This document shows positions 1 through 64,000 of a stretch of 64,000 bases of DNA, in pieces (within the stretch, counting starts at the first letter, position 1; the number at the start of each line of letters is the position of its first letter). The notes below the pieces were generated by a model that saw only the letters and a program-made list of their open reading frames with translations, did no database searches and had not been told where the DNA came from. This DNA is from Heterotrichella gracilis (Eukaryota; Sar; Xanthophyceae; Tribonematales; Xanthonemataceae): the NCBI GenBank assembly GCA_032358255.1, contig JAULBX010022187.1, positions 221,112 to 285,111 on the forward strand, in the 5' to 3' direction. Made by a program: the position numbers and the translations under genes.

Positions 1-309
1 GATAATCAGCTGCCCTGCCACATGCACAAGGGGGCTGACAAGGCTCTCTATGATAGGGCATACAACAGAACAGTTGCTGCTGCAAAGAGGACACTGTCAG
101 GGACACAGCCACTCCCTAAAAACTTGTGTCTCACTGGCAGATGGGAGGGCCGCATGGCTGTCACCTACAAAACCATTGGCAGGGTATGCCCCACACTTAA
201 AGTAGCTGTCCATAATCAAAACAGGTGCTGGCGCATGACATGCTGCAGCACCCTGGCCCTGTATCAGCATCCCTACAAAGCCATGTCATACACCTGGTAT
301 GGCCTCTGT

Positions 310-2315
310 TCACTCTTTCAGCTCACACCTGATAGCGAGCCTTACTTCCGGGAACTCGCCCAACAGGAGTCTACGAGCAACAATGGCAAGGAAAATGGAC
401 AGCTCGCGGAAAGGAATGAACTCATCATCTTCTCTGATGACAACCAGCAACCGATCCAATTCCCTGACGGTAAAACTGGTCGGGATAGGGTGTCTCCTTC
501 GGACAAAATTGTCCTCCCGCAATTTCCATGCCTTAATCCCAGCTCTGCACCACTGGCTGATTAGCACCTCCACATCCCGATCCTCTGCCTGCGCTCCTGA
601 TACTTCCTCCACCAAGGATTTGATCGCCCCAACGACCTGCTGCGTGTCGCGCAATGCCGTGTCTTGCCCGCCACAGCGTCTTGCTACAAGGTGATCCAAC
701 ATGAGATCCGCCACGAATTCAGCTGGCTCCTGGCCCCCCTGGCAAAGCGTGCGGTTCAAGTTGTACAGCAGCGCCTTGTCTGTCAGCTCCATGAGGTCTG
801 TCAGCACGAGCATGTGTGACATTGGCATTGGCATCCTGTCATACACTCCGAGCAACGTTGTCAAATGGCTGGTGGCACCCCGTTGTGGGCACCGGCGATG
901 CCATTGGCCTGAGGTTTGTCACTTCCTGAAGCCTTGTCTCTCATGGCCTGCAACACAACCAACCCAAGCATTTTTCAATTGTAACTCACCAATCTGTGGA
1001 TGAGTTTGGAACAGGTCGTTGGTCTAACTTGGGGGTAAAATGAGAAACGCTCGACTCGTGAAACACGGGTTGACACAGACAAATACCCTACACCTCAGAC
1101 CCTGGGCAGCACATTTAAATAATGCGAGTCGCCTTTTACCATCGCGACGACAAATCCTACTAAATCGTACATTCTTATAGCCCATGCCCAACGCAGTAAT
1201 GCACCCAGCGCCAGCATTGTGAAGGTGCATGTGGAAATGGCACAATGTGTAGGTCATTGGGCGCACACGGAGAGCGCCACCAACCACCGCCAGGCGTCTC
1301 TACGCCCCTCCCTACCCACCCTCCCCCGCCTCTTGCAAACCCTGCACCAAACCGAGCCCGCTCCCTGTGCATCCGACCCTAAACCCTACACTTTAAACCC
1401 TTATATATGCAAAAACAAATAAACACCTACGCAGCCTGTCCTTGAACAGGTGCCTTAGTGAAGGAAGAGGATTTAGCAGAGAGAAGGGCATTGTCCTTCT
1501 GCCCACTGCTTCCCCTACCATATTAGTTGGGGTCACTCCTTTATGGTGTGGGAGCACGAGGAGTGCAGGGTGGTAGGTTTAACCTACCCACCGTCTCGAT
1601 GTGTGCTGGTTGTTGCATGCACTTTGAAGCAACCTTAGTGCGCACTTGCCTGTGCTGTAAACCCTAAACAGACACCCCTGGTACGTACCGCGCGCGCCTC
1701 TTGCCCCAGCCCCGCCTGCACCCGCTGGCCCTGGGTGCAGTCATGTAAGTCAGCCTGCTGCTGCGCCAGGCCAGCCAGCGCCACCTCCAGATGGCCCCGC
1801 ACCACCCTCTCCTGCTCAGGTAGCTCATGCAGCGCCGCCTGCACATGGCCCCGCACCACCGCCTCCCGCTCAAGGTACTCAACGTTGGCACTTCCTGTGA
1901 GGTGCTTTGCAGGGACTGCCTGGTGCGCGACTGCCTGCCACAGGTGTGGGGCTGCCAAGTCTGACAGCTTTGCACCAGAAAGTACCAGCACATACTGCGG
2001 GCCTGCGTTGACGTCGCCTGCTGCAGTTTGTACTGTCTTATACAAGCGCTGCCCAGGCTTCAGCTGCTGTAGGAACTCGTCCCAATCATCATTGCGGACC
2101 TGGATGGTCTCTCCAGCTGTGTGCTCAACCAATTGAACGCTTCTGCTCTTAGGAGTTTTGGGGAAAGGCTGGTCCGTACTGTTCATCGACAGGGCTGTCA
2201 CAGCAATGCAGGGTCGTGAATAGCAATATAATCGCCGCTGGTACACAGCTTGTCTTAAACATGTTGAGCTCCCTGACAAGACACTTCCCTGTGCAGCAGT
2301 GGGAAGAGCTGTCAA
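310..2315 (-). pseudogene. Array unit 1: unrecognised family gene, probably broken
   Basis: I do not recognise this family. The N-terminal exon (about 1635-2315) carries the family's 'AGPQYVLVLS' and 'DDWDEFLQQLKPGQRLY' blocks, then a helix-rich tail with an internal repeat (RGHVQAAL and RGHLEVAL). The C-terminal exon (about 310-947) carries 'LVLTDLMELTDKAL', 'NRTLCQGGQEPAEF' and 'AEDRDVEVLISQW', predicted helical and soluble. A clean acceptor (TTGCAG) lies at 948-949. Reading from there, the frame hits TGA after about 28 residues, and the conserved C-terminal block is in another frame. Unit 2 has the same break while unit 3 is open, so units 1 and 2 probably share an ancestral deletion or use an extra splice. 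The N-terminal part lacks the acidic GGNGGSLSEA segment seen in units 2 and 3. Confidence 0.55.
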
Positions 2316-3456
2316 CTTGGTGCCTAGCCAGGAAGGTTGGTTAGTTAGTCACATGCATTCCAGGCCTCCATTCCTAGGAAGGTGCCAGTGACCTACAGCT
2401 AGCTGGCCAACAACCGCTTGTCAGTGCAAAGAAGCACATGTCCTTGAGAAAGAGCACGTATCAGGTTTCTGGCCCTGACTTGCAAGTTGGGGTTGAAAGA
2501 GGAAACGCTTACCGAGACAAACACAAGGGGTTGCCCCCGGATCTGTGCAGGCAACTGCCCACAGCCCACCACACCTCCACGAGTGCCGACAACTGAGCCA
2601 GCCATATGCCACAGATAGGAACCACCTCTGGCAGAAACCCTGACTCAGGGCCTGAGCCGCTGTGCTGACCGTTGTTGGCAGGCGATTACCTTGGTGGTTA
2701 TGTTGGCCAAGAGGGTCATTTGCTACACCTAGGCAAAAACTATAGTGAACTATTGACAAGGCTTGGCATGCAGGCAGCCAGGAGGTGTCTAACGAGTACT
2801 GGTGTGTATCCCGGGTCAGTTGTTGTATACTAGGAGTGTGTGTATGGCTACGATACGACGGCTGGTCATCGCATGTGGGCACAATGCATGCATGCATTCA
2901 TCCAGACTTTTTTGTTGGTTTAAACGGACCCTCGGGGAAAGCATTCAGAGGGAAGAGGAGAGAAACTTGAACAAGATGAGCTTTTGAAGCCAAGTTTGTG
3001 TCGTTGGTGCTTAATTAAGCGCAACCACCCAGCCAAGCCCCAGGGTGCACCACGTGGGTGGAACAACCTCTTAGGGTTTAGGGTTTAGGGCCTCGAGGTA
3101 ACGACCAAATGTTCTTTGTGCCACAGTCCACCCCATTGCAACCTTTCACATGGCCGTCTGGTGGCACAGTAACTGTAAACATGTTGCAGACTCTGCAATG
3201 CCGAGTACTGCCCCTTACTGTGCACTGCCAAGAATCCTATCCTCGCAATGGACCATCACATGGCAGGTCTGGACCAGCCCAGAAAACACCCTAGGTGTAG
3301 CAACCTATGGGCTGAATCCATCAAAAGGGTAAAATGCAATTCATAAAAGACCTCATGCCTCTTCAATATTTTCTGTCTGTCCAACAATGTCATATGCAGG
3401 GTTTTATGAATTTAAGCCAGATGGCAACAGGTGCTGACGCATGTCAGTGTGCATGC

Positions 3457-5370
3457 TCATGCTGCAGCACCCTTGCCCTGTATCAGCAACGCATAAATGT
3501 CCTCCCGCAATTTCCACGCCTCATCCCCAGCACCGCACCACTGGCTGATCAGCACCTCCACATCCCGATCCTCTGCCTGCGCTCCTGTTACCTCCTCCAT
3601 CAAGGTTTGGATTGCCCAACGAACTGTTGCGTGTCCCACAATGGCGTGTATTGCACGCCGCGGCGTATTGTTGTAGCGTAATCCACCATGAGATCCGTCA
3701 CGGATTCTGCTGGCTCTTGGCCGCCCTGGCGAAGAGTGCGGTTCACCTTGTACACCAATACCTTGTCTGTCAGCTCCATGAGGTCTGCCAGCGCGACCAT
3801 GTGGGACAGTGGCATCGGCATCCTGTCATACATGCTCAGAAGGTCTGTTTGACTTCACACGGCTGTTTGGCACCCCGTCGAGGGCCGGGGTGATGCCATG
3901 GGCTTGAGATTTGTCACTGCCTGAAGCCTTGTCCCTCGCAGCCTGCAGACAATCAACCCTGGCATTTATTCGATTACCGTACACAGGTCTATGGATGAGT
4001 ATGGAACAGGTTGTTGGGTCTGACTCAAGGAAAAACGCTCGATTTGTGAAGCACTAGTTGACACAAAAAATACCCAACACCTCAGACCCTGGGCAGCACA
4101 TGTCAAAAATGTGCGTCCCTCTTTTACCATCGAGATGGCAAATTTTACTACATTTTTTTAATTTTATACCCCATGCACAATAGCATCAATGCACCCAATG
4201 CCAGCCTCATCAATAGACATTTCACCCTCACGCCACCCCACTCACCTTCGTTGTCAAGTCCATCAACGGTGCGCCATCCATCGGCGGCTCAGCCTCGCTC
4301 AACGAGCCGCCATTGCCACCTAGGGTGCTGATGCCAGAGGTGGCGCTGTTCTGGTCATCGGGCGTGGCGCTGGCGCAGGGCTGCAGGGGGGAGGGGGGAG
4401 GCAGGCCAGGTGCACCCTGCAACAAGCGGTGGGTCACTGATGGAGATGTTTTTTCACGTGCATTTTAGCAGGACAGCCAGGCATGGACGTTCAAAAAATA
4501 TTTAAATATTCTGCAAGGGTTGGGTTGCAGCCACAGATACCTTAAGGAATAACTAATTACCGTATCGATTATAATTAGTTTTATTATACTATATTCAAAT
4601 TATACTATATTATATTAAACAAAATGGTTCAACAATTGAATTACCTGCAGCCGGATTGGGCCGCAGCCTCTGATGAGATACTTACCTGCATTTCAAAACC
4701 TGCACCTCAACCCTACTGCCCACTTGCAACTCACTGCCCTGTGGTATGACCCCTACCATATCCCCCTTCCGCGCACCGCTTGCGCCCCCTGCTCCAGCCC
4801 CTCCTGCAGCTGGTCCTGTGTCTCCTGGGTGCGGTCAGCCTGCTGCTGCACCCAGCTGGAGCAAGCCAGCGCCGCCTCCAGATGGCCCCGCACCACCCCA
4901 TGGTGCTCAGGTGGCCCACGCAGCGCAGCCTGCACATGGTCCCGCACCGTCCCCTCCCACTCATGCTCATCACTTCCAGTGGGGTGGGGTGCACCGGTAC
5001 CGCCAGCCTGGTGTGGGACTGTAGGGACTGCCTGCCACAGCTGTGGGGCTGCCAAGTCTGACAGCTGTGCACCACAAAATACCAGCACATACTGCGGGCC
5101 TGCGTCGCCTGCTGCAGTTGGTACTTTCTTATACAAGCGCTGTCCAGGCTTCAGCTGCTGTAGGAACTCGTTCCAGTCATCATCCAGGACCTGGATTGTC
5201 TCTCCAGTTTGCTCAAACACTGCAACAGTCCTGATCGTGGGGTGTTTGGGGAAGGGCTGATTCGTACTGATTACTGATCCGGCTGTCACAACAGTGCAGG
5301 GTCGTGAGGAGCAGTGGAGTTGCCGCTGGGGCACAGCTTGGATCCTGGACCTGACTGAGGTCCCAGACAA
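3457..5370 (-). pseudogene. Array unit 2: unrecognised family gene, probably broken
   Basis: This is a paralogue of the flanking units. The exon at about 4753-5370 encodes the 'DDDWNEFLQQLKPGQRLY' and 'AGDAGPQYVLVF' blocks plus the RDHVQAAL/RGHLEAAL tail. A second exon at 4246-4436 carries GGNGGSLSEAEPP and ends at a donor (AAG|GTGAGT). The C-terminal exon at about 3457-3890 has 'LADLMELTDKVL', 'NRTLRQGGQEPAES' and AEDRDVEVLISQW, but it ends early, so the last ~60 residues present in units 1 and 3 are missing. Between the acceptor and the conserved block the frame shifts, as in unit 1. The intron at 4486-4625 contains a strikingly AT-rich stretch. The function is unknown; I call it a probable pseudogene. 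Confidence 0.5.
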
Positions 5371-6582
5371 GAGACTTCCCTGTGCAGCAGTAGGAAACTC
5401 GTTGGCTAGCCACCAGGAAAGTGCCAGTGGCCTACAGCTAGCTAGTCACCAACCTAGTCAGTGCACAGAAACACAGGCCCTTGTGGAATAGTACAGAGCA
5501 GGTTGCTGGACTTGAAAGAGGAAACTCTCACCGAGAAAAGCAGGAGTGGCTGCCCCCGGAGACGTACATGTGCAGGCAACTGGGCACAACCCAACACACC
5601 CTGGGTGCCGACAACTGAGCCAGCCATATGCCACAGTTGGGAGCCACCGCTGACAGGAACCTGCCTCAAGGCACGAGACGCTGTGCTGACCGTTGTTGGC
5701 TGGAGGTTAAATTGGTGGTATGCTGGTGAGTGATACCTTTCTGCTGCCACCTTGAGGCCTAAAACTAAGGCTTAAATACAGGCAGCCAGGAAGTGTGGAA
5801 CGAGTACTAGTGTGAATTACGGGTCACTTGCTGTGTACATGGAATGTGTATATGGCTACGATATTGCTGGTACCAGTCCATGTGTCTGTCGGCACATGCA
5901 TGCATGCATATCACCAAAAACTTTTGTTGGTCGGATCCTCGGGGAAAGCAAGGACAGGGAAGAGCAGATAAACGTGAACAAGATAATTTTTTAAGCCAAA
6001 GTTGTGTCGTTGCTATGTAAAATTTCATAAAGCGCAACCAACACAGACCAACAAGGGGGGGTGGAACAACGTTTAGGGTTTAGGGTTTAGGGCCTCGAGG
6101 TAACGACCAATTGATGTTTTTTGTGCCATGATCCACCTCACTGCAACCTTTTACATGGCCGCCTGGTGGCACAGTGAATTTAAAATGTTGAAGACTCTGT
6201 TGAGTACTGCCCCCTGCCTTTCGTTGCCAAGAATCCTATTCTGGCAAAGGACCATCAACATTGCAAGTCTTGATCAGCCCAGAAAAACAAGCTATGAGCT
6301 TCACCCAATAAGTAGCATCCTGTGGGCTGAACCACTAAAGGGCTAGTATACACTTCATAAATGACCTCATGCTCTTCACTAACGTCTGTCTGTCAATGTC
6401 GACAATGTCATACGCAGCGAATTACAGGATAAAACTGAAGTGCTGACACATGATAGCGCGCATGCTCATGCTGCAGCACCCTTGCCCTGCATCAGCAGCC
6501 CTACCAAGCCGTGTCATACACCTAGTATGCCTTCCGTTCACCCTTTCAGCTCACACTACTCACACCTGCTAGTGAGCCTTAC

Positions 6583-8098
6583 TCACGGGAACTCGCCCAA
6601 CAGAAATTTGCGAGCAACAATGGCAAGGAAATTGGACAGCTCGCGGAAAAGAGTGTACTTGTCATCTTCTCTGATGACATCCAGCAGCCGCTCCAGTTCC
6701 TTGATGGTAAAAGTGGTCGGGATAGGGTATCGCTGTCTCACAAATATGATATCCCGCAACCGCCATGCCATGACCCCAGCATCGCACCACTGGCTGATCA
6801 GCACCTCCACATCCCGATCCTCTGCCTGCTCTCCTGACACCTCCTCCATCAAGGTTATGATTGCCCCAAAGACTTGTTGCGGGTCGCGGCGTGCTGCTGC
6901 CTCGTAATCCAAGACGAGATTCGCCACGTTGTCTGCTGGCTCGTGCCCCCCCTGGTAAAGAGTGCGGTTCAATTTGCACACCCGTGCCTTGTCTGTCAGA
7001 TCCATGAGGTCTGTCAGCACCAGCATGTATGGCACTGGCATCTTGAGGAGGCGGTCGATATTGAGGAACTCTTTAAAATGAGTCTTGGACTCGCGACCCG
7101 ATCCAGGGCTGTCACCTCCACTGCTATTGCTGTTGCCACTGTACCCCAATTTGTTGTTGCTGGGCTCGTTGGCATGGCTGTTCGGCAACCCGTTGAGGGC
7201 TCTGGTAATGCCATTGGCCGGAAATTCGTCACTTCCCGAAGCCTGGTTCAAGGCCGCCTGCAAACAACCACTTCAGACATTAATCAATCACACACATCTG
7301 TGAATGAGTATGAACAGGTTGTCGGGCCTGCCTTGGGGTTAAAAGGAGAAGCGCTCGATTTGTGAAGCACAGGTCAACACAAACGAAAACCCTACCACCT
7401 CACACCCTGGGCAGCACATGTCAAAAATGCTCGTCGCCCTTATACCATCGCGATAGCAAACCCAACTGTATTTTCCAGCCGTATACCCCTTGCCCCAAGC
7501 GCACCAATGCACCCAATGGCAGCCTTGCGCCTCATCTATAAACAACCCACCCTCACCCCACCCCACGCACCTTCGTAATCAATTCCATCCACAGTGCGCC
7601 ATTCATCAGTGAATCAGCCTCGCTCAATGAGCCGCCATTGCCGCCTCGCATGGTGATGCTTGGAGGGTCCACGCTGCCAGTGAATTGGTCTGCACAGCCA
7701 GCTTGGTGTGGGGCTGCCAAGTCTGGTAGCCCTGCATCAGAAAGTACCAGCACATACTGCGGGCCTGCATCGCCTGCTGCAGTTGGCACCCTTGCATACA
7801 AGTGCTGTCCCGGCTCCAGCTGCTGTACGAACTCGTCCCATTCATCATCCAGGACCTGGATCGTCTCTTCGGCTGTGTGCTTAAACACTTGAACGGTTTT
7901 GCTTTTGGGGTTTTCGGGAAAGGGCTGGCCCGTACGGTTTCCTGCCAGGGCTCTAACTGTACGGGACAGTCCTTTCCCAAAGACCCAAAGAGCAGAAGTG
8001 TTGAAGTGTTTGAGAACACAGCTGGAGGGTTGTGAGAAGGAATAAAATCGCCGCTGGTACACAGCTTGTCTTGACCTTACTGTACTCCCTGACAAGAG
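6583..8098 (-). CDS. Array unit 3: unrecognised soluble protein, best-preserved copy (5' end unresolved)
   Basis: I do not recognise the family. Two exons join in phase: 7571 to about 8098, and 6583-7257, with donor AAG|GTGCGT and acceptor TTTGCAG|GCGG. The first encodes a basic leader (QAVYQRRFYSFSQ), then 'DDEWDEFVQQLEPGQHLY', AGDAGPQYVLVLSD and GGNGGSLSEADS. The second encodes a Ser/Gly/Asn-rich linker, then helices with 'LVLTDLMDLTDKARV', AEDRDVEVLISQW and a final 'LAIVARKFLLGEFP' before TGA. No ATG begins the first exon. Its upstream edge is a conserved CAG found in all units, so an earlier start exon is probably missing from this model. The RFYSFS leader could be a mitochondrial presequence, but this is only an inference. 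A long inverted repeat sits inside the first exon. Confidence 0.55.
7872..8023. repeat. Imperfect inverted repeat inside unit 3 coding exon
   Basis: The left arm (about 7872-7940) and the right arm (about 7954-8023) are reverse complements with mismatches and small gaps over nearly 70 bases each, with a loop of about 13 bases. For example GCTGTGTGCTTAAACACTT pairs with AAGTGTTTGAGAACACAGC. Units 1 and 2 have only the equivalent of the left arm, so the right arm looks like an inverted duplication specific to unit 3. The minus-strand frame remains open through it. Confidence 0.75.
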
Positions 8099-8544
8099 AC
8101 TTCCCTGTGCAGCAGTGAGAAGAGCTTCACTAATTCACGAAGAGCAAACAGGCTGTCAACTTGGTGCCTAGGCAGCAAGGTGCCAGTGGCCTGAAGCTAG
8201 CTGGTCAACAACCGCATGTCATGATATCAGTTCACAGAAACACAGGTACTCGGGAAGATTGAGGACAGGGCGCTGGATCTGACTTGGGATAAAACGAGGG
8301 AAACGCTCACCGAGACAAGCAGAAGGGGTTGCCCCCTGGGAGGTGCAGGCAACTGGCCACAGCCCAACACATCCCGACAACTGAGCCAGCCATATGCCAC
8401 AGATAGGATCCCACCGCTGGCAGAAAGTGCTGAGCCGCTGTGCTGACCGTTGTTGACAAGAGGTTGTGTACGTAATAACCGGTTACCTTGGTGGTACGCT
8501 GGGCATGAGTGCCGTTGCTGCCACCTTGATGCCAAGTTTTCAAA

Positions 8545-9185
8545 ACTAAGCCTTGGAAAGCAGGCAGTTAGGTGTCAAACGAGTACTTGTGTATAGCCCG
8601 GTTCATTTGCTGTGTAGTAGGAGTGTGTATATGGTCACGTTGCTGCTACTGGTCATATGATGCCAGTTCATCCCACGTGGGCACAATGCATGCATGCATT
8701 CATCCGACCTTTTTGTTGGTGAACGAATCCTCGAAGAGAGCATTCAGAGGAAAGAGTAGAGAAAACGTGAACGTGATGAGCTTTTGAAGCCAACGTTGTG
8801 TCGTTAGTGCTTTATTAAGCGCCACCACCCAGTCCAGCAATGCATGTTGGGGGGCGGAACAGTTTTAGGGTTTAGGGTTTGGCGCCTCGAGATAGCAAAC
8901 AAATGATGCTGTCTATTTGTGCCATGATCCACCCCGTTGCATCTTTTTGAATGACCGGTGGCCCAGGTGGCAACTTATTGTAAGTTTGTTGGAGACTTAG
9001 CACTGCTGAGTGCTGCCCCTGCTGTGCATTGCCAAGAATCCTTTCGTAATGTGGACCATCAACACTAGGCAGCTCTGGACCAGCCCAGAAAAACAAGCTC
9101 GCTGTAGCAACATTTGGACTGAATCCATAGAAAAAAGGCAGTGTGCTCTTCCCTACGTCTGTCTGCCGACAATGTCTTGCCCACA
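8545..9185. other. Non-coding stub of a fourth array unit
   Basis: This matches the segments that separate units 1/2 and 2/3: the GCATGCATGCAT tract near 8690, the TTTAGGG doublet near 8867, and the 'gtgccatgatccacc' stretch near 8920. The similarity ends at about 9190, before any family coding exon would begin, so the array is truncated on this side. Confidence 0.65.
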
Positions 9186-9186
9186 C

Positions 9187-9682
9187 AAAAAGTATAAACC
9201 CTCGTCTCGTTCTATTTCCAAAACTGAGCGCAGTACACGTACGTGGTGGTCACGCGTGGTCAGGCTAGTACACATGGTTGCCTTCACAGGTACCACATTG
9301 CTCGAGGTACATAAATTGCATTGCATCCCTCGCTCTCTCCCCCTCCCCTACACCCACTGGCCCACAATGGCAACTATTGCAGCCTGCACGGGAAAATGCC
9401 AGGCACGCATGGGGTGGCCTTCACCCTGACAAACCCTAGCCTAGGCTGTAGTGCAGAGTGCACACAAACCCCCTTCCGCAACGTACTCAAACCCTCGCTT
9501 AGGGCTGCAGGCAGGCATTCCCAGCCAACCTCTCCATGCCTTGCCGTTCTTAGGGTACCAGCCCACTGCATTGTTAGCAGAAATACCCTCCTTTGGGGTC
9601 CTCGTGCAGCCTGCACCCTAGCCCATGGTGCACGCCACCAAAATCCATTTGCTATCCCAGACACATGGCAAAACCCTATACC
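9187..9682. other. Intergenic, 3' flank of the OSCA-like gene
   Basis: No gene is seen. It contains scattered CCCTAG/CCCTA motifs and repeats of a CTAGCCCATGGTGCACGCC-like phrase (near 9618 and 9683). The second of these overlaps the end of the OSCA-like coding sequence, so a piece of its terminal exon may be copied just beyond the stop codon. Confidence 0.4.
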
Positions 9683-12600
9683 CTAGCCCGTGGTGCACGC
9701 CGTGTAGCGCACTGCGCATGAGTTCTCCCACGCCTTGCCATACTCAGGGTACCAGCCCGCGGCCCCGTTGCGCAGCGCTGGCGGCAGGTAGATGGCGGGG
9801 TCAAGGAGGGCAGGGGGGGCGATGCGCGCGGACTCGAGGGGGGTGGCGCTGGCTGCGGCGGCAAAGCGGGCTTGGCAGTAGCTGCGGGAGGGGGTGTGTG
9901 TGTGGGGGGGGAGGGCGGTGGTGAGTGGGTGTAGGCTTGTGTGCAAATCGTGGCAAATGTGGTATACTCCAGCTGCCAGCCGCCACCCTCTGCTCAACTC
10001 CCGCGCACGGCACCCGCTTGCCCCCAACCCACACACCCCATCATCCCACACCCACATACACATAGCAGACCCCCCCAGCACTCCCCACCAGTACCCACTT
10101 GTTTAAACAGCACCACTCCCCACCCCCCACACACATTAGACCAGCAACCCACCCCCACCCCCCAGTGCTCACTTGTTGAACAGGACCACCCCCACACATT
10201 TGACCAGCACCCCCCCCCCGCCACACACACACCCACTCACTTGTTGAACAGCACCACCCCCGGCAGCACCCCCACCAGCAGCACCAGCGCCTGCAGGTAG
10301 GCCTCGTTCACTGTGAACACCATGGCGGAGAAGGCAAGGGCCAGGCCCAGCGCCACCAAGAACTGGCGGAAGAAGGAGTCGAAGGAGCGGCCGCCAGACT
10401 CAAAGGCGCGCTCATACACGTACCTGCGGGGTAAGGGGTGAGTTAGGGTTTTGGGTGGGTTTTGGGCAGGGTTTTGTAGAGATAGGGGGGTGCGGGCGAG
10501 TAGTGTGGAGGGCCTCGTTCACTGTGGAAACCAGGGAGGACCCATTGGGAACACTACAGGGGAGAGACAGGGCAAGGCCCCAGCGCAGGCACAGTACATA
10601 GACCAGTAGCACAACCCAAGACCCTACACTTCAAGCCCCAATCAGGGATAGGACAGGGCAAAGTCCCAGCGCAGGCACAGCATGTCAACAACCACGCCAC
10701 CCGGAGCAACCACAGTAGATGACAGCAAATGCCGCGCTTGGGGGCGGGGCAGTTTTAAATTGTGGCCCAGCATGGTCCAAATTTTGAAACTCCGCCACCC
10801 GTCACCCCACTCACAGTATGTGGTGCCTCAGCATGAGCCAGTGCGTGACGAAGTACACGAATGACACCGGCAGGATGAGGGGCGACACCACCGCGTACGC
10901 CAGCGGCATCAGGTACATGCCGAGCACCTCCGCCACCTCCTTGCCGTAGCGCATGCTGATGGCGCCCAGGGACATGATCTCCTGGCGGCTGGTGCGGGGG
11001 ACTGCGGGAGAATTGGCGGGGATTAACGATTGCAGAAGGCATGTGGACGCTACGCATGATTTGGTGTTAGGGTTTTGCTAGGTACAAGGTTTAGGGTTTA
11101 GGTTTAGGCCCAACAACATCTCTTTGCCGTATCGCGTGCTGATGGCGCCAAGGGACCTCATGGCGGCTGGTGCGAGGGACTGCGGGGAGGATCGTGGACT
11201 TATTACATGGCATGTAAACGCTCGGCAATCTTGGTGTGGAAGTTCAAGGGGCAAGTTAAGGGTTTGGAGGTATGTGCCCGGCGACTCCAGAACCTCCTTC
11301 CCGTGTCGCATGCTGATGGCGCTCAGGGACTTGATCTCATGGGGTATGAGGGAGTTTCTACCAATTTTTGCACCCCAACCCTCCTCCAGAATCCTAGGCA
11401 CTGAGACCTCGGGACCGACATTGATGACTCCTGAACGGCGACCTAACCACAATCTGCAATTTATTATTTTCCTTTTGAATCCCCTGGCACTCACCACAGC
11501 ATGTCCCCGGGACCGACTGCGCCGCCACGCAGATCGTCCCAAAGTGCGGGAACACCAGGCGCAGGAAGTTGTTAAAGAAGCCCTTGAACACAATCAGCTG
11601 GATGAAGAAGTTGGCGGACAGGGGCAGGGTGACGCCGATCAGGCGGTAGATCTCCTCGGGGCTGGTGATCACAACCTGCAGATAGGGTGTGATGATGATT
11701 AGGAGGGTGATTCAATGACATTACAGTTGAGGCAGGGTGACGCCGATCAGGCGGTAGATCTCCTCGGGGCTGGTGATCACAACCTGCAGATGAGGTGTGA
11801 TGATGATTAGGAGGGTGATTACAATGATGATTACAATTACAAGGTGGGGGGGCGCCGGTCAGGCGGTAGATCTCCTCCGGGCTGGTGATCACAACCTGCA
11901 GAAAGAATATATTTACAATCATTACGTTGCAATTCATGAGAGGATAGAATTACCAAGGTAAAAAAAAAAGGTAAAGCCCTACGCGAGACGCGTAATTTTG
12001 GGACGAACCCGAAAAGGCATCAGCCGCGAAGCTGTGCACCCTTTAGCTAAGCAACCCATCCAGAAAGTGACCCTACATCATTCCCAGGTGAGCAGTCAAG
12101 CGGGTACTAAACCGACTATACCTGAAGGGCCATTTAAATGGCCTTGGTGCTCGTGAACTCCTAAAGTTTCCAATTTGTATTACCGTCAACATGACAGGGT
12201 GACGATGATGAAGTTTGTGAATACAATTACAGTTACAGCTGCGACACGCTGGGATAATGCGAAACCAATGCAGAGTTCTGCTGGAATGCATGTACGCCGT
12301 CCACACTTACCGACAGCTGCGAGAATGCCGTCCCCCCCAGCATTGCCCCAATGAACACGTTGAAAATGGTCCAGTAGAAGAAGAGCGCACCGATGCGCCG
12401 GTCCAGCTTGGACAGGGAGGGGTACTTGGACTCGGCCTGCGGGTGCGGGGTGGGGGTGGGGGATTGGATATCTGAAGCGAGTGAATTGCACCTAGAAAAA
12501 CATTTCACATCTCCTGGTTTCACTGTATCCCTCAACAGCGTGTCGTAGACGAGTGGTGTAAATTGACAACTTATTACAATTAGCAAGGCAGCATGACAGC

Positions 12601-15600
12601 AGGCCTGGTCCACACTCCCCCAGAACCCCTTCCCTAGGGTTCCCAACCCTAAACCCTTCCCTAGGTTTCCCCACCTGCGCCAGGTAGTGCAGCGCCAGCG
12701 GCAGCAGCCAGTTCTGGTACAGCGCAAGTAGCAGAAACCCTGGCCTAAGTTCCACTTCCCTAAACGCTAAACCTTCCCTAGGGTTCCCCACTTGCGCCAG
12801 GTGGTAGCGTGCCAGCGGCAGCAGCCAGTTCTGGTACAGCGCAAGCAGCAGAACCCTGGCCTAAGTTCCACTTCCCTAAACGCTAAACCTTCCCTAGGGT
12901 TCCCCACTTGTGCCAGGTAGTAGCGTGCCAGAGGCAGCAGCCAGTTCTGGTACAGCATGAGCAGTAGAAACCATAGCATTTCTGCTGGCCTAACCCCTAA
13001 ATCCTCTCCTAGGGTTCCCCACCTGCGCCAGGTAGTACAGCGCCAGCGGCAGCAGCCAATTCTGGTACAGCGTGAGCAGCAGCGCGGGTGCGATGGCTGT
13101 GATGAAATTCTTAAACTGGTTGCCCTTGTCGCACCACCACTCGGAGTAGAGGGTGTTGGAGGGGGACGAGTCGCACAGCACCAGGTTGAGCTGGGTCACC
13201 ACGCCTGCGGGGAGGTAGGGTTTTGGTCAGGGTTTTGGGGTTGGGGTTGAGTCGCGCAGCACAAGGTTGAATTGAATCACCATGCTTGCAGTGGCAGGCA
13301 AATTTCTAGTAGATTTTGTCCGGCCTTCAACAGCGCCGTGCCCGCCATCACCAATCACACCACAGCAGTCACCACCACCACACCACCACCACCACCCACC
13401 CACCTGCGGCAAACCCAGTGGGCAGCGCCATGACCGCAATGACAAGGGGCAGCACCCCCAGCGCGCGCATCTCCCGCCCCCACCACCCCAGCCACAGCAC
13501 CGACCAGTTGACCTCCTCGGGCCCAGGCGCCTGGATCACGCTGAAGCGGTGGCCGTCCTCCGGGTGGAGGTTGGCTTGCGCGGCGATGGCGGCGGCCTTC
13601 TGGGAGCTGCAGGGGTGGGGTTTGAAAGCTTGTTTAGGGTAGGCTTTAGGGTCTGGAAGCTCGAGGAGATGGAGGTTTGATTAGGGCTTGGTGGTAGTGC
13701 TTGGGGTGTGGCCGTGCTTTGCGTGCACGTTGGCTTTATACAAGCGGCCGATTTTAGGAATCACCAGGAAGCAGTGGCCATCCTCTGGGTGCAGGTTGGC
13801 TTGTGCGGCGATGGCGGCGGCCTTCTGGGAGCTGCGGGGTGGTGTGGGGCAGACAATGGGGCTCAGTGGGTGTGGGTGTGGAAGTTTCAGTGGGTGGATG
13901 GCCGGATGTGTGGTGGAATGCTTCCAGTCCGAGCAGTCAGTCAGTCCCCGTTCAACGAATAACCAGTTCTTCAATTTTCTCAGATCACCGCGATGCAATG
14001 CAGTTTATTATATATTTGCACTATTACTATTAGTCACCCCCAGGTTTCCTCACCTGAACAGCACAAAGTAGGAGGAGGTGGGTGGGCCATCCAGGATCTC
14101 CTGCCGCTGCCGCACCAGGTCCTCCTCCACCCTGTCGATCTCCCCTTCATACCACTCTACGCTGTCCACCTTGGGCCCGTAGATGGCTGGCACCCGGTGC
14201 TGGGGGCGCACGTTTCCCCCCTTGCGGGTCAGCTTCTCACTGGCTACCTCCAGCTTGGCGCACAGGCTGTCCCACTTGTCAAGGAGCAGGTCGATGCGCT
14301 GCGGGGTGGGGGGAACGGGGAGGAATTAGCCATGGAGGGATGATACCCACCTTGGTACACTTGGACGAAGTAATTGAAAATCAGCTAAGACGCCCCACTA
14401 GCATGCCCTGATGTGCTGCGGAGGGGTTGCTGATGCGCAATAGGTAGTAGCCATGGTGGGGTCGATGATTACCTTGGTACGCTTTTGGCCCGAGGTAAAT
14501 GTGGCAAAACTTCATTTACTTATTCTGGTTTGTTTGTGTGGCATGTTGCTGTGGAGTAGTTGGGATCGCCTCATTACCTTCTTGGAGTGATGATGTGGTG
14601 TGATGAGATGTGAACCGTGACAATGAGTACAATACTTGAGATTGTCCTCACTCATTGCTGACACCAAAAACCAACACCCAGCCCCAAACCCTTTCCAAAA
14701 CCCTACCTTGTGGTTCCACACAGGCACCACCTGCTGGAATGACTCTGGGAACAGGCACCTGAACGCCTCCTCAACCAACATCTTGGGAGGCATTCGGGTG
14801 GCGCTCAGCAAACCCTCCTCGACACCCTCGTCTTGGGTTTCCGAGCTGTCCCCCCGCTCGGCAGTGGGGGGTGGGGTGCCGCCGGGGGAGGAGACGGGGG
14901 TGGTGGGTATTGTGATGGGGTGCTGGGAGGGGTGGGTGGGGCTGGGGGGGCACACAGCTGCAGGTGGGGGGTGGGGAGGGGGGTGGGAAAAGGATTTTAA
15001 TATAATTATATCTAGGGGAGGGGTATTACGGTCTGCCAGCTTTGAAGTGAGATGCAGGATTGCGGTTGTAGGCAACTGTCTAGGGTTTAGGTGAGAGGCA
15101 ATGGAAGCTAGGGGGTTGCTGGGGTTTCTGCGCACCTGTCGTGGGTTGGGTGGGTTGGCCGTTGTACATGCACGACGCCATGTGGCGCCACATGACGCGG
15201 CACCTGCCCATTTGCCCCCACAGCCACTTCACCCCCTGGGACCACCGCCTGCACGCCACGTGGCACACCCCATGACTCAGCAAGAGGGGGATGAGATAAG
15301 AATGTCGCTGTTGGGGTGGATGACATATCAAAGGTGCCTGTGGGGTGGATAATTTATCAAAGGCGGGGGTGAGTATGAGCACCAGTGTGGATACCATACT
15401 GAAGGCGGCAGTGGCATGGATAAGGGGTGGATAACCACGTCGATTGCTATGACAATCCCCCGCAAAAAGCAAGCAACAGTGCAGGCAAGGGCACACAAAG
15501 GTTTGCCCAATGAATGACCTGTGCATCTCACGATGTTGGAAAATAACCCGCCTCCACAACCATGCAGTGCACTACCTTCTCCACCCCAGCTTCCCCCCCT

Positions 15601-18600
15601 TATAACCACAAACATCTGATGATTCCCTGGGTTTTCAAAATAGATGCAATGACAGCGATACCCCTGGCCATACCTTCTCCACCCCAGTTTCTCCCCCTTC
15701 CTCCCGCCCTCCTCCTCCCCCCCTGGCACGTCCATCACCAGCACCGCATACTGCTGCGCAAGCACGCCCACCTCCCTTCCCGCTGCGTTGACCGTATTGA
15801 CCAGCTTGCGGAACCTAACGGAGGGTTTTGCAAGTAGGGGAGAGGTCACGCCGTCCCGGGTGGCGGTGGGGGTGTCGGCGGTCCACCACCGATGCACGAT
15901 GGTGCCTGTGGGGTGTGGGGTAGGGGGTGAGGGGATGGCAGGGGGTTGCATGAAAGCGCATTATGGTGTTACCATCTGTGCCATCAGTAAGTGGTGTCAT
16001 CATTTGTGGAATGTTCAGCCATCATTACATGGTGTCATCATTTACATTCTCTTCTGTTCTAGAGGCTAATGTCAGTCAGTGCCTGAAATGAGCAGAAATT
16101 ACAATACCCCCTACTTGAACCCTGAACCCTGGATACCCTACACCCCACCTGTTGCCCTGTCCAGCATCAGCTCCACGCTGGTAGCAAAAATCCCAAACAC
16201 CAGTCCCTAAACCCTAAACCCTAAACCCTTAACCCCACCTGTAGCCCTGTCCAGCATCAGCTCCACGCTGGTGGTGGAGCTCTGTATGGACAGGGACAGC
16301 TCCCCTGATGCCGCAACCTCACTCATTAGAGACCTGCATGGGGGGCAGACAAGATGCATCAGCCACAGTGTCAGGGGATTTTGGGTTCCCTGGTGATTGG
16401 TGGATCCTGGCATTGTTTGCGGGTTGTTTGTGAATGGCATACACGACGTGCACTGCTCCCCGTGATGGGAATTATGTTGAGCACGCACCTGGTTGGGGAT
16501 AGCCGCTGCATGCATTGGGGGCTGGGGGGGGCGTCGTTTTCCTTCGCCACCCCCGGTCCCTCCCCTTCCTCCCCCGCACTCTCGCGCCCCCTCAGCAGCC
16601 TCCGCCGGCTCAAGGAAGAGGCAAAATTGGGTGAAATTCCCAGCACCCCCGGGGACCCGGGGTCCAAATTCGACCCCCCCGAAAACGGCGTCGGGCCACC
16701 TGGGGACCCCGCCTCGCCCTGCCTGGTCCCCAGAAATTCCGGGCTGCTGGGCAGCCTGGGAATCTCTATTCCCTCCCCTCCCATGCTGCTCTCGCTCAAC
16801 TGCACCTCCCTTGAGGATCGCACCGTCGCCCTCCCCGTGCTTTTCGCGCTCTCGCCCCCCCCCTCCCCATCGTCGCTCCTGTGCATGTGCTGGAGCAGAG
16901 ACTCCTCAGCAATGCTGCGCATGTCGGGCCTGGGGGGCCGCCGCGCGCTCCCAATTAGGGCCCTGTTCATGCCCCCCCTGCCAAATGACGGGGCGCGCTG
17001 GGGCCCCGACCCGGCGGGCGCCGTGGAGGGTCCAAATTGCAGGCTGCTGGGGTCCTCCAGCCCGTATTTGTCGGCGGAATCCTCGTAGGCCAGCAGGGGG
17101 GCGCGCGCCTCGGGGCTCGAGGGAATCACAAGGGGGGTCAGCCCCTGGGCAAATTTGCGGGAAGCCGAGGGCGGCTGCGGCGGAGGGGTGCCACTCTCCT
17201 CTACCCCCTCATCTCTCTCCACCCGCTGCCCCGCCCTTTCCTCCCCTTGCGCTGACAGCTGAGTGATATTATCATCCCCTGGGGGGAGTGGGAGCTCAGT
17301 TGCATTGGCTGGGGATTCCCGCCGCTCCACCCTACCCCCACCCTCCCCGTTTTCTGATTTGAAGATGTTGCCAGATACCACCCGGGCAGGCGCAGTGGTG
17401 GGCCCAAACCGCGAGAAATTCCCGGAATTCCCGTCCCCCTCCCTGCCCCCTCCCCGCCGCCGCATCGACCCCTCCCCATCCCCCCCCCTGCCCCGCACAT
17501 AGGAGAAACTGGCACCCCGTAGGGTATTGTCTAGGGACTGCCTGTTTAGGGTTTTCAGGTACTTGGTCATGGGTCCGCCGCTGGGGAGGGCCTCTCCGGA
17601 GAGCCGCTCGTCAAGGCGCAGCATCTGAAGGGGCAAAGGGGGGGGGGGGTAGGTATTTGTTTGTAAGACAATATTGATGTTTAGGTATTTGGTCAGCCTC
17701 GGTGGCAAAAAGGAAGTGGCGGATCCGTGCTGTGATAAATTGTACAATGACGGAAATATTGTCTTACAAACAAGGGTTACAATTAAATTGGTCAGAGTCG
17801 CTGCCAACCCAAAACACAGCACCCTACTACAACCCTAGTAAGGGTTTTACCTCCTTGAACAAGAAGAGTGCTTCAAATCGCTACCGTAACCCTAACCCAC
17901 ATCCATACAAAAACCATAACAAAGGGTTTTTACCTCATCGGGGATGAACAGGGTCTTCAGCCGCTGCAGCACGTTTCGCTCCTCGGGGCTCTTGGAATCG
18001 TCCTGCCCATCGTCCTTTTTGGAATCCCCTTCCGGTTTTCCCCCATCCCCGACCTGGTCTGGGCCTGTCCCCGGGATGTACCTCCTCATCCACACGTTGA
18101 TGTCGTCCTCTGTGCCCTGGGTGAGGTGGCGCTGGCGCAGGATGACGTAAGACTGCAGTGGCGTGAAATGGAGAGGTCAGGAGCATGCATTAATAGTGTT
18201 TGCAGCACTCGCCGGCTGATGCAAGGAATGATATAGACGATGGGTGTGGTGGAAAGCGCCTGGGCTTGGAGGTGTTGCCCCGCCTGCGGAAGTAACCACA
18301 GCCATAGGGAATGGGAAGCTAAAACATGCTTGAACTCCCCACCTTGCGCTATACATACCGCCACCAACACCATCGTAGTGCATGTGCAGCAGTCAGCACA
18401 AACAGACCAGCACCCCCCCCCCACACACACACCTTGTAGTGCATGTACAGCAGCCAGCAGGAGTAGACCACCACCAGAATGAGCACAAGCAAGGAAACCC
18501 TACAAGGGGGGAGTGTAACATGATCAACCACCTGCTTGAGGTCGACAGTATTGGATGGGAGGACATCAGAATTAGCACAGGGACCCCTGCATTCTCCAAA

Positions 18601-20704
18601 GCAAGATCCTTCGATATATGTTCTCCACTGGCGCGAGCCGAGCTCATCTGCCTAGCAGCATGCACATATTTTTCAACAACAGACTACTTTTGACAAGGCC
18701 GCCGCATCTGTATGCATACCAGCGTGTGGCATATTTTATGCAATGCTTTCCTCCCCTCCACCCACCAGTATACTCCCGACCCCTTGCTGATGTTGCCCAG
18801 CGTGTATTTGACAAAGGCGGAGCTGTCGGCCCCGTTCTGGGTCACCTGGTTGGAGCCCTGGCCATACAGGGGGAGCACTGCGGGATGGGGGGTGAAGGGG
18901 AGGTCACCGCCAGTTGCAGGGTGGGGGGTGCCAAAGGGTGCCTCAAGCATGGGGCCATGTCCCGGGGATGTGCCATGTCATCGTGCAAGTTAGCGTGCCA
19001 GTAATGGGACGAGGTCGTGTGGGAATGCGGTTTGTATTCAGCATGAGATGTTGGCCCATTGCTGAGGTCAGGCATGCAAAGTGGGCCATGTTGCATTGCT
19101 GTGCCAGGCATGTGGTGTGGTCATGTGGGTCATGTGCGGCAGGGGAAGGATGCCCTAATACCGTATACCCCAAACCCTAAGGGTACTTACGCAGCGCCAG
19201 CGCGACCACAGACAGCGGCAGGTACAGCTGGATGCCCAAGGCAGTCATGCGCAGGAGCATCTGCGGGAGGGGAATGGGGGCTGTGTTCCCGTATGGTGTC
19301 ATTAGGGACCTCTAGGGTTTTCATTAGGATATTTCCTCCCACCCACCAGTGCGTCCAGTCCCGCTGTCAGCAGCACCTCCCTGTCGCTGGTGGTCAGCAC
19401 AGGCCACAGGCACCAGGGTATCATAAGGGTTTCATTGGGTTCATCTAGGGTTTTCGTTAGGGTTTTCCTCCCCACCCACCAAAGCGTCCAGCCCCGCAGT
19501 CAGCAGCACCTCCCTGTCGCTGGTGGTGAGCACAGGCCACAGCCACAAGGGTGTCATAAGGGTACCATTACGGACCTCTAAGGTTTTCATTAGGGTTTTC
19601 CCCACCACCCACCAGTGCGTCCAGCCCCGCTGTCAGCAGCACCTCCCTGTCGCTGGTGGTGAGCACAGGCCACAGCCAGTTCCACAGCTGGGACACGCAG
19701 CGCAGGTGCTGGGCGGGGGGTTTCACCCACACAGTGGGGAGAAGCTGCAAGGAGGGGGGTAAAAACGGTGTGTGTGGTGTGTGTGTGTGTGCATGGGTAG
19801 GCGTGCGGTTGCCAGAGTGTTATTTTGTTCCACCCATGGGCGCATGTTGAATGGCATGGCATGGCATGGCATGGCGCAGACTAATGTCAGGGCGTGACTA
19901 TTGTGTACATTGGTGACCCTGGGACGCAGACGACTCTCACTGGGAACCAAGATTCGAGGTGCATTTTGAAGATTTTTGTATGTTGGTTTGCGGTGAGCAT
20001 GAACCCTAACCTGGAGCCTGCAAAACCCTTACCAGCCTGGTGCGGTACACCTTGAGGTGGCCCCTGACCACAAAATTCTAAACCCGAGCCTACAAGACCC
20101 TTACCAGTCTGGTGCGGTACACCTTGAGGTGGCCCCTGAGCAGTCCAAACAGCAGCAGGCATGACGCGCCAGCCACGCTGCTCACGATGAACCTACGCAA
20201 GGGTTTGGGCTAGGGTGTTGGATGAGGTTTTGGAACAGGTGTGCATGGCAGATATGGGTCAGGTGAAAATGACAGGCCTGCGGTCGATGCGGCCCTGTGA
20301 ATGCGAGTGCATCTGCTAGGGTTTGGGCTAGGGTTTTGGGGAAGGGGTTTGGAGCATGGGTCAGACATCAAAGGTCAGGGGTCAATAACAGGTGGGCGGT
20401 GCTCCTTTTATTATTACGTGTACAATGCACAAGTCAGGAGGTCTAAGGGCTTGTGAAGTGCAAAATGTGCAGCATACATGGCTTGGTGTATGCATGCATG
20501 TGCCGATGTGTGCGAGGCCAATGTGGATACTTACGAGGTCCGAAGCTCGCTGCCCGATATGTTTGTGTTGTAGCAGTTCGAGAACAGGATCTCGGGGCTG
20601 CAGTTTGGCGGCGGTGGCGGTGCGAGGGCGGCCGGGGCGGGGGGCGGATACCCACTGCTGCCATTGCCACCCACCACATCTTGCAATAGGGTTCGGAACC
20701 ACAT
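9683..20704 (-). CDS. OSCA/CSC1/TMEM63-type mechanosensitive cation channel
   Basis: Predicted 1446-residue membrane channel of the OSCA/CSC1 (DUF221/RSN1_7TM) family, which opens calcium-permeable pores on membrane tension or osmotic change. Exons, 5' to 3': 20535-20704, 20105-20192, 19613-19744, 19191-19260, 18766-18877, 18433-18499, 17934-18152, 16489-17624, 16239-16333, 15674-15905, 15136-15398 (weak), 14707-14957, 14054-14298, 13404-13606, 13023-13204, 12311-12436, 11495-11675, 10815-11001, 10241-10423, 9683-9881. Phases join and the sum is divisible by three. Family marks: N-terminal TM at ~58-78, WNWLWPVL and AGLDAL, TMs at ~134-153 and ~192-210, cytosolic PHM7-like domain (QYAVLVMDVP, PAIYGPKVDSVEWY), pore TMs with NVFIGAMLGGTAFSQL, RYGKEV and YVYERAFESGG. 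Residues ~290-665 are a Gly/Ser/Pro-rich insertion in one 1136-base exon; typical relatives are about 750-800 residues. The 15136-15398 exon rests on phase alone. Confidence 0.88.
10096..10190 (-). repeat. Two extra copies of an exon 3' edge (OSCA-like, penultimate exon)
   Basis: The junction 'CACTTGTTGAACAGCACCAC' at 10238-10257 is the end of the coding exon (..LFN) plus its donor. Near-copies lie at about 10096-10116 and 10168-10189 in the downstream intron. The nearer copy keeps the GTGAG donor. Confidence 0.8.
10508..10600 (-). repeat. Diverged internal-exon copy in the upstream intron
   Basis: The phrase 'CCTCGTTCACTGTG' followed by an AAGGCCCAGCGC-like phrase repeats part of the exon at 10241-10423, here at 10508-10600 in the intron on its 5' side and again partially near 10655-10680. 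No open frame is preserved. Confidence 0.6.
11731..11901 (-). repeat. Two extra copies of an exon 5' edge with acceptor
   Basis: The exon at 11495-11675 begins after CTGCAG with codons for VVITSPEEIYRL. The same exon start and acceptor recur at about 11731-11789 and 11851-11901, together with intron sequence (GATGATGATTAGGAGGGTGA). Each copy has a usable-looking AG acceptor, but none has its own donor. Confidence 0.9.
11941..12180. repeat. Intronic insertion with a dispersed-repeat end
   Basis: This block sits in the intron between the copied exon edges and the next upstream exon and does not resemble its surroundings. It starts near a 10-A run, contains the phrase CCTACGCGAGACGCGTAATT, and includes the palindrome GGCCATTTAAATGGCC (12129-12144). 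The reverse complement of the GCGAGACGCG phrase with its CCAAAAT flank recurs at about 59926-59953. A short interspersed element is possible; no element family is recognised. Confidence 0.45.
12664..12960 (-). repeat. Three extra copies of an exon 3' edge with donor
   Basis: The exon at 13023-13204 ends with codons for YQNWLLPLALYYLAQ and donor GTGGGG. Copies of this end, donor included, lie at about 12903-12960, 12789-12845 and 12675-12725, spaced by about 115 bases, and each is followed by the same CCTAGGG-type intron phrase. Only the distal true exon is full length. Confidence 0.92.
13771..13846 (-). repeat. Copy of an exon 5' half with acceptor
   Basis: This repeats the start of the exon at 13404-13606 (codons for QKAAAIAAQANLHPEDGH) including the GCAG|CTCCCAG acceptor. 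It lies in the upstream intron and would provide an alternative, donor-less exon start. It stays close to the exon for about 70 bases. Confidence 0.88.
16147..16235 (-). repeat. Copy of an exon 3' edge joined by a telomere-like tract
   Basis: The end of exon 16239-16333 (codons for TSVELMLDRAT and donor GTGGGG) is repeated at 16147-16184. Between copy and exon lie four successive CCCTAAA-type units (16205-16234). This is the clearest case of a telomere-like tract sitting exactly at the joint of a duplicated exon edge. Confidence 0.9.
18350..18420 (-). repeat. Diverged copy of an exon 3' edge (second N-terminal TM exon)
   Basis: 'GTAGTGCATGTGCAGCAGTC' at about 18377-18396 repeats the end of the exon at 18433-18499 (codons for LLYMHYK). 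A GT-rich donor-like tract separates the two. Confidence 0.65.
19346..19545 (-). repeat. Two extra copies of an exon 3' edge with donor
   Basis: The end of the exon at 19613-19744 (codons for LTTSDREVLLTAGLDAL and donor GTGGGTGG) is repeated at about 19478-19545 and 19346-19410, in a ~130-base unit that also carries the adjoining intron phrase with TTAGGGTTTTC. Coding similarity is near-complete over the copied edge. Confidence 0.92.
20031..20080 (-). repeat. Copy of an exon 3' edge with donor
   Basis: The end of the exon at 20105-20192 (codons for RGHLKVYRTRL and donor GTAAGG) is repeated about 70 bases further into the intron with few changes. Confidence 0.9.
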
Positions 20705-21466
20705 CACGCCCGTAGGCGGGCTGCGACGCTGTATACCACCCGCATATCTCAACCCAGGGCTGATGGCATACACCGTATGCGCGGCAGCGCGTGTTTGGTG
20801 GGGTGGTGCGCGGGTGGGCACTTGTGCTTTCGTGTATTCCCTAGTCAGCCGTCCTGGGACTGTTCACAAACTCGGCAGGATCGGCTGCCTTTGGGCGCGA
20901 GTGACTGCAGTAGTAGACGCGTTGTTCAGAAGCTACAGTCTTGCGAACCTTGTTGCAGCTAGGTGCAGCTGGGTTGTGGTGGAGGGTTCAAAAAATGGCG
21001 GGGATACCATGCGTTCACTCGATCCACAGTGCGGCTGCAGGTTGCTGTAAGCCCCCAACTATGTGTCACACTAACTACAGCACTGTTTCGGCAGGTCACT
21101 GCCTGTGCTACCTTTGTTTCAAGATAGAGTTTTTGTGGGTTGATTATGAGTATTTCGCCTCCTCCCCTCCCCGTTGGATTGACCCCCGATTGTTTTCAAA
21201 AAGCCCACCATTTTCGCAGCTGTCACTTAGTTCTTTGGAGCTGCTATGAGTTATGATACACAACCCCACACACACAACTGAGTCAATCGCCGCACAAGTA
21301 CAGTACTCAAACATGGGGCATAGGGCTCGTTACGTATGCAGGCATAGGGCTCGTTTACCCGAATTGACCAGTGCTTTGTTACTCCCACACCCCAACATGT
21401 GGACCAGCCATCCCATGCACGGGGTGGTCCCCCAGCCCCCATAATCAACCCCCAACCACACCCACG
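20705..21466. promoter_or_regulatory. Shared divergent intergenic region
   Basis: About 760 bases separate the start codons of the minus-strand channel gene and the plus-strand lipase gene. No open gene is supported in it. It should contain both promoters and 5' UTRs, but I see no convincing TATA box for either. This is inferred from gene orientation only. Confidence 0.45.
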
Positions 21467-24400
21467 ATGCCGGCCTTCGTGCTCTATAAGCGCCGGTGGC
21501 TGGCGGCGTCCGATGACATGCCGCTGCTGGCGGGGTTTTGGGCCATTTTCCACTCCGTTTGGCTGGCAGTGCTTATCTATGGGTCCGTGCTTGCCCGCCA
21601 ATCCGACGATTCCTGTAGCCTGGGGGTGCTGGTGCCGCTGCGGGTGGTGGTGCTGACGTTCGCCGCCGTCATGGCGGCGGCGCTGGGGACGGAGGTCACC
21701 ATCGTGGTGGTGGGGATGCGAGGTGGGTGGGGGGGGGTGACACATGCATGCATGCAAGCCGATGGGCAGACTGAAATCGTGCTGGGACCAGGAGTTGTCA
21801 ATGCCGGGTGTGAACTAACACGCCATTGCGTTTTTTGTCGTCTATAGTGGCGCCCCGTGTGTATCCTGGCATATGCATGCATGCAACATGGTACATATTT
21901 TTTTGCAAATTGCAATGCAATGCAAAGCAATGCACCCTTTCAATTTCAAACCCCTCGCATCCGTTCAGATCCAATGCAGTTCGTGCACGCACACTCTGCA
22001 CCACATCCTTGCACCCACACCCGGCCTGCCCCGTTCCCTCCCGTGCCCCTGCTCCGCAGGCACCCCTCTTGAGCCCTCCAAGCGCAAATCGATCAGCCAG
22101 CTGCTGGGGGCGGTCATAGTGCTCTGGGTGGGCATCGTGGCACTCACAAGTGCGTGGCTAGGGTTGGTTTAGGGTCACGCCGCAGCTAGGGTTTTGTTAG
22201 GGTTCTATGGCCGCGCCAAGGTTTGGGTGGGCATCGTGGCACTCACAAGTGCGCAGTCAGCTAGGGGGGACCGGGTGCGCTGTGTTGGGGTTCCATTAGG
22301 GTTCCATTAGGGTTTCATTAGGGTTTCAACAGCGTTGCAAGAGGGTCACACTAGGGTTGCATCAGGGTTCTACCAATGTGTGTGTGGGCATCGTGCGTGC
22401 TCACAACAGTGCAGGTAGGGTTTGATTAGGGTTCCACTGCAGCTAGGGTTTTGTTAGGGGTTCTAATACCTCCCCAGTACCCGATTACCCTTACCACCAC
22501 CCACTGCAGTACCCACTCCACTGCCCTGTACACGGCCCTCGCCTTTATCCTTGCCATTACCCTATTCCTGACCCTTTCCATCACCGTGCCCCCACAGTTG
22601 CCATGACTTTGCACCAGGCCGGCCCCACCTTCCCCTGCCCTCTCCTTTACCCTAATCCTGACCCCCCACCCCCCACCCCTCCCCCGCAGTTGCCATGACT
22701 GTGTACCAGGCAGGCCTTGTGAAGGGGTGCTTCAGCGACCCCCACGTGGTCACAGTGCTGAGGGTCATCACCTGGGGATCGTGGGTGGTCATCGGGATTA
22801 GCGCGTAAGCAGGGCGGGGGAGGAGGGGGCCTGGCGGCGCAATCCATGCATCACTGTCAAGCATGCATTTCATAGAAGAATGCTCTTCAATAAGCAATGG
22901 TGACGGTGTCCAACTGACCTGCGACGGTCCACCAATATCCCATCATTGATATGAAAAGCTGTTTCTGTGGTGCCTCTTGCACCTGTGTGCCTAATCCTCA
23001 CGCCATGACCGTTCCACCTCATCCCCCGCAGCCTGGTCATGTACCTGCTGTACTCAAAATCCTGAACCCTACTCCGCACACCCTAAACCCTAAAATAATC
23101 CCCCTCCCGCAGCCTGGTCATGTACCTGCTGTACTCAAAACCCTGAACCCTACTCCTCACACCCTAAACCCTAAAATAATCCCCCTCCCGCAGCCTGGTC
23201 ATGTACCTGCAGTACTCAAAAGCCCTCAACCCTGACCCCACACCCCAAATCCTAAACCCTGAACCCAAACCCTAAACCCTAAAACAATCCCCCTCCTGTA
23301 GCCTGGTCATGTACCTCCTATACTCCTTCTTCCCCGAGTACCGCGCGGTGGATGCCTGGCAAAAGTGGCTGGAGCAGTGGAGCCAGAGGCTGTCGTGCGC
23401 GGCGCAGCTGCAGACCAAGGGCAAGAAAACAAGGTGAGGAAACGGGGGAGGGGGTGGACTTGGCTGGGGGAGCGCACGTGTGTGCCAGCTAATGGCAGTG
23501 AAAGAGGAAGGAAAGAAAGGATTTGCTGAGAGGTATCCTTATGAAATGAAGGATCGAAAATTCGCTGCCGCACGTACAATATTTACGAGTGTATAAGGTA
23601 TAAGTATATAAGTTATAAGTATAAGTTTCAATTCTTAATATTACAGGGTTGAAATTTAGTATTTGCTATTGCACGTATAGCACAAGCACCCTCATCAAGT
23701 GCTCAGAAGTCTGCTTGTGGCTCTGCTGGCAAAGGGTGTCAATTGGAATACCGCACCTCCTCCCCTGCCCAGCCCTCGCGCCTCAACCCCTCTCACACAC
23801 CACCCCCCCACCCTCCACCCCCCTCCCGCAGCAAGACCGCCTCCCAGGAGATTGCCACCTCCCTTGCACACCTGCTGGGCCGCGTGGACCTCACCGCCAG
23901 CGACCGCCTGCTGGCCATGGCCCTCATGTCTGCAGTGCACAGCGAGAGGAGGCGGAGACTCATGCTGGACAACCTGAATGCATGTGGTGAGGAGATAGAT
24001 GTAGTAGGACCCTGAACCCTGCCATAAAACCCTAGACAGGCTCTGGCACAAGCCCTGGCACAAGGTCTAGGTTTGAACTGAGTGCTAGTGACCGCCTGCT
24101 GGCCATGGCCCTCATGTCTGCTGTGCACAGCGAGAGGAGGCGGAGGTTCATGCTGGACAACCTGAACGCATGTGGTGAGGAGATAGATGTAGTAGGGCCC
24201 TGAACCCTGCCATAAAACCCTAGACAGGCTCTGGCACAAGCCCTGGCACAAGGTCTAGGTTTGAACTGAGTGCTNNNNNNNNNNNNNNNNNNNNNNNNNN
24301 NNNNNNNNNNNNNNNNNNNNNNNNNNNNNNNNNNNNNNNNNNNNNNNNNNNNNNNNNNNNNNNNNNNNNNNNNNAGTGACCGCCTGCTGGCCATGGCCCT

Positions 24401-27400
24401 CATGTCTGCTGTGCACAGCAAGAGGAGGCGGAGGTTCATGCTGGACAACCTGAACGCATGTGGTGAGGAGATTGTACTCTAAACCCTAGAGTGGACCCTA
24501 GCGTGGATCCCACCCAAACCCTAGCCCAAACCCTGGCCGCGGCAGGCACATGCATGAGCCTGGGTGGCATTATGACCCACCGCATTTGTGTGCCAAATGT
24601 GCAGGGTACGAATGCCCCAAGGACTCCCCTACTGCCACCCAGCGCTTTGGATGCTTTGGTCCCTCATCACCAAACCCAGGAATCCGCCCCCCCTCCGGCC
24701 CTCGCCCTCGCCCCCGTCCCCACCCCCGGAACCGTCCCCACGTCCGCCTCTCCACTCACCCATCCCCCGGCGCCCAGCCCCCCCAAAATCTTGACGAATT
24801 GGACCCGAATTCAGTCCCCGCCGAGGAGGCCCACGATGCAATCCAAATTTCGGTGGAATTGGAGGACCACATTTGGCAGCATGGGGATGTGACCCTGGAC
24901 ATCGGCAAGATTCTGCCCCAAGCCGAGGTGTATGCAATGAGGAAGAAAATGGCAGACGCAGCTGCAGCGATTTCCGTGGGCGCGGGGGATCACGTGGGGA
25001 ACTTGCGGGCGCGGCTACGGCTGGCGGCTGCTCGGATAGTGCTGAGGAGTGGGGACCGGGTGCATGGCGGGGAGGGGGAGCGGGGGGAGGGAGGAGAAGG
25101 GGAAGGGGAGGGGGGGATTGCCAAGTGGGGCGGGGAGGTTCTGAAGGAGGGGAGGGAACGGTGGAAAGCCCTGCGCCAGGTGCTGGTGCGGGAGCTTGGG
25201 GGGAGGGGCGGGGAGGGGGAGGAGGAAGCAGATTCGACCCGCAGCGGTGGCGCAGGGGGGGCACCGCCACCTCCTAATGGGGGTGTCACAGGGGAGGAAA
25301 GGGACACACTACCCCCCCTTAGCGCCACCTCATTGGCTGGGGAAGGGGGCACTGGGGAGGTCCCTGATGCAGCCCCCCTGGAGAAGCCGGTTCGCATGTC
25401 CAAGAGGGTCAGCTTTGCTGCAGAACCCCAGACCTCCCGCGATGGCGACGCCAATGCACCCGGGACCTCCTCCAGCGCTCAAGCAGCAGCTACCCAGCAT
25501 GCAGACCCTGGCGCCATTCCGGAGACCCTACCACAAACCCTAGAACGACCTTCCCTGAAGCCCCTGGCGTCTGGCGCTGGTGTGGACACTGCACCTTGCG
25601 AGGTGCTGGAGGTGGAGGAGGTGACCCTACGAGAAACCCTAGAAGAACCCTCCCTGGACCCCCTGGCATCCGGCGCCAGCTTCCACACAGCATACAGTGA
25701 GGGACGGGAGGGGGAGGAAGATGATTCAGCAGGGGAGGAAGGGGAAGGTGCTTCAACAGGGGAGGGAAAGGGAGATGACTCAGCAGGGGAGGAAGGGGAG
25801 GGTACTTCATCAGGGGAGGGAAAGGTTGATGGCATCGTGCCAGGGGAGAGTGGGGAAGGTGCTGTGGCAGGGGAGGCATTAGCCGTCGACCCCAGCGAGG
25901 AGCAGAAGGAGCTTGGGCGTGAGCTTGAGAAGCGCTACAGCTCGCGTGCCCTCCACGTGATCACCCCCTCCTACCGCCTGTGCCAGTCGCTGAGCGATGC
26001 GGTGGGAGTGGACACGGCGGCATCGGACTGCACAGGTACGGGGTGTATTGCTGACCCTAACCTAGGGTTTTGATGGGCTGGGCGCAGGGTTTTTGTAGGT
26101 TTTTGGTGCCCGGGGCCCTGGGCTAGGGTTTGAAGGCTCCTCCATGTGATCTAGCTGTGTCCACCAATCATTACACACGAGGAATTCTGGAACATAATGA
26201 GGAATGGTCCTGGTTCAGTTTATTGTTTGTGATAAATACCCTTAGTAATTTCCCCCTTCCCGTGCAGGTTTCTTTGAGTGCGTCCCCCCTGAGATCATCA
26301 AGGAGACGCACCACTGGCTGAGATACGCGGTGGCAGCATACGGGCTGCAGGACATACTGTGGAACAAATACGAGTAGGGATACCAACCCCCTGTCCCCCA
26401 GGGAAATACCCCTGTCACGAGGGTTTTGCCTGATGTGCATGCTGTTGCCGCATGACGCAAGGGCTGTTGCCACACGATGCAAGGGGCGCCATCTCTCTGT
26501 CATAACTGGTTGTCATAACTGGTCGTACAACATCACCTTTTTCACCCCATTGCTGCACACATCGATGCAAACCCTTCGGTAGGGTTCACTTTCTCTTGCA
26601 CCCTGCTACTCTCCCCTTCCCCCACCTCGTCCCCCCTCCTCCACCCCAACTCCCTGATCCCCTCCTCCCCACCCCCACAGCAACCCCACCTGCAACCAGA
26701 AGACCCAGAACTGCACCTCAGCCAAATGCAACGCACCCACCCCCAACCAGCTGCGCCAGAAGAACCTACAGGGTATTCACCAGCTGCTGGGCACCCCCCC
26801 CTCCGCCCTCATCCACGCCAGCTATGCCAACACCAGCCGGGGTGTGCTGCCCTACATTGTGGTGGTGGATGAGGTGGGGGTTGGGTGGGAAAAGGGGGTT
26901 GTATCAGTTTGATGCTCTCTTTTCTCCTAGAAAATTAGAAATAAATATATGAATTCCATTTTTCGAATTTCAATTCAATTCCTGTAAGACCATGCAGGTG
27001 TGTGTGAGATTTCCATACTATGCCACCCTCGCTCCTCTGCATGCAATTCTCGCGCCTTTTGTTCTCTACCCTGTTAGTATCAACAATTTACCTCCCCTGG
27101 TGCAGCCCCGCCGCAGTGTGGTGGTTGCGCTGCGCGGCACAGTCAGCTTTGATGATGTTGTGACCGACCTACTGGGCACACCTGGCGAGGTGGATGAGTG
27201 GCTGCCGCGAGGGTTTGTGGAGGTGCGTTGTACCCTAAGAATTGCCACAATCACATCTACATGCTGGAGTTGTGCCCTGGCATTGCGCCCTGAGACCACG
27301 TGTGTTTTTATATCTTGTGTAAAATATAATTGACACCAAGGGGTGGTGTGTTACAGCATATGGGGGTGGAGGGTACCCCATGGGCGCACGAGGCGATCGT

Positions 27401-30005
27401 TGACTCCTGCACAGCAGTCATCATGGACCTCTACTCACACGGTATTGTACTCATCTCCCCCTTCTGCTGACATCTTTCACCCTGTGCACTTGCCTCTCAT
27501 AGCGGTCTCTAGTTGCAAACCCTAGATACAAACTCCAAGCCCCAAACCCTAGGTGCAAACCCTAGATACTCCAAACCCTAAGTGCAAACTCTAGATCTAT
27601 CGATACAAACTCTAAACCCTCAAGCTCATTGTGGATTCTCCCTGCTGGCAACTCCTGCAGGCATTATGCCAAATCAGCCCTGCTCAACCCCAATGAAACC
27701 CTACAGCAGGGTTCACGTTGCCCACCCTCAACCCTGCTAAATCTAAACCCTTCTGAAACCCTCCATCACTGTTCAATCCAATCCAATCCAATCCAATTCA
27801 ATCCAATCCAATCCAATCCAATCCAATCCAATCCAGTCCAGTCACCACCCTGCGATCCCCCACTCAGGCTTCATCAGCGAGTCGGTCCTACTCAACTCAC
27901 CCGAGCTGAGCGCCTGCCTGAGTGAGCTGCAAGACGCAAAAGCTGCAGGGGAGGTGGACAGCCGCTGGGACAGGCATGGGGCGCTGGTGCACGCGCCGTC
28001 GCACAACATAGCAGCGCTGGAGGCAAAGGTGGGTGGGTGGGTTGGGGGGTGGGTGGGGTGTATATGCGCTTTTTGCAGAGTGTGGTGGCGCTGGAGGTTC
28101 AGGTGTGTGGGGAAGTGGGGAGGGCGCACGAAATCACAATCCAACATATTCAAAATACTCCCCACAATCAAATCCAGCATCCCCTCCCCACCACGAGTAT
28201 TATCCTCCCCAGCACACCCTTGCTTCCCCTCCCGCTCAAACCGCGGATTCCCCTTCCTGTGCAGGTTGCCAGCGGCGAGTGGCGGCTGGTGATGACTGGG
28301 CACTCCCTGGGGGCAGCGGTGGCAGCGCTGATAGCTGTGCAGATGCGGGGCGTGTACCCAGGTAGGCCTGTTTCTTCCAACAGACTTACACGCATTATTA
28401 AGGTTTATTAATGCTATTTATGTTTGCAAGCATTTTTCGATACATTTGTAATAAAAAAGAACAGCGGTGAGGTTTGCACCCAAAAACCACCCCTCACACT
28501 CCGCCACCCATGCATCCCCGCCTCCTGACCCCCCACCTCACCCCGTAAGAATACATCATTTGTGGCCCAAAGTGAGATTGAAACCCTACCAACCCCCACC
28601 CCCCAGCCACCGCCTGCTGGGCCTTCTGCCCCCCTGGAGGCACTTGCTCCCTCAACCTTTCCCACGCACTGTCCCCATTCGTCACCGCTGTGGCTGTGGG
28701 GAAGGACCTCATCCCCAGGCTGTCGTACCCCAATGTGCAGCGATTCATGGATGAGGCGGTGGTGGCGCTGGCCAGGTGCAGGTAAGGGTTTTGGTAGGGG
28801 TTTAGGGTAGGGTTTTGGATGGGGTTCTATAGGGCTAATGGACAAGGGGGGAGATGGCGTTGGTTGTGGTCAGCCATTAGTGGTGCTGCATGGGTTTGGG
28901 GTGGACATTGGATGGGTTGCTTTCTTTGTTTGTCATTTCTCCCCTCACCACCCAGTCCCCGCAGCGCCATACACCCCATGCCCACTGCCCTACCCCTTGT
29001 CTGCCCCTCACCACCACCACCACCACCACCACCACCACCCAGGTTCAGCAAGCTGCGCACCATCTACGCGCTGCGCCAGATGCGCAAGGGGGGCGGCGCC
29101 GCCTCCCGCCCTGCCCTGCGCAGGGTTTTGTGCGACTATGAAGAGATTCCGGAGGAGGCGGCGGGGGTGCTGCGAATGTGTGTATGCCAGCGGGGATGGG
29201 GGCATGGTACTTCCCTTTTTGCCTCGCATATTGTTTTTGTCACTGCATCAGAACGTGCCGCCTGACGGCTGGGAATGCCTTTTTTTTGTTTGTTTGCATG
29301 TGCCGCCTGTCCTTGCTAAGCAGGTTCTTGGGCCTTCGGCGCAGTCATGAAAAATCACAGGTGTGTATGGTTCCCTGGGTTGTATTACTGCTGCCCCCGC
29401 TTGGAGGCATCCCCTTTTCCCCAGCAATCACACTCCCAATGCTCCCCTGCAATTTATATTGTACCAAATCCCGTCTTTTTCTCCGCAGGCTGCACGACGA
29501 ATCCGCCATCCCCCCGCTGGACGCGCGCATCCCCTTGTACCCCCCCGGGCGCCTCATCTACCTGCGCCGCCTGGCCCCCCTCAACATTAAGACCCATCAA
29601 GACAAATGGGACGCAATCTGGGTGGACCCTGAGGACCTCATCAAGGAGGGCATATTACTTTCGCCCAACATGACGGTGCACCATGGGACCGCGGTGTGCA
29701 GGGATGCGCTGGCGTATGTGATGCTGCAAGGGGGGCTGCAGCCGGACGCGGGGTGCGGTGGGTGCTGGGAGGGGGGGGAGGAGGAGTGGTACAAAGACGG
29801 GGAGGGGAATGGGAAGGTGGCGGGGAGGGAGGGGGGGGAAGTGTTCCAGTATGCCAAGGGGTGGGATGCGGGGGATGAGGAGGAGGGGATGGGGGATGCT
29901 GGCGAGGTGTTTCAATCGGCGGAGGACTGGGATTCGTTCAAGGGGAGGGAGCAGCCTTTCGGAGACCAAGGGGTGGAGCTGCAAGGGGTCGAGGTGGAGA
30001 GTTGA
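21467..30005 (+). CDS. sn-1-specific diacylglycerol lipase-like class 3 lipase
   Basis: Predicted 1254-residue multi-pass lipase resembling animal DAGL and its plant/algal relatives, which cleave diacylglycerol at sn-1. Exons: 21467-21722, 22060-22149, 22690-22804, 23302-23433, 23832-23986, 24605-26035, 26268-26373, 26681-26873, 27106-27222, 27357-27441, 27868-28028, 28265-28361, 28607-28781, 29043-29177, 29489-30005; every junction keeps phase. Residues 1-175 give about four membrane segments. Exon 6 inserts ~470 acidic, Gly/Glu-rich residues before HHWLRYAVAAYGL. The catalytic part shows SVVVALRGT, the nucleophile elbow GHSLG (Ser ~961), GKDLIPRLS (Asp ~1013) and the late His in MTVHHGTAV (~1147); PLYPPGR also matches DAGL. 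Exon 6 starts at the second of two nearby acceptors because only that one keeps the downstream frame. The last ~90 residues are low-complexity acidic. Likely at a membrane; substrate is inferred from the family. Confidence 0.9.
22226..22412 (+). repeat. Two extra copies of an exon 3' edge with donor (lipase)
   Basis: The end of exon 22060-22149 (codons for VGIVALT plus donor GTGCG) recurs at about 22226-22253, nearly exact, and at 22385-22412, more diverged. GGGTTCCATTAGGGTTCCAT-type telomere-like phrases lie between them. Confidence 0.85.
22592..22625 (+). repeat. Copy of an exon 5' edge with acceptor (lipase)
   Basis: 'CCACAGTTGCCATGACTTTG' at about 22594-22613 repeats the acceptor and first codons (IAMTVYQAG) of exon 22690-22804, about 90 bases upstream of it. 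Confidence 0.85.
23025..23300 (+). repeat. Three extra copies of an exon 5' edge with acceptor (lipase)
   Basis: CGCAGCCTGGTCATGTACCT occurs at about 23027, 23108 and 23191 ahead of the true start at 23302, where the acceptor is TGTAG. Each copy covers codons for LVMYLLYS and then dissolves into CCCTAAACCCTAAA-type sequence before the next. All three decoys have the stronger CGCAG acceptor. Confidence 0.93.
24087..24480 (+). repeat. ~188-bp tandem repeat of exon 5 3' half plus donor, interrupted by a gap
   Basis: The 3' half of exon 23832-23986 (codons for SDRLLAMALMSAVHS to NACG and donor GTGAGG) with about 100 bases of intron forms a unit repeated at 24087-24274 and again from 24375. Between them lie 100 N. 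The copies contain a few synonymous or conservative changes, such as RRRF for RRRL. Confidence 0.93.
24275..24374. other. Assembly gap of exactly 100 N
   Basis: The run of N begins right after a repeat unit ends (..GAGTGCT) and stops where the next unit begins (AGTGACCGCC). The round length suggests a placeholder of unknown true size. Confidence 0.98.
27775..27838 (+). repeat. (AATCC)n microsatellite in lipase intron
   Basis: About twelve copies of the pentamer AATCC with a few substitutions, between exons 27357-27441 and 27868-28028. It follows a stretch of CAAACCCTA repeats. Confidence 0.95.
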
Positions 30006-31059
30006 TAAAGAGGGGAGAGGAGGGGGGCTCACCTGACGGCAGAGCAGGGAAATGATAACATTTGGAGTGGGGGGCCGAGGGAGAGCGTTGGTAGGGGGCA
30101 TGTTATTGAACATTCACATCGGCAGGGAGGGGTGCAGTGTAGAATTTGTAGCGTGGTTGCAGTCATGTGAGAAATGAGAAGTTGATATGTTGCCCCATAC
30201 ACGGCGGCACACCGCGAGCCACCAGGGTTGACTTAGTCTAGTTTACTTGAGTCGTAGTTTCAAGCGGCTACCCTAGCCTCAGGACTAGTCAGTGACTACC
30301 ACGCTCTGAGCGGTGACCACCGCTTGTTGACTCCACTAGATACAGTGGTATTTTATAGTTTCTTATCCTTTTCCTATCAGATTTGGTGAACCTGGTAAGT
30401 TAGTAATACATTAATGTTGTGTGCGTATTTAAGTCTCTCTGTTGAATGCTCCTGTCTAGGAATTGTGCCAGAACCTGTCGATCCAGATCTAAATTATGAA
30501 GTTCAGCACGACGGGAAAGCTCGTTGACGTGCCGCACTATTAATAATTGAAATACTAATAGCAACCCTCGCATGGCAAGCAAACTCGCCCATGTCCAGAA
30601 ATCTGAGAGGAGGGAGACACATTCATCCTTTGCACAGTCACTAAAAAATTATCTGAATCTCCAGAATTTCCAGACCAATCCTTTACATCAGAACAACAAA
30701 ATGTCCCCACATACAGGGCCCTGCGGCACAACACATATGCCAGCAATGTTGACCACCAGACACCGCTTTTCCCCTGCGGCGGTGCGGCAGTCAGAGATTG
30801 CTATCGAGTGTCATAATGGACAAAGTCTTTATTGAACACGTGCGTGTAGAGAAGAAACAGCCCTGCATCGTCAATGGGTTTGGAAACACATTGTGAGCAT
30901 CGTCTACCATGGTGTGTTTACAAACCCATTGACAATTTAGGGCTGTTTCTTCACTTGTGCATCAAAAAAAGATAGGTTTGACTGAACTCCAACCCTCTTA
31001 CAGCAGCTGCCAAAGGAACCTGGGTAACGCCACGTCTTGCGGTTATGCAATGCCCCTAC
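30006..31059. other. Intergenic between convergent lipase and F-box genes
   Basis: No gene is supported. It contains a short perfect hairpin AGCGGTG/CACCGCT near 30309-30326 and the long hairpin annotated separately. Open frames here are short and without family marks. Confidence 0.5.
30851..30952. ncRNA. Long foldback hairpin, microRNA-precursor-like or miniature element
   Basis: Arms 30851-30890 and 30913-30952 pair almost completely: GAAGAAACAGCCCT with AGGGCTGTTTCTTC, then TCAATGGGTTTG with CAAACCCATTGA, then AAACACA with TGTGTTT, around a loop of about 22 bases. Between the first two blocks is one small internal loop (GCATCG against CAATTT). The pairing stops sharply at both ends. The size suits an algal pre-miRNA, but a foldback MITE would look the same, and either strand could be transcribed. 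Confidence 0.5.
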
Positions 31060-32161
31060 TCAATGCGCAGGCCTGGGGTACATTGGCACCTGCTGGAGGC
31101 AATGCTCGCCCCGTATCTCCAGCAGAGTGAGGCTGGGCATGAGCGGCAGCACCAGCGGGTCACTAGCTAGCCCTATAGGAGGACACTTGAACACCAAGCG
31201 TCGGAGGTTGGTGAGGGCGGCCAGGGCAGGGGTCAAGCCCCGTATCACATGGCATTGCCCCTCGGTTTGCCACGCCAGGTTGAGCGACGTGAGGTGGACG
31301 AGGTCTGGGAGCAGCGCCATGGCATCCACATCCACCCAGATGTCTTGGATGGACAGGCTCTGTAGGGAGGTGGGGAGGCTGCCTGGCGGGATGACTGTGT
31401 TGCAGCCCTCCACAGTCAAGCTCTTCAGCTGGGTGAGCTGGCGCAGGGAGGTGCTGATTGCGGGAACTGGTGCACCAAAGGGTCCATAGGGTTCTCTCAC
31501 TTCCAGGCTGGTCAGCGCAGGCTGGTGGACCAACATGGGGACACAGTTGCGAGGTGCATGTGCCACCCCGCTCAACCCGACCCGTGCCATGCAAAGTTTG
31601 GGCAGGCATGGGAGCTCCGGCCACCAGGGCTCTGTGCTTTTGACATTAAAGTCGAGCACCTCCAGGTTGATCAGTGCTGACATGGCAGGCATGCTGGCCG
31701 CAACATGCTCTGGGGCGCACTTCAGGCGAAGATCCAAAAAGGTCATCGAGTTGAGGCGGAAGGCGGCATCGAGCATCAGGCCAGCACTGCTCCCCCTGCA
31801 GGCACACCTGTGTGAAGAGGTGTACGACAGGTACACACCCTGGGTTGAGGCTGTTGATCAGGCGCAGCACGTGCTGCGGCTCGGAGTACGGGCAATAGAA
31901 GAACTTGGTGGCCCCCAGCCTGGAGCACAGCCAGTCTACCCCTGGCTTGTTTAGTGACCAAAGTACCCCAATGTCTTCCCATGCCGCACTTGGTCCTGCC
32001 ATCGTCTGGCGCCAGCGCTTGCACACCAGCTGCAGGTCCAGCTTGCCGGTTCTGAAATCGTGTTCTGCTGCACCGATGATCTGCTGCAGGAGGTGGTCTG
32101 GGAGGGAATGTATGGGGCACACATCACTTCCCTGCGCTGGCACCTCTGCCAAAGTGGCCAT
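31060..32161 (-). CDS. F-box / leucine-rich repeat protein
   Basis: Predicted 352-residue F-box protein; such proteins usually recruit substrates to SCF ubiquitin ligases. Exon 1 (31839-32161) starts at ATG 32161 and holds the F-box: HSLPDHLLQQI, then LQLVCKRWRQ, and PSAAWEDI. Exon 2 (31060-31795) has about eight LRR-like strands: NSMTFLDLRL, LINLEVLDF, QPALTSLEV, LTQLKSLTV, TSLQSLSI, HLTSLNLAW, LTNLRRLVF and PSLTLLEIRG. The two lie in different frames. They join correctly if a 43-base GT-AG intron (31796-31838) is removed. The paralogue at 58.3 kb has a similar CAG just before the same GGGGAGCAG, which supports splicing over sequencing error, though the intron is unusually short. An in-frame upstream methionine could add ~24 residues. 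Confidence 0.8.
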
Positions 32162-33770
32162 GGTTGTGCAGGGGAAAAAGTGTAGCCGATGGGTTATACC
32201 TGAAGGGCAGTGGGAAGGTTTCAACCAGCACAACCTTGCACTGTGTGAAGGTGGTAGACTTCTATTGTTTTGGGGCCAGGTTTGCCCATTGCGGTGCTGA
32301 GCACAAGAAAACTAGCTCTGTCTTGTACAGACGGTGCACAGGCTCACCTTGCCCTTACCACAAGTACCAGCCTCGCTATGCTGTTCTTGTCAAGGCGATC
32401 CCTGGCCTAACCTCTTGCCCTTTGCACTCCGAAGCAACGTGTGCACGCAGCTACCTGCATGCAGACCAGGACCTGGTTGCCCCAAAACTGCAATCAGGTG
32501 GAGGAAAAGCAAGGATAAAACAGTGGTGAAAATGTGTCGGGTCACACGGTTTGTGGCGCCTGTCTTCTCACCCTCACAAAGACGGTACAGGGTCAGCAAC
32601 AGGCTCCCTCACAATGCATGCATGCATATGCCCACCTCCCAAGCATATGCCACCCACTCACGAACATAGGCTGTTGCGTTGTACGATGAAACAAGTTGGT
32701 TGAACGGCACCTAAACCACCCTTCTGACCCTTCAAGGCCACCTTGACGTTCAACCTGCTGTTCAGACGCCAGTACCTTGCAGGGTTTGTGTGTAGGGTTC
32801 AGAGTCTGCTTGCCTAGGTGAAGAACTTGTGCAAGCAAATTATGCAGGGCTATGGCGCAGGCGAGGTCCTAGAAAGATAGTAAGCCCTGAGGAACGCGCA
32901 GCAAGGGTTTATGGCACAAGCGCAACAGGGCACCTGGCCAATAACATGGTATAGGCTTGCCAGGTGGAGCACGCCCAGGTGTGCCCTGGCTGACAATGGG
33001 GGCATTTCTGGGGCAATTCCTTCGTACTGTGCAGAGTGTGCTGCTGATTATAACCCCAGATTACCCGTGCCTTTTCCTAAGCCTGAGGACTTACCAGTGG
33101 CAGAGCAGAGCTAGGTCACAGTTTCTCCAAGTCCAAGCCACGGCCAGAGACGCAGGTTTGATAACATCAGTGAATACTCGCCAACACAGCGTTGTGACAA
33201 CAGTGCATACAGGCCGAACATACAAGCCTGACTGTCACACCATGACCACCAGTTGGGGACTGGCTCAACTGCATTGGACTTTCGCTTTGTTACAAGAGGC
33301 CAACATTGGCAATTGTAATACAAGAAGACGCCCAACCAGTCGCATCTTGAATAACTTCCTCTATCAAAATCCTAGGCCTGTGGTAGATGTTTGTTCACAG
33401 CACTCTCACCATAACAGCAATACCACATAAAAAATTGGGAGTCAAAATTGCCTACAAAAAGGCACCACTCACATGCCCAAGGCAACCACCTATCCCGACA
33501 CCCTCTCACAATCAAGCCTGGGCGAAAAATGGATGTCATATACTTTTAAATATACTCAAAAGTAATGAAGCATGGAACTGAAAAAGCAACAACGTCTTGG
33601 CAAAAATGCAACAAAAACTGCGGGTGAAGTTTTGAGGGGTGAAAATAAAACCCTGAACAGGGGTGAAGGAAAACAGACTCTGCTATGTACTGGCGTAGGC
33701 TCTGATACACCTTGGAAAGAGACCCTGGTACTGGCAGCAGCTGGCGTGGATGAGAAGAACGGTTGGGTCT
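32162..33770. other. Intergenic, no gene recognised
   Basis: Open frames are short, overlap on both strands and show no family marks or good splice-joined continuation. There is a GCATGCATGCAT tract near 32616. Confidence 0.5.
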
Positions 33771-34961
33771 TTACACCTTGGACACATGCTCTGCAGCTGG
33801 CTGTGATGGCGCGTCCACCTCCATGAAGGCAGTGAGGAGGATGAGGAGGAAGTTGCTGCAAGGGGCAAGGCAAAATGGGTAAGCGACAGCAGCAGGAATT
33901 TAAGCACGAGGAGACCACCCTGGCACACTGGGGAGGTGCTTCAAGCCACCAGTGGCAATATTGCACTAAACACTTCCGCATGCAATGCATGTACCATACG
34001 CATGTGGTACAGTTGCGCTTCTAACATGCAAGCAGAGCACACGAATATGCTGAAGTAGCAACGCCATGCCTGGTACCAACAGAAATGCACACGTGCAAGC
34101 AGCCACAAGGTGAAAGACTGTCACGAGAAACTGTCACTAGGCCACAAGTGCACCAGCTCAACCCCAAAACCCTACGGGAAACCACACTCACCCGGTGACC
34201 ACGATGATGCAGCCCGCGCAGGCAGCCACGATGTTGCTGTTGTTGGGCAGGTCAAGGGTGGTCTTGATGACTGGCGTCAGCGCGTAGCACACGTAGATGG
34301 CCATGGCAGCGAAGGCGGTCTTGAAGTTGCGGTACTGGTTCATGGCGAAGCCGTAGGCGATGAACAGCAGCGCGAACACCTCCAGGGACCAGTACCACCA
34401 CACGGTGGCGAAGGTCACTGCAAGAAGGGTTGGAGGGTGTTAGTCTAGCGGACATCCGGTACCCAGTTGTGGCAATGTGCACCGCAATCCCCCCCTCGAC
34501 CAGTGCGCATGCGCATGCGCACCACCTTATCCTCAACTTGCAAATCGTGGTTGGAGAGGTTATACATACGCAAGGCAGAGCACAAATGAGGCTCTAACGA
34601 ACAATTTCACCGACAGTTTCAGAGTAAGCACTGAACAGAGTTCGCTCGAACTACACCAGCAACTCATACAACGCCAGTCAATGCACCCTCGCCAGTGCAG
34701 CTGTTGGTGAAGTTGAACTCACCTGGCCCATCAACAGCTATGGCGCTCCCCAGGTCATGGGTCAAGGACCCAAGCCCGCCAGCAACACACAGGCCACCTG
34801 CACAGGGGGAAAAAAGGGGGCACGTTAGCTCTTGAAGCGTAGTTCCGTAGGGTGCAAGGGGCAACCGCAATGCATGCATGCTCCGTGCAAAACTGCAACT
34901 GTGTGCCAAACTTACCGATAAGGGTGATGACCCAGAACACGACGAACGCGGTGCGCAGCAT
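33771..34961 (-). CDS. Small multi-pass membrane protein of unknown function
   Basis: Predicted 143-residue protein in four exons: 34916-34961, 34723-34797, 34192-34417 and 33771-33855. All three introns keep phase and the total divides by three. It begins MLRTAFVVFWVITLIG, a membrane segment directly at the N-terminus, followed by a short Gly-rich loop. Exon 3 has two further membrane segments (about residues 48-65 and 70-90) and a hydrophobic stretch near 100-116 (IVAACAGCIIVVTG), running into NFLLILLTAFMEV in exon 4, so about four passes. The tail is short and polar and ends with TAA. No domain is recognised; it could be a tetra-spanning (MARVEL- or claudin-like) protein by shape only. A TATA-like element lies 117 bases upstream of the ATG. 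Confidence 0.72.
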
Positions 34962-35077
34962 TGTGATAGATTTGGCTGTTCAAGCAAGCAGGTAGTTGGA
35001 AGGACGACTGCGCAGAAGGGGAGTAGAGGCGGTGTGCAGGCAAGAGCAGGTTTGAATGAACTGTGAAGCGTGGGCGA

Positions 35078-35084
35078 TTATATA
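35078..35084 (-). promoter_or_regulatory. TATA-like element of the small membrane protein gene
   Basis: TATATAA reads on the minus strand, 117 bases before the ATG at 34961, in otherwise mixed sequence. Spacing is compatible with a core promoter and a 5' UTR of about 85 bases. No experiment is available. Confidence 0.45.
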
Positions 35085-36470
35085 CTGGTGGTCCACTCCA
35101 GGCTGAACGAAACGAACGTCAAACCCAAACTCACGAACATAGGATGAACCTCAAACATACTATCGGCACAGACCGCAAACGGCGGTGCATATGCATACTA
35201 TACATATACTACGGCCGAACCCACGTGCACATACAACAACGAGAACCACCACCATGAGTCACAGGTGACCTCATACCCCACCATATGACGGCTGCTGTGC
35301 GTCCTGTATGACAAGTGCACCCAATAGGACAGCTACGCACGACGGGTTTCTTGTTATACTACAGCCAACTACCCCTACTCCCGCTAGCTAGGAGGCCAGG
35401 CCAGTCCTGCCAGCTCGCATGCCTCAGGTGAGGTACCAGGCAGCGCCAAGTGGCTGCCAGCTAGACTCCCTCCCCGGGAGGGAGGCAGGGAGTCAGCCCC
35501 ACCCAGATTGTACCAGTAACGGATAGTCCCTTCGCCAACTGAAGCCAGGGCTGGCGTCACCTGTGCACCAGCCCCCGTCTTGGTGAGCTGCACGCAGGGT
35601 GGACAGGGTTGGCTGCTGCAGCAAGGCTCCACCAGTGCACCAGGCTTCTCCTGGTGAGGTGCAGGCAGGGTTGACAAGTTGCCACTGGTCAGCGCAGCAG
35701 AGGCCTAGGCCTAGCTCTGGTCTGTGGGTCGACCTAGACTTGCCTGGCCTACACATGCCACCACACAACGTGGGCGACAGGCGTGCCCAAGAGCCTCGTC
35801 AGGAAGCCCCAGATCTGGCTGTAATGGGTTTGCTGTGTTTCACCCCCCACAGTCCCAGCCTAGGCCCCACTTGAGCCCCCATCCGTGTCTCCACAAGACC
35901 AAGTCATGCACAAGCAGGGGCCAGATCCCACACACCTGGTGTGAAAACGCAACTTGAGGGGCACGTCTGTGCTTGTCAGCTGGGTGGCCTGCATTGCTGC
36001 CCAAACCCCACCCCAAGGGTAGCTCAACCAGGTGTTTACACCTTCCACAACCGTATCCCCGACCCTAGCTTAGAACCCTACTGCAGTAAGGCTGGCGGCT
36101 GTCTACCCTTCAGTGACACAGTCGAATATGGACACCCGCCAGATGGGATGGGGGCGCTGGCAGAACATAATAGTGAGTCGGTTACAATACTGTTCAACAG
36201 TACAACAGTACACAGTCTAGTGCGCAATGTCAAACCTGTCTAGGGCATGGCAACCACTGCTATCGGTAATGAACAATGGGGTTTGTGACAGGGCGAGTCG
36301 CTGCCCAGCTGCAATTCCAGGAGGAGCAAAGTTGCAACCCCGGGACCGCCCCCCCGATCACCTTCCCAGCATTCCCCTTCCACCCCTCATCCCCCTTGCT
36401 AAAAAAAGGGGTTCCGCCTGAAACATTGAGACACACGCCGACACGCGGCTTGCGGGCCCCCCATCCCCCT
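35085..36470. other. Intergenic, no gene recognised
   Basis: The 35390-35760 stretch has repeated phrases around GCTGCAGCAAGG, CACCAGTGCACCAGG and CTCCTGGTGAGGTGCAGGCA, suggesting old tandem duplication, with no frame that joins to anything recognisable. Confidence 0.45.
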
Positions 36471-36494
36471 CCTCTACCGCTCTCCACACAAACT

Positions 36495-36763
36495 CCACCC
36501 TTCAATGCGTGAGCGCTGATGGCCAGAATGACCCCACCCCCCACCCCCCACCAGTGCACTAGGTGGGCGCCTCCTGTGCCATGACGGGCAGGGTGGTCCC
36601 CCACTCCCCTCATCCCCCATCCACCACCGCCCGATGCATGGGCGCCTCCTGAGCACTGAAGTCCCTGAGGGTGATTCCCCCCCACCGCCCAATACATGGG
36701 CGCCTCCTGTGCCGTAATTGATAAGTTCCCCCCCTCCCCTCTCCAGTCCCCCTCCCCCAGCGC
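36495..36763 (-). repeat. Tandem copies of the HtrA gene's terminal exon beyond its stop
   Basis: The end of the last exon (36764-36805, codons for [10 protein letters not shown] and the stop) is repeated downstream of the stop at about 36690-36725, 36634-36670 and 36556-36600, with a weaker one near 36500. Each carries a GGGCGCCTCCTG core with an AATGC or AATAC phrase. The copies fall in the presumed 3' UTR. Confidence 0.88.
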
Positions 36764-39700
36764 TCAATGCGTGGGCGCCTCTTGTGCGGTGATTGACAGG
36801 GTCACCCTCCCCACCTTGGGTCGAGCCACCTCCAGCGGCATGCCCCTGCCCACGTGGCGCGTGAGGGAGCGGATGAGGCCCGCAGTGGTGGGGGCACCAG
36901 ACTGGTCGGGGTAGCCTGCAGATTTAGGGTTTAGGGTTCAAGGTTTGGGATATATTGCATGCGTAGTTGGTAAGGGTTGGCAGAGGGCATGCAAGGGTAA
37001 GGGTTAGAGTTGGGGGCTTAGGATGTACGGTGGGGAGTGTTATAGAAATTGCACAATCGATTGCACTGATCACAGTGATGGAGTAAAAGTATGGGCGGCG
37101 AAGCCTTGATAAAAACAATTGCAAGGTAGGCAAAACAGGCAGGGACTGTATACAAGCTCTAGGGTTTAGGGTCGGGACTGTATGCAAGGATAGGGACACG
37201 GCACGCCCTTGTGACGGCGCATGAGGGAGAAAACACCACATACGGTCGTACTTTCTTGGGCAAGCTCGCAAGCATTCTCCCACACGCTTGCCACCACCAC
37301 CACCACTCACCCACTATGACGTCCCCCGCCTTGAGCCCCGCCCTGTCGGCAGGCGACGCCGGGTGCACATGGGGCACCAGTATGCCCCCTGCCACATGCG
37401 GGAATTCAGGGTCCTGACGGGTCAGCTGGGCGGCGGTGGCGGCGTTGAGCTGGAACATCTTGATGCCTGCGGGGGATGGGGGTGGGGGGTATTGGGGGGC
37501 GAGGTGGTGCGGCAAGCCTGAGAATAAGTCCTGCGGCAGGACTTATTCTTATCCAGGGGTGGGAATAGGGAGTTAACAGTGAGGTTCTCACCAACATGCG
37601 GCCTTCCTTGCTGTCCTTATGTCAATTCCGCAAAGCTGGCAACATATATTTATTGACAACATATGCAGTTGGCAATATATGCTACAAGTTGTAGCATACA
37701 ACGATTGCCAAGGGATGAATGGTGTACGACCAGGGTATATACCCTTTTTGTACCCTCTGATTCCCCACACCCACACGCATGCTCCACACCCTTGTACCCC
37801 CGTACCTATGTATGGCCTGATGACTCTCCCGTGCTCCTTCAGCATGTGCAGCACCTCCCGAGCGGTGTCAATGGGTATGGCAAACGACACCCCGTCTGCA
37901 GCCAGCGCCTTCATGTTGTTGATGCCGATCACCTCCCCACGCAGGTTCACAAGCGGGCCCCCTGAGTTACCCTACAGAAGGGTTTCAGAAAAGAAAACTA
38001 TATCAGGAAAGGATGTATAAATCAATGAGTGGAATTCCTGGCTAGTGTTGAATCGTAGCAAGGTTGTCACTACATGTACAATTGAAAGAAAGGCCTAAAC
38101 AAGCACATTCCAAAGCACGGTAACGAGTGCTAATACTATGAATAGGCATCCTCCCAGCACCAGCCTTGCCCGCCCACACCCCACCCACCTGGTTGATCGC
38201 CGCATCGGTTTGGATGTAATCGGTCCCCGCGCCGCCCAACCCCAGGTCCACCCCCTTGCGATCGGTGGCTGAGATGATGCCAGCTGTCACGCTGTTCTGC
38301 AGCTGCAGGGGGCTGCCCACAGCCACAACCCACTCACCCACGCGCAGCTGGCTGGAAGACCCTAGGGTATTTACAAACGGTGTAGTTAGGCTTTTGCCAA
38401 GCTTGCGGTTCGCTAGCTACATGTTGGTGTGTAGTGGTGCAAAGCCCTGGCCAGTATTGTGTCAACTTGCCAATAGTCGCTAAGGTTGTGGGAACACGCA
38501 AAACCCTGGCCAAGGGTGATGTGCGCTTGCAAGCCCTCAGACAATCAATACCAAGCAACAAGGGGCCCATTACAATGCCCAACAACAAGTACAAGACTGT
38601 AGGGTTGTGGGTTTTCAGAACATGCAGCAAAACCCTTACCCAGGGTGACCACCGGAAGGGGGGCGTCCACGTCGATTTTGACCACCGCAATGTCGGAGAG
38701 GGAGTCATAATTTATGACCCTGCCCTCAAACACCCTCCCATCCGATAAGGACACTGTGATTGGTTTGGAGGTGGGCCACCCAGGGTTGGCTCCGGTGGGG
38801 GTGGGGGAGGGGGTGGGGGCGCCGTTGGTGGTGGGAGGTGCGGATGCGCTGAAGGGGAGGGGGTCGGTGGGGGCGTGGGGGTGGGGAGGCCTGGTGGTGC
38901 GGGGGGGGTGGAGGAGGTGAGGGGGTGGGGATCAGGCGCTCCATTGGGGCGTCAATGGTGCATGGGATGGATCCATCACACACCAGCGTTTGCTAATCTA
39001 AATTGAAATCAATCTAACTAAAGCTTCATTCCCGTTTCCTGTTCTCATGCACTGTGACCCTTAGTTGGGTTGCCTACCCACTGCGGGATGAGACAGAAAC
39101 ACCCATTCCAACCCCTAAACACTCAACCCACAAAACACCATAACGGCAGATACACGCCACCCCCAACCCCACAATCACCAAGCCTCCCCACCCAGCCACC
39201 CCCACCACCCGCCCACCCACTTTGAAAGGGCATCCGCCACCACATGCGCATTGGTCAATATGGTCCCATCCGAGCTGATCACAAATCCCGATCCACTGGC
39301 ACGCATGTGGAACAAGGACAGGGGCCCCTCATGCGTCACTGTCACATTCACCACCGCAGGCCCCACCCGTGCAGCCGCATCCGCTATGAAATAGGGGCCC
39401 AGCGGTGGGGGGTGGGGGGGGTGGGGGGCCGCGGCGTGGGCGGGGGAAGGGGGAAGGGTGCTTGCCAGGGCGCCGGCTGCTCCAAAGGCGCCTGTGGGGT
39501 GGACGGGGGGGGGTGAGATGGGCGTGTGGGATGCATGAAGGGGGTGGGGTGGGGATTGTATACGGTTTTGTATTGTACCTGCAACCCTTTGCATGATGAT
39601 GGTGGCGCACACTAGGGTTCCAGAGTGATATAATAATGGTAAAAAGCCGCGGCAGTTCTGTCACACCATAGGCCACCCCAAGGCAGAGCGGCGCCCGGTC

Positions 39701-40846
39701 GTAAGATACACCACGGGTTTGCAGTAGGGTTTTCCTCTGCCCTACCCGTTGCCGCGCTTGCCACCTCCCCCTGGAGCTGCGTGAGCAGCGCTGCTGGCGA
39801 GTGGTCGGGGTAGCGGTTGTGCAGCTGGTTCAGGCGCCTGCATGTGGGATTTTTTACAATTGTTTGCGTAGGTTTCAATCAAGGTTTGCATTGTTCGGGG
39901 CAACGGTTTGTGGCAGATATAAATGGCAAGGCTAGGACCCCAGAAACTGCAAGAAGCCAGCCAAAAGGTTGGGATGCAAGTGGCCACGATTGGTGCCGCC
40001 ATGCAGAACCCAGGTGGCTGTGCAAGGGCCAGCGCTAAGCGTGTTGTGATGCTGATGCGCATGTAGTGTTGGCACCTGACGCGGGGTAGAGCTTGAGCCC
40101 CCAAAACCCTTAACCATGAACCCTAGGCCCCAAACCCTAGGTCCTATCCCTTACGCCATGAGCCCTACCATGCCGCGCCCATCATGCAGGCCAGCGCGCC
40201 CCCTCCAAACAGCTTGAACAGCATGCCGCCGGACTGGCCCCCATCCTGACCCTGCACAGCACACAGGGGGTGATAGCGCCCTAGGGTTTAGGGTTTTGCA
40301 CGCTCAACACACTTGCATACATGGTTGCACTGCCTGGCCCTGGGCAGTGGTGCAGCAATCGAATATTGCTTTATTCATTTATTGCATGAAATGCGTGGCT
40401 GTGGCGGCAACCCTTGCCAACGCGCCAGACATGCTTCCGCAAACCCTAGGCAAGGGTATTGGTACAAAAACCTCGCACCCCACCTGAATACCCTGCTCCG
40501 CCAGCCAGCCCTTCCAGCTGCTCCCCGTGGTAGAAAACCCTCGACCAGACCCTACAGCCTCCCCTCCCCCGCAACTCGAACACACATACATCCCCCTGGC
40601 GGCGGCGCCGCCGCCCCGGTGCGCGGCCGCCGATGCATGGCGCGTCGGGGCATGCGGGGATGGGAGCTTGGCGCCGAACCGGAGGGTGTTGATGGTTTCC
40701 GCAACCAATAGCTGTGCTGCTGCGCTGGTGCTGGGTGTGGCAGAACCCTGGGTAGGGTTTGTGGGGTTCCTAGGGTTTGAGGCGGCACCCTCGCCAGCGC
40801 CTGCCTGCAACCCCTGCTTGAGCCCTGCTGCTAGCCGCCTCTTCAT
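36764..40846 (-). CDS. HtrA/Deg-type serine protease with C-terminal PDZ, probably mitochondrial
   Basis: Predicted 568-residue ATP-independent serine protease that degrades misfolded proteins, most like HTRA2 and plant Deg14. Exons: 40484-40846, 40169-40251, 39746-39837, 39221-39491, 38640-38890, 38189-38361, 37806-37971, 37311-37466, 36764-36915; all phases join. The Arg/Ala-rich leader with GRGFSTTG suggests mitochondrial import, followed by a hydrophobic Gly/Ala segment (~residues 130-148), as in membrane-anchored HtrA2. Catalytic triad: His ~262 in TILTNAHVV, Asp ~336 in [11 protein letters not shown], Ser ~414 in [19 protein letters not shown] and SFAIPID are family-typical. The PDZ region (~467-560) carries [18 protein letters not shown]. 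There is a ~30-residue Pro/Thr-rich insertion after DALSK. Localisation is an inference. Confidence 0.92.
37521..37549. repeat. Perfect 14-bp-arm palindrome in HtrA intron
   Basis: AGAATAAGTCCTGC and GCAGGACTTATTCT flank a single G. It lies in the intron between exons 37311-37466 and 37806-37971. It could extrude as a cruciform or form an RNA hairpin; there is no sign of a terminal inverted repeat element around it. Confidence 0.9.
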
Positions 40847-41256
40847 AGGGCCTGCACCCCTCTACAGGCTGGCTTGTATGCCGACGGTTGGTGGTGATCA
40901 GGTGGGTGTGGGTGGTGGAGGTTGGCGCTACCTGCAGGTGGGGTGGGGGTGCTTCATGGAGGTGGCTGAAACCCTAACCCACTTCCTGCTATCCTGAACG
41001 ACCCTTGGCTGAGCGGTGACAAGTATAAGGGCGCAGATGTGGCGAATGAACACGGGATTTGGGGGGTGAGTCAGCACTGGTTTGCATGCATATGAGCCCA
41101 ATTTTGCATGCTTTTGCGCCAATAGCCCCGCAAGCACACGCACATAGGCTTCCACCCGTTACGCCACGCCACAACTCACAGGTTGAGGGGGTGGGGTTGC
41201 GAGGGTGGGGGGGAGCCCCACTTGCCCCCAGTGCAAGTGCGCTGTAGACTAGCTCG
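40847..41256. other. Intergenic upstream of the HtrA gene
   Basis: No gene is supported. There is a GTTTGCATGCATATGAGCCC phrase near 41082 and short CCCTAA motifs. This should include the HtrA promoter on the minus strand. Confidence 0.4.
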
Positions 41257-41278
41257 CACATGCCCCACTTCCGCAGTT

Positions 41279-41827
41279 GGAGTACAGCCCTACCTATTGG
41301 CTGCGCCACTCCAATCCCGGCACGATGCTCCAACAGCGCTCCGAAATCCAAGCCCTGGCCTCTGCCTGTGCCCTTGTCGGGCTTCCTTCCCGCGCAAACG
41401 TACTCCTGACCCTAACCCACAAGCGCCATGCCAAGACACTTCCGCACGCTCCCGACAGCCAAAGACAAGGGGTGCGGCCAGAGAGGAGAGTGTCACCAAC
41501 CAGGGGTGGGTGCCGTGGCGGCGGTGGCGGTGTGCACGCGGTGCCGCAGTGCGTTCTGAGCTTGGTTGCTGGTGGGGGGTGGGGGGGATGCAGCACGGTG
41601 TGTGGCTGTTCAAAGTCCCGGATATAGGAGAAATGGCTGTGGCTGTAACAGTATCCTACTGGATGGGTGGGGGTGTGGTGGAGGGTACTGGAGGGGCGCT
41701 ATGCCTGGAGGCGGAGGCTAGTCCGGGTCATATTCGTCTGTTGGGGGTTAGGCTTCCTGGGAAGAGTTACATCAGCCTGGACGGGGAAGTGGTGCTGGCA
41801 GAAAATATTGAATTAATATTCAAATAA
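41279..41827 (+). pseudogene. Possible gene fragment with weak alpha-amylase-like exon
   Basis: After a CCGCAG acceptor an exon-like stretch (about 41279-41400) reads YSPTYWLRHSNPGTMLQQ and continues to ALASACALVGL and VLLTLTHK. Its spacing recalls the GH13 alpha-amylase segment that precedes the conserved N-H motif (Y-x-P-x-x-Y-x-L, then E-x-x-x-M-V-x-x-C). A second open stretch after GATGCAG (about 41592-41827) reads HGVWLFKVPDIGEM to a TAA and ends ENIELIFK. The two are not clearly joined and the amylase catalytic core is absent. I regard this as a remnant or part of an unresolved plus-strand gene, with weak family assignment. Confidence 0.25.
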
Positions 41828-42909
41828 AATATAAAAGACCATCCTGTGGACGTGGTTACCACCACCATCGCCACCGCCGCCACCTGACTCTTGCCCATCA
41901 AAAAGCCACAAGCCAAATATTTCAGTTTCTACAGCATCATCCACATTGACACACCAACAAGCACAAACACATAGTGTAACCCTGCCCAGTTGGTGGGCAA
42001 GGTAGCTCACAAACTCAAGTGTAAATAACCCTTCTCAGCAACAAAAAAGGTGCCGTGCTCGACCCTGGTGACAAAAAAGGTGTACCCTCGGGTACGCAGC
42101 CAGAAGCGCCCATCGAAGCCAAACCCTGTCGTGGCAAAAAGTGCAAACCCTAGCCTAGGGCCATGCAGCACCCACAAAAAACAAGATCCACCCCAAAGTC
42201 CTGCCATGTCTGCATCTGTTGTTGTCAAAGATAAGAGCACAGCCACCCTGTCGCGTGTGCTTAACCCTAGACCTCCTGACACCCAGCGCCCCGCATGAAC
42301 CCCTGCCTGGCTGGTGAGCTGGGGGGTTGGCGGGTGTTAAGCGCACAACACCGGCATGTAGCGGCAGCTGCTGTGCTGGTGGTGCTCAGCATGGATCCCC
42401 AGCGCTGCTGCATGTGATAAGCGATCGACGTCACCCCTCGTCCTTGTACCCCAAACATAAAACCCTCTTAAGGAAACAAGCACCTTGGCAACCCCCCACC
42501 CGCTGCTGATGGTTGGGCCCCTTCCCTAGAAAATGCGCAGCTGTGTAGGGTTTGTCTAAAGTGTGCGCATCGCAGCGCACCCAGCCCTCCACATGAATCC
42601 AAGCTGTGTGCTGCCATGTGGCGCTACTGGCGCGCGCCCCCAACTGCACCGCTGGATGCGGCATGTGGCCATTGGTGCATGTAGGGGGCTGGCCTGGGAT
42701 GAGATGTGATCAGCGGCGATCATTGAGGGTGACCGCCAGGTGAAGTTTGATTAGGGAATAACCCCCCCAGTAGGGTAATCCACCCCATATCCCTTGTAGA
42801 GCTGAATCCCTCCCGTCCCGTGCAAGGTTTTCTGTAACCCCTGGCGTTTGAACAAAACCTCTTGTAGTGCCCAATATGTTTCTGCTGGACGATACCCCCT
42901 TGTAGGGTT
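41828..42909. other. Intergenic, no firm gene
   Basis: A minus-strand open stretch at about 42007-42240 (FALFATTGFGFDGRFWLRT..) looks somewhat protein-like but has no recognised family and no supported splice partners. The stretch near 42720-42900 is the 3' flank of the DUF1995 gene. Confidence 0.35.
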
Positions 42910-45900
42910 TCACCCCCGCCAGGCTGTGGACTCCTCCATCTGGGTCTCGTCCTCCCACCACGTGGAGGTCTGCGCGGCAATGCAATTTGTTAAAAGCAGA
43001 TGCAGTTGTATTGAGCTTTAAATATTGTGGCAATGGTATCAATGTCCAGCTCATGGCCTCCATCAGCTAAAGGGTTTTCCTAAGTTTTAATCGGAGGATC
43101 CGCCCCGGCAGTACACTTCCCACGTACAAAACACCACCGCGCTCCCTGTCTAGGGTTCCTATGTGTTTCCTTGCAGGGGACGGGACCCTTACCTTGTAAC
43201 CCCTGCGCAGGAACGCCATTGCGCTGCCCACCTCCTCAGTGTCCAGCCCCATGGCCACCATCAGCTCCTCCTTGAACCCTCCTAGGGTGTAGCGCCGGGG
43301 GCCCTCGGCCACGCACGCGTACTCGCCGCTGTCCTGGCGCAGCATCACCTGGGATGGGGGTAGGGTGTCACATACACAATACTGTTTTCGTGGCGAAGGG
43401 AAATACCTAGGGATATTTCTTAATTCGAAGATTTGTCTAATTAGGTTTTGACCCTAAGATATGTATACCCTAAGCCGAAACCCTATGCCACCCCAAACCC
43501 CTCGCCCATGTACGCATACTCGCCGCTCTCCTGGCGCAGCATGAGCTCAGACAGTGGATAACATTTCAATTCTCTTCCTTCTCGAATAAAGGCAATCAAA
43601 GGGCGCCGCATGACCTGGCCAACACAGACGGGTTCTCACCCATTTTGTTGTGTTGACAGTACAGCCTATAAAGCCTAAGCCTTACAGGCCCTAAACCCTA
43701 AACAATTTTCCTTTGCCGTGCACCAGCCGTGCAAAGTCCAAACAGTGGTAGCACGTGTAGCCATTAACCCTATACCCTACAGTAGGTGGAGATGGTCCGC
43801 ACCTGCCATGGTCCTGGGTATTCGCGGAAGAGGGCACCGGAGTAGTTGATGATGAAGGGGGCTACCGCCACAGACTGTGGAAGGGGAGGGGAGTTGGGGT
43901 CAGGGCTTGCTGTTCATGGGGTTCAATTGCTGTTCATGGCAGTGGTGGCATGTGTGTAAGGGCACAGTTACATGCATGATGCAACGTGCGGATGGAATGG
44001 CTCAAAATGCCCCCACAGCATGCATACAACCGACCCTTAAACCCTAGCCCAACCCGCTCACCTTGCTGTAGTCCCTCTGCCTGATGTAAAACACCGGTGT
44101 AAATGTTGACAGGAAGCGGTACTGAAGGTCCTTGGGAGGGAAACCAAGCAGGCCTGGAAGGAGAAGAGCGGGTGCGAACTTAGCATTCAAGTGAAGGGGA
44201 CCAACCAGGTGAATGATTATATGAGGGATAAGCGAGCATTCCACAGCATGCCCAAAGCTACACCCGCATCCATGCACCGCTGGAATGCATCTGCCCTCAA
44301 CGGCCATGGACACCTTTCTTCACAAGCCACTGCCAAGTGCCAGCCCCATGTGAGGGCCACCCGTTAGGTTTTTATCAAGAATTCCACCAGCCTCACCCAG
44401 GTCGCCCCTCAAGTTACCAATTAGATTACCATTAGGGTTTTCATTAGGGTTTTGGCCCCCTCACCCAGGTCGGCCCTCAGCGTGTCCAGCTCCATGTTCC
44501 ACAGCACCAGCGGCCGCTCCCCCACCACCTCCTTGCTGTACCGCTCAACATCGGGCAGCTCAACAGTGGAGCAGTTAATGCAGATGAACACATCGGCGCG
44601 GGCGCCGTCCTCGGCTGCGGGGCGGGATGCGGGTGTTAAAATGTGTGTGTGTGTGTGGCCGTCGAGGAACTGAGGGTGGCGCACGCGGCCCTCGGCTGCG
44701 GGAGTGGGGGTGCTAGCCTGGCCCTGTCCCCCATCGTAAACCCTAGGGCACACAGCAACAATGTCTACCCTATCAACCCTCGTGGTCCATGCCACCAGAC
44801 ACCACATTGCCCCACATCCTGCCCATGCAATCTGCCCCCTCCACGGTGCATTCCGCGCATGCAATTTACCTGGGTTGGTGGGCGGCGTGTCCCCCATCAT
44901 GAACCCAAATGCGCCCAGCAGGCCCCGCTTGCCGGGGTTGAGGTAGCCAAGGGAGACGCCCTCAGCAAGCTCAAAAGCGGACTTGTTGCTGCAAGGGGGA
45001 TATCGGTTGTAAAAGAGTGATTCTCTTTTAGGGAAGAAGAATGGGGTTTCAAACAGTACTTTCTTTGCATGGAAGGAGGTACCGGCACACAAAGAGGCTG
45101 CTGCAGGGGACAGCCACAGTGTGAGGAGCAGGAACTATTGTTAGGGTAATAGTAGGATACGGCAAGTTGTGACAATGCAGGGATGGGGTGTGGGGTAAGG
45201 GTACTGGTAGAAAGGAGCCGGTGAGGACAGTGGGAAACGGTTTGCGGCACTGCAATACAGGGTTTGAGCTGTGGGGTTAAGGTTTTGGACGTACAGCTTG
45301 TATGATCGGTTGAACTCTGCTTCATCCGGGACCAGTATGTGCACCCGCTTGCCTGTGGCTCGCACGATCTGCACACGCACACACACAACACCATTCAGGC
45401 CATGCACGCACCCATGACCCCGCACCCCTGTATGCACCTTAAACCCCACACCCTCACGCCAGCGTATGGTCCTGCCTGTGCACACACACCGCCAGCACAT
45501 GCACGCACTTGTGTACTGTGGCACTGTTGTGTACGTCATGGTTTATGAGTGCTGACCTGACGTGCTCCCGCAAGTGCCAGCTGGACGTTTGCGTCTATGT
45601 AGGCATCTGAGGAGCCCTTGTAGTCTGCGGGTGGGAGGGCAAAGGGGGGAAAGCTTCACAAGGGAGGGGAGCGATATGTTCGATATGTGTACGGTATGTG
45701 CATCTGTCAGGAGGGTTTGCTTAGGGTATGACGCATCAAAATATTAGCGTCTGCTACCATATGGCACTCCCGGTCCTTAAAACCATACAAAAGATACCCA
45801 TCTCGGCACTATAGTACAGGCACAGGGGCCAGTACTAGTGCATGAAAGTACAAAAGAATCATGTGGGTGGTGTATGGGTGGCATATGCATGCATAGTGCA

Positions 45901-46354
45901 CCAGCATACCGTCCACAGACGGCGGCAGCGCGGGGAACTCCACCTCCATGCGGGTCAGTCCGCCGCTCAGCGCCTCCACCACCGAGTCGCTGGCGTCTTT
46001 CACGATCTCAGCGAACGACGAGGGGCGGTAGGTGCTGCGCCCAGCCTTGCGAGCCTGCTTGGCGGGAGTGCCTGCGCTAGTGCTGCTGGTGTCGCTGGCT
46101 GTGCACGTGCAGGGCTGTCGGCGGTTCGACCCGCGCGCCGCACGGAATGGCTTGAAGGGTTTATGGGGTGTGGGGAGTGCGCGGGGGGCGGGTGGGGCGG
46201 CGGTGGGGCCCGCCCGTGGGGTGCGCTGCGTGTGTGGCTGGGGCTGCTGCCCAGGCCGGGTGTGGGCTGCCACCTGCATGGTGTGGCGTGTGGTGGCGGT
46301 GGTGGCGGTGGAGGTACAAGGGGGTGTAGAGGTGGTGCGAGTTGAGGGCTGCAC
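42910..46354 (-). CDS. LPA3: DUF1995 / LPA3-like chloroplast photosystem II assembly factor
   Basis: Predicted 411-residue plastid protein of the DUF1995 family; Arabidopsis LPA3 helps assemble the CP43 subunit into photosystem II. Exons: 45910-46354, 45557-45624, 45295-45368, 44870-44988, 44465-44614, 44062-44153, 43803-43874, 43193-43348, 42910-42969; phases join and the length divides by three. Family marks in order: [137 protein letters not shown] and TSTWWEDE. The first ~95 residues are Thr/Ala/Pro/Arg-rich and look like a chloroplast transit peptide; a second in-frame methionine lies ~25 residues in. The gene is divergent from the chromatin gene at 46.9 kb. The LPA3 role is transferred from the plant homologue. 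Confidence 0.9.
43505..43548 (-). repeat. Copy of an exon 5' edge (DUF1995 gene)
   Basis: 'TACTCGCCGCTCTCCTGGCG' near 43517-43536 repeats the start of exon 43193-43348 (codons for [10 protein letters not shown]), displaced ~190 bases into the upstream intron. A second, weaker copy of another exon edge (44465-44614, EDGARA codons) lies near 44669-44701. Confidence 0.8.
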
Positions 46355-46878
46355 GCGGGCGGGCTGCTGGGTTTGTGGTTGAAAACGGGTGGTGGGTGGT
46401 GGGTGATATCACAATAGGCTGTGACTGGTTAGCGTACTCTGGCGGTTCGATGCGTGGTTGTTTCCGCACTGGCTGTTCTTTACAAGCACCGTACTGTAGG
46501 CTTGAACACGTTGTGTATGATTTGCAGTATGCCTGAGCAAGTTAAGCAGCAGGATGGCTCGATATCTGGCCAGGGCGAGGGTGTGACCTCCTCGCACATT
46601 GCAAACGTTTTATTGCCACAATTGCCTCCTCGTGGAATATGCGTCCTGAAGGCACTTTCCCCCTGTACTTGAAAAAAAAAAAATGCAGGGCATCATCCGC
46701 CCTGTTCATCTGGCCGTTGACGAGTCATACAGGCTGGGCTCTTCCCATACACACACCGCCATGCATCCCCGTCGCTTGCAATGTTCCTCAGCTTGCAGAC
46801 GGTGGCATTGGCGCCCTGAAATGCCTCTGCCTCCGGGCCCGGTGCAGCGTTTCTCGCTGCTGGTTTGAAACTTGTTAG
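46355..46878. promoter_or_regulatory. Divergent intergenic region between the DUF1995 and chromatin genes
   Basis: About 520 bases lie between the two start codons and should hold both promoters. An ATG at 46529 opens a 49-codon frame that ends at TGA and does not splice in phase to the chromatin gene; it may be an upstream ORF or part of an earlier exon. A 13-A run lies at 46672-46684. Confidence 0.4.
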
Positions 46879-49800
46879 ATGTCTACAGCGCGAGGCTTTG
46901 CCCTCCAACCTCTGGTATCCTGCGGCGTGTTTGTACCGGGAGCAAACAGGCTATCCTGCGCCGTGGGTGGCGCGGACTATTTCGCTGGTGGGTCCCAAAA
47001 TGCCCCATCTCATCCCCCATTGAAATGCCTCATGCCTTCATGCCTGTGTAGTCACGAACTGATCCCATCCACCTCGTGCAAACGAACCCCTGCCCCGCCC
47101 GCCGCGCAGAGCTCGGCCCCAACGGCGAGATCCTGTTTGAGGACAAGGTTTTCAGGAGCCCCAGCGCGTTCTCCGTGTTTGTCAAGCGCAAAGTGAATCC
47201 AGGCAGGAAAGCAGATGATGGCTGGAACTCGGTCAAGTATTGGTCCACAGCCAGCGGTGGGGAGCTCCTCTCCAGCTACCGCCCGACACTAGAGCAGCTC
47301 CTTGGCGGGTTTTCAACCAAGGATATCAAGGGGAACAACCCAGAGGGCAGCTCCGGGACAATCAAACCGGATCTGGAGCCACTGCCATCCTCCTTCCTCG
47401 GCATCGCTCGCAGAGCCAGGAAAGCCCGCCCAAAGGCAGCGCTGCTCGAGGACCCCTCAGACGACCTGGACTTTGATGTTTCTGAGTCCTCAGAGGAGAG
47501 CGAGGACGGTGCAGTCAAGTCCCCAGATCCTTTGGACCACGACCACGACCCCAGCTTCCGACCCCACAGCTCCTTTCATGCCCCTCCCTCCACGGGCCTG
47601 GCACCCTCCGTGCACCGCCACTCGCGCCACCTCTCCGCAGACGCCTCAGACTGCGCACGGCCTGCTGTTAGCAGCGGGAACCCAGCCACTTCTGCAGCGA
47701 TAGCCCTCAGCGGTGGGGCTGCAGAGGCAATGAGCACCGAGGAGCTGTTGACGTTCACCTGGATTCAATGCGAGAACGAGACCTGCGCCAAGTGGAGGCG
47801 GGTCAAGCTGGATGAGGTCCCTGAGGGGCCCTGGGTGTGCAACATGAACCCAGACATCCGGTAAGGAGCGGGGTGAGGGGGTGGCTGGGCACAGCATGCA
47901 TGGGCACACGCTGCATATTCAAAAAGTCATGGGATTGCAATTCATGGCGGGAGACTTTGAAAAACTTGCTTATGGGATAGAAATGGCCTGCGTTCAGGTT
48001 GCAATACGTTGTTGTTTCAGGTGCAATGGACAGGTATTTTCCATTGCCTAGTTTTTGAATTGGGTTGCATGCCTAACGTCATTCCAATGGTCATCATGCT
48101 GCAATCTGCCATTTTTCAGCCTTAGCCGACCGCAATTTTTCATGAGCTGCTGCCACTCCGCTTGCTGTGGCCCTAGAAATGGTCTCACCACCGGCACATT
48201 GCCAGAGCATACCCATTGAAGGCAGTCACCCTCCCTTCCAGCTTGGAAGTTCCAAGCCCAAACCCACCCACTTCCTTGCACATTCTCCATGTGCCACCCA
48301 GGAAACCCTCCCAAATTTCCCTTCAACTTGTCCAAGGCTGCGGGCGGGGTTGTCCCAGCTATTGAAAGCAGACCGCAATCGTGGGCACCATTCAGCCCAA
48401 TCCGCATCCCCACCCCCGCTCACCCCCCACCCCACCCCCCACCCTCCCACATACGCCCGCTGCGCCGCGTCCCAGCAGTTACCCTATGCGCACACCGACG
48501 CCTACTGCAGGACGAGCCACCATATCCCCACCTCTCACCAGCACATTCCACCCGCATCCCCCTCCCCCACTCACCCCCCACCCCACCCCCCACACCGACA
48601 GCCTCCTGCAGGAAAGGGCACTGTATCCCCACCTCACCCCACCCATCCCACCATTCGCCAGCTAATCCCAGCCCAACCCACATTCCCATCCCCCACCCTC
48701 CCAGGTACGCCCGCTGCGCCGCGGCCCAGCAGTTCCCCGACGAGCACATCGACCGCCTGCTTGAGGAGGAAGCCATGGCGCGCCACGTGGCGAGGTCTCA
48801 GCGCCCCGCCCTGGATGCCTGCGGGGAGTCTGCCTTTGTGTCTGACCTGGTGGCCTTTCTTGAGGAGCGAGGGGAGGAGGGGCTGGCCAAGCAGATCAGG
48901 GAACAGCGCATCACTTGGTGGGTGGAAGGGCTTGGGTTCTGTGGCAGTGGGCATGTGGGTGGGGTGTGCGGAGGGAGGAATGGCGTAGGATTTAGTTGAT
49001 GCATGTGGGGATTTCTTGAGCATTGGGACGATTCTTGAGGAGCTTTGGGAGGAGGGGCTGGCCAAGCAGATCAGGGAGCAGCGCATCACTTGGTGGGTGG
49101 GGGGACATGGGTGTTGTGGCATGTGGGCGTGTAGCTGGCGTGTGCGGGAATGAGGGAGTATTGGCGTGGATTGCAGTTAATGCATGTGGGAATTTCTTGA
49201 GCATGGGGACGTTTCTGAGGAGCGAGGAGAGGAGGGGCTGGCCAAGCAGATCAGGGAGCAGCGCATCACTTGGTGGGTGGGGGGAGGGCTTGGGGTTTGT
49301 AGCAGTGGGCATGTGGGTGGGGTTTTGCAGAGGGTGAGGGAGTAATGGCGTAGATTGGCGCAGTGATTGCATGTGGGGTGGGGGGGAGGGGGAGGGCCAT
49401 GAGGATGGTGGCGTGTCCTGAGGAGTGGGGGAGGGGGGGCTGGCCAAGCAGAGCAGGGAGCAGCGCATCACTTGGTGGGTGGTGGGTGGGTGGGAGGACA
49501 TGGGTTTTGTGGGTAGTAGGCGTGTGGCTGGGGTGAACGGGAATACGAGAATAATGATGGAGATTGCATGCACTGCATGTGGGGGTTTCTTGAGGATGGT
49601 GTCGATTCCTGAGGGGCTGGCCAAGCAGAGCAGGGAGCAGCGCATCATGTGGCGTGTGGGGCAATGGATGTTGTTTGTGGGGTGTGCGGGGGTGAGAGAA
49701 TAACGGCTTGGATTCGCAGTGGACGTTTGTGTGGGATGTAGGGGGTGTTACTGCACCGCTATGGGTGGGTATGAATCACTTGAAGTACATCTAAAGCACG

Positions 49801-52800
49801 CATTCTTAATATATATATAATAGCAGCAAATTATTTTAACACGGAATTACAAGCACAAACAAAAACAAAAAGCAAAAATCCGCACAAAAAGCTCCCACAT
49901 CCTTACCCTTCCCCCCCTGTGCAGCAACAACACCCCGCTGGACGTGTTTGGCCTCTACAAGGCCGTCATCGCGTTTGGGGGCCTGATCGCAAACGAGCGC
50001 TACGACGACTACGGCCGCTGGGTGGGCGGCATCAACTTTGCGGGCCAGATCTTCCCGCGCATGCGCAATTACACCCCCAACAACCGCGCCACCTCCATCG
50101 GCAACCAGCTCCTCACCAACTACAAGAAGTTCCTGTACCAGTACGAGCGCGCCTACCTGTCCAAGGACCTGGGGATGTCATACATGGAGGCCAAAGGGGA
50201 GGCGGCAGCTGCAGCGGAGCAGGCGAACCTGGCAAACCTGGCGAACCTGGCGAATTTGGCGAATCAGGAAACCAGTCCCCAGTCCCAGCAGGCGGACGCG
50301 CTGGCTTTCCTTGCGGACATCGCCAGTGGGGATGCGGAGGAGATGGGGCAGGGGGGCGCGGGGGGTGGGGGGGGGCAGGGTGGGGGCAGGGGCAGGGGAG
50401 GCGCCAAGCGGGGGGTGGAGGTGGAAGAGGGCGCGCCTGAGCGCAAGCGCAGGTATGGAGTGGTGTCGGCTGGGTGCATGGGGCTGGTGGGTTGATTTAG
50501 TTAGTTAGTTACATGCCTTTTAGCAATATAGCCAGATTAGCAGTCAGCGGGTTGATTTGCATCCAGTTCATTTGCACTGTAACCCTGAATCCTGACCCCC
50601 ATGCACAGTAACCCTAAACCCAAATCTCCATGCACAGTAACCCTAAACCCTTGTCCCCGTGAGGGCGCATGGGGCCGGCAGACTAATTTCCGCCAGCAGG
50701 ATCTGTTGCATGGGATAATGGCAAGATTGCATGGTGCTGGTGGGTGCATGGCCTTCAATTGGGATTGGGGCGCATGGGGCTGGTGGGTCAATTTGCATCA
50801 GTTGGCGGATGAGTGGATGATCGGTTCTGTCCCCTTGCTGAATTTCAATCCTAAGGGTTTTGCCCCTGTCCTCAGCAGCCCCTCACAGGCTCAAACCATA
50901 AGGGTTTGCCCCTGTCCCTCCCCCGCAGGAAGCAGGAGCTGGAGGCCCACCACGTCCCTCAATTCCTTAGGGTTTGTCCCCATCCCCTTAGACCCCAAAG
51001 GGTTTTGCCCCTCTCCCTTGCAGGAAGCAGGAGCTGGAGGCCCGCCGCGCAGCAGACAAGGTTCTGTCTGGCCTGGTGCGCGCCGAAGCGGGGGCTGGCA
51101 GGGCGACACCTGGCACCCTGCTGCTGGCACAGGACTCTAGGGACCTAAACAGGTGGGAGGCCCCTAAGGGCTTTGGGTTTAGGGTTTGTGTATTTGGGGA
51201 TGTGGGCAGGGCCACAGCCAGAACCTTGCTGCTGGCACAGGACCCAAGGGACCTAAACAGGTGGGAGGCCCCTTAGGGTTTAAGGCTTTGGGTTTAGGGT
51301 TTGTGTATTTGGGGATGTGGGCAGGGCCACAGCCGGAACCTCGCTGCTGGCACAGGACCCAAGGGACCTAAACAGGTGTGGTGGCGGTTTAGGGCGATGG
51401 TGTAGGCGCCGTGTATCAGAGGTGCTTAGGGTGCAGGGTACTACTATTGCAGGCGTTCAGGGGGATATGCCACTGGACCCCAGGTATCTCGGGGCTCTTT
51501 GGCAATTGTCCATCATGGGACAAAATTGTTTGGTTGTTGCAATGAAACAGCCTGAAAAAGCCTGCTCCGTCTCTAAAACCGGCCCCTCCTCCTTGCAGGC
51601 ATTGGCCGGTGGTGGTTGCCGCAGCCGAGGACCTGCCTGTGCGAGTGGCTTCGGGGGGGGCATGCTCATCCAGTGGTGGCACCTCCTTCCCCCCACCGCT
51701 GCTGGAGGCTGTTCCCTCGGGGAGGGTGGAGGAGGCGCTGCCAGTGTGCGTTGTGGGGACCCGCTCGCTGGGGTGGGTGGAGGCGGCGTCGTGCAGGTGA
51801 GGGGTGGGGGGTATTGGTGGCCTATGTGAGGGGGGGATGGTTGTGGCTAGGGTAGGTCTTCTTTGGAGCACGGGGTATTGTCGTTTTATGGACATAGGCT
51901 GGTCGAGGATTTGCCATTATAATTTATTATTAGTACTATTAGTTATTTATATGCAGCCTGCTTCTCGGTGTCGTTGGTATGCATCCAGCTATAATCTAAC
52001 ACTGCTCTGTACTGCCCGTCATCATCCTTGAAATGGCGCATGGGACGGCAGCAGCCCAGCAGGTCTGTGCCGATCTACCACATCACATCCTGAGCCACCA
52101 CCTCTCTCTTCCCCCCAGGTTCTACACTTGCTCAGCCGGCGACTCCGCCCTAGTCTCTGTCAATGGAGACACCCCCCGATTCGGCGCGCGCGGCAGCGAC
52201 AACCAAAACCGAAACGCCGCCTGCGCTTCAGCCCTAAAAACCGCATCCCAGCTGGCCGCGGCGCATCCCGGGGATAAGCCAGGGAGGGGCGCGGCTGCCG
52301 CGGGGAGGGCGGAGGTGCAGCTGGCGGCCACGTCGCATATTGCTGCTCGCGTGCTGGCGCTGGAGGCGCGGGTGCCTGCGGATGGGCTGAACAGCGGCAG
52401 CTACCAGTTCTGGCAGTCGTGGCGCAGGTGGGTGGGGGTGTGGGGTGGTGGACTGTGTGGGTGGGGGTGAGTTTTGGGGGCTGAGGGTGTGTACATTGGC
52501 CAGGTGGGTGGTGTCTGGAGCACACTAGTCATGTCCATCTTCCTGCACACACACACAGCACAGTAACTTTTGCGTAATGTATGCAACAATTTCCTGCTGG
52601 CACGCATGTAGCACCTACTATTTTGCAAGGGTCGTGTGACATATGCCACACATTTTGGAGAATGTAGGCATTACATGCATGCCAGCGGAGCAGCCATGTC
52701 AGCAGCCAGCCCTGCACCAGCAGCACCAAACAGTAATTTCCTGGCACTGTGCGATTCCCCTGTGAGAACGTGACGATTCTTCTGTGAACGTGACTCAAAA

Positions 52801-54832
52801 CAAAACCCCTGACCCCTGTCCCACCCCCACAGGTCCCTCCATCGCGCCGAGTCTCCCCACGAAATCACCCCCTTGCTCCTGGCCCTGGCGCACCAGCTCA
52901 ACCCTGACACCCTAAAGAGGGCTTCCAAGGACACCCTGTGGGACGACCTGCGCTCCTTCCTGTGCATGCTGCCAGCTGGCGTGCCCTCGTTGGATCGATC
53001 GGCAGGGGGTGGGGTGGGGCCTGGGTGCCTGGGGCTGGATCGGGCTGTGGGGGCGCTTGAGGAGGCGGTGGATTGGGCGCGGCTGAGGAAGGTGTGGGTG
53101 CCGCTGCAGGTGGGTGGCGGGGGGGGTGGGGGCCGGTGGGGATGGAAGATATTGGTCCTAGCTGGTGGGCACCATTTGTCGGGTGCCAGGGGCACGCTGC
53201 AATTTGAAACCGTGCTTAGGTTTTTGTCAGGTCATTTACGGTTTTTGTACAGTTTGGACTGCTCAGCTCTGTCGTAGAAAGCCATCTACCGCTGCTAACT
53301 GTCTATTCTTTCCAGATCCGTGACGTTTTCTAAACCCAGGGTGATAAGAAATTATACTAGCCCTGTTATTATGTTATTATCCTTGCTAAATCCTACCCAG
53401 CCCCCTATCCTCCACCATTAATGATGTTCTCCCAACACCCCGCAGGCCACCGCCGCCACCGCCCCCACCAAGCCCCCCACCCGTGACGAGCGGCGCGCCG
53501 CCCCCCGCCACAGCCACACATCCACCACCCCCATGCCCAAGCACGAGCCCGCCCCCCCCCCCCCATGCCCCACAGCGCTGAGACGTCCCCTGAGGATCTC
53601 ACCCCTCTGGTGGGGCAGCGGCCAGCGCCAGGTGACGGCGCGGCAGCGGCTAAAGTGGCGCAGGTGGGTGTGGGCCTGGAGGTTGTAGACTTGGGGCCCA
53701 AGGTTGCGATCACGATAGAATGAAACATTGAGAAATTACTGATCACTTAGAAATGCATCTACAAGGGTTTAGGGTTTCCAAGCCCCAAAGCTGGTGTGTA
53801 AGGCACAGTATTGCACATGGCTGGGTGCTGTAGAGAAAGCCAGGCGCCTGCATTTCCCCAAATCTTTTCATGCCAAAACCATAACTTGTGGTAACCAGGG
53901 GATGATTAAAAAACACAAGCATGCAGTACTTGCTCTGGTCGCAAGCCTTCCGCCTAAAAAATGGTGGGTGTCGCTGTGCAGTGCAGCGGATCGCACATGG
54001 GCCTTTGAGCCTAAGGCACCTCCACACCACATGGCTCAATGGCTCACCCATTCCCCCCTGCCCGCACCGCCCCTGCCCCAACGCATGGCGCCATCACCAC
54101 CACCACCACCCTCTTCTGCCTGTACCTGGGCCCAAACTACGGCTACCAATCACCCACCACCATTACCACCACCCACTCCTGATCACTCTTTGGACCCAAA
54201 GCATGGCTATCAACCCACCACCACCACCACCACACACCACCACCACCACCATGCAGGCCGCAGCCGGTGGGGAACCCTTGGAGGGTGCACCTCCCCCCGC
54301 CCCTGCCCCAATGGACGTGGACACCGCCACCCACCACCACCATCACCACCACCACGCGCGCCCGCCGCCTGCCGCCGCCCCCCCGCCCCGCCCCCGCACA
54401 GCGGATGTGGATGTGGATGCGCTTCACGCCCTCACCACCATGGCAGCTGTTCGATCGCACCACGAGGAGCGGGCAGCCGCAAGCTCCTCCGCACCGGTGG
54501 AGGGTGGGGGGGCGCATGCGCAAGGTGGGGGGGATCAGGGGGGAGAAGGTGGAGAAGCGCTTGCTGGGGAGGAAATTTTGGAAGTCGCCCAGCCTGCGCC
54601 ACTGGAGGACTGGGGCGAGCCTCAGGTGCCTGATTACACGGGTGGCCGGGACCACTCGGGGGATGGGGAGCAAGTGCCAGGTGGCAGCACGTCAGGGAGC
54701 GCAGCGGCGGAGATACCTGTGGCTGCGGCTGCGCAGCCCCCTCCGGGGCCCCCTCCACCCCCCTCCAGCATCACCAGCCCCTCCTACTTGGCGCTGCTGA
54801 TGGAGGAGGGGGAGGGGGCGGGGGGTTTGTAG
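46879..54832 (+). CDS. RAMA-CW-ARID domain chromatin protein
   Basis: Predicted nuclear protein of about 1100 residues. Exons: 46879-46987, 47110-47860, 48705-48917, 49925-50452, 51024-51152, 51599-51796, 52119-52427, 52833-53109, 53446-53663, 54257-54832. Residues ~10-82 match a RAMA domain: GVFVPGANRL, GEILFEDKVFRSPSAF, DDGWNSVKYW. Residues ~254-291 form a CW zinc finger with Cys 257, 262, 280, 291 and Trp 265, 278; CW domains can read histone H3 lysine methylation. Residues ~363-435 match ARID, a DNA-binding fold: LDVFGLYKAVIAFGG, ATSIGNQLLTNYKKFLYQYE. The rest is low-complexity, ending SPSYLALLMEE. The ATG follows a TTAG, so it could instead be an internal exon start. Exon 53446-53663 is one base out of phase across a 13-C run. 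No characterised protein with exactly this domain set is known to me. Confidence 0.82.
48445..48640 (+). repeat. Copy of CW-exon 5' edge in the upstream intron
   Basis: 'TACGCCCGCTGCGCCGCGTC' at 48452-48471 repeats the first codons (YARCAAAQQ) of exon 48705-48917, and the phrases after it (ACACCGAC.CCT.CTGCAGGA) recur twice before the true exon with a shared CCCACCCCACCCCCCAC spacer. Confidence 0.85.
49035..49660 (+). repeat. Four extra copies of CW-exon 3' edge with donor
   Basis: The end of exon 48705-48917 (codons for EEGLAKQIREQRIT, then TG and donor GTGGGTGG) is repeated at about 49041-49103, 49221-49280, 49426-49482 and 49611-49652, spaced by about 170-200 bases, each with the same intron phrase (GGGCATGTGG..GTGTGCGG). 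The last copy has lost the donor GT context (CATGTGGCG). Confidence 0.95.
50918..50970 (+). repeat. Copy of an exon 5' edge with acceptor (chromatin gene)
   Basis: 'GCAGGAAGCAGGAGCTGGAG' at 50925-50944 repeats the acceptor and first codons (KQELEA) of exon 51024-51152 about 95 bases upstream, with CCTTAGGGTTTGTCCC-type spacer. Confidence 0.92.
51205..51385 (+). repeat. Two extra copies of an exon 3' edge with donor (chromatin gene)
   Basis: The end of exon 51024-51152 (codons for TLLLAQDSRDLN and donor GTGGGA) recurs at about 51208-51262 and 51326-51380, with a repeated spacer carrying GGTTTAGGGTTTGTGTATTT. Together with the 5' copy, this exon is flanked by decoys on both sides. Confidence 0.94.
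53552..53564 (+). other. 13-C homopolymer at a coding frame break
   Basis: Upstream of this run the exon reads TAAPTKPPTRDERRAAPRH in phase with exon 52833-53109. Downstream the plausible frame (SAETSPEDLTPLVGQ..AKVAQ, ending in phase with exon 54257-54832) is shifted by one. A single-base length error here would reconcile them. Confidence 0.7.
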
Positions 54833-56026
54833 CCTGCCTGCGCATGGGCTTGGACGCACACGCATGCGGGGACGGTGGTGGAGCCGTTTGAGCCCATTCT
54901 GCCAAGGGACCCACCCGCGCATGTGAGTGGGCTTGCGAATGTCTATACGTGTGCCATCTGACATTCAGAGTTTACTGTCAGCTCCCTTATACCTAGGCGC
55001 ACACCTCTTTATAGAAATCAGTCTCTGATGCACCGGTGCTTACATAAATCCATGATGCACCGGTGCATATGCGGTTCTGTGACATTGGCTGGTCCCATCT
55101 GCAGCAACAACCGTGGCAGTGCCAGCACCCAGTGTTCAACTTGTGTGCTACAATTGTGTGCTGCTGCGCCTTTTCATTTTGAAGCACCTAGCCCGCTGAT
55201 TTTTGCTATCATAATGGGTACGGCTAACCAATGCAGGCCGTCCCAGCCTGACTTAGAGGCTCCACATCAGGCATAATGATTACATCCGATTCGTACATCG
55301 TCCGTATCCTTCTCAACACAATCTATTTTGTACAGTGCTGGTAGTGGCCTCTGAGTTGGTTCCCTTATGTCAGACAGTCACTAAATTCCTTGCAAAAACA
55401 TGTTCAACAGGCTGTCTGGCTGTACAATAAAAACCTTGGCATCGCGTGCTTGTAGTTGTTGTGCCGCATGCCTACGCCTCGGCGTTCAGCGGGGTCAACT
55501 TGTTTTTTGTGCGTTTGTTCTGGCAGTGCAGGCCAGTGGTGCGCATGGCATGCACGCATTCAATGCATGCGGCTGCTGCGATTTAGATTCGGTACAACAA
55601 GCTGTAACCTACTGTAACAGTCACTGTGCTTCGGTTGGATTATGCAAAAATAAATGTGAGCTAACAGCAATTGCTTCTTCCACATGTGCTGCCCCACCAG
55701 CACAACCCACGGCCCCAGCATGGAGCTGGCCTTGCCCTTGCCATCAGGCAACCCTAAACCTTGAGCATGCTGTGAAGCAGCTCAGGCCTGCGCAGCGCCT
55801 GTGCCCTCCCCCACACACCCTCTACCCATGCATCCAGCGCCATCTCCCTGGCCTCGCCTTCCAGGGCTGGAAGGCTCCAAAGGTGAACTGCTCGCTGTTG
55901 GTTTGTGACCAGCCCTCTTTGCTCTCCACGCTGATCTCTGTAGCAATGGGCAGACACTGCTTGTTCAAAGCAATCTGCTCCGCCTGCCCAATTTGAGCTT
56001 GCACCTAGCTGGATCGGGTGACCTAG
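54833..56026. other. Intergenic, no gene recognised
   Basis: A plus-strand open frame at 55400-55996 is Cys/Ala-rich and has no family marks; I do not support it as a gene. The palindrome ATGCACCGGTGCAT (55055-55068) lies next to a direct repeat of TGATGCACCGGTGC (55027). Confidence 0.45.
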
Positions 56027-56746
56027 CTAGCTGCTGACCTGTGGCCCGCCCTGCCCACTGCTCTGTGCATCGTCGGAGGCACCTGCTTTCACAGGAGCCT
56101 CGTCGTCGGATTCATCACCACATAAAGCCCTCCACATTGCTGCTTGTGTGCCGTGCTTCTGCCTGGCAAGGCGCCTCAGGTCTACAGACCGGTACAGGGC
56201 AACGTGCCTCCAATATATCCTGGTACTTGTTGCTGCTGTCAGCTGCCCAACGATGTCCTGAATGCTCAGACCATAGCGGCACTGGGCACTGATGGTATCT
56301 TCGTAGCAGTTCCCATCACGGACCAGCTCGTGAAGGAAGGGGTGCACGGTACTGAAGGTGCGTGTGGAGAGCTCCACATCCTTGTGCATTTGTGCCACTG
56401 GGGCATTGAGCCTGGCTGCAATGTCCAATTTCAAGCCCTTCTCAGAAACTCCAAGCTTGCGAGCAAGTGCCTTCAGCTTCTTCAGCTTCCAGTCCTCAGA
56501 GATCTGCACGTCTGGTGGCACGAGAGCCTCTCACATCGGTGGGAGCAAGGCTCGAAGCTGTGCCCAGATCTCCCGAGACAGTTGCTGGCAAAAGGGATTG
56601 CCTGGCCCAGCCAGCGCCACTGATGCTGCCTGTTGAGCAATGTCCTGGAACGTCCAGAACGTATCTGTGTGGCTGGTCAGGGCAGAAGCAATGAGCTCAA
56701 TCGCAGGTGCAGGCAATTCACTCCACTCAAGCGCTGTCCTTGCCAT
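56027..56746 (-). pseudogene. SAP-domain protein gene interrupted by a frameshift or mini-intron
   Basis: Two neighbouring minus-strand frames look like one protein. The first (56746-56531) starts at ATG with ELPAPAIELIASAL, F-box-like in style, and runs through REIWAQLRALLPPM to TGA. The second (56521-56027) has no ATG near its start and carries a SAP-like helix-turn-helix (LKKLKALARKLGVSEKGLK), a DNA/RNA-binding motif, then helices and an acidic tail (GDESDDEAP). Between them is a GT..AG-flanked stretch of about 26 bases, far too short for a normal intron, so a one-base lesion is as likely. I do not recognise the full-length family. Call: broken or misassembled gene. Confidence 0.5.
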
Positions 56747-58306
56747 GGCTTCACCAGTTGTCGTTTACTGACAATGCTTTCCGCGTGTCCAGGAATGTTT
56801 CTTCGGTGAGGGTGGCAAAGGCGGAAGGTAGTCTGCAGAGAGGTACAAACGGATGTGAACATCCACTGGAAAATTGGTTTTGACACTAGCCTAACTCTGC
56901 TGAATGCTAAGCACCTTCCGTGCAGCGCTATGCTGTTAGATCTAGCTTGGATATATATATACAGACAAATATGCTGACTTTGACTATACACACTGTGTGA
57001 CTGACCATAACCCTCATAGCATGCATCCACACACACCCGGGGTACAAGTAATACATCTCGCTGCCATCTGGTTTACTGTAAGCCAAACCCAACAAAACAT
57101 TTAAAGCTGTAGAAAAGCACTGTGACCCCAGCCATCACAGCCTGACCGCGAAGTGACCGATGGGGAGCCAGGTTCGGATATAAAGGGCACATGCATGCAT
57201 GCAAGCTCCCAACTCGCAGGTCAGATACCCTCACAAGGGCAAGCTAATATCGATGTGCACTTCACAATTCCTCGTTTGCGTGCGTTACACGATGATAATA
57301 GAGGCTCAGCACCACAAAACACGAAGGTATGCATACTGCAGGTGTGGGTGCTACTGGATTGCACCCCCAGTGGCTTGCAACTAGCGCACGCAATCACCCC
57401 TGGCTTGCTTATTGTAGAGGGATTGGCAACGTGGGTTGGAGGCGCTCACCAGAAGCCAGCAGGGAGTGGCTCGCCTTGAAGGTTTCGAGCGGGTCACAAC
57501 AATCAAGGAGCCAGCACGGAGAGAAGCGTAACTTGTAACTTCTCGAGCAGGCGACAACCAACCAAGCCAACAAGGAATGGCTGTCAAGCTTGTATGCTAT
57601 TGTAGGCAGGCCTGCAGACACAACAGGGAAAGCACGCAGCTCGTTGGGCGCAGAACTCAGCTTACAACTGTTTGGAAGCAACGGGCACTCGAGTGCAGGA
57701 TGAACTTTACTTTCTTGTACGTACCGCGACAAGGTCCTCTTCTGTTCCTGTCGATACTTTTTCGCACCTTGTGCATGCTGTGGGGGTTGTCTATGCAAAA
57801 GTGTGAAACTGGAATGGGGGAAATAGGATATGCATGCATGCATGTGACGAGAGGCAAGTTTAGAACGATCACCTCTGTGTCCTTCTCCTTGCTCTCCAAG
57901 TGCACCCAGTGCCCTAGAAGGTCTATGTGACCCGACCTTTTCCCTAAAATTGTGATGTGCTTGCTTCTCCTCCACCTGATAGCAGTTTGACCCAGTTGGG
58001 CAACCCATTCATGCAGCAAGCTGCTGTGCACAGGTTGCTTTGGAGTAACAAAGGGCTGGTGGAAGCCTGTCAGGTCGAAAGGTTGGTCCAACAACTGGCT
58101 TTAAAAAGAATAGCATAGAGAAGAAGTGATATGAGCAGGTTGATTCTCAGTGATAGCCACTCAGCCCTGACCTGAGCCACTCCCTTTTTGTCAGCAGGGC
58201 ACAACAGCCCCTTTGATGCTATAGTCTGTTGGGTGATCCACACGTTGACTTTCCTGCTGGCCTGCAGGTAAAACCCAGCTTAGGGTGGAACCAGCCACTG
58301 GTCGCC
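56747..58306. other. Intergenic with unresolved coding-like stretches
   Basis: A minus-strand open stretch at about 57850-58094 (QPFDLTGFHQPFVTPK.., then SKHITILGKRSGHIDLLG) looks protein-like but lacks splice partners. The 57440-57600 region holds degenerate repeats of a CAGCAAGGAATGGCT-like phrase in a minus-strand frame reading SHSLLA. GCATGCATGCAT tracts occur near 57190 and 57830. Confidence 0.35.
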
Positions 58307-59400
58307 ATGGCCACTTTGGCAGCGGTGCAAGGCCAGCAGTGTGATGCGTGCCCCATACACTCCCTCCCAGACCATCTGCTGCAGAGGATCATCGCAGTGA
58401 CAGACCGACCCACCAACAAGAGGGCGTAGCTGCAGCTGGTGTGCAAGCGCTGGCACCAGGCACTGGCAGGACCTAGCGCGGCATGGGAACACATCTACTG
58501 CCGGACACTCACCAAACCAGTGGTAGACTGGCTGTGCTCCAGGCTGGGAGCCACCAAGTCCTTCTCTCTTCTGAATACCGAGCCACAGCACGTGCTGCGC
58601 CTGCTAAACAGCCTCAAACCCAAGGTGTATCACTGCCATACACTGGTGTTGGTTCAGGGGGAGCAGTGCAGGCCAGATGCTTGAGGCCGCCTTCCGCCTC
58701 ACCTCCCTGACTTCCTAGAAACTGCTCCTGGCGTGCGCCCCGGGGCATGTGGCACCCAGCATGCCTGCCATGTCAGCACTGGTCAACCTGGAGGAGCTCC
58801 ACCTTGATGTTTACAGCACTGAGCCCTGGTGGCCGGAGCTTCCATGCCTTCCCAAGCTGCGGATGGCAGGGGTTAGGTTGAACGGGGCAAACTTTGTCCA
58901 CATGCTCCTCCACCAGCCTGCGCTCACCAGCTTGAAAGTGCATGAGCCCAATGCACCCTCGGATGGACCAGTTCCCACAGTCAGCACCTCCCTACGCCAG
59001 CTCACCCAGCTCAAGAGCTTGACTGTGCAGAGCTGCGGCATGGCCGTCCCCCATGGCAGCCTCCCCGGCTCTCTACATAGCCTTTCCATCCTTGACATTT
59101 TTGTGAGAGTAGATGCCATGGCGCTTCTCCCGGACCTTACGCACCTCACATCACTCAGCCTGGAGTGGGATACAACGCTTTCTGGGATCCGGGGCTTGAC
59201 CCCTGCCCTGGTTGCCCTCATCTTCAACAATTGGTGGTCAACTGTTACGGAGCGCGTCCGCGCCCGCTGCTGCTGCCACCCATGCCCAGCCTCACACTGC
59301 TGGAGATGAGGGGTGTGCCTGGCGTGCAGCTGATGGTGCCAATGCACCCCAGGCTGCGCATCGTCGCCCATGGCGAGTGGTACCAGGGGACATATGGCCC
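58307..59400 (+). pseudogene. Decayed F-box / LRR paralogue
   Basis: Closely related to the gene at 31060-32161: it keeps MATLAAVQGQ, HSLPDHLLQRI, LQLVCKRWHQALAGPSAAWE, PWWPELPCLPKL, SLRQLTQLKSLTV and DAMALLPDL in the same order. It is broken by TAG at 58427 inside the F-box, by TAG at 58716 at the start of the LRR region, and by a frameshift near 59215, after which LQQLVV and PSLTLLEMRG continue in another frame. The mini-intron position is preserved but would not restore phase. The tail (59380-59440) has a direct duplication of a GGTGGTACCAGGGGACATA phrase. Confidence 0.85.
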
Positions 59401-59640
59401 ATTGAATGGCGGGTGGTACCAGGGGACATACGGCAAGGGGTTAAAAGTATGCATCAAGGGGCGACACGGGGTATACAGCATGGTTATGGATAGGCAGGGC
59501 GGCGTTGTGGTGAAGGCAGAGCAGCGCCTGCCCCCGGGTGCCCTTTCAGACACTGGCCAGATGCAGGAGGCGAGGGACGAGCAGGAGCGGTGCTGTGCGT
59601 GGCTGCGCATCGCAGCAACCTGGGGGGACCTCTAGGGTGG

Positions 59641-60784
59641 TCCTCTAGCGAACCACAGACCCCTGGGCCAGGCAGTGAGCACGCTTGTCACCATGCACAG
59701 CCTGTTGGCAATGTGAGTGACACAATCACGGTGACCACCATGCCATGTTTTCAAGTCAGGCGTTGCACTGCAGTGGCCTGGTGGTCCCAGGCTGGCACCA
59801 GGCAGAAGCAAAAGATCTTTGGCAAAAGAGCTTCCATGCATGGGGACCCCGGCGCTGCACGGCCGCCAACAGATCTGCTGGCCCTTCAGCAATTTTCATA
59901 GCTGTATTGGTGGTATTATATTTCCAAAATGACGCGTCTCGCGTCAGGCTTCACTGTTTTTTAAATAGCTGAGCTGGATTTACAAACAAACAAACAAGTT
60001 GAACAGGGTGGTGGAATACAAGGAGCTTTTTTGTTAAGCCCTTATGTAGACAGTCACTGGCAGGCACAGCAACCCAGGGCCTTTTCATAAATGATTTCTA
60101 AATGAAGTGCGGTGATGATAAGATTATGGCATATGCTGCTGTAAAAAACAATTTTGCTAAGATGGGCCATCTGGGTCTCAGACTGAGCCATCGGTGAACA
60201 CCATCTACCACATCATCTTGGCAAGGGTCTTCCATGTTGGTGACTCCCATGATGATTACATTACATGGATAATTATAGAACAATGATGTCATCTGGCATG
60301 GGCTTGGGCATGTTCATCCATCATGCGCCTAGTATGGGCCAATTTAAGAATGGGCCTAAAATAATTCCATCAATGACTTCATTGCCGCGCCAAGCATGAT
60401 GCCAAAAACTGGCTGGCAATCAGTGGCAACTGGCAAGCAGATCCCCCGCTGGGACCCGGTGCGAGAGAAAGAAAATGCTCCACTGGTGACAGTCCAGGGT
60501 GAAGTACACACCTCCCCTGGGGTGAGGCTCAAGACTCGACTCGAACCGTGACAGCAACAGCCCAATGGTGATGCAATTACGACAGTCACTGCAAACCAAA
60601 ATGTACTTCCCGACCCCCAGCTGTAAACTCCCAGCTGATATTACTTGCAATTGTGATACGTATTTCCCAATCCCCCAGGCCCAACAATCCCTCTCCCTGA
60701 ATGCCTTGACAAGCATTTGACACCACCGCCCCTCCCCACCCACCGCACACCACACCACACCTACCTCGCCATCATTGTATCACC
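59641..60784. other. Intergenic, no gene recognised
   Basis: It contains the dispersed-repeat match near 59926-59953 (CCAAAATGACGCGTCTCGCG) and AT-richer sequence. No open frame is supported. Confidence 0.45.
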
Positions 60785-60935
60785 CCCACCTCCCTCCCCA
60801 CCTCCGCAAACGCGCCTACCGCCTTATCCAGCTGCTCCCTGCCATGCGCTGCTGACAGCTGCACACTAATGCACCCTTGTGCATGGCCCCTTGGGCACCA
60901 CTGGGTAGCTGAACCCCACCAAGCCCCCGCCCCTG
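60785..60935 (-). repeat. Copy of the KBL terminal exon end beyond its stop
   Basis: This repeats about 150 bases of the last exon of the KBL gene, including codons for LSAAHGREQLDKAVGAFAEV and the adjacent promoter-proximal PVVP region, with mismatches (GREQ for SREQ, AVGA for AIGA). It starts about 60 bases after the true stop at 60993 and is out of the gene's reading. Confidence 0.92.
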
Positions 60936-60992
60936 CTAAGCACACACTCCAACCACATGTCGTCGAATCTTCCCCCCCACACACCACCCCCC

Positions 60993-63976
60993 TCATTGAA
61001 GCACCCCCACCTCCCTCCCCACCTCCGCAAAGGCGCCTATAGCCTTATCCAGCTGTTCTCTGCTATGCGCTGCTGACAGCTGGACCCTAATGCGCGCCTG
61101 GCCCTTGGGCACCACTGGGTAGCTGAACCCCACCACATACACCCCCTTGTGCAGCATGCGCTCCGCCACCTGGCTGGCCAGGCGGGCATCCCCAAGCATG
61201 ATGGGGACGATGGGGTGGTCCCCGGGCCGGATGTTGAAACCCGCCTGCGAGGGGGTGGGGTGAAGCTGAAACGCAAGGTAATTGACACTGCTGCTGCGGC
61301 CAAAATCGGCATTAGTAAAATTTCTGCAAATGTTGTTAAATGCGCCGTTATGACTGGTGTGTCAATGTGCTGCACCTTATCTCCCAAGACATGGCAATAA
61401 AAATACTTTTTGTAAGAAATCCTCAGAATAGTCACAGCATAGTGGATACTGGGGTCATTTATACTGGAGCACCTATGCAAGGAAATGAACCCACCTGCGT
61501 CATTTGTTCTCTGAAGTGGCGTGTATTTTCCTCCAGCCTGTCCCTCAGCTGTGTGCTCTCCCCTAGCATGCGGAACACCTCCAGGGATGCACCCACCACA
61601 GGGGGGGCGATGGAGTTTGAGAACAGATAGGGGCGCGCCTTCTGGCGAAGGAGGTCGATCACCTCCTGGCGGCCGGTGGTGTAGCCACCTGTGGGAGGAG
61701 GTTAGGGTTTTAAATGGTCTAGGTTTTAAAGTTGTAGGGTTTTAGGCTTTTGTGGCGTATCGGTGCTATCTCCTCCTGGTGGCTGATGCTGAAGCCATGG
61801 GCGAAGGGGGGCCGTTGTGTGGCGCAGCCGATACCCCCTCACCCCCCACCCACCAACCCCCCCACCCACACAGCAGAACGACAATAAAAATACACCGGCA
61901 CATGTACCACCAATGCTCGACTTCACCTAATTACCCATTATGCATTTATTCCCCAACGTCCTGCCCCCGCCGCCCCGCCTCACCAGTGCCGCCCCCCAGC
62001 GCCTTCCCCAGAGTCGAGTTTATTATATCCACCTGGCCGCGCACCCCCCAGTACTCGTCGGTGCCGCGCCCGCTGGGGCCCAAGAAGCCTGTGGCGTGGC
62101 ACTCGTCCACAAACACAAATGCGCCGTATTTCTTGGCCAGGGCACAAATGTCCTTCAGGGGGGCCACGTCGCCATCCATGGAAAACACCCCGTCTGTGGC
62201 GATCAGGCGCAGCCGAGCGGTTTGTGTCTCTTTAAGCTTGGCCTCCAGGTCAGCCATGTTCATGTGCTCGTACCTGCAATTTGGGAGAAGGATTTCTATT
62301 AATACTTTGTAAATTAAATCATTTTTTTGCTTTCTGCTCTTTGCTTCGGATTCCCCAATACGATACTAGATGGGAAATGGCGCTCTGGATCTGGTTGGGC
62401 TGGGCATCTATTTTGGCCACATTCAGGTGATTGTATTTGTGAGGAGCTTCCCAGGGGTGTACACCATTGTAATCCTGCCCACCCACCCCACCTGTGCCGC
62501 TGCGCTTTGCACAGCCTGACCCCATCAATGATGGAGGCGTGGTTGAGCTGATCGGATATGATCGCATCCTCGGCAGTGAGAATGGCCTCAAACAGCCCGG
62601 CGTTGGCATCGAAGCATGATGGGTACAGGATGGTGTCGTCGGTGTCGTGGAAGTCAGAGATGCTGTGCTCCAACTGCTTGTGGATGTCCTGCCGAGGTAT
62701 GGGAAGGGGGGGGAAGGGGTAGGTGCGGGTGTGGGGGAAGGGGGGAAGGGCATGTGTGTTTCTTGATGCGTTTGTTGGCTTGAGGGTGTAGAGTACAGGG
62801 TGTGGGGTACAGGGTGGTATTTTGGGTGCCATGCAATTCAAAGATGCTGTGCTCTAGCTATTTGCAAATGTCCTGGGGGGGGGCGGGAAGGGGTTTGGGT
62901 GGTGATAGCCATGGGTGCATCGGGATTGAATTGGGATTGGGTAAAGAGGCGGTGGTGCAGGATGCAGGGTGCAAGGTGTTGGTTTAGTGCAGAGCTGGGT
63001 GTACCCACCTGTGTTCCGCATATGAAGCGCACCGACGACAGCCCAAAGCCGTGCGTGTCCAGCGCCGCATGGGCTGCTGCCACCACCCGCGGGTGGCTGG
63101 AGAGGCCGAGGTAGTTGTTGGCGCCTGGGAAGACAGGGGTGGGAATGGGAACAGGGGAGGGAATGGAATGGCGTGCAGAGAGCAAACTGCCAAGTGTAGT
63201 GGAAAGAACAATTCATAGTACAAAAATGCACTATAAACCAAAAAATCTGCGGCTGTATAATCAGGCGTGGTGTGGGATGCATTTGTCGCGCCAAGTGACA
63301 GGGTGTACAGGAATTGCGGGGATGACCTCAGCAAGAGTGGTGTGGCGGTGCGTGGCTGGGTTTAGGGTTTGGGGTTTGAGATTAGGGTTAGGTGGGTACT
63401 CACATAGGTTGATGACTGGTTGCTGGATGCCCTCCACGGCTGCGGGACACAAAAACCGCTCAGTACAAATGTGCGTTGTCGTACTCCACCACAGGTTGCA
63501 GGTACAGGTAACCCATGGTATGAAACGTCCTCCTCACGACAAAACACCAGGTCTGCAGGGTCGCACACCTATGGTTGCGACCTTTGAGGGGTCAGTCTGT
63601 CCTCCCTTGCGGTTTGGGGCTTTGGACTTGTGCGCCTATCTGTACAGCTGCAGGTTCAAAACCCTAAACCCTAACCACATGGCGTGCGGTGGTGCTGAAC
63701 TCCTGTACTACGGGGGCTTAGGGTTTAGCCCCTTAGGGCTTAGGGTCCGGCACCTATGGTTGTTGCCTGCGGTGAGGTAATGCTGAACTCCTTCTTCCAG
63801 GTGCCAGCACCCCGAATTTCCTCCAGCTGCTGTCCCAGCACCCGGCGCAGCAGGTCGGGGGTTTGGGGTTCTTGTGCGGTCACCTGGGCGCCCGCCACCA
63901 TTGGCCCTGTGGCGAAACGGCGGGCCAGGTGGGATAGGCGGAACAGGGTGGAGGTGCTGGAGGTGGTTGACCTCAT
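60993..63976 (-). CDS. KBL: 2-amino-3-ketobutyrate CoA ligase (glycine C-acetyltransferase)
   Basis: Predicted 435-residue PLP enzyme that converts 2-amino-3-oxobutanoate and CoA to glycine and acetyl-CoA in threonine breakdown. Exons: 63754-63976, 63404-63439, 63009-63124, 62492-62688, 61984-62273, 61495-61688, 60993-61244; all phases join. Family marks: [72 protein letters not shown], and the PLP lysine (~281) in STLGKALGG. The C-terminal part has [15 protein letters not shown] and RVQLSAAH. The lysine is 37 residues later than in the E. coli enzyme (Lys244), which fits an N-terminal extension; that leader ([14 protein letters not shown]) resembles a mitochondrial presequence. ATG 63976 is the first in frame. 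Confidence 0.94.
62836..62885 (-). repeat. Copy of a KBL exon 5' edge
   Basis: 'GATGCTGTGCTCTAGCTATT' at about 62843-62862 followed by GCAAATGTCCTGGGG repeats the start and acceptor of exon 62492-62688 (DIHKQLEHS codons), displaced ~170 bases upstream. A shorter copy of the exon-1 donor edge (ACCTATGGTTG..) lies near 63566-63585. Confidence 0.75.
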
Positions 63977-64000
63977 GGTGGTGCGCCTGGGGGGTTGGGG

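Follow-up and report, generated by a model that had tools for sequence, protein, structure and literature searches.

Introduction

Rogers 1989 and Hellsten 2011 are reportedly the sources for the idea that introns arise when exonic AG/GT segments are duplicated in tandem, and the survey of Gao and Lynch 2009 is said to have found internal duplication of gene segments to be common. For Drosophila, introns formed in this way from coding sequence have been described (PMC2891723), and for the potato RdRp gene a tandem duplication crossing an intron-exon boundary that made a new intron (PMC4974935). Two further papers report long introns without a short peak in relatives of Chlamydomonas (PMC8226300), and short telomeric repeats inserted during break repair in primates and rodents (PMC7215372).

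Here we describe a contig, C223, in which a wide search yielded 120 partial copies of exon edges at 71 of 556 exon-intron junctions, all in the adjoining intron. These are local direct copies that hold both exon and intron sequence, as in a tandem duplication spanning the exon-intron boundary. They lie inside existing introns as decaying pieces, and we argue below that they are probably the remains of a recurrent process that was not aimed at the splice site.

Sequence sample and gene models

The window is the final 64 kb of contig C223 (285,111 bases), from an assembly of 68.5 Mb in 903 contigs, and the whole contig was analysed. Plastid-type genes and a TTTAGGG-like motif may point to a green alga. 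The gene models were produced by a gene-finding HMM trained on C223 without RNA or annotation, and they contain errors. The HMM returned 27 gene blocks and 323 introns (median length 323 nt), with the donor consensus CAG/GTGAG and a C/T-rich acceptor ending in GCAG/G. It often merged adjacent genes and took some of the copies for exons; the label of 11 of these was corrected to copy. At least two models in the window are wrong in detail, at the donor of the RAMA-CW-ARID gene and at the end of the KBL gene. The six gene names assigned by the first-pass annotation were borne out by Pfam, single exons giving matches above the cut-off for Lipase_3, Trypsin (HtrA-like), DUF1995, zf-CW and Aminotran_1_2 (KBL-like), with RSN1_7TM (OSCA-like), RAMA and ARID below the cut-off. 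Two of the 10 exons submitted had no Pfam match.

The comparison sample from other contigs (C2, C4, C8, C24, C46 and C277) comprised 8 loci with 46 introns; it is small and non-random, five of the eight loci having been found through GT repeats, and the overlapping loci L005, L006 and L008 were not used. Contigs C1, C83, C111, C145, C331 and C442 carry unbroken ABC transporter ORFs, several of more than 600 aa, which suggests that they are putative bacterial sequence in the assembly.

Exon-edge copies in the window

The first-pass annotation had counted more than 20 partial copies of exon edges in the window; we found 40, at 25 of 150 junctions (75 usable introns). The copies, with the introns given by the HMM, are as follows.

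10070-10193, minus strand: OSCA-like gene, two decayed copies (10149-10193 and 10070-10145) of the donor-side exon end, HMM intron 9882-10240
11301-11342 and 11125-11186, minus strand: copies of the acceptor edge of exon 10815-11001, intron 11002-11494
11731-11813 and 11847-11905, minus strand: copies of the acceptor edge of exon 11495-11675, unit of ~108 nt, intron 11676-12310
12883-12967, 12767-12851 and 12647-12734, minus strand: donor-edge copies, source exon 13023-13204, intron 12437-13022; the array (12647-12967) has a tandem unit of ~116 nt and is local to its own locus
13243-13289, minus strand: acceptor-edge copy, weak (score 27), intron 13205-13403
13774-13845, minus strand: acceptor-edge copy, source exon 13404-13606, intron 13607-14053
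15573-15601, minus strand: weak donor-edge copy, intron 15249-15682
16118-16182, minus strand: donor-edge copy, intron 15906-16238
18358-18398, minus strand: weak donor-edge copy, intron 18153-18432
19450-19539 and 19317-19406, minus strand: donor-edge copies, source exon 19613-19744, tandem unit of 133 nt, intron 19261-19612
20006-20070, minus strand: donor-edge copy, intron 19745-20104
22224-22253 and 22381-22432 (donor-edge copies) and 22582-22624 (acceptor-edge copy), plus strand: lipase gene, intron 22150-22689
23025-23055, 23083-23136 and 23164-23217, plus strand: acceptor-edge copies, source exon beginning at 23302, tandem unit of 81 nt
24087-24184 and 24375-24472, plus strand: donor-edge copies, source exon 23832-23986, in an intron excluded from the counts
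35625-35676, minus strand: HtrA-like gene, acceptor-edge copy, intron 35588-36814
43499-43547, minus strand: DUF1995 gene region, acceptor-edge copy, intron 43349-43802
44367-44411 (intron 44154-44464) and 44725-44757 (intron 44696-44869), minus strand: donor-edge copies, both weak
49032-49661, plus strand: RAMA-CW-ARID gene, four donor-edge copies, source exon end at 48917, spacing 175-202 nt
50896-50954, plus strand: acceptor-edge copy, intron 50474-51023
51205-51297 and 51320-51400, plus strand: donor-edge copies, unit of ~108-115 nt, intron 51153-51598
54077-54110 and 54127-54171, plus strand: acceptor-edge copies, both weak, HMM intron 53664-54201
60750-60959, minus strand: copy in the 3' flank of the KBL coding end (source 60972-61172), stop codon included
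61750-61797, minus strand: KBL gene, weak acceptor-edge copy, intron 61689-61983
62815-62893, minus strand: KBL gene, acceptor-edge copy, intron 62689-63008

The annotation also had each copy spanning a splice boundary. This holds for 24 of the 25 junctions, which are true splice junctions; the remaining one, the HMM 'intron' 60859-61494, is a gene-model error, and the copy there is of the end of the KBL gene, with its stop codon and no splice junction. The 188-nt tandem array at 24087-24472 contains a 100-base N gap (24275-24374) between flanking copies that are ~98-99% identical over 98 nt, and its copy number is therefore uncertain.

Two larger local duplications of coding-like sequence were also seen in the window, pairing 504-1215 with 3492-4205 (79% identical, shift ~3.0 kb) and 5042-6293 with 7707-9099 (68% identical, shift ~2.7 kb). 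Exon 6589-7257 of that region was submitted to Pfam and had no match. The proteins of the predicted genes 31060-32083 and 58470-59635 are similar by eye, and the first of them has weak leucine-rich repeat matches, below the Pfam cut-off.

Distribution of the copies along the contig

After introns shorter than 120 nt, longer than 1500 nt or containing N had been left out, 278 introns of C223 were usable. Windows of 40 nt at 546 junctions (273 introns, those with too-short exons being omitted) were compared with the rest of their own intron, and matches at a score of at least 20 were obtained for 27/273 donors and 23/273 acceptors (50/546 in total). The foreign-intron control gave 0/273 donors and 0/273 acceptors (0/546; Fisher p ~5e-16), and the wrong-exon-end control gave 0/448 (Fisher p ~4e-14). 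The exon-edge copies are thus confirmed as real and far above chance. As the first-pass annotation had described, they are partial, occur on both strands and have a direction, exon tails lying downstream and exon heads upstream: no exon head was matched in the downstream intron (0/221) and no exon tail in the upstream intron (0/227). Exon-interior windows were copied into the intron in 1 case of 150. On these interior and opposite-end counts, tandem exon duplication of the kind that yields alternative exons was rejected.

Self-comparison of the contig yielded 200 local pairs, which fell into 82 clusters at 70% identity or more; 54 of these span an exon edge, 13 are confined to introns, 4 to exons, and 11 lie outside these classes. 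Median copy spacing was ~106-110 nt, the copies lying head-to-tail or with spacers. Among the 41 listed pairs of at least 86% identity, 15 were contiguous within 10 nt and the others had spacers or diverged flanks. Introns with edge copies were longer (median 451 vs 311.5 nt). The first 180 kb held 19 junction families (164 introns), the stretch from 180 to 221 kb held 27 (39 introns), and the window 25 (75 introns). The middle part (C223:180000-221111, loci L027-L031) is a hot spot, with a median intron length of 458 and the densest telomere-like motifs of the contig. Copies were found at 5/92 junctions of the other contigs sampled.

The two families searched against the whole 68.5 Mb assembly (12647-12967 and 49032-49661) had no copies outside their own locus. 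On the strict locality of these two families (of 71 junctions) we rejected mobile elements, and introner elements likewise, as the source of the copies. Copying from spliced RNA was also rejected; the copies read hold exon-intron edges and not exon-exon joins.

Probable recurrent local duplication and decay

We consider it likely that the copies are scars of recurrent short local duplication in and around introns, tolerated and left to decay, with no mechanism aimed at the splice site. Short local duplication would recur in and around introns, through a repair pathway that may involve microhomology or slippage. A duplication reaching from the intron into the exon end would be tolerated if the spliceosome kept the outer, original site, and the inner copy would then decay as neutral intron DNA. 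Duplications inside exons or over whole exons would mostly be purged, a step that the small number of exon-only clusters (4/82) suggests, and fully intronic duplications would be harder to recognise, since both of their copies decay. The expected outcome is a set of ladders of partial exon ends with a fixed direction.

The first-pass annotation had stated that ordinary exon duplication does not give this pattern. However, tandem duplication that keeps the mRNA intact yields the same direction. The mRNA is unchanged only when the outer site is used. After a donor duplication this is the first donor, and surviving copies must then lie downstream of it; after an acceptor duplication it is the last copy, and they must lie upstream of that. 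The direction rule therefore requires no special mechanism.

Duplications in introns and in intergenic DNA

It is possible, rather than probable, that an intron-specific process linked to transcription or to break repair makes the duplications, and that junctions are hit because introns are hit. The telomere-like tracts of the introns would then be products of this process or a source of microhomology for it. Such a process would be compatible with the decay part of the explanation by tolerated local duplication given above. It is favoured by the distribution of local copies, which were found in 121/1931 intron windows (248 introns) vs 6/974 predicted intergenic windows (23 segments), and by that of telomere-like heptamers, with 5.07 per kb in introns vs 0.38-0.57 in intergenic DNA and 1.8-2.0 in gaps. 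Introns are about tenfold denser than predicted intergenic DNA in both. Since predicted intergenic DNA has far fewer copies, duplication, or the tolerance of duplication, is not uniform. However, unassigned gaps of more than 1500 nt inside gene blocks, a class that includes a satellite at 87-88 kb, were intermediate (45/1292). For the first 180 kb alone the figures were ~30-31/1018 in introns, 6/901 in intergenic DNA and 34/860 in the gaps; the gaps thus match introns there, and the contrast between introns and intergenic DNA depends on the nature of the gaps. Intergenic DNA may moreover be constrained by promoters and UTRs. Pieces of two intergenic segments were essentially single-copy in the genome, with a weak match of 59 bases at another place for one of them; these segments are therefore not obvious young transposons.

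No 7-mers are more over-represented in the introns than the telomere-like CCCTAAA/TTTAGGG (for example at 23223-23283 and 16205-16235 of the window). AAACCCT was counted 254 times in introns vs 6.8 expected from base composition, and the two-unit telomere-like 14-mer 7,154 times genome-wide vs 4 for the reversed control. The sense strand is biased to the C-rich form, with 395 vs 199 on C223 and 44 vs 17 on the other contigs, a further point in favour of an intron-specific process. Duplication boundaries lay near telomere-like tracts in 34 of 153 cases vs 16.8 expected, again in favour of such a process, but this test, which excluded the satellite (87.0-88.6 kb) as well as 102.3-102.8 kb and 182.0-183.6 kb, is confounded: boundaries were enriched for the control motif CACCACC too (6 vs 1.8), the boundaries of paired copies are not independent, and a common motif may stretch alignments. 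Shared sequence at the breakpoints of contiguous duplications was modest (mean 7.8 vs 5.0 nt, n 21), which also counts against such a process.

A fuller form of the same idea, which we judge unlikely, makes the introns of this lineage a special target of transcription- or break-linked repair that leaves both duplications and short telomere-like tracts. Introns would grow, junctions would become ringed by partial copies, some of them refreshed from the exon edge, and intergenic DNA would stay nearly free of both. Why introns collect so many duplication scars is, in our view, a more interesting question than the junction pattern.

Position of the duplications relative to the junction

The first-pass annotation had proposed that the duplications are anchored at splice junctions. 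A mechanism acting there, by slippage or repair at the splice site, or with the true exon edge as the source of repeated copying or of gene conversion, appears improbable to us. Local copies were found for 15, 15 and 13 of the 278 windows at three positions in the intron interior (43/834 on C223) and for 17/278 windows placed 13-52 nt into the intron. A profile in 30-nt steps was flat through the intron, the first intron window reaching 0.98 of the interior mean (CI 0.67-1.32). The last exon window reached 1.73 of the interior (CI 1.31-2.21), and values dropped to 0.1-0.2 at 90-150 nt inside the exon. Only the exon side was thus raised over the interior. A junction-anchored mechanism should raise both sides; with the intron side flat, it is not supported. 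Part of the shoulder on the exon side is expected, because the exon copy is constrained and decays more slowly. The existence of duplications in the intron interior and the copying of a stop-codon end in the same manner also argue against a mechanism that acts at junctions.

However, the exon-side excess on C223 is larger than simulation predicts. The junction-to-interior ratio was 1.74 (CI 1.25-2.67), 2.09 (1.46-3.38) and 1.64 (0.94-3.13) at three thresholds, whereas uniform tandem duplication followed by purging gave 0.73-1.04 in six simulated settings at the three thresholds, and 0.94-1.30 for the last exon window in five settings. At score 20 the three contig parts, taken singly, gave 1.58, 1.65 and 2.00, all above the simulated null. 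Of the 67 clusters that reach into an intron, 54 also reach into an exon. Geometry predicts a fraction of 0.39 (p 9e-12), and a doubled visible lifetime of exon copies raises the prediction to 0.56 (p 4e-5). With the cut at 85% identity the count was 22 of 31 (p 6e-4 and 0.11 under the two assumptions). The other contigs gave a ratio of 0.83 at score 20 (5/92 vs 9/138) and 1.20 at score 24, from 46 introns, too few to decide; no clear excess was seen there, which counts against a junction-acting mechanism. A residual junction excess of ~1.6- to 2.1-fold is left over on C223; it speaks against the explanation that we prefer, and is one of two points in favour of a junction-acting mechanism.

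The other point comes from the five-copy family of the RAMA-CW-ARID gene (48857-49661), in which the exon-derived part is kept while the intron part diverges. The HMM placed the donor at 48959; we favour 48917 (GT at 48918), because of the frame into the ARID exon at 49925. When split at 48917/48918, the copies agree among themselves at 227/240 exon-derived positions (95%) and 158/223 intron-derived positions (71%). Under neutral decay after successive duplications, we reason that the exon part should diverge at no less than half the rate of the intron part; here it diverges at about a fifth. The contrast is too unequal, and simple neutral decay is therefore insufficient for this family. Such a contrast might come from the exon edge being copied repeatedly, from gene conversion with the constrained exon as template, or from selection on the copies. 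This conservation is specific to the RAMA-CW-ARID family and is not general. Most other multi-copy families have no conserved core at the junction, which counts against a mechanism acting there. The acceptor family at 11676 is an exception, although its outermost copy may simply end at the junction, and the family at 88784 is uninformative in this respect, since its two copies overlap each other.

Decay of the copies and their possible function

Mismatches between true exons and copies amounted to 206/1529 (13.5%), 187/1546 (12.1%) and 296/1510 (19.6%) at the first, second and third codon positions, the third position contributing 296 of 689. The near evenness of positions 1 and 2 is what a free copy would show, and silent change in the true exon raises position 3. 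Identity from copy to copy in 15 families was 698/824 for exon-derived and 658/793 for intron-derived sequence, with the RAMA-CW-ARID family wrongly split; with this family re-split, the summed values were 831/946 and 733/901. The distance to the true site was a multiple of three in 35 of 120 copies, with no frame bias. Pooled copies thus decay roughly like neutral DNA, and most are probably debris.

It is accordingly very unlikely that the copies serve as decoy splice sites with a regulatory function in splicing, a role raised in the first-pass annotation. Of 107 copies, 86 retain the GT or AG, a share slightly higher than the 72.5% for exonic dinucleotides (p 0.08), and the conserved exon-derived part of the RAMA-CW-ARID family would fit such a role. 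However, apart from that one family, the pooled copies have no frame preference, no coding constraint other than the one acting on the true exon and no clear conservation of the splice site, and exon- and intron-derived parts decay similarly in most families. Misassembly, to which the N gap at 24275-24374 between nearly identical copies of one array might point, can hardly be the source of the copies, since most of those listed differ by several to 30%, and this it would not create.

Comparison with known systems

About 1 in 8 splice junctions of C223 has recognisable partial self-copies beside it (71/556), with 5/92 elsewhere in a small sample. If this extends genome-wide, the genome would offer a natural experiment on how the spliceosome chooses among near-identical sites, and on intron growth. 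The contrast between introns and intergenic DNA would also make a link of duplication in genes to transcription or repair testable. A note of caution follows: selection and unequal decay can let such ladders mimic a directed mechanism.

The common internal duplication of gene segments that the survey of Gao and Lynch 2009 reportedly found is a likeness to our case. We found no boundary-spanning duplications at a comparable scale in the open PMC literature searched, a negative that is weak evidence. The copies resemble introner elements in being repeated sequence associated with introns (PMC9860276); unlike introners, which spread between genes, the two families tested here are confined to their own locus. 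The Drosophila case (PMC2891723) shares with ours a short local duplication within genes that is resolved by splice-site choice, but there the duplications lie in coding sequence and make introns, whereas here they span existing junctions or are intronic. The closest likeness in form is to the potato RdRp gene (PMC4974935), with a local tandem duplication across the boundary that carries the acceptor and the start of the exon; the copies on C223 differ from it in being decaying pieces inside existing introns, at 71 of 556 junctions.
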